This document shows positions 1-64,000 of a stretch of 64,000 nt of DNA, piece after piece (position 1 is the first letter of the stretch; each line of letters begins with the position of its first letter). The translations under genes were made by a program, and so were the position numbers. Under the pieces are notes generated by a model that was not told where the DNA came from, ran no database searches, and saw nothing but the letters and a program-made list of their open reading frames with translations. Source of the DNA: Owenia fusiformis (lineage: Eukaryota; Annelida; Polychaeta; Sabellida; Oweniidae); the NCBI GenBank assembly GCA_903813345.2, contig CAIIXF020000008.1, forward strand, positions 1,871,341 through 1,935,340, in the 5' to 3' direction.

Positions 1-665
1 CATGTGTACTCCATCGCTCTAAATGTATAAAAATGAGACTTTTATTCCATTTGTTTTTTAAGGTTTATAAGTCACTGAGAAACAATCAGTCAATTATATC
101 TTAAATTCAAAATATATTCATGCAACAACTGGTCAAAAACATTAAATCTAAAACAAAAATATGTATTATGACCAAAATGATAATAAACTGGTGATAAGAA
201 ATGAATGTGAGACCATAGACTTGACTGTAAGTCTGAGGTGAGACACAATCTACTCCCTGGCATCTAGCCTCTCCCCTCCACCTGATATCTGTTTGAGATT
301 ATGGAGAGAGGGGGAAGGTGTGACACAAGACTACTTCCAATAACATGGTCTTATATAATGTCATTTTCAGACAAAATAACATACATAAAGCCATGCTATA
401 TATACATCAAACTTAGGATTCTTTGTTGCAAAATTCCAAAAAATCTTTAGAATGAATATCAAAAGATTCTTTTAGATATCAAAATGTACATTTAGAGTAA
501 TAATAAAAATACATTAAGATAAAAAGTAACCAAAATATAACAATTCATCAAATAAAATAAAATACTCTCATCTTCACTCCAGTGTACAATGTACAATATA
601 AAAGGTTTTGTCAGACAACTCCTATGTTATACTACATAAATTATGTATTGTATCATCTAACTTAC
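1..665. other. Intronic sequence of ACTR10 (intron 7, partial)
   Basis: AT-rich sequence downstream of the exon 7 donor at 665-664 on the minus strand. I could not recognise the next ACTR10 exon here, nor any repeat or RNA gene. Confidence 0.5.
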
Positions 666-3600
666 CCAGTGCGGAAGATAGAGGGCGCTTCTCTGATTCA
701 TCAGTGGTAATGATTCCAGTCTCTAGCAACTGTGACTCTAAGCGACTGAAAGAATGAATGGGATCACTGTACGTATATTCATTTCATAGGAATGTGCTTC
801 ATAGGTGTGGTTGCGTGCATTTGGGAACATTCATTTTGCTGTCCTAACTGATAAGATTTAATTTTTGGACATCCAATTAGATTCATTTTTCATTAGTTGA
901 GTTAAAATCAAATTTTCAATACTTATTTATTTATTGAATTACAGTAAGAAGTGTTGTATAAGTGGAACATCTTTGTTGAATTTTATGACAAATCAGGTTG
1001 TAAGTGACCACTCCATGCAATCTATTAGTTTGTAAATCTGAAAAGCTCCAGTTTTATATTACAAAAAGAATTTTCAGAATCGGAGGATTACAGAACTTTT
1101 CTATAGGGGAGTAACAAACAATTATGGAGTATTCAATGACGATTCCTTACCTGTGAATGGCATTGCCTGCTAAAGGAACGGCCTGCCATGCCTTTAGTAT
1201 TGGGATACTTTCATAGATCTGAATAGTGTTAAAGACAACTGTTGATTCTGTATATCCCTCACATAAGAAAGAGAATTGGAAAGTGAGTGATACAATATGT
1301 ACCTTTCAATGTACCAGTATTTAAAATAGTTATATGACCTAAATTGCAACAAATTTTATCTCTGAGTGTGGCAAGTGAATGGACAAATGAATTCGTCCAT
1401 TCACTTTGAACCTCTCTGGATACTTTTTCTATCGTAAAATATGTCTAAAAATAAAGGTACAATAGTGATGTTTTAAATACATGTATGTCTAAAAATAAAG
1501 GTTTAATATTGATGTTTTAAATGGAAAGTGATTTCGTGAGATTACACAAGTGCATCAAGTATTAATGGGATCCCTAACTAACACCCCAAGATGCATAACA
1601 GTAAAGGATACAGGTAACACAAGTGTTTCAGTGAGTCCAGCATCAAGGACAAGACCAGATGAGATTCCTAAGGTGAACAGGGCCATGAGATGTGATGGGG
1701 CAAACAAAACTGATGGCACCTAGAATTCAAAAACAAAACATCATGTTAATCGTAAACATTCATTCAAGAATAGATGAACAGGTAAAATGAGTCTTGAACC
1801 TTTTGAATAACAATCACATTTACACATTTATATTATGAATCATTTAAACATGTTGAAAATCCATCACCTTGACCAACTTTGAAGGATTAAAGGTCTAAAA
1901 ATATTATTGGAGAAATATAAATTTTAGTTTTTTAACAAAAAGCTGTGTGGCGTATAAAATGTAGCTGGAGCTTTTAATATTTTCACATCAGCTGCCTCTT
2001 GTGCTGCCATAATTTGTACAGATGCATTGACTCCTTAATTTTGAAAATTTCAATATATTTTATTGATACATCAATTTCATGATACCATACTCCTTGTTTA
2101 CTTACTTCATAATGTTTAAAGAGAACTTTAGCTAAAGTGTTTCTAAACACACTAGGACATAGAACAGACTCTACCACTACAACTCTCCTGTCTTTTGGGT
2201 TCACCAACAGATGTCTATAAATAGATCAAACAAAAAAGTTAATCTTTCAGTTTCATGGTTCTTTATTGTGGAAATGCATCTTATAAGTGAAAATGTGTGT
2301 ACTATTTCATTACTCCCTGATACTTCACACATTTGTACAGCATCCAATTTCCTACTACCCTACCATATTTCATGACCATCAGACTGATAGTCACAATTTT
2401 ACAGCACTTTGAACATCACGCTTCAGGTTTGGCTTCAGGTTTGGGGCAAAAAGCACTATAATACTGACGATATTTTGAAAATTGCCATATATGGTACCTC
2501 TGAAATAATATATATTGTATATACATGGGCATACATATATTTAGAGGTTATGTCACTATGACGTGAAATATGCCTGAGTTCTCCCAATATAGGCCGACCT
2601 TGGGAGGCTCTATATTTGGGCAAGAACGAAGGCATATTTCACGTCATAGTGACATAACTGATGTATTACATGCCTTTGTTCCCATGGTTACTTTGTATCA
2701 ATGACGTGACGTCATGATATTATCATGGTTATTAAAGAAATCTAATATCAAAACGAGGTAAGCGGGCTATATCGGGGTAATCGGGCAATATCGGTGGATA
2801 TAGCTCGCTAACTTTCCCATTGGCTTCCATACAAATGCTTCGCTAGGTATGTAATACAGTGTTATATATCATTTTAAAGCATATGACATACTCGTTCAGA
2901 ATGAATAGTTTTTTAGGGCCCATTTTATAAGTTGTCATGGTTACAAGATTCCCCCAAAAATACATTGGGTTTGTACTTGGACTTGATATCACGTCCTTAG
3001 TAGTCAACGTATGTGCTTTATGACGTCATATCACGTCCTTAGTAGCAAATGAGTTAAAGTGCAGAAACATTATGACTATCAATCTGATGGTCATGAAATA
3101 AAGTAGGCTGGTAGGAAATTGAATTACGTACAATTGTGTAAAATATAGAGGAAAATGTTGTAAGGGTTTCCAGTTTTTTGACCATCCTGTATTTCTATTT
3201 TCAAAATTTAAGTGAAAGGCAAAATTTCAGCATTTACAGTGAGACACAAGGGGTTGAATTCCATTTATTCTGCACGTCCATCTAAAAGCCAACCAAGTAC
3301 TTGTTCAAACAAATATGCATTTTTACAGTTTTGGAATAAACTCCATGCTTTACTTGTACCAATTTTCAATGCCGTTCATGTCTTATATCTCTCCAGGTGT
3401 ATCTCATTTTAAGTTGTAAATAAAACAGCGCCTTCAACAGAAATGTTCTGGGTTGTTCTTACCTGAAGTAGAGTCTGTGTAGGAAATCAACAAGGTTGTC
3501 ATATAATTCTGCCTCATTTTTGAATACAGTCACCTTCCTAGTCTGAAACATACAAAACAAAAGATAGCAATATTGGCACACAACATGGTAATTTACCCCT

Positions 3601-6600
3601 TAGAGTCCAAGCCTGTGTATGCACTTTGACTATGAATAATTTTAGAATAATAACATTAACTGTAACTGGAATACACGTTCAAAGGACGATTCTCGGTTTG
3701 GAGAACGAAGTTCATCAATCTAAATGAGCATTATCCCTGCTGCGGACAAATTTGATTTTTTTTACATAATATAGATTTGAATGTCTTCTTTTGAATAGTT
3801 ATAATTTAATTTGGGTAATATTTCTAGATTTTTTGCAAAAAAAAATATTAGCGCAGTACACTGATGAACTTTCCCCAAATCGAGACTTGTATTTTATTGA
3901 ATCAGTCTAATTGAGCGTTACCCCTGCTTCAGACCAATTTGTTATTTTTACATCTTGTAGATTTAAATGTCCTCTTTTGAAAATAGTTTAATTTGGGTAA
4001 TATTTCTATATTTTTCATGAAAAAAATTATTAGCCAAGGAGACTGTTCTCCAAACCGAGAATCGTCCTTTTTGGTCCATAAGTGTTATCCCAAATTACAC
4101 CGACTGAGGAATTAAAAATTTGATTGCCCCTGAATCCATTTATCATCTCATTTTGAGTATACATAAGTGGATAATCATGATGTACATGTATTAGATATTC
4201 CTTACAGAGGATATATTCAGGCTGAAAAAATGTCAATGATTCATAATTCAAACACTTCATCACTAAGAGTTACTGGGTTAAAATTCAGAGTGAAATGGGT
4301 CCAAAGCCCCAGATGTGCCTATTTGACATCAACATTCCCTATTAATAAAAAAAAAACCAGGAGAACATAAGATATGGCAATAACACTTACAAATTGAATA
4401 GTTAACATAGAATAAAATGAATGGGCATTTGACATAATAGTCTATAATTTGAATTGCAGTTTCAGTTACCAATAATGTTGATGGATGGATGAGAACATTA
4501 AATGACGATGGATGGAATAACTTCAAACCAATGAACATATGGATGCCTGGGTGTTACCATAGTGTGATACAAGCACATCATTGTCTATAATCTACATCAT
4601 AGATATGTAATGTATCTTACCTCTCCTGATTGTTTGATTACATCACTGGGAATGATACACCTTGGAGCTGGTTCGCCTCCAAATCCACACCTGCAACAAA
4701 TAATGTGACATACATGTATATGCAGTGAACAGGTTAAGCAGACAATGTGACATATATGCAATGTAATAAACAGGTATAACAGACAATGTGACATATATGC
4801 AATGCAATGAACAGGTGAAGCAGACAATGTGACATATATGCAATGTAATAAACAGGTATAACAGACAATGTGACATATATGCAGTGTAATGAACAGGTGA
4901 AGTAGACAATGTGACATATATGCAATGTAATGAACAGGTATAACAGACAATGTGACATATATGCAGTGTAATGAACAGGTGAAGTAGACAATGTGACATA
5001 TATGCAATGTAATGAACAGGTATAACAGACAATGTGACATATATGCAGTGTAATGAACAGGTGAAGTAGACAATGTGACATATATGCAATGTAATGAACA
5101 GGTGGAGCAAACAATGTGACATATATGCAGTGTAATGAACAGGTGAAGCAGACAATGTGACATATATGCAATGTAATGAACAGGTATAGCAGACAATTTG
5201 ACATATATGCAATGTAATGAACGGGTGAAGCAGACAATGTGACATATATGCAATGTAATAAACAGGTATAACAGACAATGTCACATATATGCAATGCAAT
5301 GAACAGGTGAAGCAGACAATGTGACATATATGCAATGTAATAAACAGGTATAACAGACAATGTCACATATATGCAATGCAATGAACAGGTGAAGCAGACA
5401 ATGTGACATATATGCGATGTAATAAACAGGTGAAGCAGACAATGTGACATATATGCGATGTAATAAACAGGTGAAGCAGACAATGTGACATATATGCGAT
5501 GTAATAAACAGGTGAAGCAGGCAATGTGACATATATGCAATGCAATGAACAGGTGAAGCAGACAATGTGACATATATGTGATGTAATAAACAGGTGAAGC
5601 AGACAATGTGACATATATGCGATGTAATAAACAGGTGAAGCAGACAATGTGACATATATGCAACAGGTATAACAGACAATGTGACATATATACAATGCAA
5701 TGAACATTGTAAACAGTTGCAAATAACTCCTATAAATGTGAGAAAATGATAGCTTCAAGTCTTAAAGAGTTCCATCTTCCCTAAAAAATCTGTGCTAAAA
5801 TTGTATGTAAAATTGACACCATACTAAGAACTGAATTTGAAGATTAATGATGAGAATATGTCAATCGTTTTTGCTGAACAAGTGTTCAGTTTGGACAATA
5901 AATAAATGAGTCGTCGATTTTCTATCACCATTTCCAAACCATGGTGGTTTAAAAGCTCATAGTTTCCAATATTGTCTAGATATATATCTCCTAAAATTTG
6001 TATATTTTTCATTTTGTACACCCGCATCTACTTTTTTGAAAACTTTCTTATTTTTAAGGTCTTTGAAAATTTGAATCCATTTCTAGAAATAGAGAAAAAC
6101 TGATTTAAAAATCTTTTTTCCTTTTTATGACCACAATTTTTGTTTCAGACAATTTTTCTAATTTTCAGAGCTCCTGTCATCTAAAACAATATATTGGGCA
6201 CATTTTCTGAAAAATACAAAATAATCTGTTACATGACCTTTCGGAAATGCTAACTTTTTACTGTCACAATTTCAGAGGGCTGAAAAAGCTATTTCAGCAT
6301 GGTAGGGGTAATTTTGACCATGACAGTAAACTGATTGAAAACTGGTTAAAGCAGAACTCTGTTACCTTAGTACAAAAAAATTCTAAAATCCACATGGCTT
6401 TTTCATTTCCTGTTTGGTGTAAATTTCTGATAACTACCGAGACCTTAGCCTTGCCCAAGTCAGTATTTTTTTTACTTATCTGATCTTGAATTATTACCGC
6501 CTTGTACAATCCAATACATCTCCGCTGATATTATGCTAAGTTATTCAGCGGGTTCGAGATTTCCATAATTCCTACGCTGTCAGGGGTATCGCCAAACCTT

Positions 6601-8894
6601 ATTGATTGACAAGATCGCGTGAACAGGACATGTGACTTCAGGCTGATTGACCAATTAAAACGTTATCAGGTTGACCTGCATAAACAAAGCGAACTACCCG
6701 TCTATGACTTGAAATTCAATGATCTGATCAAGTGTTTCTTTAGAGTTACAATATATTATGTAAATTGGAATGAAAGGAGTCATTAATATAAATTAATCAA
6801 TGTTCAATTCAATGTTGATTTTAAAACTGAATAAGCGTTGAAAATGCACTAAGATATAGTCCGGCCATGTAGTCGTCGATCTGATTCAGTGATTGAATCT
6901 CAGCCTATATGTTCGATCACTTGAATTCAGCTTTCGTTTCAACGTTTCTTGTTGAAATAGTCTCACCTCCGGGTATCCGATCGCTGCTCCAGCATCCACT
7001 AAACTCTGATTGATATTTATCTGATAAAATATTTGTATTTCCATGATGAATTCATGCAAGATTTGTTCGTGAAAAGCCCCGGTGAAAAGTGTACTTGTTT
7101 TTGACCATGCATAATAATGAGCTAACGCGTCAGGGCTGTCATTGATTGGTCAAATTTTACCAATATAAACATTGGGTCGGTAAAGCACGTGGCTTTCTCT
7201 TGGGTACAAGGTGGTCATAATAGAAATCAAGATAAGTAAAAGAGACCAACTTGGGCAAGGCTACCAAGACCTTAACATGGGAAATCCTACTTCAACAAAT
7301 CCATGATTCATTTATCTATGGACCAAAATGTAATCATAATTTTCAAACCATTTCACATGTTATTTTTCAAACAGGAATCACTCCTTCCACACATTGTCTA
7401 CATCTTCCAGTTTTGCACAAAGAGTGCACTTACATGTATGTGCCTAAAAAAGACTGAAGAGAAGATTTGTTTTGTATAATGAAACATTCTTCTCTACATT
7501 CTTTTCTAGGTACATTTAGCGCAGTCATTGTGCAAAAGTGAGAGATGTAGACATTGTGGGGAAGGAGTGATTCAAATTTGAAAAATAACATGTGACCCTA
7601 TTGAGGGTTGCAGCGAACATGCACCATGACCTTAATTATTAGACTGCATGTAAATTATTTTTCTAAAAATCCCAATAACATGTTGTAGGGTGATCCATTT
7701 GATTTCAAATCTCAATTCTAAAAATAACAAATTGAGAGTCATTTATTTGGCTAATTCGTTCCAGGAAGAAGAAAGGAAGTGCATTTTATACCAAACAAAC
7801 AAACAAACATACTACTTTTTTCAAGGCCTGACTGCGTCGCTAACATGCTAAATATAAGAGTTAGCTGACGTTTGGGAGTCTGACTTACCTTCTAAAGGTT
7901 AGAACCCGAATCTTAATGAAACCATATCACCTTTGTTGCGTCGATGATGATGCATAAACATAGCATTTGATAGAAATTAGCGTAAATGCTTTTCCGACTT
8001 TTTCATTTTTCATCAATGTTGACTTCCGGGAAGGCGTTGTAGTTATCACGAAATAACGCATTGACCCTTGAACTTTACTTTGTTGACGTGTCAACCAAGC
8101 ATGTCTGGTGTGAAAATTAAAAGAATATTAAGCAATGTTCTACATCCGCCAAGCTAAGTGAAGTAGTCAATATTTAAAATTATCAATTTCAAGTGAAGTA
8201 CGCAACGAACGAAACTGCGTGATCTACACTCCCACTATTGGTCTGAATGAAATGCTACGTAGAAATATGAGCCCTCTGCTGTATTAGTCGATTAATAGAG
8301 TAAGACCTGTTGGTGATGCTTTATAATTTAGACCAAAACATTGAAAAACAACGAACAAATATTCGGTTTTCACATATGTTCGGTAATTTTTTGTATTGAA
8401 ACTTCCGGAACTTACAAGGAAATCATTCATTTTCTCGATCCATGATTTACCTCTTGGATGTTGTGGCAAATGCTCCATGGTTGACGGAACAAAGGTGATA
8501 TGGTTTCATTAAGATTCGGGTTCTAACCTTTAGAAGGTAAGTCAGACTCCCAAACGTCAGCTAACTCTTATATTTAGCATGTTAGCGACGCAGTCAGGCC
8601 TTGAAAAAAGTAGTACCAATCTAGACATATACTGTGACTGATCAATGGACTAAAAGGTAAAACCGACTTCATAAGTATTCATCCTGGACTAATAATAACA
8701 GTATGTGCAAGATCCATGTAATTACAATGATAACTGAGTCTTAGCCTAACACAGGTAGACTAACAGCAAAATGAAAAATTATTTTGGAAAAATAATATTT
8801 TCAAATGTGATACTTACTTCGTGTAGGCTCCACCAATATCAACAATCACAGCGGATTTTTCACCACCATAGGCTACTCCTTCGAACAGGGGCAT
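666..8894 (-). CDS. ACTR10: Actin-related protein 10 (dynactin subunit ARP10/Arp11), 5' exons 1-7, partial
   Basis: ARP10 caps the pointed end of the Arp1 filament in dynactin, the cofactor of cytoplasmic dynein. Exons on the minus strand: 8818-8894 (ATG at 8892-8894), 4621-4690, 3463-3542, 2106-2214, 1612-1719, 1151-1218, 666-745. All junctions are GT-AG and the phase closes throughout, giving 197 residues, about half of the roughly 417 expected. Seen: the start [19 protein letters not shown], then [56 protein letters not shown] and [19 protein letters not shown]. These follow human ACTR10 closely in order and spacing. The rest of the actin fold lies left of the window. Intron 1 (about 4.1 kb) holds inverted-repeat elements and a 41-bp minisatellite against the exon 2 acceptor. 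The gene is divergent from the 9220 gene, so a shared promoter is likely. Confidence 0.95.
2254..3185. mobile_element. MITE with ATGGTCAAAAAATGG-type ends, diverged copy split by a hairpin element
   Basis: This ACTR10 intron segment matches, in two pieces, the complete 381-bp element at 45396-45776. The left piece (about 2305-2412) shares the run from ATTACTCCCTGAT through CACAATTTTACAGCAC. The right piece (about 3055-3185) shares GAGGAAAATG and AGGGTTTCCA followed by TTTTTTGACCAT. The middle (2528-2862) is unrelated and contains a strong hairpin. The left end is diverged, so the boundary is approximate. Confidence 0.6.
2548..2659. repeat. Perfect 29-bp inverted repeat forming a long hairpin
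   Basis: The 29 bases at 2548-2576 (starting GTTATGTCACTATGACGTG) are exactly reverse-complemented at 2631-2659. The spacer is itself palindromic: CCCAATATAG pairs imperfectly with CTATATTTGGG, and GCC with GGC at the centre. The whole 112 bases could fold into one near-continuous stem. It is probably the core of a fold-back element; a small-RNA precursor is possible but unsupported. Confidence 0.75.
3681..4070. mobile_element. 390-bp MITE with 26-bp terminal inverted repeats and internal duplication
   Basis: AAAGGACGATTCTCGGTTTG plus GAGAAC at 3681-3706 is perfectly inverted at 4045-4070. Between the ends, a segment of about 180 bp occurs twice in diverged form (compare 3711-3850 with 3895-4030: TCTAAATGAGCATTATCCCTGC versus TCTAATTGAGCGTTACCCCTGC, followed by matching TTTAATTTGGGTAATATTTCTA). 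There is no coding capacity. It lies in intron 2 of ACTR10, between the exon ending at 3542 and the exon at 4621. Confidence 0.75.
4698..5708. repeat. Minisatellite, about 41-bp unit, roughly 24 copies, abutting ACTR10 exon 2 acceptor
   Basis: The repeated unit has the core CAATGTGACATATATGCAAT followed by GTAATGAACAGGTGAAGCAGA or a GTATAACAGA variant. The long open frames across it are simply the array translated. It starts within about 10 bp of the exon 2 acceptor (4690), and the unit resembles the acceptor flank read on the gene strand (TGTCACATT, then a pyrimidine-rich stretch). Confidence 0.95.
6443..7270. mobile_element. Fold-back element, about 65-bp imperfect terminal inverted repeats
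   Basis: The left end at about 6443-6512 (CCTTGCCCAAGT ... TTTACTTATCTGATCTTGA ... CGCCTTGTAC) is inverted at about 7205-7270 (GTACAAGGTGGTC ... TCAAGATAAGTAAA ... ACTTGGGCAAGG). The interior has no open frame of interest. It lies in ACTR10 intron 1. Boundaries are approximate because the arms are diverged. Confidence 0.55.
7355..7605. repeat. Imperfect palindrome with arms of about 85 bp
   Basis: TCACATGTTATTTTTCAAAC through TTTTGCACAAAGAGTGCAC (about 7350-7428) is imperfectly inverted at about 7518-7605 (GCGCAGTCATTGTGCAAAAG through AAATAACATGTGA). The matching blocks AATCACTCCTTCC/GGAAGGAGTGATT and TGTCTACATCT/AGATGTAGACA are exact. It is probably a fold-back transposon remnant. Confidence 0.6.
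7811..8614. mobile_element. Non-autonomous DNA element with about 131-bp, nearly perfect terminal inverted repeats
   Basis: The left arm 7811-7942 begins ACTACTTTTTTCAAGGCCTG. The right arm 8484-8614 is its reverse complement across almost the full length (for example GTTAGCGACGCAGTCAGGCC and AGAAGGTAAGTCAGACTCCC). The roughly 540-bp interior has only short open frames with no recognisable transposase. It sits in ACTR10 intron 1. The near-identity of the arms suggests a fairly recent insertion. No clear target-site duplication was found. Confidence 0.8.
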
Positions 8895-9219
8895 TTCGCA
8901 CCCAAATGTGTCTTGCAACAGATAGAAATCCCAAAAGAAACGTCAATTTTGAAATTTTAGAAATTTTCAATTTGGTAAGCCTTTAGTCTAGTGTACAACT
9001 TTCCGACCTTGACAATTTTAAGATTTTATCAATCATATTCAAATATATGTATATATATATTCGATGTACAACGATGTAAAACTAGAACTGTTTTATTCCA
9101 TTCGATTTTTGAAAAAATCTTTCATTTGTTCTTGAATCAAAACTAAAATGTGAAATATTCCCATTATTTTTCTCAAGGTCACGCTGCTCAACATTCACAG
9201 CTACTATATTTCTTGAAAA
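8895..9219. promoter_or_regulatory. Probable bidirectional promoter between ACTR10 and the TEX55-like gene
   Basis: The two start codons point away from each other and are separated by 325 bp, so both promoters and 5' leaders must lie here unless further non-coding first exons exist. The stretch is AT-rich, with a run of TATA-like alternating AT near 9045-9060. No specific factor site was identified; the promoter call rests on gene arrangement. Confidence 0.5.
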
Positions 9220-11836
9220 ATGGATGCCTCTAAAAATGAAGAGGTTTTCAATGATAATAACACAACTGAGACTTACATAACTAATCAAAACATTATTACG
9301 GATGCATCTGGTCTTACAGAATCACAAAAATTTGATTTGATAAAGAAACAACTCGACAGAGCTATGGATTTACCTCCTGAAGTGCCAGGCCCAGACCATA
9401 GGTCAGATCCTGGAGATTTTAACCCTCCTCCAAATGGACACAATTATGTACAACCTATTGAAGATCCATACAGTAGGGCAGTGAAATACCTTGAGAAACA
9501 CAATATTCTACCATTATTCCAGGTAAGAGTTGGAAATTAGATTGCGAAACTTATTTTATAGCTAGAAAAGTACATGGTTGTCAGGGAAGCTAATACTTAG
9601 CAACCATGGTAACTTCTCTTAAAAGTGATATTTCATATTGCCTATTGGTTTCACGAAATTGCAACACATGTCTCCCCTTCTAGATATATCCTTTGCTAAC
9701 ATTTATCAAAGTTCATCTGTCGTAAGTTAATTTGAGTTTTGCTCAAACACTTGTCTTGTAATCTTCCTTGCAACATTAGTTTTATAGTTACATTACATAC
9801 CCTGTACTCTTCATGGTATATTGATAAAAAAAAACTGGAAATACTAAATAATGAGAATGGCAACTCATTTCTCCATGTAATTTGACACCCCTCTCAATTA
9901 CTTTTAATGTCACATCGTGCATCCATAAAATAACTAGAGATAATGACTTGATTTGGCAGGTACATTTAAATGTATCTTTCCAATACTGTAAATTGCTTTA
10001 ATTTGAAGACCATTTTAATAAATTTGGCGGATTGATAAAGACCGCCAAATTAAGTCTCCAGCAATTTTTGGAAAATAATCTTAAGACCCTGACCCTCATT
10101 GAGTATTCTTTCAAAGTTTTGATTATAACTCCATTTTTATTACATTTTTAAAATTAGCTCATATATGAAGGTAAAGCACTGTGTCACACTAGAGTAACCT
10201 GGCCAAGTGACTTCCTAGCTGGCCATCTAATATCCATATTCTACAGATGGGTCAGTCCTCCAAATTAAATAGCAGCCAACATTTAAAATAAGTCCAATCA
10301 GCCAAATTAAATAGCGCCAAATTAAAGCAATTTACAGTAGTTTGATTTTGCTTCATTTAAAGAGCTTTATCTACACTATCCCAAAGTACTAGACAATTAT
10401 GTAAAGAAAATTATGTTTGCACAAGTATCAAATGTTAAAATGGTGGATAATTGTTGTAAAATAAAATAATTAATAATTATTCAAACCATGCACACAGAAA
10501 CAATATTAAGCATTTTACCTGACATCACATCTTCACCATGTTCACTAGATTTGCAGGCCCGTAGCCAGGGGGGAGTGGAGGGAGTGGCTGCCCCCCCCCC
10601 TGGCCAGAAATTCTTTCAAAATCACAGTTTTTCACCATTCTAAACACTTTTACATGATTTTTTGCCAAAACTGTCAAAAAGCTCCTCCCCCTTGGCAAAA
10701 ACTCCCCCCTTGGTAAAATCGCCCCCCCCTGGTAAATCCTGGCTACGGGCCTGATTTGTATATCCATCAAAGTAAACAGGGATTTGTTATTTACAAATCT
10801 GTTTGCTTTGATGTATATACAATAGGTTCAATGGGACACAGCCATTTAACAGTGAACCAGTAGAGATACACAATAAAGTGGTCATATTCCAGTTGTTTTT
10901 TTTATTCCAGTTCATAAAATGGTTCTTTGACAATTATTAATAATGGAAAAAATATTTTAGTATCCCTCAATGTTTAAATATGTTGCCGTTTCTATGAGGA
11001 GAAATACATAGAATTCCAAGTTTTCAATTCTTAGAGATAAAGTAATGTAATAACCCTTGCAAATTACTACTATAGGACAGTTGTACTTGATTTTGAATCT
11101 TAAGGTTTTAGGTTCAATTCCTACACGGAGCATTGAATTAAGCACATTTTCTTTCATGTCTGTATCTGGCTCATTACACACAATACCCAGCAGTTGACCA
11201 TTTCCTGGAGATGCCTCTTGGTCATTACAGTAATCAATTAACTTACCATTGATGATGTGATGCTTTGTTTTCCAGAGCTTAACAGCTGGTATTGTTGAGC
11301 ACTCACCTGTGGATCCTCTGGAGTTTATAGCCAATGAAGTAGAAAGACTTCACAATGAAGAACTAGTCATAAAACAAAAAGCAGAGCAGGAGCATCAAGC
11401 TAAGCTTGAAAAAAGGCGGATTGAAAAGGACAAAAAGAAAAAAGAAAAAGAGGAAAGAGAAAAGGAGGAAAGAGAAAATAAGCAACAAGAACTTGAAGAA
11501 CAAATTTTAAAACAAAAGGAAGCTTTATTGCAAGAACAACAAGATGATAATTCCAGTTCAGTGAGTCAAAAGAATGACAATGATGAAACAAATGATGCTA
11601 CAGATACAGAAAACATTGAGGAAAAAGACACAGGGGATAATGATAACATCAATAGTGATGTGGCAGATACAGGGAACATTGAAGACGAAGATGGTAAAAT
11701 CAATAGTGTAGATAATAACGATAAACAGAGTGAAAGTGAAGTAAAAGACTCAGACACTGGTGACAATCATACAAAAAATGTTGACACTGTTGAAAAGACA
11801 GTGGAAGAAATTGATTTCAATAAAACTGAATCATAG
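9220..11836 (+). CDS. RIIa/DPY30-like docking-motif coiled-coil protein, TEX55-like
   Basis: Two exons: 9220-9522 and 11276-11836 (TAG at 11834-11836), phase 0, 287 residues. The join gives DPYSRAVKYLEKHNILPLFQ followed by SLTAGIVEHSPVDPLEFIAN, residues about 82-122. That pattern (YLExHNIxxLFQ, then a turn, then DPLxFIxxEV) resembles the helical dimerisation/docking motif of RIIa-like proteins and best fits the C-terminal motif I recall from testis-expressed TEX55. After it come a charged coiled coil (residues about 125-175, runs of Lys/Glu) and an acidic Asp/Asn/Thr-rich tail. The N-terminal 80 residues are Pro- and Asn-rich. A ciliary or sperm-scaffold role is inference only. The family name is tentative; the exon model is solid. 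The 1.75-kb intron holds two MITEs. Confidence 0.8.
9984..10339. mobile_element. 356-bp MITE with TACTGTAAATTGCTTTAATTTG ends
   Basis: TACTGTAAATTGCTTTAATT at 9984 is inverted at 10318-10339 (AAATTAAAGCAATTTACAGTA). Sub-terminal blocks GGCGGATT and GCCAAATTAAATAGC add further inverted copies. The ends carry TA, consistent with a TA target duplication of Tc1/mariner type. No coding sequence. It lies in the intron of the 9220 gene. Confidence 0.7.
10554..10753. mobile_element. CAGGCCCGTAGCCAGG MITE, copy 1
   Basis: It begins CAGGCCCGTAGCCAGG and ends CCTGGCTACGGGCCTG, a 16-bp perfect inverted repeat. The interior holds C/G runs and AAATTCTTTCAAAAT. ATTTG flanks both ends, a candidate 5-bp target duplication. 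Same family as 33871-34080 and 40343-40550. Confidence 0.85.
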
Positions 11837-12380
11837 TCTTCACCTTATGCTTTCTCTAGAAAACCCCATTGGTTTCTCTAGAGGGTTTGCAGCTCATAAG
11901 GTCTTTCCAATTAGGCATAATGTCACTAATGTGTTAGGAAAGTAAAAAGATGGCAGTGGTTTAAAGGCAAACCAAAGAGGAGTATACATTGGTAAACTAT
12001 GCTCCAGATTGTCTCTTTCTTCACCAAGAGCAGAGCAATGGTAAACATTGATTACTACCAGTATTTTAAGTAGTGCCAAAATACATGGCTTTAATCTCTG
12101 CACATAATGACAAATAATCATGAGAGGATCATCAATTGATACAATGAGTTTTTTTATGCTCACTGAGTGGCACTGATTCTACATTCATAAATATATAATA
12201 TAAGGCCAGTTTGTTTAGGTTGCTAAAATGTGTGTGTATATCAGTATATTGTGTACGCATGTTAAAGGTGTACCAAAACAGTGTTATTGATACAAGATAT
12301 ATTGCCACATGATATGATAATGCTATAAAAGACAATGTACGTTGCTGAATGTGAATCAAAATAAACAGCACAATAAAACC
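11837..12380 (+). other. Probable 3' untranslated region of the TEX55-like gene
   Basis: Non-coding sequence after the TAG stop. AATAAA occurs at about 12359 and 12372, the first plausible polyadenylation signals downstream. The transcript end is inferred, not observed. Confidence 0.35.
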
Positions 12381-13164
12381 ATTTAGATTTGTCTCCATTA
12401 AACTGAATCTAATGATGCATGCAAGGTTTTCCAAAAGGTGCATTATTAAAAGTAATTGATCAAGTTATTTTACTTGAAAATAATGACTAGTAAACATGAA
12501 ATTATAACAAGAGATGATTTTATTTTTAGCTTTATTTTGACAATTGTGCATCAAATAATTCAAGGCTACCACCAAAACTAATGAAATGTTTTTTAAATGA
12601 ATCAACTGATGAGTCAATGGGTTAGCCTATTCTTTCCACCAGATTCTAGGTTTAAACATTTTTTATAAAAATTCAATGATGATAGTTTTGCTCGAAATAC
12701 TCCAAGAACAAATTGATTGGCCAAACAGAATACTGCACTATTTCTCAGGTTAATTGAATTAAAACACCTCAAATCAATGCCACGAAACTGATGAAAATAA
12801 TTGACCCGATGACTAAGTGCCATAGGTCCTTCAGGGAAATCAACCATAATAGTAAATCCTGTACTGAGAGTATTATCGTCACTCATACCTATTTGTTAAA
12901 ATGTCCAATCAAATATCAAGTAAAAATCAAGTCAGTACAGTAAACCAGGAAGCAAGTTTTCGACCAGATCAAACCACAAGGTTGCCATGGTTCAAAGAAA
13001 GTGTTTATTCAGATTGCCGATTAATTTCAGGTCTCATTTTAAAAAGTTAGAACTCCTGTTTTTTATCATGTTTATGTTCATGATATGAGTAAAACATTAA
13101 ACAATCATCTGAATGAAAATATCAGTGAGGGAGATTGAGCCTCATTTACGAGTGTGAAATTTAA

Positions 13165-13675
13165 CTACATGTCCATGTGTGTGATTGTGCTACATGTCCA
13201 TGTGTGTGATTGTGCTACATGTACATGTGTGTGATTGTGCTACATGTACATGTGTATGATTGTGCTTTATGTAAGTATGTGTGATTGTGCCACATGTAAA
13301 TGTGTGTGATTGTGCTGCATGTATGTGTGATTGTGCTACATGTACACGTGTGTGATTTTGCTACATGTTATTGTGTGTGACTGTGCTACATGCACACAGG
13401 TGTGATTGTGGTACATGTGACAGATATGTAATTATACTACATCATCAGTGTGTAACTCTGTTTTATGTCTCTGTTTGTCTATAGGTGTGTTATTGTACTG
13501 GTATGTGATTGTGCCATGTATACAGTTATGTGATCTCTTCCAGACCATATATTCTAGGAGTGATTGTGCTACATATACCTTTGTGTGCTTGTGCTGCATA
13601 TACTAGTATACCGAATACTGTATGTGATTGTGCTACATAAACCAATAGTCCCAATATGTTATTGTGCTACATGTA
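13165..13675. repeat. Degenerate minisatellite, about 25-27-bp unit
   Basis: Repeats of CTACATGTACATGTGTGTGATTGTG, in shorter form GTGATTGTGCTACATGTA, decay progressively to the right. About 18 units can be followed. It is intergenic, just left of the mariner-like element. Confidence 0.85.
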
Positions 13676-14281
13676 CTATCTAAAGGACAGTCAGGTGTGA
13701 ACTTCGATTAAGCATTACATTATACATGTTCACCGGCCTATGAATACAGCAACTAATAATCATTCACATACGAGGGGTGATCCAAAAGTCTTGGACGCCC
13801 CGCTCTAACTTTGCTATCTTTTAATATTATTACATGAAACTTTCAGATAATAAAGATAACATCTTAACAACTTTATGTATAAGTTTCAACAGAAAATAAT
13901 ATATTTTAGCTACTTTTCTAAATATCTTTTAATACCGGGTCCCTGCCACCCGGAACGGTATTTAAATACAGCAAATCACGTCACAACTGTTATAATATGG
14001 CAAATACTTTAGGTGCAGGTGCACAACCTAACACCAGCCATGATATGAGAGAATTTTCAATTTTCAATCTAGGTGCAGGTGCACAACCTAACACCAGTCA
14101 TGATATGAGAGAATTTTCAATCTGAGTGTCATCTGCCATCATCATATTCACATATCAAGACCTACTTTTCAACATATTTTCGACGAATTTGAACACGTTT
14201 TCATCCCACTTTACCAATGAATGGAAGGCATTTATGAGACCGCCATTGCTTATGTGATACAAATGCTGCTGGTGTGCTACT

Positions 14282-14587
14282 CTAAACCTCATTCAATGAG
14301 TAAAAAACATTTTCTTTCAACCCTCCTTTCAACTTGGAGAAAAGGAAGAAAATCACACGGAGCCATAGATAGACTGTGTCGTGCATATGGTAGCTGCTCA
14401 AGGTCAATAATACTGAAAATATCTTGTAGTATTCTTTGTTCCACTTTGATTTCTTTTGTGTTCTGCATTTCAGCAGCCATCTTGCAGCAAAAATGATTCC
14501 AGAATGAGGGTTGCTTGTCTGATGGCATTTTCTTAGAATTTGATATGTACGGCCATTGTCATTTGTGTCATTATAATTAAAACACAA
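14282..14587 (-). pseudogene. Decayed mariner transposase fragment
   Basis: On the minus strand one frame reads SMAPCDFLPF and an overlapping frame reads FFLFSKLKGGLKENVFYSLN. Both fit the mariner segment around the third catalytic aspartate (consensus SPDLAPxDFxLFPxLK), so a small indel has moved the match between frames. Only the C-terminal part is recognisable; the first two catalytic aspartates were not found. Non-functional. Confidence 0.7.
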
Positions 14588-14813
14588 TTAATTGGTTGCC
14601 TAGTAACAAAGGAAGTAAACTAACATGGTTTAACATTCAAAATTCAAAGAAATAAAGTGGTCAAGACTTGCGAAACAAGTGAAATGGCGGTAACATTTAA
14701 GGCTGAAAGTTGCCATGTGCGAATACCGTTCCGGGTGGCAGGGTCCCTGTATTAAAAACTATCTAGAAAACTATATAAAATATATCATTTCTCCATGAAA
14801 TTAACACAGAAAG

Positions 14814-16135
14814 TGTAACATCCCCTCAAAATATACTGTGGTAGCATGGTTAAAAGAGAGGGAGATGTTATGGATTAAATTATGAATTTTATATTCTATC
14901 TAATTAATTATGGGGGGTGTAAAACATCTGTCTTTACAATGAGTCTTATAGGAAATAAACTTTTATGTCGAAAGAAAGATGGCGCTCTGGCAAAAATCTC
15001 TACATCTTGATTATACTTGGAATTGTCTCATGAAGGGGGGGGGGGGGGATAATATCAACTTAAGAAATATAACACGACAAAAGTTTTAAATAAAGAAACA
15101 TATTTACAGGTGTGTATATTTTTAAGATATTTAAGATAACAATGACAACAGTACAGTAAAAATTAGTTATGAATAATCAAACTGTGTTTTGGGAGAAGTT
15201 TCTGTATATAAAGTGACTAACATGGACTAACAATGACTAGCACGAATTATAACAAGTGACTAACACGAGCTAACAAGTGACTAGCAAGTGACTAGAAAGT
15301 GACTAACAAGTGACTATCAAGTGACTAGCACGTGACTAACGAGCTACATGGTTGGAAATTTGCCCGGAAATTTGCAATATGACTGCCGGAATTTCCAGAG
15401 ACTGGGAAAGCTGGACTGTGGGGTACTTTGGGAAGGGGAAATACATCTCTCTAATAGGATACATGGTCCTGGGACTAGAGTAGATGTAAAGGGGATCCTG
15501 GGCAACTTTTGGGCCGGAGCATTATATACATTTCAAGGTAACTTTCATGTCAAATCTCATAACAGAATGTCATAAAACATATATCAATTTGTTGATCATC
15601 ATTTGATTAATACAAATATATATTTACCTAACACCAATAGAGTCGGAATACTGCAAAATCGATCGAAACGTAGGAGATATATCCATTAGCATCCTTACAG
15701 TTAAAATCTAAACAGAACACAAACCAAACTTCTCAACGTACTGAGGAAAACCTTACGCCGAATACTAACTTAACAAACAAAAGTATTTCATACGTAATAC
15801 TGAAATCAAAATATGATGAACATATTAAATAAACATGTTTAAGAAGCTGTGATTAAAGTAAATTGCTTATAATTAATGCTAATTACTGGATCAAGTCTTG
15901 GGACTATATTCTGCACTATTTGCAGTTAAATATTAATACGCCATCACTGAAAAGTATGTATTTGGAGATTGGCATTCTTCTTGAGAGTGAATATCAGCTG
16001 AATGCATATAAACGTACAACTTATAAACGATTAAAGTTAAAATCTGATTAAATATAGAGATAAATACAGTAACAGCACACCAAATAATAAGAGAAATTAT
16101 GCTATAAGTGTATATGAATTTGGTGGGTTGTTACA
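14814..16135 (-). repeat. LTR (3' LTR in element orientation), 1322 bp
   Basis: It matches the copy at 18538-19874 by eye throughout, apart from the G-run (14 G at 15035-15048 here, 29 G in the other). It contains a short 9-10-bp repeat of AAGTGACTA/ACAAGTGACT type near 15230-15335. The open frames at 15348 and 15863 recur in the other LTR and are not recognised proteins. Confidence 0.92.
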
Positions 16136-17280
16136 CAGCTTCCCTCTTTAATAAGTGTTCGACCCGAACATGCTTTAAAAATAAAAAATAGAAGTCCATA
16201 ATTTGATAAACATGTAATGTCAGCACCTAAAATTATAGAAATTTTACACTGTCATTATTTTATTAGTCTATATATCGCTGCATTCTTCTCTGGATCTGCA
16301 ATATCAAAGTTCAAAAGTTTATTCACTGCAGTTCTAGTCTCTCCCATCTCTGTTTATACATTGTATGATTATGGCTACGTGTTTTCAATAGTTCTTTAAT
16401 GTTCAACAGATTCCCGGAAAAATATATGAGAGGTTGACAGGTCTGTAAATTGTAGTGGTGAATCATCAGCCTGCATCTAGTTAAGTTGACATCTTCTGTT
16501 CTGCATCCCTGAAACATTGCTACACAGACATCCTATCGTGTAGTAGCAATACGCCAGAAAGTAAACCAATAACCGGACAGGGTCACACCATCGGTACATA
16601 AGCCAAATTTTCAGATTCTCACAAATAAGGGACACGGGACACATCTTCTCATCTACATGGGGAATTGATTTGGTCAACACACTTCCATGGGGATTATGAT
16701 ATCGGTCTTGGGTTATTCGTAACATTGGGATAAATATAATAACATTCGTTTCCAGGTATCTCGGGACAATGGGATTTTCCTATGGGACATCCATTCTTAT
16801 CGGGTCTAACTGGGACTTTTGGACTAATAATGAGATACTGTTTCATAGAAACAATATGTATTCAAGTTTCATAGAAACCTTCTAATTTGAATTCTATTTG
16901 AATTCGTTCACCACGGGACCAATTGCTCCATCTTTTGGAACTATATGGAATAATGGGACAGCTTGGGACTATTAAGCACTAATTCAGTATTTATTAAAAC
17001 ATTACTTGTCTGTACTTGGTCTACTTGAACAACATCCACCTTGTTAATTCAATAAGAACATTGTCTGACTGTTCCGGGACTATTTATATTCTATAAGAAT
17101 ATAATATTTACATTATGTACATTGTCTAAGGGGCTATTCTAACCAGTCTCCAGCTGGCTGTACCTTAATTACTACCTTGAATTCTTTACCCAAGGCAGCG
17201 AAAGTTTTGGGAAAAGTATCCTTTCTACATCGTTGAAATTGCTGATTTGTAGAGACAATGGAATCCGACGGATTTATTAT

Positions 17281-17502
17281 TTACAAAAGGGCTACAGCAA
17301 TACATTCAATACTTGGGGCGAACTTGGATTTCCACTGTTTCAGGACATTCAACCCAGGCGGGGGCAATAACAATGCTTTAACGAAGTATGCTGGTCTTTT
17401 CTTTAAAGACAACAAGCTAGCTTTCACATCAACAACAGTCTCATGACTTTTCAGGAAGTCGCGACCCAGAATGCATGGATATTGAATTTCAGCAACATAC
17501 AT
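17281..17502 (-). pseudogene. Retroelement aspartic-protease C-terminal fragment
   Basis: The minus-strand frame reads CILGRDFLKSHETVVDVKAS, which fits the ILGxDFLxxxxxxVD signature near the end of Gypsy-type proteases. The catalytic DTG motif is not visible in the fragment, so it is a relic. It supports the antisense orientation of the LTR element. Confidence 0.6.
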
Positions 17503-18537
17503 AGACTGTTGGAAATTAACCCCCTACTCAACAGATATTTAATAATCAATTTTCCGTGGGTGGGTAACTGACTACCATTGGCGACAGTTATGGCCGTAAC
17601 TGCCTCGCTATCTGAAGGGACCTTATAAGACCACTTGGCCTAACTTATATGTACATGACTCTTTGCCAATACACTTACTTTAACCCCTATTTTCAAACCA
17701 AACAGTGGAGAACACTGCCTAATCATATAGACAATACTACCTAAACTTATAGGCAATAACACACCTGAATTTTGTATCATCGGCCCCTTGACTATTTACA
17801 AAGATCTCATGTGGGCTGGGATGAGATCTTACTTACTGGTATATACATTATATTTATCTAAATAAGAGCACCTGAATGCTCAACTTCTCGGGTCGGTCTG
17901 GTGTACGCACTGTGGTTAGGACATGTGCCATGTTCTGTTGGTGGAGAGACAACAGAATTAGTTATAATTGATGCCAGGGGTATTGACATCATGGACTATT
18001 TGAGATTTGGATACAGTGAGGAATATATCACATTTCATGACTGATATTATTGGACACAGTCTGTGAGGTACTTGGACTTTAAGGTAACATTTACAGGGAC
18101 GTCCATTGCCTCGTATGGGTGCGCGCGTACCCAAGCTATCTCTCAAATGCTCATCATGTCCAGCATGACAAACAAAAAAAAGAAACTCACAAACAAGGAA
18201 TGGACGGGGATATGAATATATCATGATAATTTGTTACAAGGGCCTTTATGGGCATCGTTCAAGTATCAATGGTTTCACTGTAATGGAATAAAATGGTATG
18301 CAAGGTGGGGGAACATACCATAAAGGTGTATAATGGAGGTGGCCACTATAACAGGAAGTAGATTTAGGGAAAACTACTTCATCAATCAAAAGGGGCAGTC
18401 CCTATGGTAGGCTATGGGGACTGGGTGGTCTGAATAGTTTCACTGTAGGTAACTAAAAACGGACATGTGATCCGGACATGGAAAAATGTGGGTCTTGATA
18501 GGGCGAGACCTATCAAAATTCCACCGCTGCCAGCCAG

Positions 18538-19874
18538 TGTAACATCCCCTCAAAATATACTGTGGTAGCATGGTTAAAAGAGAGGGAGATGTTATGGATT
18601 AAATTATGAATTTTATATTCTATCTAATTAATTATGGGGGGTGTAAAACATCTGTCTTTACAATGAGTCTTATAGGAAATAAACTTTTATGTCGAAAGAA
18701 AGATGGCGCTCTGGCAAAAATCTCTACATCTTGATTATACTTGGAATTGTCTCATGAAGGGGGGGGGGGGGGGGGGGGGGGGGGGGGATAATATCAACTT
18801 AAGAAATATAACACGACAAAAGTTTTAAATAAAGAAACATATTTACAGGTGTGTATATTTTTAAGATATTTAAGATAACAATGACAACAGTACAGTAAAA
18901 ATTAGTTATGAATAATCAAACTGTGTTTTGGGAGAAGTTTCTGTATATAAAGTGACTAACATGGACTAACAATGACTAGCACGAATTATAACAAGTGACT
19001 AACACGAGCTAACAAGTGACTAGCAAGTGACTAGAAAGTGACTAACAAGTGACTATCAAGTGACTAGCACGTGACTAACGAGCTACATGGTTGGAAATTT
19101 GCCCGGAAATTTGCAATATGACTGCCGGAATTTCCAGAGACTGGGAAAGCTGGACTGTGGGGTACTTTGGGAAGGGGAAATACATCTCTCTAATAGGATA
19201 CATGGTCCTGGGACTAGAGTAGATGTAAAGGGGATCCTGGGCAACTTTTGGGCCGGAGCATTATATACATTTCAAGGTAACTTTCATGTCAAATCTCATA
19301 ACAGAATGTCATAAAACATATATCAATTTGTTGATCATCATTTGATTAATACAAATATATATTTACCTAACACCAATAGAGTCGGAATACTGCAAAATCG
19401 ATCGAAACGTAGGAGATATATCCATTAGCATCCTTACAGTTAAAATCTAAACAGAACACAAACCAAACTTCTCAACGTACTGAGGAAAACCTTACGCCGA
19501 ATACTAACTTAACAAACAAAAGTATTTCATACGTAATACTGAAATCAAAATATGATGAACATATTAAATAAACATGTTTAAGAAGCTGTGATTAAAGTAA
19601 ATTGCTTATAATTAATGCTAATTACTGGATCAAGTCTTGGGACTATATTCTGCACTATTTGCAGTTAAATATTAATACGCCATCACTGAAAAGTATGTAT
19701 TTGGAGATTGGCATTCTTCTTGAGAGTGAATATCAGCTGAATGCATATAAACGTACAACTTATAAACGATTAAAGTTAAAATCTGATTAAATATAGAGAT
19801 AAATACAGTAACAGCACACCAAATAATAAGAGAAATTATGCTATAAGTGTATATGAATTTGGTGGGTTGTTACA
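18538..19874 (-). repeat. LTR (5' LTR in element orientation), 1337 bp
   Basis: Second copy of the LTR. The 15-bp length difference is fully explained by the longer G-run (18759-18787, 29 G). The lack of other differences implies very recent insertion or gene conversion. Confidence 0.92.
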
Positions 19875-20129
19875 AAAGTAGTTAGGTGGTTGGTCTTTAT
19901 TATTGGAAAGTTTAAAGTAATTTTATCAAAAACCAACAAAAATAGAGCAGGGCGTCCAAGACTTTTGGATCACCCCTCGTATTGGAGTTAAAGACAATTC
20001 ACTTTTTACGTGATGCTTTGTTTCCAAATTTTTATCAACAAAGAATATGACAGATCCCCAATATGGGGAATCCCCAGGAACCCAATTTTCAACCAATCAG
20101 AATCAATGTTTACAGAAGGATGACTCATT

Positions 20130-20252
20130 TTTAGAAAACACACTACGGCGGCAAGAGAGGCCATCTTAGAAGTTGTACAGGGATTTTAAACTTTTAATCG
20201 GATTAATGCGGTGGTCAGACGTCAACAACAGCATATATTCCATGTCATAATG
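20130..20252 (+). other. Candidate non-coding first exon (leader) of the UNC5-like gene
   Basis: A locally GC-richer patch with CGGCGGCAAGAGAGGCCATC ends in a good donor, CATAATG|GTGAGTG, at 20252. Joined to the acceptor before 30732 it would add only a tiny upstream reading frame that stops within eight codons. Placement with this gene is inference from order and strand. Confidence 0.3.
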
Positions 20253-20821
20253 GTGAGTGAATTATTGTAGAATAGTTTTGAATAATTTATAGTGTTTTAA
20301 AGTGATCGATTTTTGAGTTATTTACTTCCAAAAATCCCGATTGAATTTCCAATGTGTTCAGAAATCACCTGTCAATACAACTTGTATTGGGCTTGGCTTC
20401 TGTTTGGCTCTCTTAGGAAATCTAAACACAGTTGCATGAAACTAGGCTGTTACATGCTATATTTCCTTGTTAGAACTATTGGATGGTGATTATTTAGAAA
20501 TTGCATTTTATCCCACAGTGGAACAATGCAATGTTGCAATGTTGATTTTGCCTTATATTAGGTTCATTGAGTGCAGAGGTCAGGTGATCTTTGATTGGTT
20601 CCAAGAAATGTTTTTCATCATTTGGATATAATGTCCAACCAACCATCTAGAAACCGGATGCTGTTATTATTTATTTATCGAGTGTTGATCATGCATTTTC
20701 ACCTGGGCCACGAGCCAAATGAATCTTTATGAATGTCATCGAGTGAAAGTGCTAGAGTGTAGTGTAGGATTTATTGTAGGCATAAAGTTTGGGAATTGCA
20801 ATTAAATGCAGAATGTATTTG

Positions 20822-21651
20822 CAGGGCTTGCATTAACGGCGTCCCATACATGTTAAGGACTCAAAAATAATTTGGAGGACGCAAAAATTGAAAATATTTC
20901 CGTTTTTTGGACGCAAAATTTTTTAGGTCAATTCTACAATGTGTTTACAATGATACCTAACAAAAACAAATAATTATGATGTCTCACATTTATTCATCCT
21001 CCGAAACAGGTGTCCAGAATCCGTACCTCATTTTTCCCCCTGCTATAAGCAGTAAGCATTTCCCCGATTAAGAACTCGCAATTTGATTCACTGTCACAAC
21101 ACTGCGACAGCAATAATGTATACGTCATCGGCGCATACTTAGATCACGTGATTTGGTTTAATCGGGCGCTTCCAACTTGGTTATAGCAGGGGGTAAAAAG
21201 AAAGAAGACATTCTGAATTTTGAAGCCCTGTGATCGGAGGATGACATTTATTTGAATCGTAAATAAGGCTCAACACATTGAATATTTACAAATAATCATG
21301 ATTCTCTCGAATTTTTTCGACTTTGTTTATTTTTAGATTTGAAACCATGACACGCCACAGTTTTTCCTATTCAGAAACAAATATTAGGTTATTCATGAAA
21401 TAAAATGTATTTCATTGTCGAATGAACGAACATGCGTTTATTCAGTCCGTACTTAACGTTTACTTCCGTTTTAAATTTGCGGCAAGAAATCAAAAACTTA
21501 AAGGTGTTTTGGTAAAAAATGCTTTTAAAATAAAGTTATACCTCAAAACAGGCTAGAAATAGGGGACACACTTTTTTTTCAAAGGACACACTTTTTAAAA
21601 AAATTGTTTCCCTCGGACTTACACTTTTTCTAACCTAATGCAAGCGCTGTA
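20822..21651. mobile_element. MITE-like element with CAG-GCTTGCATTA ends
   Basis: CAGGGCTTGCATTAACG near 20822 is imperfectly inverted by CTAATGCAAGCGCTG near 21651. Inside is a second nested inverted repeat: CATTTATTCATCCTCCGA (about 20989) against TCGGAGGATGACATTTAT (about 21250), with CCCCCTGCTATAA/TTATAGCAGGGGG further in. No coding sequence. The outer repeat is short, so the boundaries are tentative. Confidence 0.5.
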
Positions 21652-22170
21652 TTTGATATGCCTTAAAAGCAATGAAAACTATGTTTACTAGTAGATGTAT
21701 AGCTTATTACTGTTTAGTTATGTTGAGAAATATGTCAAAAAGAACCATCTTCAAACATCGAATGAAAGGCCTTATGAAGTTATGCATTTCCAAATTCGTT
21801 ATTCATGAAATGGTCTGTTAAACAGATTTTGTTTCCTAGCTTTAAATATTAAATAAACAGAAAAAAATTATTGAATCACAAATTAATTTGGGACAGAGGC
21901 ATTCTGTTTGCAAAAAATTGCTGTTTTGTGGATAAAAATTGCATTGACATAGACTTTAATATGCCTGATTTAGTCAAAATATCTCAATATCTCCCCTCAC
22001 TCGTGACTCCACATTTTCAACAGGGTCGGGGTGGCTTGTAATTTTAATATTTTCAGTTGGTTGAAGCATTCAGTCTGGAGAATTCATTGCATTTTACATT
22101 TCAAAAAGGATCAATAGGGAGGGAGAGTTCACAGCGACCATTGCAAGTTAACAAAGTAGCCATTTAAATT

Positions 22171-22600
22171 AAAGTCCCTGGGATGCAACTCAGTTGAAAA
22201 ATTTGAATTTCACATTTTGTTTCGATTTTGAGTTGTTGATTTTTTATATTTTGTGTATTTGCAAATCCGTGCATGTAAGCATTCATGAAGTTTATTATCA
22301 ATCAAACTTTCAGAAAAAATGTTAAAGTACCTACATTTTTTAAAACTCATGTTTGCTTACAAATATGGTATCTTTTTTGATCTTGGCACATTCCAGAACA
22401 CATCAGAGTCAAGAAACCCTGCCCTGTAAATATTCAGATTCGTCGGTAGCCAGATTTGTCTATATTAACATATCCAGATTGATCAAGGTAAAAAAGCATT
22501 GTTTTTAGAGAGATAATCTTGATAAAAATTATGTTTCATTACTACTATCCTGCAGTAAAGGTAACCTGACACTATGTAAAATCTGTGCATCCCAGGGATG
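22171..22600. repeat. Candidate element bounded by CCCTGGGATGCA inverted repeat
   Basis: CCCTGGGATGCA at about 22174 is exactly inverted as TGCATCCCAGGG at about 22587. Only 12 bases pair, so chance or an old MITE are both possible. Confidence 0.3.
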
Positions 22601-24236
22601 TATGTTATTTCTGATTTTCAGTCCAACCTTGTAATTTCCATAAAAATGAGAAAAAACATTGTTGACGCGAACACTGGTTAATGTATCTGATTGATTGCCA
22701 ATCATGTGATTTTAGGTATACCCCGTCAGAGTTTGGTATATTTGAAATGAAGCTTTCTTTTAAGTGGGACATCTCAAATAGAAGTATTTTTGGTATTCTG
22801 ATTATGAGAATTTCCTGATTGTTGTTGGTTGAGATCAAAAATCTTATTGACCTGTCTGTAATGAAAAAATGTGCTTGTATGGCAATGGGATTTTTCTGTC
22901 TCAATCAACACAATGAAGGATTACCTTATTTCACACTGTAAAAGAGAGATTTAGTGATCCCATTAATTGTGTTTTTGTTTAGAAATAGAATTCTTGGTTT
23001 TTATACATGTTAGTTATTGGTTTGTTGGAAATATAAGTTAAAAGTTGCCATGATTTATCATTTGGGGGAATTATTAATAGTTTTTTCAAGATCTTTTGAC
23101 TGTCTTCTAACAAAAAAAACATAACAGGGTAACATAAAAGTACGTTTTTGTATAGATATAGAATGTGATCAATGTCGATGTCATGGAAATTCAGCACTCT
23201 TTCATGCTCTGTATAATATTCCAGCATAGGATTCGATTCATCATCCAAAATTCCTTCTTAATTGATGAAGTTATTCAAATATCACCTGGTAGCATTTTTC
23301 TGAGTTACCCTGTATGGCCAAATATGAAAATTGTTAATAACACATTGACATTTATTCTAATAGATGAGTTGAGGCTTGGGTCAATGTATTTTTCTCAATT
23401 TTGAATAATAGGATAATTGAAAACATCTGAAAATGAGGACAATTTCAGAGAACCGAGTTTACCTCATAGCAAGAATTTGAGAAACATATACTTTCCATGA
23501 CAGAAAAGTTGACACCTTCGAGTCTCATAAAATATATCCCCTAGTTTCCACTAGTGACAGGAATGCTAAAAATGTCTGTTAAGCTGAGTACATTATACAG
23601 GGAAACATTGTTTCAACCCCTGTCAGTGCCATATTAGAATGCTGAGGTTGATGGTAAACATGCCCCTTGGTTAATTGAACTAACATACCCTGGATTCTGG
23701 GAACTCTTCATTTTGAAATATTCATGGCATTCACTGAAAATAAATTATGTATGCACTTGTGGTTAGGTTCTGAAAATCTGGTGAATTCATTAAAAATATT
23801 AACATGTCTTCCTACACCTACCCTTGACAAGAGATGCTGAATCTTCCCTCTTTAAATGAGAGGTCATTTTAGATCTTTATCTGATAAGAATAGGTGTAGT
23901 GCAAAAATCCTTACTTTAAAATTTCTGTCTTGTTATAGGATAGTGTTGCTAGGTGATATACCCTTGATTCCAGAGGCTAACCGTAAGTTTTTTTAGATAA
24001 ATCTTTTCTTTAAAAGATGAAAAATTGAAGCTTTTTCAAAGGGTAGAACAGATGGATAAATGGATATCCAGGGTATATTCTGCACTGTGCTAAATATACA
24101 ACTAGGTAATATAATAAGTCCTCAAAACTTAGCAAAGGATGGTTGCAGTATCCAGTTGTTAGATGCTAGATAGAAAACTGGAATTTGAGAATAGACAAAA
24201 TGTAGTAAGAACCAGTGACCCCGTTTGCGGCCTTAA

Positions 24237-24590
24237 GGATGTTCCCTGGACGAAGTTGAAAACGATGAACACCAACCCCTAATTTTTCTTTTAAAAATGT
24301 GAAGTACATAGCATAACTAAGTGTTTCTGTGAGTTTAAGAAAAAGTTAAATATTCAAAAGTGTGTTTTGGGGTGAAAACCTGATTTTTAACATGGGTTTC
24401 AATGAGAAAGTGCCACGCCCACTTTTGTCAAATATTGACACTTTAGAGGCCTCTTGCTCAGAAAAAAGCACACTAACATATGGTTTTTAAAGTTTTTATA
24501 TTCTTTGTTGCCCGTGAGAATCCCAGAAAACCATTTTTGAGAAAAAGTTAAATACTATTGAATATTCTCCTATCTGACCAGGGAACATCC
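24237..24590. mobile_element. 354-bp TTAA-flanked MITE (piggyBac-like ends)
   Basis: GGATGTTCCCTGG at the left is exactly inverted as CCAGGGAACATCC at the right, and TTAA lies at both edges (24233-24236 and 24591-24594), the piggyBac-type target duplication. No coding sequence. Confidence 0.85.
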
Positions 24591-24593
24591 TTA

Positions 24594-24800
24594 AATATGA
24601 TTTAAAAATGTCACTAATAAAATTGTTTCCCATTGAGGGACTTAAATATGATTAAAAACATTGCTCAAAGAAATTGTTCCCCATGTAGAGCCTCAAATAT
24701 TATTAAAAATTTGCATGCAGAAGTTGTTCCCCACTTGGAGGCTCAAATAATGATTAAAACTTTGCACGCAGAAGTTGTTCATTTCCCAGATGTGCAAATC
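24594..24800. repeat. Degenerate tandem repeat, about 57-bp unit, about 4 copies
   Basis: Units share AAATATGATTAAAAA ... TTGTTCCCCA ... GAGGCTCAAAT. It starts directly at the right TTAA of the adjacent MITE. Confidence 0.65.
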
Positions 24801-27800
24801 ATTATATTTTCTATCTTTGATGTTTGAAAAAGTAATTATGACATCAAATGATGAATAATTACAGAATATTTCCTTTCATTCTAAAAATTATATGTTAGGC
24901 AAGCTATAAATTTTATAACAAAACATTTGATGAGACATAATGATGTACATTCCTGTTAAGCAGTTCCGAATTCACTTTAGTTCTTTGATGATGGTAATAA
25001 TTTCATCTCATAATTGAGAGAGAAAATTATAAACAAAAACAACAATACAGGAGACTTATCATCTCGGAAGAAGTATTAGGATCTCAACTATCTTATTTAA
25101 TCAAGTTATGGCTAACCTCAATACAGTGGGGGTCTCAAGCTTTCGTGTCATAGTCAGATGTAAACAGGAGAATATATTCTGTATATCTCACTGTTGACGT
25201 GCTTGCTCCCAAGTCATAATGGTAAGTCCACTGATCTGCTTGACTTCTGCCTGGAGATATGTTTGTCAATTCATCTTCCCAGTATTCCCTTACAGAAAAA
25301 CTCTGCAAGGGAGTATGCCTTATCTCATGTTCAAGAGTTCCATGAAATCAGTGGTACTCTGTACTTATTTCACCTAAAGGAAAATGTCATAATTTAGAAT
25401 ACAAAATAGAATGAAATTAAGTGGAATTAGCAAGGAATAAACTATATACTTTAGAAGCCAAAACCCTAAATTTTATGAAAACCCCCAAAATAGACTGTTC
25501 ATTCAAATTTTAGACAGAAATGAAGTAAAATATGCGAAATTAGCAGCCGGAGATTTTCAATATTTTAACCACTGTATGAGGTACATAGTATACAGTATAC
25601 CTGTACTTGGGAAGCCTTCAGCTGATAAGCAGTGCAGGTGACACTTCAGGATGAATCCCTGAGCATTGGTTTGTTATCAGCAGCTACTTCCAGTGTACCT
25701 AATGAAATATTTCACATATTTAAGCTAAGGGGAACTTTCTCTGAATAATAACATGTCGGGATATTTAATTAAATATGAATATGTTTTTCGTACTTAATGA
25801 AAAATTAGAGGTATCTAGGCCAATTATGTTATCAGGGAGGATTTTCCTTGAGTGACCTACTGGGATTTGATTGGAGATTAAGTTGTTTTTGTCCTGAAAA
25901 ATTGTTTTTGGTAGAAAGCCACAAGCAGGATAGGTTGGTTTGTAAGTGTGTTGGCCTCTTAGGTTTGGTGTTCGTGGTCACAAAGCCATAAAGTTATGTT
26001 CTAACACTTAAATTTTATTTTGAGTTATTAAGGGTTTAAATATTTTTACCCACATTCTCGTTTACTGCATAAACAATTTGAAGACAAAATAATTTTGGGG
26101 TTTGTGTTGTGCGTGTAAATAAGTCAAATTGAACTTCAAACATTTTTGAAGATAAATAAAGACCTCTATATAATGTCATGTTATCACTTTGAAAAAATGC
26201 CACTCCTTTTGAAAAATATGAATTGAATTTCAGTCAACATGCTCTTATGAATAAATTATTCTATTCAATGTTAGTATGGGATAGAACTTACATTTTCAAA
26301 TATTGTGTGTCGCAACTACAACTGTCTGACTATAAGGGACCTTACGTGGGAGCACTACATGACGTATCTATCAAAACCAGTTTTATTCATACTTGCATTG
26401 TAAAACTTATATGAAGTGAACACTTTTAGAGCAGCGAAAACCTGAATAAAGTAAATAATTTTTGAGCAACCAAGAGTGTCCACTGTAAGTAGGAGTTCAC
26501 TTCAGAAAAACTTTTCTCAGAACAATCTACATGTAGTTGGTCTGTAACTAAGAGAGTAAAAATAGAAACATGAAAATTACTCAAAGCCGTTTTTCTTCAT
26601 GAATTCTTCTGAACTTGACAAATTAGTCTAGATCCCAGTCTCAAGGTTTAACTTTTCCCTGAACTTTATGTTCAAACCTGTGTTTTTTATAAAAAAAACT
26701 AACGAGGTCAGACAGGTGCCAAAAAATAATGTGTTTTAAAGGACCCCTTTATCTTATCTAACATGGAACACAAGAACAAGATTTGGGATTGTAGCAACCT
26801 GATCGCATAATTTGACTTTTGTAAAGGAGGTTAAATGATAAGAAAAGAAGTAAAGTAGGTACTTATGGGCTAGCGGGTTACATGCCTCTGTTAGTGGCAG
26901 ATTTCTGTATAGAATACTTTGTTCATTGTATAATTCACAGATATCAGATATCTAAAGTTTCAAACAATGGCAAGTAAATATTTTCAGAATTGAAGTTATA
27001 TTAATCAGAAAGATACTAGAAAGTTCAGAAAAAGCTGCCTAGTGAATATTACTGAGGGTCGATTTAAGTACATTCTATACTTTGAAAGTAGAAAGTAGAG
27101 ATGTTCATTTTAATAGATTAACAATTTAACATGTGAGTCAATGGGATATTATAGTAGACAAACATTTTTCGCTTTAGCATTCTCCAAAGAGAGATGAGAT
27201 GTTTATTATACTTTAAAATTCTGAAATTACCGTTCTCATTCTAATTTGATTAAAGACTGAATAAATGATTTCATGTGAATTTTAGCACTTCATAAAACAA
27301 CATTTTATGGAAAGTGATTCATGAAGTAAAAAGCATGATGAAGCTATTACCAAGGGACAATGGAAACAATCATTTGTTATAATAGACAGGTATAACAGGT
27401 ATAATGACTCCAGCTTTCTGAGTAATGATGAAGCAATGCTGGCAAATGACATTTATTAATCTATGATTTTACCTTTTATTTTTCCTTTTAAGTGTTTTTG
27501 AGGATTTGTTCATTATACCAATATGAGGATTTGTTAACTTTTTATAACTTAAATCAACACATGATCACATTCTCTCAGGAAAATATTGGAACACATGTAG
27601 TTTCACTGTTAAGATCAAGCATGAGAAATCCTTTAGATGGTATACATATACTTAATATACATGTATGTGACTGTGTGTTGAGTCATCTGGCTCTCACTTA
27701 CCATTTAGCGCATCTGTAGCACACATGTAGTGCAACTCTACCTTAATGTTGATGTAACATAGCAGATAAGTCTGGGTTACTTACCAAAAAGTAAGTTAAG

Positions 27801-30800
27801 AAAACAGTATGTGTCTAATCATATTCAAACCAATGGTGATTCTGAGAAATTGTGATAAAAGTCAAAACTTGCCAACATTTACAGTTGAATTTTGAACATA
27901 TCTAGAAAATATATTGAATATGTAAAATATATGGTCTAATACAGAAAACCTGTCTTAGTGAGCACCTCTCTCTAGTGAACACCTCTCTCTAGTAGACACC
28001 CCTTTGCAGTTTGCACATACCTCTGTATAAATTACCCTCTCTGTAGGGAACACCTACCAACACTGAACGTTTTTTTCTTGGCAAAAAATGTTCACTAATC
28101 ACAGGTTTTATGTAGTATTTACTAGTGATAAACAAGTTATTAACACATTTCCTTTATCAGCAAATTTTGAGATGAACATCTCTTTAATATACATATTGTT
28201 TATTTATTTTCGTTTCATGACAGATTTTATTAACAATCTATCTTTAACGTTAATGGCTATCTTAAAATAAAAGTCTTGTTAATATGAAAACTTTTCCCCT
28301 TTTCTTCATAATTTATGCATAAAAACATGTCATTGAATTTTAGTTACTACCAATGCCATAGCGAACAAGTTATACCATATGTGTGTATTTTGTTAAAAAG
28401 CTCAAGGTCTAAGTGGAAAACACCTTGTAGATATGTCTGAAACAAAGAAATCACCTCAGCTAATACTGGCATATATATTATTGTTTGACAGCCATGATTT
28501 CTGATTCACGCTGGATGTCTTAATCATTATGGCTACAATCATTATTATTCATTATTAGTTTTTATCTCATTCAAACTCCAAAAATAGTTTAATGGAAAAT
28601 ACATGTCATAATTTTAGAAGGCAACCTCTTGATTTTAACCTCAAATAACCGAGATAGTGGGTGTATCAGTCGTTCATCTGCATGATACATGAAACTCTGA
28701 AAGTGAACATTGGTAATATGAAAATATCAAGTTGACTCTAAATATATAGTGAAACATATAAGTTCTATATACATGTAGTAAGAAAGTTGTCTAGGAGGCT
28801 ATGTGTTAAAACATACTGCATGTGTTTGTGGTTAGAACACCTGGGCAGACACAAGGCCCATGTGATTCAAACAATATTCATTGCAGTTACACTATATTTA
28901 AACCTATATTTTCTGTTATGTGAGAGGTAGGCTTGTGTCTGATGTATTTTTCCTGGTGGTTCCAATAACTATGGGAGATGTTAGTGAAGTTTTCTACAGT
29001 TAACCCAGTCTATGTGAACATCTCAAAATATGAACTTTACTTTCATTTCCATGTCCCATTGACTCCAATGTTAATGGTTCAATGTGAAAAACTCAATAAG
29101 ACCCAATCTATCCTCGGCCTTGCAGTATTTATGTTTACCCTGTTTTAGTGTTATGTGTAGTTTGTATAAGTAAATTTCCTAATAAGGGAAAGAACTAGAA
29201 ACACACTGCCAGGTTATAATCCTTGGACTAAATATAGTAAATATTAAATGACAGAATTAGAGAGATACAACCATTATTTGCTGTTATAAGATACTTTTGG
29301 CTAACAGCCATTCTTGTCAGGCATATTTTATGAAATCCAAGAACAAGTCGATTATATACTCTGTGGAATTGTACATTTTAATATTAATGAAATCATATCG
29401 CCTGAATTACTTCCTCACTCAATATAACATCCTGGATCTATTGTCAGAAATAATAAAAACACATTAGTCGAATAATAAAGTATTTGTGAGAACTCTTTCG
29501 CACTGTTTGGTAGATTCTATATCAATTTGTACTTTGTGTTGTGATGACCAATACACAATATACAGATACATCTTCATGTGGCATATTGCATGTGTATCTG
29601 TGTTTCTGTGGATATTACATTTAGATTACAGAGGAGCAAAACTTCACAGGAATATAAACCACAGTCAGGATTAGGGAATTAGAGATAGCATGGTGAAAGA
29701 GAGTAGAGAAGTCAAGTAGAGACGTCATCATGATTTATCGTGTGGTAGTAAACCAATGAAATCTAACATCAACCAGGTTCCATGTCATGCCCTCAGATGT
29801 AGCTTCTATACACAAGCTGGTGCACAGTCACAAAAAATGGCTCAAACTGGAGCAATTCTAAGTTCATATATTTCCATATTTGTTTGAAATTCGGAAATTG
29901 TGCATCAGATTGGGTTTATGATAGTCGTGTTTTGATCATTAGTTAAGCCGGGTTTACACTGGAGAATATCATCGTCACCTTTCATGTGTGCTTACATATA
30001 TAGCTCTTGAAAGAATTAAGATGTTTGTGAACTTGTGAATCAAGTATTTTTGTTGAAACACTTAAAATTCTCACAAGCTCGATCAAATGTAACTTGGCTC
30101 AGTTTAGACACAATCTTCAAATGGCTTAACCTCTTGAAACCATTTGAAGCTACTGATCTCTCCTTATTGTGCATATAGCATGTTCTTTCTTTGTAGCACC
30201 CTCAGTAAGTGTTGATTAATGAACTAATTCAACAAAGAGTTGTGTTTTTTACTTCCTTAACATTTACTGTCTAAGTGGTCAAAGTGTTCATTATGCGAAT
30301 CAACACTTTTCTTTTTTGGATCATTTGGTTCTGTGATGCCATGATACTCATCTTCATTCAGTTTGTGCTTCTTAGTCTTGCATTAATCTTGAAACCAAAA
30401 TCTTGCATCTATTTTGATATCAATATCGTGCATCAATCACTCTATCAAAGTATTACATCCTGTATAAAGTCTTGGAATCTAGGTCTGAGAATATGATAGG
30501 GTTAGAAACTTCAAAACTATTGCCTCATTCTTCATAGTAGATGAAGCTTGAAGTAAAACCATTTCTGATAAACTAAGACATGAAGATGCACTTAAAATAC
30601 TTTTATCTGTTTATTGCCAAATATTTGTCCTGTACACTTTCATAGCCTGCAGCTATAATCGTCAATTGAGATGATACACGGGTTACTTAGTACACACGTA
30701 TTGATTTAATTGTTTTTGTCTTTCATTTCAGAAAATTCTGATTGCCGAATAAATTGATTTCTACCAAATATGGAGACTTGGACCAAAGTTTAAAAGTAAT

Positions 30801-30835
30801 TCGGGAAATTATCAGAAGGATTATACTTTATCAAC

Positions 30836-33800
30836 ATGGGCGCAAGAAACAGAACCGTAAGTACTATAAGAATGTTTTGTTTTGAAATGTAACTGTTTAG
30901 TAGCGCAGATTCTGTTTATGTTGCATTGTTATTATTATACTTCTGGATCATGTTTTGAGAAAACTGTCAAAAGTCTTCTTGTTCAGGAGAAATTCTCACT
31001 AGTAGGACAATTGAAGAAATATAAATCTGAATCAGATTTACAAATATCTTGGAATTTTTCACCGAGCAAATAAACAATATTTACAACAAAAGAATATATT
31101 CTTTAAAAAACTGTATGATAAAAACACCATTAGGTCTTATAGCATAAGTTTTATGATTCACCAAAATCGATTGAAATATTTTATGTTAATGCGAACCTAC
31201 TATACAGAATCTGGGCCAATCTTCTGAATATATATATTCAGACTGAGAAAAACTAAGTTAAGGGTAATGTAAACAAATGTTGGCCAACTGGTGAAAGATT
31301 AGAAGGTGTAACATGTAGAGAGTGTCAGACTACAAGATATATGCTCAACTCCCAATGTGAAATGTGCCAGCAATTTGGGAATCTTTCAAACTATTTTCGT
31401 ACAACCCAAAACCAATTGTCATCGTAATTGCTGCATTGTAGTGAAATCGTAGGAATATTAATGAATATCCTGTTAATTGCAATCTATTTTGTTGATTATT
31501 TTTATGTTTTTTTTTTTTTTTCAGTTCTAGAGATTAATTCCAAACCAGACATATATTTTATTAACCCATGATATATTAGCTGGCACTTATTTTAAATGTG
31601 TTGATCCCTGACCTTCATCAATCATGTTTCTATTATGAGAGAAAAAAAGTAAATAAACTGTGCTGTCTGGTGCTGACTCAGTGTATGCGAGATATAAATC
31701 TTCTAGTAATCTCTAGTCAGCAATTCCCATCACCTGTTGTTTTAGCACATATATATGGACTTTTAATCTATTTTATGTTCTCATTTTTGATTCATAGCTC
31801 CTGACACATCAGTCTATCAACATCTTGATTCATAAGGTTTCAGTTGCAGTAATTTCAGTGTCATAACAACCATCTTGGAAATCCAAGTTTTTTTCTTGCG
31901 TCTGTTTTGCATATTTGACTGTCGTGCCTAAGGGTGATTGACATTATTTTATTATATTTGTGTACTTTTTAATTCTTCAAGAAATGCTCAAAAAGTTTTT
32001 TGAAATAACGTTGAAACTGTTTCTTTTATAAATCAATCTCTCATAATTTCAGACTCCCCGGCCATGGACTCCAATGCCAAAAGTAAAAGATGTATATACA
32101 TATCAGGGAGTTGGACCAACGGCTGATATCAACCCATTGACTCCTCTAAATGCCCTAAAGCCTGAGAGGAACCTTAATGGGTGTCATTTTGTGAACTGTG
32201 ACAGAGTTGTGTTCAACGATGAGTGTGTTGATGCCTGTCCCAAGTTATATTCTCCCATAGAGAATAACTGTGGTGTCAACATATGTCAAATGTAAGTATC
32301 AACTGTAGCTTGACATCACACCAGCTCTTGACATCATATTAGCTGTGGCTTGACATCACATCACCTATACCTTGATGCCTCACTAATAGTTGGTCCTTTT
32401 TATAAGAAATGAATATACATATATGTGTGAAGTTTTAATGATCTTATTTGATATCTTAGCCATTTAAGATGTAAAGGACATACAATATGATGATTGTTTT
32501 ACATAATTATCCTGCCTTAAAATATTTCGCCATTTTCAGGAAGCCATCTACTATATATCTACTATGTACACACATCCCATTGTCTCCTGCAGGGAATCTT
32601 AGTAGTTTGTATTTGTAAATTTCTTATTCTTTTATTACAGACAAATGAGGTACTCCATAATCTTTGGAATGGCCGCTCTGTTGTCCATGTTCATTCTCGT
32701 AACACTTGTATGCCTACCACTGGCTATTAAGCTACAGCGGAGGAAGAACAGATACGAGATTTACAAACCTGTGAATATTCATGTAAGTCTGATTGATCTC
32801 CTATTAAAAGTAGGACACAAGTTTATTCATTTCCAAGAAATATGGACAAATATGAACAAATATAGTTTAGTTTAGTTTATTTATTTATTTATAGTGGTCA
32901 GTCTTACAATTTCATTATAAAATATAAAAAATTAATTACAATTTTACCCAGCCCACCTTGTAGGCTTATTAACCACTGTTAACAATAGAAAATACAAAAA
33001 ATTAATACACGAAAATCAATATCACCAGGTTGTAAATGAATTGCCTTCTCCGCACAAAAGCCATCTTAATAAATTTAACAATTTTACAGGTAAAAATATA
33101 AAGGGAAATCTGGATATCCAAAAACCTCTCAATATGAAAACTTTTTCTTTGGCCTAATTTTGTTATCTTCCATTCACTCCAATATAAAAAAAACTCACTA
33201 TGTAAGCAACTGCAACTCTGAATACTCTTGAATGGTCCCAGTGGTTTTCAGATTAGACAAGTTTTTCTGTATGTATTGTATGTGATTGCATTGATGACAA
33301 GTAAGACCACACATTTGGTTTGGCCAATTAAATTCAGCTAAAATTGTATGACCTTCAAAATGATTTTGTTATAAAAATAATATCAAGGGTAATCATATTT
33401 GAATTAGAAATATTCTGCAAACATTTGATAAAGACATTCACGTTTGATCAATTTCACTGAAAGTAACTACAATGTATTTTGTGTCGGAGTACCACGTACC
33501 ATATATGTTCAACTTCATTTTAATATTAAAGTCATGCTAAGTTATTCAACATTAGCACACCATTTATCTAAATAACATTTCTTATTACAATTTCCTGCTT
33601 TTTATCTAACCTAAAACCTCCTTGAATTTCAAGCCCAGTTGATACTAAACAGGTCCATAAAAAATAAATAGACTTTTTATTGCTACTTGGTTTCTAATCT
33701 TACACTCCAATACGTTTTTTGAAAGAAACATAGCCAGGTTGTAAAAAGACATGCAGATCCAACCGGATTTGTTTTTTTTAATATTCACAACTTGCATAAA

Positions 33801-36800
33801 ATATACCAATACTATGTCTGGTATACCAATACTATGTCTTGTATACCAATACTGTACCGTCTAGTACGTTCAGGCCCGTAGCCAGGGGGGGTTCGCAGGG
33901 TTCGGGCGAACCCCCCCCCCCCCTGGCCAAAAATTCTTTCAAAATTATGCAGTTTTTCACCATTTTGAGCACTTCTCAAGTGATTTTAGCCATATTTGGG
34001 CCAAAATTGTCAAATGTGAACCCCCCCTGGAAATTTTTGAAAACTGAACCCCCCCTTGGCAAATCCTGGCTACGAGCCTGAGGGTTTCATATATAAATAC
34101 TGTCATATGTTACCGCTAAGTATCAGGACCTAGTTATTAGTCTGAATAGGTGAAATAAATATACAGTTTTGATGATCCGATCTAAGTGGCCCCAAAGGGA
34201 GCTGATATGGTCCTTATGGGTGTTTCTGTATAAAAGCCTAAAATTTGATGACAGCTATCTTGACTGGGTAGCTGGATTTTGATCGACTGTATTCTGATTG
34301 GTTATGAATAGATCAGAAGATTATCTCTGACTCGAAGAGTGTAGATGTTACTCTGTTTAATAAAAATAACCAAAATCGAACTGCTTGAAAGGGTAGTGCT
34401 TTGTACTCTTAAATTACTTCATAATATTCTACATATCTCGTCATGTGATTGTGTGATGTTAAATAAGTGCAAACAATATTTAAAAATGCCAAAACAATGA
34501 AGATCTAGTTCTTTGTACTTCATGTATTGAAGCCAAAGAAAAAATTCATATTTGTGGTCCCCTTACATACGTCAATAAAGACGTGACGAGCATATCTATT
34601 GCAAAATGTTTTTAGAAATATCATCAAAATACTAACATAACAAAAGCAAATGTGATAAAATATTCAAATGAACTTTGGTCTTAAAATTTTCAGTGTTCTT
34701 ATCAATTGAAAAATTCTACAAACAAAAATCACTGTTAACCTGAATTCGTATTTACTTGTGGTTAAGCGTGTACCGAGGTTTCAGAAAATGTTGAAAGAAT
34801 TCCTGGCATTTTGATATATAAAGGGTATAAAGGAAACCATCCATTATCATAAACAAGAATATACTTCAGATTTAGGTTTCTGATATATGAGATGCTATCT
34901 GGAATAGCTTGACACTCGATAAAAGTGAAATACTTGTTAAAATAGTTTCATCCATGTAAATGTGTTTTGAACATTTCAACATAAATTCTCATGTTGTGTA
35001 AAAATTTGTGGTTTGAATGGAAATAAAAAAGATTGGACAAAGACTAATCGTGAAAATTAATGAATTTAATAGTGTTCCATTCAAAAAATATTCACAAAAT
35101 ACACCATTCTTGGCTGCACTTAGCACAACTTTTGAATTATATTATTTTGTTGAATGTTTTTTCAAACTGAAGTACGTGTAGTTAATTTGAAGTTGTCTGT
35201 GTGTGGTATTTTAAAATCATACACAGCACAGTATGCACTTATATGATAACATTGTATGTATCTAATGGAACATGTTTATAGTCAGAATAGCTAGTACGAG
35301 AGCAGCATACAGCGTTTATTTTATAGCTGTTTACATAAGCAATTGAGGAAATACCTCCTTATACTGATCAAACATCAAAGATCGATACACCCACTGTTTC
35401 TCTATAAGGGCTGTTTTTTATCTAGATAATCGTTAACAAGGCCAAGTTATTAATTATCAATTTAACCATTTCTGATAAGATATTACATTCCTTTCTATTT
35501 CAAGAATACTGAATCCCATGTTTTATCTCGCACATATATGTTTAACAATTCAAAACAACTTTTTAGTTGCCTTTTATAGCTAGCTCATGAGTTTATGGAT
35601 TGATATTTCATAATATCAGAATATCAAGTGACATGATAAGTTATTTGAAAACCTACTTGATCTTCGATTTTAATGGATTGTTAAACGACTATCAAATGTT
35701 TCAAAGATGATGTAATTAGAAAGTAGCTATGAAGCCAATACCTCGTGAGAAACATGTTATTCTTACATTCATGTAGTTATTTTCGGGGACCTGTTACATT
35801 GTTGTAAACTTGTTAAAGAGACTTTCAATGCAATAAGATTATAATACAACACATTTTAAATTGGTCCAATTACACATTGGTAACTAGTTTTAGAAATATC
35901 CAAAATTTTGATATTGAAATTTAAAGCATTAGGAGATGCCGATTATTTTGAAGAGAAAATGAGATATTTATTTGAATTATGTAGTTTCTAGATATTTTAA
36001 TTAATTTAACAAAATTTTCACACAAATAGTGAGACAATCCACAAGAGAAAATAAATGAACCGCCATCTATGTATATGAGTCCCAGCTCCCATTGGCCCAT
36101 TGTTCAAGTGGTGAATACCTTTTCCAATTCCATTGTGAAGAACAAAAAAATGATTGTCAATGGCTACGAAATAGCTGTAAGTTTTGAACACTATTATTAT
36201 AATGTATTTTATAAAATGGAAAAAGTTGTAAACAATATTAATTTTTATTTTTAGGTAGAGCCAGCATCTTGTTCAGTCCCATCTCTCATGCGACAGCCAA
36301 ACAGTCCAATTCACACACTCGTGCCTCATTTTGGCGATGACCAATCAGATACTGATCGATCCACATCCATGCTTATAGAGCCATCTGTTGAACCTCAGCT
36401 AACTACCGCTCAAAAGATGATCGACCAGTTTATGGATAACTTCCATGCTGTGGTTCATGACACGCCACATAGAAATTCTATGCTGCCAACAAACTATAGC
36501 AACAGCAATTTCACTATAGGTAGGTTGTATCATGATGTAACAATTATATGTGGAAAAGCTTTTTAGAGGGCAACTGGTTTATGTAATATGAGGGGCTGTG
36601 TATTTATGAAATATGTTAAAGGAAATTTAGTAATGAAGAGACTATGAGCAGACCCTGTGTCTAATCACATGAAGGAGAGAAGAGGGAGTTGAACAGAGAA
36701 CCTGAAATTGCAGAAACCATACAATTTGTAAATTGGATTGTATCAGAATTTTTCACAGAACTTTGCAAATGCCAATCTAACGAAATGAATAAATGTCTTA

Positions 36801-39800
36801 AAATGTTATTTTTTCCAGGATTATCTAATCATAAGGTATTGAACTAATACCTTTAACTCTTATATCTTCATTCATTAGGGTTGTTCAATCACGAAGGAGG
36901 CTACCTTGAACTGTCGCATCTCCAAATCACCATGTACATCCCACCTGGTGCTATCCCCTTCAATGAGAAACGCCAAGTATTCATGTACGTGTCCTACCAC
37001 AATGAGGATCTCCCTGCACTGAAGGGCAGCATGAGTCCAATGGGGCCTGTGATATACTGCGGAGAACATGGGCAGAAGTTCCTTTCTCACGTGATCATAA
37101 CCTACCCTGAAGTTGACATGAACTGTATCGATAGCGAGTTGTGGCAGTATAGATTGATGAGGACTGATACTAGTCATAATTCAGTGTCGAAGTGGATTGA
37201 TGCAACATCTGATGTTGACACACAGACATTTGTGTTAGGCCAACAGCGGGTCCTGTTGGTAGATCATTTTACAGGTATGTGACAATAGCAATTACATATA
37301 TACATGCATGTCAAATTATTAATACATTAAATGAATAAGGTTTATTATATGGGTCTTCAAATCTTGGTGCTTGCTCATTGATTGTAATCAACTTTCACCT
37401 GACATTGTATTACTCAATGGAGAAATGTGGTCTTTTAATCTGGGCAGCCTTTTTGCTTAAAAGTTGGTCAACTATCTAGATAAATATGTGATTGAATCTG
37501 AGTTGAAGTCTTTCACCAAAAATATACATATCCCAGTTTATTTTATTTAACTTCTATTCATACAGGTTACCAGATCTCTGCGGAAGCTGGTTCCTCTAAA
37601 GCCACCAAGCAGATGAAACTTGGTGTGTTCGGGGACAAACTCTATGCTGGCGACCCTGTGTATGACCTGAAGGTGCGCATCTACAACGACGGCACTCCCC
37701 AACATGATCTACCACTTGATGACATTAGGTGTATTGATGTCATAAACAACAACCAGCCTTTATGTATCAAGGTCAAGGACATAGGGCCAGGCTGGAAAAT
37801 GGATGAAACTGAACAGGTTTGCGTCATTTCTATTCAAACCCATTTTGATACACACAACCTCTTAGAGTTAGAAATCAATCTACTTTTGAGATCATATTTA
37901 CAAGTACAAGTACAAATCTCTTCAAATTCATGGTTGATATAGCACGAATCTCAAGAAAGATTAGAGTGCAATCTACACGAGATAATAATTTGGTCATAGT
38001 TTTGAGATCTTATTTTTGCTTTTGTTTCTCAAATGTGGTCATCAGTATAGAACTTCTATAAGAGAATTACTTCTACAGGTATTCCTTATATGTTTTATGC
38101 TATTTGGTGTCCTTCAGAATTGTTACTGAAGTTTGAAGTTATTGTTATGAAGAAAACATAATATTTTCTTAAGATAAGATACTTCTATACCCTATACATT
38201 AATGTAACTGTGTATGACAGAATGGAAGGAAGAGAAGTTCCCATGTACATGTATAGTATATGTTCTTGTACTTCCAGGAGATCAGCTTTGAGCACGTCTG
38301 GAAGAGCCAGAGTGAGTCCTGCACGTTTCGTTCATCACAGTATGGGGGTAGCTCAGTCCCTTTCTACTGCTCTGTTGAGGTGTTTCAAAAACGCACCACA
38401 GAGGCCAACTCTAAACGCCTCCTCAGACCCATGGCTAAAGTCTCTGAGAAGATACTTGAGGTGGGTAATGCTGTAGTACAGATAATAACGCTAAATGTGC
38501 CATTTTATATGTATTGCAGTATCATGAAGTAAATATATCAATATGTATTCTGTTTGTTTTGATGTATTTTGTTGTACTCATGTTCCTGAAAATGGGAAAA
38601 TAGAAATGCTGGAGAAAAAAATGTTGAGCATGCAAGGTGCATGTCTGAAATTTAACATGATACTTAACCCATCTTCAAAGTCATATGTGTATTTTGTGTT
38701 GCTATCCCAAGTATGTATTGAACTTTATTTCATGCCAAACAACCAAAACATGTTGTTATTAAGATGTATTTGTGTTCTTGCTTCAGGTTAATCATGTTCC
38801 AGTTCAGCACAACCAGCTGACTGAGCCAAAGACCCCAGAGGCAGCGTTCTATGAGCTTGAACTGTCACCTGCTACGAGGCAAGACACGGGGCTCCCTTTG
38901 GTGATGCAGCAGCGTCTCGCTGTCACGCTCGATCCCACCCACCCAGAGGGAAAGGACTGGACTCTCCTTGCTGAAAAAATCGGGTTATCGCATGACATCA
39001 TCAGGTGGATAAATGAGCGTAAAAAATCGCCTACCATGTGTGTGCTGGATATTGCAGCTGCTATGTATAAGGGCCGGGTACAGAGATTCCTGAGTCAATC
39101 ATTTAGCGTTATGGGACATGAGGTTTGTGGTCAGATAGTCGAGGAATGCAGCACTCAAAATAGATGGAGCATCAGCTCAAACGGGCAAGGGGGTCTCTCC
39201 AGAGACAGCACAACAAGTGATGTCACAACCAAGCTATTCCAGATGAAAATGGAGCAAAAGTCACGTCAGAGTAACCCGCAAGTGAAATCATTCGCATCTG
39301 AGAGTGGATACTCTAGCCAGAGTCAGTATTCGAAGTTCTCGAGCCAACCGAACATTCAGAGCCCTGTCTCTAGGATAGATGTGACACAGGCCTCTTGGGG
39401 TGACGTCTCTAATGAAGGCCTCGATTATGACAATGTATTATCGCCAACAGATCAACCACCAAGGCATGTGATGAGCCAATCAGTGCCTTGTATACCTGGG
39501 TTTGGTGTCCAGGCCACAATGAATATACCTCCCCGCGATGCGACGACTCTCTCATCTGTCTCAGAAACTGATTCACAGCAAACGGTGCTAGCAACCTGCT
39601 CAGAGAATACATTACTGGGTGACAATAGAGACACTAAGTCCCTTCCAAGGACCCCTAGTCCAAAAATTCTGGAGCGGACCACAGAACGTAACTGTGCCAG
39701 CCCAGTTATGAATGCTTACCCAACACACTCAGACGGGGACCTCACATTTAGCACATTTAGGCGAAACAGGCCAAAAAAACTGAACTTAGAAAAGTCAAGG

Positions 39801-39986
39801 CCGAACAGTGTGGACAGTGGGACTTGGCTGTCACCCTGTCATGTACACCTGTCTCCAGGACATGTTTGTGCAATGGACCCTACTATACAACAGGGGGACG
39901 ACAGTCATGGTTCTATCCAGTTGCTAAGCGACCATGGGGACTCGTCATTTAGGATTGTTACTCCAAATGTGAAGGACTTACCTTGA
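30836..39986 (+). CDS. UNC5-like ZU5-UPA-death-domain transmembrane protein lacking Ig/TSP ectodomain
   Basis: Nine coding exons: 30836-30856, 32053-32291, 32641-32782, 36048-36176, 36255-36519, 36879-37274, 37566-37816, 38278-38460, 38787-39986 (TGA); phase closes at all joins; 941 residues. Order: N-terminal segment with Cys at 51, 56, 65, 69, 80 and 85; membrane helix about 91-115 (IIFGMAALLSMFILVTLVCL) followed by KLQRRKNR; juxtamembrane linker; ZU5 about 266-398 (GGYLELSHLQITMYIPPGAI); UPA about 398-542; death domain about 578-662 (LDPTHPEGKDWTLLAEKIGL, then SPT); Ser-rich tail about 280 residues. UNC5 proteins are netrin receptors whose ZU5-UPA-DD module signals guidance or apoptosis. 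TAA at 30797-30799 is in frame upstream of the ATG, and no signal peptide follows. The 36048 exon has a weak acceptor; the donor at 37817 is GTTTGC. A role in netrin binding is doubtful without Ig domains. Confidence 0.88.
33802..33854. repeat. Short tandem repeat, 20-bp unit, about 2.7 copies
   Basis: The unit ATACCAATACTATGTCTGGT is repeated with one or two changes. Confidence 0.8.
33871..34080. mobile_element. CAGGCCCGTAGCCAGG MITE, copy 2
   Basis: Ends CAGGCCCGTAGCCAGG and CCTGGCTACGAGCCTG (one mismatch). Same orientation as copy 1. The interior shares AAATTCTTTCAAAATTATGC and TTTTTCACCATTT. No clear target duplication. Confidence 0.85.
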
Positions 39987-40342
39987 GAGAGGAATCGGTT
40001 GATTCTTGTTGAAAATGACCAAACTCAATTTTTGATCTCAAGATATGAGATCTCAGAATTGAATGTATGTTTTTATTAATTCTCATTTCAAGAAGGTTTT
40101 TATGGTTTACAAACATCCAAGCCATTTGTAGATCAGTTTAAATGGTTACTGATGTATCAACTTTAAACCATAGTTCTGTGAAACATTTATAAAAATTACA
40201 TCATTTTGTAAGAATTTGTATCCGATTGTGCAATTGTAAAGTAGATTTGAATTTTACTTTGTAAAAAGTAATATTATTTTTATACCTGAGCATAATCCTG
40301 ACTTAGTTCTTGCTGAAATGTCTCAATCTGTTTCTATACTAT

Positions 40343-40550
40343 CAGGCCCGTAGCCAGGATTTGCCAAGGGGGGGTTCAGTTTACAAAAATTTCCAGAGGG
40401 GGCTCACATTTGACAATTTTGGCCCAAATATGGCTAAAATCACTTAAGTGGACATAATGGTGAAAAACAGCATGATTTTGAAAGAATTTTTCGCCAGGGG
40501 GGGGCCCGAACCCTGCGAAGCCCCCCCCCCCCCCCCTGGCTACGGGCCTG
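40343..40550. mobile_element. CAGGCCCGTAGCCAGG MITE, copy 3 (inverted relative to copies 1 and 2)
   Basis: 16-bp perfect terminal inverted repeat. The interior reads as the reverse complement of copies 1 and 2 (ATTTGCCAAGGGGGG near the left, C-run at the right). ACTAT flanks both ends, a 5-bp target duplication. Confidence 0.88.
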
Positions 40551-41188
40551 ACTATACTCTTGTAATGTCTTTGAAAACATATTTAATATGTGCACTCAAA
40601 TGTTTATATACACAAATCACTAGAAGAATTGTGTGCGAATATATAAAAACATGAATAAGTACATTATTTTAACAAAAGGCCTTGAAAATGTGCCAACTTG
40701 AAGTAACCCCAACATCTAATCGTTAAATGGGCCAATTACACGTTTCTTTTTGCTGTACATATGACAGTAGCATGTGTCAGTGGACACAATGGCCTACATA
40801 GGATAATTCAAAAACTGGGGATAACAATAAAATGAGGACTTAATTTCAAAGGTGATCTATAAAAGACATCACATTTTTTCACTTTTACAAGATTCATCAT
40901 ATAATGGTGCTTCAATTGTATACGTTTTATATTTCAGACCAATGATTGAATTTGTTAATGATTGTTGACATTTTGTCATGAACTTCTGATTTGGAATTTT
41001 ATTTCAATTTAAAAAATCAGATTTTTGTTGTCAGTATTACGGAGTATTACTGTTGCTGTATACAATGCTTTCATATTATATTTGTATGTAGTGTAAATAT
41101 TACTAAGCTTGTCATACAATTTAAAAAATGTTTAGTTTTGCATACATACTCATATATATGAAAATATGTATTTTATTGCCCTGAAAGG

Positions 41189-41605
41189 TGTGTACAATAG
41201 TGATATCAATTTTGTGTACAATAGTGATATCAATTTTGTGTACAATAGTGATATCAATTTTATGTACATTAGTGATAGCAATTTTATGTACAATAGTGAT
41301 ATCAATTTTGTGTACAATAGTGATAGCAATTTTGTGTACAATAGTGATATCAATTTTGTGTACATTAGTGATATCAATTTTGTGTACAATAGTGATAGCA
41401 ATTTTATGTAAATCAGTGATAGCAATTTTATGTACAATAGTGATATCAATTTTGTGTACAATAGTGATAGCAATTTTGTGTACAATAGTGATAGCAATTT
41501 TGTGTACATTAGTGATATCAATTTTGTGTACAATAGTGATAGCAATTTTGTGTACAATAGTGATAGCAATTTTGTGTACAATACTGATAGCAATTTTATG
41601 TACAG
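41189..41605. repeat. Minisatellite, 24-bp unit, about 17 copies
   Basis: The unit is TGTACAATAGTGATATCAAT plus TTTG, with variants ATATC/ATAGC and CAATA/CATTA. Since 24 is a multiple of three, several frames are open on both strands; these are not genes. It lies about 1.2 kb after the UNC5-like stop, possibly within its 3' UTR. Confidence 0.95.
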
Positions 41606-42809
41606 TGCACATTGCAAAATATTTCTTTTTCTGAAATTGTTGAAAACATTTATCATCTCTTGATAATTTCATGACAAGAATCATGCTTCTTAGTATCTGT
41701 TATTTCTTGAGCTAATGTTCTGAAGATTTTATATAATTAGAATTAGGATGTTTTAATTCTGATATACATATAGCTTTTAAGTCTCACATACACTGCTGTA
41801 ATATATTTTAGAGCATAGATTGTACATTTAGTTTTAGCATAGAAGGTGTGAATATTCAATAATTATTATTCTTATTATTTTATAGTTTTTAGGTATATTT
41901 CCTTATGCCTACTATGTACCTACTATATCTGTGTTATTTTTAATTATGTTTCTATAGTTTATTTCTTTCTCAACTAACTGATAGGAAAATTATATTTTAA
42001 TTAGTACAATGTTCAGTGCATGTTAGTGTTCTCCTAGGATTTGTCTTAACTTTGCGGAAAATTTTCATTTTTGACATTCTGATATATATAGTATATTTTC
42101 TGAATTCTCAAATGGGTGCAAATGGATTATCAACTGGGTGAAAGTTATTTTTGAAATATCAAAGAGGTGAAAGACTGGGAAGAACACAGCAAGCACAGTC
42201 AACACATTAGGCACTGAAGAAATATTTTGAATGTAACTAAATTCATGTTCAAGAATATTATGTTTTACTTGTTTATGAGTTGAGAATTTGAGTTGATCTC
42301 TTCTGTCATGAAATTTTGAGTTGAATTTGTTTGTCATGAAATACTTTTTAATTGAATCACACCAATCCACAAATCCCCAAAATTAAAATTGTATAACCTT
42401 ATTCAAATGAGAAAATACAATTTCTTTTACCAAATGAGAATGTATTCAAAGACAATGTTCTTTATATTAAAGAGCAACTCTATTATAGACTAGAAACAAC
42501 AGATGTTTTAATTTTATGAAACATGATTTTATTATGATTTTAATTGTATCACAATACTGTACAGTATTATGTTCTAATGAAGATGTCACAAGTAATTAAA
42601 CTTTGATTTTAATATTGAAGAAAGAATGTTTTTATATGGATCACTTTTGTAAGAAATAATTTTATACAATGAATAAATATTAGAAAGTTCATGTGTGATA
42701 CAAATGCCTTCTTGTTTCATTGAATCTATATTGTATGGAATACAGTACTTTTGCATAACCATCTAGATTGACAGTACAAAATCTAAGAATCTAATCAAAT
42801 TTTGACCAA

Positions 42810-43040
42810 TAGACCATTCCAGTGAATCCTGCCGTTTTTGATGAATTAAAGAAGTTATGATCATGATGATAAATTGGCGAGATTGATGATGTCATTGGTT
42901 GTACTTTTGTAAGGCAATAGGTTTATCCTATTTTTGCATGGACTAATTGTTACATACAACCTATGACATCATCAATCTAGCCAAGGTATCATAGCTTCTT
43001 TGATGTACCAAAAGGTGGCAGGGTTAATTGGAAATGTCTA
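42810..43040. mobile_element. Fold-back (palindromic) MITE, copy A
   Basis: TAGACCATTCCAGTGAATCC ... GAAGTTATGAT ... GATTGATGATGTCATTGGTTGTA is imperfectly inverted by TACAACCTATGACATCATCA ... ATCATAGCTTCTTTGAT ... TTGGAAATGTCTA. Nearly the whole element is stem. It matches copy B at 53386-53606. Confidence 0.78.
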
Positions 43041-43183
43041 TATATGGACTAAACAGATCATGGAGTTTGTAGTTGTCTTTCAACAGGCCATGTGAATCTT
43101 GACCTTGAACATACATGTTGCCATTTTCTACACAATTTTGTTGAAGTAGACAGGACAGGAAAAAGAATTGATATTCTGAACTA

Positions 43184-46100
43184 TCAAGTGTCCTCATTGG
43201 TAGTTTCTATAATAGATTGAGAATCATTCTCCTCTGCTATAGCTGGCACATCAGAGTCCTTATGCTGTAAATTGGGAATCTCGTCACCTTGTTTCACTGT
43301 TGGAATCTCCTTTGGCCAATCAAGATTGACAGCCTGAAAAATAACAGTTCATAGTGGGTTTTAAATAGTCTCCATTTTACAAATATTATCTCCTTTTATC
43401 ATGGAAAATTGTACCGATCTCCTGGTATATTTTGATGCTATCAAATTCAAATTGTTTTCCAGAAAAACAGAGTAGATGAATAAAATTTGAATTATGTCTG
43501 TTACCATTTTTGACGTCCCTCCCTATTGTAATATATATTACCTGCACATCCAGTGTCAAGATGTCACATTCACTCCCCAAAATTGTCCCAAGGCTAGGGG
43601 TAGTCCTGCCAAAGTCACTGTGAACAAACTCTTTAATGTATCTAGACTAGGTTAAGGAAATGTTAAGACGTGTATATGACAATATGTCACCACCTTATTA
43701 TTTAATGCAAATGGGTTACAAAATGTAACAATTTGGTACAGATGCCAAATGCTAACAGGTTCTGGGTGACATGAAAAATGTAATTTATTATTTTTTTAAG
43801 ATTGATGACGTGGATAAATAGTATTATTGGGATTACCTAGAACAACTAGGTATAAAGTTTAGTTCGTAAAGATGAACCTTTCGTAATTAATTACAATTCA
43901 TTAGTAGAAAGGATACGTCCCTGCCTCTGTTTCTAAATGTAAGGTAAAATGATGTTCATCCATATAATCTGCAGACATAGAATGAACAGTTCTATCTCTA
44001 GTGGCCAGGGATCTCCTATGTAGAACACGAACAGGGGTCTTTTGTTTTAACACTGTGTCCTACAATCACAACAAATCAATAGGTTGCCAATCATTTTCAT
44101 TGGTTAGCATATCATCCACCCGCTATGGCTCAGTGGCAGAGTCAAGGTTACCACTATCGCTTGGCCCCGGGTTTGATTTCTCGTTCAGACAAGTTTGTGT
44201 GTGCGTTATGTAATTCTGGGTATTTGACCGAGTGGTTCACGACACGTATAAAAGGCTGTGGTGTGTACCTGTATGTCTGTGTACCTGTGCACACAAAAGA
44301 ACACAGGGCTCCTCCAATGAGAATTTTCTGGCTTTGTCTTCAAGTGTAAAATACGTTAAATATGGAATATGCAAATGAGGTATTCTCGCCAAATATGGTG
44401 GTAACGAAGATACATTACAATACAATCATATTAAAGTATTCCAAAAAGTGGTCTCCTTTTGCCAAACTTATGGAGGGGAGTGTAATAAATAAGTTTAAGC
44501 AAAGTGTCAATAAAAACAATGGGAACAATAATAAACTTTCTTGAAAGTCCATTGGTTATTATTAAAAATATTTCATTCGTCTATATATTACATTACATAC
44601 ATTTTATTGATACAGTTTAACGAAACGGATTGGACAAAAGGCTTTCGCCATTGGTTAACCTTACCTTCAGCTTATTCAATTTATCTAACTTCTCCTGACT
44701 GGTGGCATCTTTGATCCAACATAGGGCAGAGTAACTTTTTGTTTTTTCCTCTTCCCCAGACTTCAAGCAGCTCGTCTCTTCTCTGGTGATTACCTGTAGG
44801 TCTCGTATTGCTATATCTGTAGTAGACTCATTAATAAGCTAAAATAAAAAAATAATCTGATTTTTCATGATTTAACATACAGGCTACTGTCAATCCCATA
44901 CATATTACTGACGATCACATACATGTTACTGACGATCACATACATGTTACTGACAATCAGAGGTTAGGTGCTAGATGATGGGGTCATCTAGGAAAAGACA
45001 ACAGAGCGTACCTTGGTCATTTCTGCTAATTTTTCATCTGTGAGGTTCACAATTTTGGGGTTCACAAATTCCAGCAGAAACGGCCTACCTGGAAACAGTT
45101 TTAATCAAAATTGTACCAAGCAGCTACTTCATACATGCATAATATTTCTGTAGTACAGTGAACCAATTTTTGACAAAAAATCAAAAAGGTTGCCAATAAA
45201 TACAGAACACTTTTATATTGTATTTATTCAAACATATTCAATTCCTCCCTCAGAATTGCCTCTGTGGACTTACCTGTTCCTAACATACGTACATCAACAT
45301 CCTCTCTCCCCGAGGCGGACAATGTGTAATCTGAAAAATAGTCATTTGAAAAGTTAAAGCCATTTACTTAGAAACTTAGAAATGGCAAGTACGAGATGGT
45401 CAAAAAATGGAAACCCTGCATTTTCCTAATATCTTTGTCATTTTGAAAAATTACTCCCTGATATTTCACACATTTGTACATCATTCAATTTCCTACCACC
45501 CTACCATTTTTCATGACCATCAGTATAATAGTCACAATTTTACAGCACGGATGATCTCACTTTTGAGGTTTGCAATTGTCCTGAGGTCATTCTCATATAC
45601 TCTATCCTTGCCAAATCTCCACAGGTAGGGACATTTTAGACGACGAGTACAGGTTTCCCGACAGGGCAATAGTGGCCACTGGGGCATGTTCTTTAAAGTG
45701 CTGTAACATTGTGATTGTTACTTAAAATGAAAAAGATATGAGGAAAATGGTGTAAGGGTTTCCATTTTTTGACCATATTTGTAAATCAACACTATATCTG
45801 AAAAGTAAAAATTCCCATAGACTTTTTTGCCATTCTAAAATCACATTTTTTAAATGTCACCGATACACTGGAGAGTGTAACAGTTGCAATTTATAGTACC
45901 TACACTACCATGAACTTTCTAAAGACTTATAAAACTACTTCATTTACATTGTATATGTTGATGTATATCCTGTCAATAAAATATGATACACTGATCTCCC
46001 CAGGATTTTTTCTTAGGTGGGTGCAAAATTCTCATTTTCACAATTCAGAATTGGTCAAAATATGCCAATTTTTTAATTTTTCTCATTGTCAAGTGGGTGC

Positions 46101-49100
46101 AAATGGATTTTCAGGTGGGTGCAAGCCTAATTTCAAAATCTCAGGTGGTTGCTACGCCCATTTGCTTTAATGCTTTGGATATTACTGTGATATAATCTTA
46201 CCATCTGCCTTGACAAGCTTCATGAGGGGGTTTGCAATAAGTTCCTGTACAGATGAGTCTCCTTTCCTCACTCCATTAATCATCCATGGAGACTGAGGCA
46301 AAGAACGACTGTACTTATTATACCTCCCTGCAAAATAGGGGTACACCATCAAAAACTTTCATAAAGTTAAGAATTCATAAGTTGATGTTCTCATACCATA
46401 CTAATGTCTTCCATGGTAACAATTAATTTAGGAATCTTGAATTCAAATGGGGTTCTATTAAAGTATCCATGTCTGAAATAAACTGAATTTTTCAAATATT
46501 TTAAATGATAGATTACAGGAGATGCTGATTCTTTATTAATTAGCTGCATTTAAATATGTACAAAATTTTTTCACCCTGGATAGGGACAAAGGATAAATGT
46601 TGTGGGTGAAAAAATGATACAAGATATTTTGAACTTTTTCCTTTACCTGCCAAGAAGAGTGCATCATGGGAACAGCTCAGTTTACAACTGCAAACTTTAC
46701 TAAGTTTCCTAGGTGGGCACTGGTACTGCCTGCAAGTGAAAAAAATGGCTCATCAAATATCTGAATACAAATCACATGAACACATATTTCTATAGTGAAA
46801 ACAAATTGTGAACATCTCTCTAGTTAACCCTCTTTACACATCTCTAACTTCTTATAGCAAATATCTCTTCAGAGAAAAAACATTTTCAGTGGTGACTTCT
46901 TTGAAGATGCGTAAGATGCATAGAAGTGTATGAGTAAGATTTGATATGTAGGAGATACAATATTAACTTACTTCTTAAACAGCTTGTCTGTTGTATCATT
47001 GATAGCTGAGGCAACATTGGCTCTTGTAAACAAATCCTTACCATACTGTAATACAAACAAGTCACATACTGAACAATATCCTAACTGTATCGTAGCTAAT
47101 TATTTTCATATCTAAATAATGAAAAATGACAGCCTTGATATTTTCTTATCATGGACAGAATCTAATCAGTTCTAGATATCATCCATGAAAATTTCAAATC
47201 AAGCTGTTTTTCTGGAAATGCATACATTGCATATAGTAATATAGTCATGGAAAGTGAGCTGCCACCACCAACCTGGCCACATATTCAAAAAATGCAAATT
47301 ATCAATAATTTTTTAAATGGGAGTGCAGTGAAAAAATGTAGACTTTGACTGATAATTTTTTAGACAGTTTCGGCATACTGTTGGCATACTATTGGCATAC
47401 TGTACCTTGGCAACTGTATTGCTGTGCTTCCTCTTCCTAAAGACATCAGGATAGAGATCAAGCCTGGAATAAATGTGTATATCAAATTATTTAAATTTCT
47501 TCATCAAAAACTGTATATCATTAGACAATTTAGCAAGTAATGCCTGGTTGCCTGCCCAGGATAATTATACAGACACCACTGTAATGATTAAAAGCATACT
47601 TTTAGACAATACTGTAATTTCAATTACAGGAACAGTATTATAAAGCAATGATTTGACAATGAAAACTACAGATTTATTCTCTACTTAATTCTAACAAACA
47701 TGTTTATGAACTTACAGAAAATTGCACTCGTTGTTTGTTTTTTCATTCTCAAACTCCATGTTGATCAGGAATGGGCTCTGAAATAATCAATATACATTTA
47801 ACATCTTGCTTTAGTCCAGGACTCAATAAATTGAATCATTGATGGTGAATTTAATCATAGGCCAAAGGGTGATAGAAATAATTCTAAACTAGATAAGAGC
47901 AACACCAAAGTGAAGCAAATGCTATCGAACAGCCATGGCTGCCATCCTTGTACTATGGCCAACATTCTCAAAATGGTCACTCAATATCCAAATTGACATA
48001 AGAAAGTTTAATATGCTTTGAAATAGGCACATATAAAATGTCAACAAAATCGCACCCATGTACATGTAAATGGTGGTCATTTTTCAAAATGTGTACCATG
48101 CTTATGAGCACTGACATATCACTCACATCTTTTTTAAAAGGAACTTGTAAGAGATGTGCCAACGAGGGTCCATTTCCCCACTTCCAGACCTCCTTTATGG
48201 GAGGCACGTCATCCTCTACACAGCCTTCATACATCTTCCTGTACAAAAATATAAATTTATTGTCCATAAATATTATAATTTCCTTTATTTTCATTTATTT
48301 CATTATTTTCAAAATATACATTAAGTACATTATTATTTAAACAATTTATTTTCAAACACGATTAAATTCACTATTCACAACTTTTTTATTAGAATAAACT
48401 AGTCATGTGATGATTCCAACTTACGGTAGTTTTTCTCTTAGGAGCACTAACAGTGAATGCTGCAAAAAAAAATTAAATCACAACAAAATGCCCAGTAATC
48501 AGCAATTTCTTAATATTACAGTCCCTGGTAATATAAAAACAATTTCAGACCAAATGTGTTTATATAAAAATGTGGATGGTTTAAAGGGGTTGGTTTCCAA
48601 AAAGGGATGACATGTACCCTTTGCGAGAGATGAGAGATCCACTATGTCTACACTCTGACTTAAATATAACTCTTTGATTTAGCATATATCTGATCAGAAT
48701 GTTTAGTCACAAAATCCTGAATTGCATTAGCAACAAGGAATTGACAATCAAACTTGAGTAAAATGCAACAACAACTACATTTGACATCATTAAGATAAAG
48801 CATCAATCTGTCAAATGATCTATCATAGTCAGAGGGTTGAAGTGGCTTCTGATTTGTAATGGTTGCAAATGCTTGCATAATTTCGATGATATGTAACCAA
48901 AGTTTTCAACCAATTTTGATGGTTGATATGCAATCGTTGGAAACCATTTCAAATTGTTGCAGTAATGGTTACACATTGATTTTGAATGGTTACGCAATGG
49001 TTTTTAACGTTTTTTTTTCTAAGGGCGATTCAGGGTAAGCACACCACCAACATGAAGACCTACATGTAAGTATATCAACTTAATGAACACCTACATGTAA

Positions 49101-50741
49101 GTACACCAACTTAATGAACACCTACATGTAAGTACACCAACTTAATGAACACCTACATGTAAGTACACCAACTTAATGAACACCTACATGTAAGTACACC
49201 AACTAAATGAAGACCTAAATGCAAATACACCAACTAAATTTTTTTTTAATTTTCAATTTTTATTTATTTCATAATGAAGACCTACATGTAAGTACACCAA
49301 CTACTTGAAGAGCTACATGTTAGTACACCAACTAAATGAAGATCTATATGCAAATACACCAACTAAATGAAGACCTAAATGCAAGTACACTAACAACATG
49401 AAGACCTACATGTAAGTACACCAACTTAATGAACACCTACATGTAAGTACACCAACTAAATGAAGACCTAAATGCAAATACACCAACTAAATGAAGACCT
49501 AAATGCAAATACACCAACTAAATGAAGACCTACATGTAAGTACACCAACTACTTGAAGAGCTACATGTAAGTACACCAATTACATGAAGAAATACCTGTA
49601 AGTACACCATCTTCATGAAGACTTTCATGTAAGTACACCAACTAAATGAAGACCTACACGTAAGTACACCAACTTCATGAAGACCTACACGTAAGTACAC
49701 CAACTTCATGAAGACCTACATGTAAGTACACCAACTACATGAAGACCTACCTGTCTGAGGAGAGTAGCTGGAGGTAGTGTCATTGAGGCCATGTAGTCGG
49801 AGTATTCAAATCCAGACTCCTTCACCACTTCATAGATCTACAACATGGAATAATAAGAATATAGATCTATAACATAGAAGTATAACAACATAGATCTACA
49901 ATACAGAAGGGCTACAACATGGATCTAAAACATAGTTCTACAACATAGAATTTAAACACTTTATTGCGAAATATGGCAGTATCACCATGATAAAATAAAT
50001 AAGAGACATGAAGACATAAATCTGAGGCCATTGGCTTTTTCAAATAACTGACCTGACATATTTAAAGAACTCACCTTTTGTAGGTAATCCTCTTCATACT
50101 GCCCCTGAAGAATACCTAGACAGGACACACATGGGTCTTTAGATATACAGGCCTCATTATCCTCATCTTCCATCTTCTCATTACCATCAACAGTCTCATC
50201 AAAAGCTCTAACAGTGTCATCTCCATTGGCACATTGAATATCATTAGAATTAGTTTCAGTTTCCATGTTAGATTCAGTGTCTGTTTTGGTGGTATCATTT
50301 TGCTGCTTCAATGTTTTATTGGCGTTGTCATGAGAACAGATATTTTTGATGACTGATTCAATCTCCTGGAAGAAAAACTGATGCTTTTTATTGACATAGG
50401 TTTTGACCTCAGACAGTGTATAATTATACAAATTTTGTTTTTGAGGTATGGATGCAAAGTACATTGAGGAAATTATGGCATTCGTTTTTTTGATCGAGTT
50501 GCCGATATATCTATGATGCTAATAAAGGAGGGGTGATGTGTTGGGGTAGTTAAAATACCTCCTGCATTTCTTTGGGGTGAGGATGTAGGTCATTAGTACA
50601 TACCTGAGTAGATTTCCTGTATGTGTCTTGCTCTGTCTCCCCTATGAAGCGCAACACACATCTAGCGCAACATTGCCATGACAACAGAGCTTTAGTTGCT
50701 ATAGCAACATCTGAATCACTGTCTCCATGGTATGACAATAT
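43184..50741 (-). CDS. PUS10: tRNA pseudouridine synthase Pus10, missing its first coding exon
   Basis: Pus10 makes pseudouridine 54/55 in tRNA and has a nuclear, miRNA-processing role in animals. Exons, 5' to 3': 50604-50741, 50075-50365, 49751-49837, 48425-48459, 48127-48238, 47716-47777, 47406-47463, 46972-47045, 46647-46729, 46202-46327, 45274-45330, 45012-45088, 44665-44838, 43917-44059, 43542-43641, 43184-43333 (TGA). All phases close; 588 residues plus the missing N-terminus (human 529). Seen: zinc-ligand pairs CCARC and CVSC-LGIL; GRYNKYSRSLPQSPW; catalytic-aspartate region ASGREDVDVRMLGTGRPF; GEEEKTKSYSAL; TPVRVLHRRSLA; YMDEHHFTLHLETEAGTYIK; EFVHSDFGRTTPSLGT. Exon 2 inserts an acidic Asn/Thr-rich stretch longer than in human. 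No in-frame ATG was found in the first exon, so another lies upstream, not located. Confidence 0.96.
44110..44350 (+). repeat. tRNA-derived SINE-like element
   Basis: TGGCTCAGTGGC (44126-44137) fits a pol III A box and GGGTTTGATTTC (44169-44180) a B box, 31 nt apart as in tRNAs. A 3' body of about 165 bp follows, with GTGTGTACCTGTATG repeats and ending near CTTCAAGTGTAAAATACG. It lies in PUS10 intron 13, about 50 bp upstream (on the gene strand) of exon 14. Family not recognised. Confidence 0.6.
44896..44962. repeat. Short tandem repeat, 23-bp unit, three copies
   Basis: The unit is CATACATGTTACTGACGATCA. It lies about 58 bp outside the acceptor of PUS10 exon 13. Confidence 0.8.
45396..45776. 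mobile_element. 381-bp MITE with 22-bp terminal inverted repeats
   Basis: ATGGTCAAAAAATGGAAACC plus CT at the left is perfectly inverted at the right (AGGGTTTCCATTTTTTGACCAT). It is the intact relative of the split copy at 2254-3185. It lies in PUS10 intron 10. Confidence 0.85.
47367..47403. repeat. Short tandem repeat, 11-12-bp unit, at the PUS10 exon 7 donor
   Basis: GGCATACTGTT, GGCATACTATT and GGCATACTGTACC run up to the donor of the exon ending at 47406; the last unit overlaps the intron start on the gene strand. Confidence 0.8.
49041..49750. repeat. Minisatellite, about 31-bp unit, about 22 copies, abutting PUS10 exon 3 donor
   Basis: The unit is AGTACACCAACTTAATGAAC plus ACCTACATGTA, with a T-rich interruption at about 49236-49275. 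The last unit (GAAGACCTAC) runs straight into the exon edge. On the gene strand, GTAGGTCTTCATG is both the real intron start and part of most units. Confidence 0.93.
49838..49950. repeat. Degenerate tandem copies of the PUS10 exon 3 acceptor
   Basis: The junction sequence CATAGATCTACAACATGG (49831-49848) recurs as ATATAGATCTATAACATAG, CATAGATCTACAATACAG, CTACAACATGGATCTA and TTCTACAACATAG over the next 100 bp. Confidence 0.75.
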
Positions 50742-52199
50742 CTGCAATGAACAGAATATATGGCATAATCTCACACCAATCAAAAGTTGTCCTTTTTGTG
50801 GTGCAACCTAGGATAATGTCTTCTAATTTGAAGAGCTCTTCTGTAGAAACGGGAATTGATTCAATAGAAACCAAGTGCTATGCCATTCAGAGAACTAAAG
50901 TAACAACAGACCTGACACCCCCCCCCCCCTTCCCCAATCTCACTTAACAATAAAAGGTGTCTAAGGTCATATGTGAGATGACTTCCTTGGTACAAAGAGG
51001 AAGGGGGGTTCATTTTGGTCAATTCTATCTATTGCTGTGCCTGTGGCATAGGTAGTGATAAAATTAACATGGAGGCTCCTCTATTATTTTAAAGAATGTA
51101 TCAGATGCATACTGCACAGCCAACACTATCTTTCCTATGCCTACAGTATTGTAGTAACAACTCTGGATAGCAAGTTGCAACTACAGCTCAGCTGTGGTGA
51201 GGCAAAGAAGGGGGTTCACACAAAGCCCCACAAACCCTCCCTGGCTATGCCCATGCCATATAGCTATGTAGGCGTACACAAATGGGACGAAGTCCCTTTA
51301 TCCGTTTTGTCTGAACTTGTCTGTGGTTGTCAGCGGAATAATGTTCAACGTTGTCCTATTTTGTCCAATGATGTCCTATTTTGTCTGATGATGTCTTGAG
51401 TACAGCAGCATTTTGTCAGAAAATTGTCATATGAACGTCACATGATCAATGGCCTTGATGTCTGGTAATGTCCCTTGAAAAGAATCAACGTATTCATTCT
51501 TTCATGGGGCACCAACGGACAAAATTGGACAACGACAGACAACGTCTGGCGGACATATTTTAGTTTATAGCTCCATTGATGCCTGATTATGTCCCATTAA
51601 TTTGTATGGCTAGCTTACATTCAAGATATATTGTTTCTGCTTTAGATGGCGCTTCGGTTCCTAAGTAAATAACTCAGAAAATGCAGAATGAGTTACAATA
51701 TCTGTCCCGACTTACAATGTATGATCTCACCGTTAATTCATCTCACAACATTATATATCTTAAACCTGTGTAAGTCCTACACGTATAATGTTTTTACCTC
51801 TTCAATAGCTGAAATATATGAGAAAATAGCCAATATATTTTCTTACCAATTTGCTTGCCATGCTTTTTCCAGGGGGTTGCTAACATGAATTTTAGCTTCG
51901 CCAAAACCAAAGTTTCAAATATCACTTGTTTTAGGGAACTATCATCTGTGTGTACTTAATGAATATAAGGTTGAAATGAATAAATATACTATAGCATGTA
52001 ATGTTTAAACAAATGCTTTCTTCACCAAAGAAATATCAAAACTGGTTCTCAAATTGAAATTACAAACCCGGAAGTAGAATTGATAAACCCCTGACAAAAA
52101 AATCAAAACAATGAAAAAATATTCTGAATGTTAATTTATTGCTAATTTATGGTGATATGAATACATATCTGGGTATAAAACGAATGCAGTAGTCCAAAC
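50742..52199. promoter_or_regulatory. Divergent interval between PUS10 and the C1orf198 homologue
   Basis: About 1.46 kb that should contain the missing PUS10 first coding exon, both promoters and both leaders. A poly-C run lies near 50921. TTTTGTC/TGATGTC motifs recur near 51305-51400. I could not place the exon or a promoter element with confidence. Confidence 0.4.
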
Positions 52200-55100
52200 A
52201 TGACAACGATGCAAGAGAAGGCACGGGAATATTTTGCCAAGAATGGTAATTTAGCTTCAAAAATCATTCTCCAGCAAAATCAACTCATAGTCATAAATTA
52301 TTATGGAAAAGCTTGGGAGAATTTCACATCTGAACAGCAAGATGCCTTGATAGATAACTGCATGATTGACTCTACAATTAAAGCTAAATATGAAAATCAT
52401 GAAACAGATGAAGTCAGCAAAGAATATAGAAACAGTGTTGAAGTGAGTTGAAGTTTTGAAGATCAAAATTCCTTTTTATGATTCGTCATTGTGTATTTCA
52501 GTAAAACTTCATTGATTCAGTAAAAACATATTCATAATTCATCTTTTCGAAGTTATGAGTATTTCAGTAAAGTTTTTATTCTATCAAAAATACTGTGCCT
52601 TATGTAGTGCCAAATTATCTCGTACCAAGACCACCTCTTCATATTGGTCTTGCGTGCAATGCATACATGTAGGAATTTCCATTATTTTTCAAAAGTAGAA
52701 ATTTAACAGCGCTAGCTATGCATATATTGCTCACTTCTAGTGATTCTAAACACCACCAAAAACGTTCTCTCAATTGGTTAAAAAGATGCGGCTGTCACAA
52801 ATTGCAGGAATTTACACTTCAATTTTTAAATCGACCAGTAATTTAACATGTCCGCCATCAACTTTCCAAATTATTTCTTATTTCTCATATTACGAGCACT
52901 ACTGAGTGAGATTATATCTGGTTTCGGTAGCCGAGTACATTGGCAAAGATTACTGAGATGAGATTATTCAATATGACGATACTGAGTTATTGAATCAATT
53001 TTTACATGTTAAAGTATATTTAATGAAACCCACTGAATTCTTCGCCATCTATTGGTAGTCTTTAAGGTCATGGGACCTGAAAATGTACATAGAGACCTGA
53101 ATTTTGCATGTCGATTTCTTATTTTACAAACTAAGTATGACATGTCTACAATTGACCAAAGGCAATACTAGTATGCTATTAGCCAAAATGGACCAATATG
53201 CACCATTGGTTTAACTATTATGTAATATACACATTAATGTGCATGTTTTATTTCAGGGATTACTTTGGAGTGATGAACACGCTGGACCATTTTCTTGGAA
53301 AACAAAAGTAAGATATTTCATAAAAGTGGTAAAAATACTCAATTTTCATGTGAAGTTAATTTAATTTGTGATAATATTTATTCTATAAACATTTCCAATA
53401 AACCATACCCCCTTTTGGTACATTGGGGAAGTTATGATATATTAGCTAGGAAGATGATGTCATAGGTTGTAGGCAATCTGAGCAAAAATAGGCTTTAACT
53501 TATTGCTAATTCTGAAAATGTACAACCAATGACATCATCAATCTATCCAATATATCATAGCTTCTTTGATGTATCAAAATGTTGCAGAGTTTATTGGAAA
53601 TGACTATCATGCATCAGCTGGGATCATTAACATAATAGTAATAATAATATCAAGATTGTTTTATTCTTTGCAATTGTGAATAAAACCCCTTGTTAACAGG
53701 TTAATACCATACAGAATGTAAAATAAATGCAGTTTGGTTATTTTATTTAGAGTATGGAGAAACTGAACTTATTTGCGGATGAGGAGATGGCCAATCCAAA
53801 AGCACCTCCAAGAAAGCCTAAAAGGTAAGAAACTGTAGCTTTAAAGATTTTATGAAGTGATCTTACTTGGTGTATTAATGTCATTTATACTTCAATACAT
53901 TCAGAAATGTTTGCTTTAGGGACCAGGTTGACACAAATTGTATTTAATTTCATTTTGACTCTTCCATCATAACACCAAATCAAAAGTGATTTGGTTTTGA
54001 GAAAATGATCCCAAATAATTTAGTGGATGTTATATCTCTATTTAAAGAAAAATGAGCATGTCATTTAAAAATGATCCTCCTCGTGACTCCCAGAAAGATA
54101 TTAAAGTTAATTTATTCAAAGTGTGATTACAGCAGCTGGATCTAATTTTTATTATTACAGGTCCAAAGGGAATTCTACATCATCAGATGGTGGCCAGTCC
54201 CCTACCTTGGCCTATAAACCTGAGAAAAGCATCTGGACGTCCCCATTTCTTGCTGCCGATAGAGGGATATCCCAAGATACAACAGACTCTCCATCCAACG
54301 ACCAAGATGATATCTTTGAGAAGTTTGGCATTTCATTTGGTGGTACTAGTCCAAGCAGAGAGAGTATAAGTCCAGAGAATGGTGAGAAATGTTCAGTTAT
54401 ATGATGCACTGCCATTTCCATTTCCAGTGTACATGTATTCCTTCAAGTTTCTTGACCACTTCTGAAATTTACAATAGACCAAATATTGCAGGATTTGGTT
54501 TTCAAAGAATGTGTGCTCCCATAATTCCTGGCCACTCCAGTTTCAGATTCACAGTGTATTCACATGAATCTTGCTCTTATTTATAAAGTGACATTCACAT
54601 AATTGCTTTGCCAGATACAAAAAGAGTGTATTCCCATAATTCCTACTCCAAGTACACAGTGGGTACATTCCCATAATTCCTATTTCAGATACAAAGAGTG
54701 TGCAATCCCAGAAGTCTGGAGTGGTTAATCAGAGTTTTGACAGTCAGGAACCATCTGTGTTGGCTAACATCAGATCATACAATAAAGAAGCATCCAAATC
54801 CCCAAGTCCTGAACACACAAGGTAGACTTTTAGTGTCCTGTCCATATGAATAGTCCATGTGTAGTCAATTACCATAACTTTTAAGCTATGAAGATTTCCA
54901 AATCCATTGTTGTGGTTTGGAAATCTATTAAATGAACTAATAAATTTCCCAGGGAGGGTTCATTAACAGAAACTCTCAAAATTACTTACATATACTTAAA
55001 ATACATTATTTTTTAGTTTCATTGAGCTAAGATTTTCTTTCAGATTTGACAGAACACCAAGCATTGAAAGATCCCCAAGTCACAAACCAAAGATCCAATC

Positions 55101-55555
55101 ATTTTTCGAGAAAAGATATGACAAAAATGGCGACACCTCCCCCTTTGTTGAAGATTTTGATGCCCCTGATGAATCTCAAGGGACTAGTATTACGCTTAAT
55201 ACAGATACAGGCGAATCAAGTGATTTTATTAATATGGCTTCTGATGATGTCACAATAGAGAAGGATGTCATTACCCATCAACCAACAGCCTCAATATTAG
55301 ATGTGAATCTATCTATGCAGGTAGGTTTTACTTATTTTAATGTATGTAGGGATAAAATATAGTTTAATTTCCATAGATATTGTATGTCTCGTGTTTATAG
55401 AATTTTTGTGTTTATCAACTTTATAGCTGATTATCTATAGTTAATATCAATTTATTGTCAACTTCATGTAATTTCAGTCAGACGAAGTAAATGAAACAGC
55501 TCCATCTGATGACATGGCCAAATCAACAGGGTTCGACTTTCTGGATAATTGGTGA
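52200..55555 (+). CDS. C1orf198: C1orf198 homologue, complete
   Basis: Seven exons: 52200-52442, 53257-53307, 53751-53824, 54161-54381, 54689-54821, 55044-55320, 55478-55555 (TGA); phases close; 358 residues (human 327). Recognition rests on three conserved blocks: the N-terminal YYGKAWENFTSEQQDALIDN (human has YGPEW...QQDEIIDRC), the short exon 2 peptide LLWSDEHAGPFSWKTK (human LTWQDEHSAPFSWETK), and the exact C-terminus TGFDFLDNW. Between them the chain is Ser/Pro-rich and looks disordered (KSPSPEH, RTPSIERSPSHK). No known domain or catalytic motif. Human C1orf198 is functionally uncharacterised as far as I know. The terminal FDFLDNW and the central DEHxxPFSWxTK are probably short binding motifs (inference). 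ATG choice: first ATG giving the conserved N-terminus. Confidence 0.93.
53386..53606. mobile_element. Fold-back (palindromic) MITE, copy B
   Basis: TATAAACATTTCCAATAAAC ... GAAGTTATGATATATTAGCT ... GATGATGTCATAGGTTGTA is inverted by TACAACCAATGACATCATCA ... ATATCATAGCTTCTTTGAT ... TTATTGGAAATGACTA. Same family as 42810-43040. It lies in intron 2 of the C1orf198 homologue. Confidence 0.78.
54506..54700. repeat. Tandem duplications of the C1orf198 exon 5 acceptor region
   Basis: The junction ATTCCCATAATTCCTATTTCAG|ATACAAAGAGTG ending the intron at 54688 has upstream relatives: CAGATACAAAAAGAGTGTAT then TCCCATAATTCCTACTCCAA (about 54613-54650), and CTCCCATAATTCCTGGCCAC then TTTCAGATTCACAGTGTATT (about 54515-54560). 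The copies include exon-side bases. Confidence 0.75.
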
Positions 55556-58500
55556 GAAATGAGATAATGAGAACCAACCAAGTGTGTGGAAACAGATAGT
55601 GAATCCTGAATGCCGATAATTTGGTTTAAATATCCATAGTTGTATTTTACAAGCTAACATTTGTGATTTATATGAAGTACAGTTATCTCATCATCTCATT
55701 TAAATTCCATGTGGAAAACAGTGTGTTATTATTCAAATATCAGCCATGGAAAATATCTTATGTGGAAAGTATCTCTTTTCATAATTACCTTGCATTTAAA
55801 AGCAGTGCATGGAGAATATCTCCTATGAAAATCATCTTGTTGGAAATGTGTTCCATGAAAAAGATCTCGCATAAAGAATCTACATGGATACTCACTAACA
55901 TGTTTGGGGATATACACAGATATTGGATGAATAGCGGATTGTAGATCTAAGATTGCACCCCATTTCAATGCCTACATGTGGTAATACATTAAATGAACTT
56001 CCTTCATGACTTTTAAGCAACAGCAAACTTGGACTAGGAGCTAGTCATATTCATAATGTGCTTAAAAATGTTTCTGTGATACTGAATTCTCTGTTTGATA
56101 TGTAAAAGTCCATATATCATATATATATAGCGGCATTTATTGGAAAGATCCTTTTTGTACTGAATGTTTTAGTTTGATAAGTGCTTTGTATTGCAAGATT
56201 CATCATAGTAAATATTCTCATGTTGTCCAAAACAGGATTTTAAAATTATCTCAGTCTCAGGTGAGGATGACCATCTTTATGAGTACTTACATTACAAACT
56301 AGCCTAAATAGACCTAGTAATACTGGCCTCTTATATTGCCTTGTAGATGAATGTCTCTTTTTGAGATGAAATATCATACTTTAAGAAATGGTAGAATTTG
56401 GATTACCTGCTCTTTGTATAAGATTACATGTACCTCTATTTATATAATGGACAACATATCATGTTCTGCACATCTATAGCACATAATATTTATTCCAGTT
56501 ATTTTCTTTTTATACTTAGTGTTATTCACATATTTATATACATTTTATAATATTTATTCACATTCGTAATGTATTTCGAAACACATTCTACTGCTTTTAA
56601 AGGCAAACATATTATTTTACATATGTTTACTAATTTATAACATTTGTACACAAAAGGATATTACTCAATTCATAAATGCTTTTGAAAAATCAATTTGTAA
56701 TATGCAACGGTGATGTAACATTCTGTATAAACAGTACCCTGTATATTTTATTTATTTGGGACTGTTTAACTAGTTTTTTGGTCATTTTCACGATACTGCT
56801 GCTTATTCAAGTTGGCAGATAAAGTATTCACGAGAACAACAAACAAACTTTCAGATAATCATTATCAAAAGAGTAAAATGTACGCAAAAAGTGCAGAATG
56901 TAAATTGTTTGTAGAACACTATTATTATTGGGAATTTGAGCTAAAATTAAATTTTGCAATCTCCTATTTAGAATCCCATAATCTAAAATCATTGTTCAAA
57001 TCCCAATACTTCATAATTGTACATGCACAATATTTAGTCTAGTTTCCTTAAATAATCCACAACATATATATTTATATTATATTATATAACGTAGTCATCT
57101 AACCAAAGTAAAAACAACTGTGTACATATTTTATATGTCATTTATTTATAAAGCTAGCCTTATATTATGCATATAAAATAACTTTACCAGTATATAACAT
57201 TGTACAATATACAATACAATAAAAACAAATATACAATATAATACTGTATTTATTTGTTTATTTCCTTTCTTTCAGGCAATACAAATTCATTATCAAAAGC
57301 AAAAAGGTATTTTTGTTATTATATGAGGCAGTGTATTGGGGTTCATAAGCAAACAGCGATGTAAAAAATAGAATGAACTTAGCCTACATTCAACACATTT
57401 TATTTCCTAGGATATTGTATGTTTTTAGTACCATACATATTGTTTGTTATACACTATTGTACGATACATTTAATTGTGACTACTACTACTTCAAAAATTG
57501 ATATTCCAAATTAAAAAAATCAAGATAATTAAAAACAGACAACATCGTCTTAAACATCCAATATAATAATCATAAGTAATGAAATTAAGTTGCTTGTTTA
57601 CTACATTTACTCTTATTTACAATACATTAAAAGCAAACAAACTTTATTCTATTATCACAGTTTGGCAATGTACATCCCACATAGATTTAACAATATGGGA
57701 AAACTTAAACTCATGGATACCTCCTCTGGAATACAAATATTTCATTTCAATAATCATGTTAAGAAAATTGAATTTAGGTTTTATGAATCTAAATTTTTAT
57801 CTTGCATGGGGATTGAGGGTGAAACTAAAAGATTAATACATTTGTACATTCTAGCCATGAACTGCTCATGCATGCATGATTCTTATTTTGTCTAGGTCTT
57901 AGTTTTAAGGTCAGTACTGAAACCTTACAAAATGTTTCCCCGTTGAAAAATGTTCTGTTTCACAAATTTTGTGAAAAGGATTTAAGCACAAAAACCTACT
58001 CACTATTCTCTTATGTTGGGGTTTTCATGCATTATTATCTGTCTAATGAATCAGTTCTTGTGCTTAAATCCTTAACTAGATTAAGAAAGAATGACAAATA
58101 TCAGTAGTTATTGGCAAAACAGAAAACTCTACTTCATATACTGATGTTTTCAATTTCATTGATACAAATGAAAGATGAATTTGAACATTAAATACATAAT
58201 GAACAGAAGGGACTTAAAGTCTCTGAATATATGCAATAACATGTAATGTATTATTTAGCAGTATCTGAAGTAGTATGTTCTATACTGTATATGGTATATA
58301 TACTGTACAGTTTTCATATTTACATAGAAGTTATATCTGTACAATGCATCATCTATGATAATTTCTAATTTATTAAAGTCCCCGTCTAAAGTTTGAAAAT
58401 ATTTTTTTATCATTCATTTACTATTTGTCAGGACTTAAAAAGTGATTTTAGAGATTTTTGAACAAAGAAACTTTTTTGAAAAAAAGTTGTGAGCATTTCA

Positions 58501-59670
58501 TTTCTCAGATATTCAAATTTCCCGCCATTTTTCAAAAAAAGTTGAAATTTCTTAATCATCAAATATTTCTTAATGCATTTCAAAAAAGATTATCTTTTTA
58601 ACACCAATGCAAAGATTGAACAAAAGACACACTATTTCAATAATAAAATGTCATATTTAATGGGCCACTTCAATGTTTTAGCTTATCAAAAATATTTTGA
58701 ACCATTAGTGATGTCACTAAGGTAACAAAAACTTTTTGAAAAAATTGAATTTATTTTTTTCGATGTCAATCTTTTCTAAATATGCTAGACTTTCATAAAA
58801 AAACAATGTTGATTGTCTAACCAGGTCAAAAGGAAGAATAAATTATGTTTTAGATATCATTGTACCATTGGTTTCTATGAGAACTAAAATTTTGAAATGC
58901 ATTTTTCTCAGAACCATTTTCATGCACTGATAAGTTCATTTCTCGCTTGTTTATCAACCGATTTTCTTAATTTTTTCAGCAAAAAATATGGGAGGATGAA
59001 TGCTAAGCATTGGTATGAATTGTGGCTAATTAGAAGATATGAGTGACCTCTAAAAGTTGGTTTTAAATAAATTCACAAATTTTGAAACAAAAAGTCTATC
59101 AAAAACCACTTTTTGAAATTAAAAAAAAAAGTTTCACATATCACACTTTGATAACATTGGGTAAGACTACAATATAAGCCAAAGTGGTTTAAACTTTACA
59201 TGGGGCCTTTAAAGCAAGCATGTTTATATTTCAATTATACAAAGACATGATATTATCACGAGTTTGGTGGGTGCCATCTATTCCCAGTTTGCACAACTAG
59301 AAAACCACTCAATGGACTCATTATTTCAACTTACAGTTCATCTTTTTGCTTATTACTATTATTCATCCTGTTGAAAATAATGGACACCTTTAACCAGATA
59401 CAGCCTCTCTGAAAGTAATTCCTTAGAGCATTTTGAAGTCAAGATTGCAATCACATTGAGTATGTACCATGTACCATGTTTAATGGGTATGAGACGCAAT
59501 CCTCGATCACGAAACAACAAACGTTATGCTTTGGCAAGGTTTGTGTTAAATGAACACAGTTATTGTAGTGTATGGCTCATGCTCTCAGTAAGGGGCCTTC
59601 AACTTCTCATATCGTCCAGTTTTATAACACACTTTTACATGCTCAAACAGGCCCCAATCCTTTGCATCGA
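55556..59670. other. Intergenic region between convergent C1orf198 and Rel genes (3' UTRs, repeats)
   Basis: About 4.1 kb, very AT-rich. AATAAAAAC near 57219 is one possible polyadenylation signal for the plus-strand gene. Contains an inverted pair GGATTTAAGCACAA (about 57977) / TTGTGCTTAAATCC (about 58058) and the TTAA-flanked element at 58377. No coding exon recognised. Confidence 0.5.
58377..59208. mobile_element. 832-bp TTAA-flanked non-autonomous element
   Basis: The left end AGTCCCCGTCTAAAGTTT is imperfectly inverted by AAACTTTACATGGGGCCT at the right, with TTAA at 58373-58376 and 59209-59212. PiggyBac-like target choice; no coding sequence. Sequence between is A/T-homopolymer-rich. 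Confidence 0.6.
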
Positions 59671-62600
59671 CTACTGGCCACTGCCCCCAGGTGCACTGAA
59701 ATTTTCATTTACAAACTGACGAACTACCCTCAAATTCTCACTTGCAGTCAAGTCATCAGGACTGTTCTCTGCTACTTGTGCGTTATCATCATTCTTCATA
59801 GCACCAGCCTGCTGTGGGGCTATGGGAGTTCCCACATTTGTAACATTCTCCATAGCCCCGACTTCCATGTTAGTAGTATCTCCTGGCCCACTCTGTAGCA
59901 AATCACCACTTAAAGATGCCACATATTGGTTAAGACTCGCAGTATCCATGCTTGGAAAATTTGCAATATTGTCTGTTAGGAATGCAGTTAGGGCATCCTG
60001 ATTATCAAATGTCAGTACTGACTGTGTGTTTGGATCTTGCGTGCCTTCTAGAAGATTAGTAAAGCTGACATTCAACTGAGATGTATCCAAGGTGATTGGG
60101 CCATTCCTGGCAGTATCTCCAGCCTCAGTCATCATTGAGGAGATCAGCTCACCACTGTCTGAAAAAAATTTATAAACGGTGACGTTAACAATATTTTCTT
60201 GGTGGTGACAGATTAACATAGTTTACAGTAATGAATATGCTGCTATCATTTTTGACATGCATCATGTTTTCAGAATCAGTTAATGTTAGCATCTCCAGAC
60301 TAAGATGAAATACCAACTTTGATAAAAACATTAAGCTGTAATTTATTCAAATAATATTTAATTAATTAATGATTAATAAACAGCTCACTGCTATATAGTT
60401 ATGATTAATCAAATATTATAAACTTTGATGCAACAACATAGGATTTTATTTCCTTGCTGTTCAATCTAAGGTGTAATCAAACTATCACATTTCGTTGTAA
60501 TCATTGATCAATTCCTTATTCTAATATGATACGGGATGTCACAATAGCAAGAACAATTGATTTACTGGTCTGTATTGGAGTTTTATATGACCGCATAAAT
60601 GCAAATAGTTGTTTTCTTGTCTGTTTATCATATTAGAATCGTAACAAAGACCTCGATTTCATGATTATGTCTCAAATCTTATTCTGGCCATTGCAAAAGA
60701 TCCCGATCACAACGCAATTTCGGTCTTTTAACAATGAACAGAATAAAATTTTCGGTCATAAATTACGCCATAAATCATAAAATCTCGGTCTTTATTCCGT
60801 AAGTATCCATGTACGTACCACCTTGCTGCATGGTCTGACTTAACATGGGACTCTGCTGTGGCATTGATTTTGATGGAATCATCTGAACCGGGGCTTGTGT
60901 TACAGCATAGTTAACTTCGTTGTACATTTGATTGGTTGTCTGGAACTGAGGCTCGTTGTATGCAGTTCCCATTGGTGGTCTATGGTAAATTGCAGCCTCT
61001 TCACAAGGTACTGCATCTGATTAAAAAAAATTTTCTTAAATATTTTCATTTAAAAATATATGTATTCCAAATTCTCATGTCCCATATTTTTCTAGAATTC
61101 AAGCTGAATTGTTTACGGTTCATTCATCATTTAAGTAACAATCACTAACAGAAGAAACACAATTGCATCCAATGTTAGACTGTCATTCGATACAATTTTT
61201 AATTGAATTCTGACCTCCCATATTTTTGGCATTCTTTTTCCGGGCAGCTGGCTTAGCTTTTATTCTATCAGCCAAGACTGTTCCCTGAGGGATGTTTGCG
61301 GGCCTCTGTATCTGGCCTGGGGCATACTGGGTAGTGGACTGTCCTGCAAAAAGAAGTAAAATATCTTGGACTGTTTCCTTTGTGTAGATGGAGGCTATTG
61401 GTATGATTCATCTACAGGTAAATGATCAACATTCCTAGAATGAATATACACATTGTTAATGACCTCCAAAATGTAGTCAGGTGGAAAATGTTGGTATCGA
61501 AAGGTTTTGGTGCCGGAACAGCGCCAAATTTTTTCAATGCCGAAACGGCGCCAAATTACATTGGCTGTGTATAAGGAATTGTTGATGCATATAAAGAATG
61601 GCCAATTACCTCCCATATAAGGAATTGTTGTTGCATATAAAGAATGGCCAATTACCTCCCATATAAGGAATTATTGTTGCATAAAAAGAATGGCCAATTA
61701 CCTCCCATATAAGGAATTGTTGATGCATATAAAGAATGGCCAATTACCTCCCATATAAGGAATTGTTGATGCATATAAAGAATGGCCAATTACCTCCCAT
61801 ATAAGGAATTGTTGTTGCATATAAAGAATGGCCAATTACCTCCCATATAAGGAATTGTTGTTGCATATAAAGAATGGCCAATTACCTCCCATATAAGGAA
61901 TTGTTGTTGCATATAAAGAATGGCCAATTACCTCCCATATAAGGAATTGTTGATGCATATAAAGAATGGCCAATTACCTCCCATATAAGGAATTCTTGAT
62001 GCATATAAAGAATGGCCAATTACCTCCCATATAAGGAATTGTTGTTGCATATAAAGAATGGCCAATTACCTCCCATATAAGGAATTGTTGTTGCATATAA
62101 AGAATGGCCAATTACCTCCCATATGAGGAATTGTTGATGCATATAAAGAATGGCCAATTACCTCCCATACAAGGAATTGTTGAGGACAACCCATATAAAG
62201 AATGGGCAATGATCTCCCATATAAGGAATTGTTTATGATCACCAATATAAGGTCCTACCTGGAAGATTGGCAGGCAAATCATCAGACATAAAGCTCTCAT
62301 GTAGCATCTTCTTGCGCTTTTTGCCGATCTGATGCGGATCTGAAATTCAAAAGTAGACTAATAGTATTAAGAAGATAGTCAATAAGCTGTGTCACATTTT
62401 ATATATACTTAATTAAAACTAATAATTTTTGTTTAAACTAATTGCATGACATAATTTCTTAACATGAAAATGTTGGGCTTTTAAAAATTACTTATATTTT
62501 GTTAAAACATTTTATTAAAATATCAAATGTACACAATGGAATGATATGTATGATAAAAATGAAAGCATTTGTTTTGTAACATATGAAAAGTCAAAAGAAA

Positions 62601-63723
62601 TAGTCAAAGTATCTTACCTCCATCATCGGGTACATATGTGAATGCGAGTGGCTCACTCAGCATCTCTCCATTCTCACCATCTGGTGGCATTCTCAGCTGC
62701 ACCTTCACCGTCACTGGCTTGTCTATTTGTGGGTTTTTGTAGGGCGGCGTCTTATATATGATAGCAACCTATATATGAAACCATTATACAACTTTCATCA
62801 TTTTATTAAATCATGGAACATTTAGATTGAGACTTTAGATTTTATGATTTTTATTTTATTATAATATTCATAAATCTGATATAAATGACAGGGCCAAGGC
62901 TGAATTCAAGTTTATGATTAAAAAATGCTGCCGATATAAAGCCTGACACACAATTTGTACAGACATAAGACAACAACAGACAGTTTAAATCAACAGTTTT
63001 TAAATTTTTCAATTCCTTTCTTCCTTCTCTTTTACAATGTGGCATCTTCATTCATTGTGACCTTCACACATTTTTTATTATGCTCAAATAGACTTACTTT
63101 GTGTTGTAATACATTATTTATGGGTCAAATAGATGGGTCACCCTGTATAAATTGTAAACTGTTTCATGTAATACTATAGTGCCAGCTGTATCATGTAATA
63201 CTATAGTGCTAGCTGTTTCATGTAATACTATAGTGCTAGCTGTTTCATGTAATACTATAGTGCTAGCTGTTTCATGTAATACTATAGTGCCAGCTGTATC
63301 ATGTAATACTATAGTGCTAGCTGTATCATGTAATACTATAGTGCTAGCTGTTTCATGTAATACTATAGTGCTAGCTGTATCATGTAATACTATAGTGCTA
63401 GCTGTTTCATGTAATACTATAGTGCTAGCTGTTTCACGTAATACTATAGTGCTAGCTGTTTCACGTAATACTATAGTGCTAGCTGTTTCATGTAATACTA
63501 TAGTGCTAGCTGTTTCATGTAATACTATAGTGCTAGCTGTTTCATGTAATACTATAGTGCTAGCTGTTTCATGTAATACTATAGTGCTAGCTGTTTCATG
63601 TAATACTATAGTGCTAGCTGTTTCAGCTTACCTGATGGTGAATGTTTGCAGGCTTGAAGTCAGCATAGGCCGTCCAGCAAATTAAACCATTCTGCTCCTC
63701 AAAGAACCTAATCTGTATACTCT
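59671..63723 (-). CDS. Rel: Rel/NF-kB transcription factor (class II, Dorsal/RelA-like), 3' exons, partial
   Basis: Exons, 5' to 3': 63632-63723, 62618-62768, 62259-62339, 61215-61343, 60819-61016, 59671-60158 (TAG); phases close. The first two give IQIRFFEEQNGLICWTAYAD, then KPANIHHQ joined to VAIIYKTPPYKNPQIDKPVT and VQLRMPPDGE...SEPLAFTYVPD. That is the C-terminal IPT/dimerisation part of the Rel homology region (family consensus VRFFE...W...H.QVAIVFKTPPY). The next exon carries GKKRKK, the nuclear localisation signal at the usual place. The remaining 270 or so residues are Gln/Met/Pro-rich then acidic, with SFTNLLEG and ALTAFLTDNI, typical of a transactivation tail. No ankyrin repeats, so not the p105/p100 class. 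The donor at 61214 (GTCAGA) is weak. The DNA-binding half lies right of the window. Confidence 0.9.
61571..62235. repeat. Minisatellite, 46-bp unit, about 14 copies, next to Rel exon donor at 62259
   Basis: The unit is ATAAGGAATTGTTGATGCAT plus ATAAAGAATGGCCAATTACC plus TCCCAT. Units are almost identical. On the gene strand each contains GGGAG|GTAAT, a donor-like sequence. The right-hand units decay towards the real donor, sharing CCTTATAT with it. Confidence 0.95.
63157..63625. repeat. Minisatellite, 27-bp unit, about 17 copies, 7 bp from Rel exon donor at 63632
   Basis: The unit is TGCTAGCTGTTTCATGTAAT plus ACTATAG. Since 27 is a multiple of three the array is open, but the predicted repetitive peptide is not a gene. 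Units are nearly identical (differences CCAG/CTAG, TATC/TTTC, CACG/CATG). Confidence 0.95.
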
Positions 63724-63745
63724 CTATAATTAAGAAGTAGCATCA

Positions 63746-63872
63746 GCAGCAAATACAAAATAGTGCAGTACAACCTGTCATCTATAATACAAATAGTGCA
63801 GTACAACATGTCATCAAATACAAAATAGTGCAGTACAACCTGTCATCAAATACAAATAGTGGAGTACAACCC
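63746..63872. repeat. Minisatellite, about 33-36-bp unit, four copies, near Rel exon acceptor at 63723
   Basis: The unit is AATACAAAATAGTGCAGTAC plus AACCTGTCATCA. It starts about 25 bp from the exon. Confidence 0.85.
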
Positions 63873-64000
63873 ATCTAATCTGAAGACCACTGGAACCAAC
63901 CTAAAGGGTTTGGAGTGGCAGGTTTCAAGGTTTTTAAAGTGGATATCTATTACAGATTAAAATACTTGGACTACTTCAGATTAGGGAGATATTTGGATAT

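Follow-up and report, generated by a model that had tools for sequence, protein, structure and literature searches.

Minisatellites that approach or cross splice junctions in the annelid Owenia fusiformis, and their likeness to amphioxus 'mirages'

Introduction

The stretch of Owenia fusiformis DNA analysed here (C8:1871341-1935340, 64,000 nt, hereafter the window) raises the question of why tandem arrays should lie beside splice junctions in unrelated genes. The original prediction, made from this DNA, offered two answers, namely a mechanism that starts tandem duplication at splice sites, or tolerance of the decoy splice sites that such arrays carry. We find that arrays crossing an exon–intron boundary have a common anatomy and recur in unrelated genes, that several of them carry splice-site copies scoring as well as real sites, and that the coding sequence repeated within introns shows constraint. 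Our preferred reading, to which we assign a probability of roughly 0.7, is that tandem duplications arise throughout introns and across exon edges alike, and that those spanning a boundary are tolerated and expand in the manner of intronic minisatellites.

Methods

One assembled genome of 498 Mb was searched. Arrays in the window were called with TRF, whose 41 rows merged into 28 arrays of period at least 7, and exons were called with a small purpose-built gene finder that returned six gene models with 84 junctions. The window is the discovery set, so its P values are inflated by choice. The independent set comprised 84 loci of ~3 kb surrounding matches to exons from five protein families (PF00063, PF00176, PF00225, PF00443 and PF00664), which were chosen without regard to repeats. 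These loci form 72 stretches totalling 255.8 kb, in which exons called from profile matches gave 184 junctions alongside 65 arrays. Distinct exons came from 107 of 143 retyped profile matches (79 in the first batch and 28 in the second), and 14 of the first 60 matches yielded none. Exons scoring below 8, or with an acceptor or donor score of 1 or less, were excluded (8 of 79 and 5 of 28), as were arrays inside exons, arrays filling more than 40% of their stretch, stretches without a kept exon, and two predicted 'exons' within the SNF2 array, so that neither junction total (138 or 184) includes them. Other exons in the independent stretches are unannotated, which lowers the count of near-junction arrays.

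Two nulls were used for array placement. The first permits 25 bp of exon overlap and the fairer one an overlap of up to one repeat period; the latter was picked after the first result was known, and figures from both are given. A junction-centred test scored each 40-bp piece for another copy no more than 1 kb away. Clusters of partial exons were sought by eye in profile tables (835 matches, eight families), and only the best candidates were scored.

Results

Eight junctions of the window

The prediction had named eight junctions in four unrelated genes, and all eight are present in gene models that Pfam and PDB matches confirm (Table 1). The exons of ACTR10, PUS10, C1orf198 and Rel join in open, phase-compatible frames, the models being partial with some exons missing, and Pfam supports the four through Actin, Pus10_N/C, DUF4706 (which we take to be C1orf198) and RHD_dimer. 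Among PDB chains, the ACTR10 model matches ACTR10/Arp11 (E 3.6e-72), the Rel model matches NF-kB/Rel (E 1.7e-19), and the PUS10 model matches a chain named 'uncharacterized protein FLJ32312' (E 5.5e-100), presumably human PUS10. The Pfam match of C1orf198 covers residues 10-103 in the first three exons, the exon at 54689 being placed by frame and splice sites only. Pfam/PDB matches also back two further window models, one TEX55-like and the other carrying ZU5 and Death domains; the latter (32053-39986) lies between the TEX55-like gene and PUS10, contains a probable transmembrane exon and is presumably UNC5-like.

Array edges range from 26 bp intronic to 22 bp exonic of their junctions, as the predicted distance of about 0-30 bp implied. 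The repeat unit itself takes in the junction, as the prediction said of several cases, at three of these sites (PUS10 49751, PUS10 49837 and C1orf198 54689), whereas the remaining five arrays lie near a junction without spanning it. Copied splice signals vary from array to array. The 23-copy array at PUS10 49751 carries 42 donor-like decoys scoring above 0, the best of them 6.0 against 8.6 for the true donor, and that at PUS10 49837 has five decoy acceptors above 0, of which two are at least as strong as the true one. Weaker than the real site are three decoy acceptors each at C1orf198 54689 and Rel 63723, three decoy donors at PUS10 47406 and fifteen at Rel 62259. No decoy acceptor scores above 0 in the ACTR10 array, and no decoy donor does so in the array at Rel 63632.

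Table 1 Arrays and exons at the eight window junctions, followed by boundary-spanning arrays of the independent loci
Feature	Position	Strand	Unit and copies	Relation to junction, or basis
ACTR10 exon	4621..4690	-		acceptor at 4690; gene model, PDB
Minisatellite	4702..5695	.	~41 bp x 23	starts 11 bp intronic of ACTR10 acceptor 4690
Weak array, score 57	47372..47403	.	11 bp x 2.9	2 bp from PUS10 donor 47406
PUS10 exon	47406..47463	-		donor at 47406; gene model, PDB
Minisatellite	49035..49754	.	31 bp x 23	enters PUS10 exon by 4 bp at donor 49751
PUS10 exon, array on both sides	49751..49837	-		gene model, PDB
Array	49831..49949	.	29 bp x 3.6	spans PUS10 acceptor 49837, 7 bp exonic
Array	54587..54710	.	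37 bp x 3.3	spans C1orf198 acceptor 54689, 22 bp exonic
C1orf198 (DUF4706) exon	54689..54821	+		acceptor at 54689; frame and splice sites
Minisatellite	61570..62252	.	46 bp x 14.4	stops 6 bp intronic of Rel donor 62259
Rel exon	62259..62339	-		donor at 62259; gene model, Pfam, PDB
Minisatellite	63159..63625	.	27 bp x 17.3	stops 6 bp intronic of Rel donor 63632
Rel exon (Rel homology dimerisation domain), array on both sides	63632..63723	-		gene model, Pfam, PDB
Array	63750..63871	.	32 bp x 3.8	26 bp from Rel acceptor 63723
Kinesin mirage	C2:23266101		159-bp unit	protein-profile matches alone
USP peptidase mirage	C9:8171701		150-bp unit, 11 copies	protein-profile matches alone
SNF2 mirage	C2:4914301		137-bp unit, 5 copies	protein-profile matches alone
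Dynein mirage	C12:24489501		154-bp unit, 2 copies	protein-profile matches alone
Myosin mirage	C1		61-bp unit, acceptor TTTCAG copied	TRF near profile match
Kinesin mirage	C6		42-bp unit	TRF near profile match
Myosin donor-type mirage	C4		34-bp unit	TRF near profile match

Two other kinds of repeat were seen in the window. A 1.3-kb direct duplication (14812-16135 and 18536-19874) has copies 98.9% identical and ~3.7 kb apart, each containing an 11-bp x 12 array. An inverted pair (33870-34081 and 40342-40551) shares 87% identity across 214 bp and resembles an interspersed element, and similar translated motifs occur near 10557 and 10654.

Distance from arrays to junctions

Of the 28 window arrays, 8 lie within 30 bp of one of the 84 junctions against 2.1 expected under random placement (P 0.0005). 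With 27 arrays counted, the figures are 8 against 2.2 (P 0.001) and, within 12 bp, 7 against 1.5 (P 0.0005). Window introns are short, with a median of 354 bp; measured against random placement inside the same intron, the 7 of 14 arrays found within 12 bp of a junction compare with 1.1-2.6 expected, depending on the exon overlap allowed (P at most 0.0036), and the 7 of 14 within 30 bp with 2.7-3.8 (P 0.003-0.029). Arrays that fill introns edge to edge are not a general explanation, the long Rel and PUS10 arrays abutting one intron side only. The independent loci have 10 of their 65 arrays no more than 30 bp from one of the 184 junctions, where 3.9 (P 0.0075) or, under the fairer null, 5.35 (P 0.037) are expected, and 6 of 65 within 12 bp, where the two expectations are 2.6 (P 0.04) and 4.1 (P 0.23). 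The prediction proposed comparing TRF arrays with junctions genome-wide; in the two sets examined here there is enrichment within 30 bp, albeit a weaker one in the independent loci.

These excesses, that within 12 bp in the window and that within 30 bp in the independent loci, are what might be left by a mutational process at splice junctions, in which transcription, R-loops, nucleosome edges or splicing intermediates would start tandem duplication, and the same process would fit the six of eight near-donor array edges that fall between 4 bp exonic and 6 bp intronic. Arrays of at least three copies do lie near junctions more often than expected (12 of 40 against 3.6, P 0.0001, in window and sample together; 6 of 26 against 2.6, P 0.035, in the sample alone). 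However, for arrays with only one or two full copies (fewer than three), which are the likely seeds, no clear excess is seen either in the two sets together (6 of 52 against 4.0, P 0.20) or in the sample alone (4 of 39 against 2.8, P 0.30). Junction-centred 40-mers are likewise not duplicated in excess, the window giving 0 of 84 and the sample 6 of 138, compared with 4.6-9.1% for pieces 41-340 bp intronic, and the ABC family loci taken alone give 2 of 14 arrays within 30 bp against 0.76 expected (P 0.18). Junctions are not hot for duplication; arrays instead run up to them. The proposal that duplication starts at splice sites, which the smaller independent excess weakens where it was read from window statistics alone, is at best weakly favoured by the 30-bp excess, and we regard a junction-directed process as unlikely.

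Chance, combined with selective noticing in a repeat-rich window of short introns, would explain why the excess is much smaller in independent loci than in the discovery set. It appears very improbable nonetheless, as the own-intron null is still rejected in the window, and for arrays that span a boundary it is largely refuted by their recurrence in genes picked regardless of repeats.

Arrays that span the exon–intron boundary

Alongside the three window arrays, seven independent loci hold an array across an exon–intron boundary, in two kinesin, two myosin, USP, SNF2 and dynein genes; we refer to such arrays as mirages. Two ABC-transporter cases, a C9 acceptor and a C12 donor, are ambiguous. 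Clear spanning arrays occur at 3 of the 184 sampled junctions, or 5 with the two ambiguous cases, i.e., 1.6-2.7%. Uniform seeding would place them at 1.4% of junctions (91 arrays in 255.8 kb, with an assumed 40-bp unit), and the closeness of the two figures counts for uniform seeding.

The most extensive example is the kinesin gene on C2, where an array preceding the exon brings the acceptor, together with ~126 bp of coding sequence, to 18 copies, the real one included; all are weak in the scoring matrix (decoys 1.0-2.3, true 1.0). Ten decoy acceptors of the USP gene score 5.1-6.5 against 5.2 for the true site, seven being at least as strong and three scoring 5.1. Decoy acceptors score 6.7-7.0 against 6.7 in SNF2 and 8.2-8.4 against 8.2 in the C1 myosin gene, the best decoys of the C6 kinesin gene score 5.8 and 6.6 against 6.6, and three decoy donors of the C4 myosin gene equal the true donor at 7.8. 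In dynein the decoy acceptor falls below the true one (5.7 against 6.5), as do the decoys of C1orf198 and PUS10 49751, whereas in the six genes before it and at PUS10 49837 some decoys are at least as strong as the true site. The tolerance of decoy splice sites that the prediction had entertained is well supported by this anatomy, with copied acceptors or donors matching the real site in strength in several genes.

In the C2 kinesin, USP, SNF2 and dynein genes, the last copy alone continues to the exon end and the real donor, which scores 4.2, 6.9, 6.3 and 5.5, respectively. The five coding cases (these four and the C1 myosin) have 35 decoy units between them, and in none of these does a donor reach the score of the real exon's donor. 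A weak GT (1.5-2.1, against 4.2 for the real donor) lies at the joint of the kinesin units, and one SNF2 decoy contains an in-exon GT that scores 5.6 (real donor 6.3) and is also present in the real exon. Since no upstream copy has a donor to match the real one, the last copy is in the best position to pair its acceptor with a donor as an exon. Scanning by eye of the 835 matches in eight families showed four partial-exon clusters of acceptor type and none of donor type, and among units with at least 13 exonic bases, the ambiguous two aside, all seven are of the acceptor type (sign test 0.016). We treat this bias of coding mirages towards acceptors as a lead only.

Larger exon copies were also seen. 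A myosin-head exon (profile ~28-81) is present in twelve tandem copies at C9:37986009-37994334, spaced ~0.3-2 kb apart and probably alternative exons, and a dynein heavy-chain exon (profile 56-164) has three copies (C9:7082562, 7083728 and 7087077), also probable alternative exons. At C10:2256896-2257205 a kinase exon, presumably GSK3-like, is duplicated whole with both splice sites and ~47 bp between the copies, which are probably mutually exclusive.

Coding constraint on intronic copies

In the five coding mirages, 29 of 472 columns are variable in the exonic part of the unit compared with 25 of 131 in the intronic part (P 2e-5), a difference that is not significant for kinesin alone or SNF2 alone. 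Changes borne by decoys comprise 14 synonymous and 9 nonsynonymous, compared with an expected nonsynonymous share of 71-78%, according to the transition bias (P 8e-5 to 1.3e-3), and the same changes read in the two other frames show no bias. By locus, the synonymous to nonsynonymous counts are 6:2 for kinesin, 4:0 for SNF2, 4:6 for USP and 0:1 for myosin; kinesin and SNF2 carry the signal, and USP alone looks neutral. The 14:9 count is the same with or without the kinesin array-edge copy and the first SNF2 copy. An untrimmed count of 24:32 was discarded, having included bases past the SNF2 unit ends and a misaligned, truncated, stop-bearing myosin copy. Dynein has three differences, all synonymous, which lie outside the 14:9 since with two copies their decoy or exon origin is unassignable. 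No stop codon was seen in 33 decoy coding pieces. The intronic copies of coding sequence look protein-constrained.

Translation of the kinesin, SNF2 and dynein arrays is unlikely, because in kinesin an in-frame stop separates successive exon pieces, giving frames of 52 codons in units of 159 bp, and because the unit lengths of SNF2 (137 bp) and dynein (154 bp) are not divisible by three. In USP, whose units measure 150 bp, the frame stays open through 666 codons, so the array could be included in frame. A functional role for the copied exon pieces, whether as alternative starts of the exon, as repeat domains read in frame or as regulators of splicing, would agree with the frame-controlled constraint, the open USP array and the weak GT in every kinesin unit, but is rendered highly improbable by those same stops and unit lengths, by decoy donors weaker than the real one in 35 of 35 units, and by the different appearance of a true whole-exon duplicate with both splice sites, the C10 kinase.

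Discussion

We outline how boundary-spanning duplication followed by expansion would probably proceed. Introns of the Owenia genome are rich in minisatellites, and where a unit spans an acceptor or donor its extra copies would come to lie on the intron side. On the evidence of genome sequence, these copies are probably spliced out with the intron, so duplications at a boundary would be tolerated and could expand into mirages. Near-junction arrays that do not span would mostly be ordinary intronic arrays that end before reaching sequence required for splicing. There is no need to invoke a mechanism that directs duplication to junctions, although purely uniform, neutral seeding may be an incomplete account, as a modest 30-bp excess persists in the independent loci and is strong in the window.

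The constraint on intronic copies would have a simpler cause than use of the copies, and we infer that it stems from exchange with the functional exon or from repeated fresh capture from it. A more speculative extension, which is possible but which we advance with some doubt, is that the exon start is itself the last minisatellite unit and that exon and decoys exchange sequence; selection on the translated copy would protect the coding pieces of the array, and array turnover could in turn alter the beginning of the exon together with its acceptor. Were such arrays present at ~2% of junctions, this mode of evolution would affect thousands of exons in the genome, acceptors being involved more often than donors. 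The coding constraint suggests that exon and array may form one evolving pool, which could mislead gene prediction and tests of selection. With spanning arrays at ~2% of sampled junctions in another animal group, it becomes possible to test how the spliceosome selects one acceptor where as many as 18 nearly identical ones are present, and whether exon edges are reshaped as minisatellites turn over.

The arrays share individual features with several known systems. As in intron gain by tandem duplication, coding sequence is tandemly duplicated together with splice signals, but the Owenia copies sit within existing introns. Tandem mutually exclusive exons, in which the copies have both splice sites and diverged coding sequence, also place exon copies in tandem within a gene. 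Owenia mirage copies, in contrast, are nearly identical and lack the exon end, and at SNF2, C2 kinesin, USP and dynein there is no array in which every copy has acceptor, donor and complete exon. Among annelids, earthworm metallothionein genes carry minisatellite arrays in their first intron, boundary-spanning units not being described in the available part of that paper (PMC12783039).

The closest counterparts are the amphioxus 'mirages' of Adh3, the globins BflGb6 and BflGb9, troponin C and PGBD5 (PMC3087553, PMC3902484, the Adh3 and TnC reports being taken as cited there), and in open-licence PMC literature, as far as its accessible text extends, we found boundary-spanning arrays described for amphioxus only, though print elsewhere may differ. 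According to the parts of these papers available to us, both sets are minisatellite-like tandem duplications that span the exon–intron boundary and copy AG/GT splice signals, and the units are of like size, 29-61 bp and 137-159 bp in Owenia compared with 10-72 bp (Adh3) and 150-160 bp (globins) in amphioxus. The units of our four profile-found coding mirages and of the amphioxus globin ones, as given in those parts, cluster at 137-160 bp, near nucleosome or exon size, which may merely reflect exon length. The same sections treat mirages as a feature of lancelets from which new introns might arise, leave the origin of mirages open, and report RT-PCR suggesting undisturbed regular splicing and a copy number that differed between two haplotypes of one gene (PMC3087553, PMC3902484); RT-PCR and haplotype data thus exist for amphioxus, whereas the Owenia arrays are known from one genome. 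The boundary-spanning arrays of Owenia are of this known kind and not a new class. What they add is the taxon, an annelid with mirages in many unrelated genes, their frequency (3-5 of 184 sampled and 3 of 84 window junctions), arrays of up to 18 copies, and a measured constraint on the coding sequence that the copies carry.
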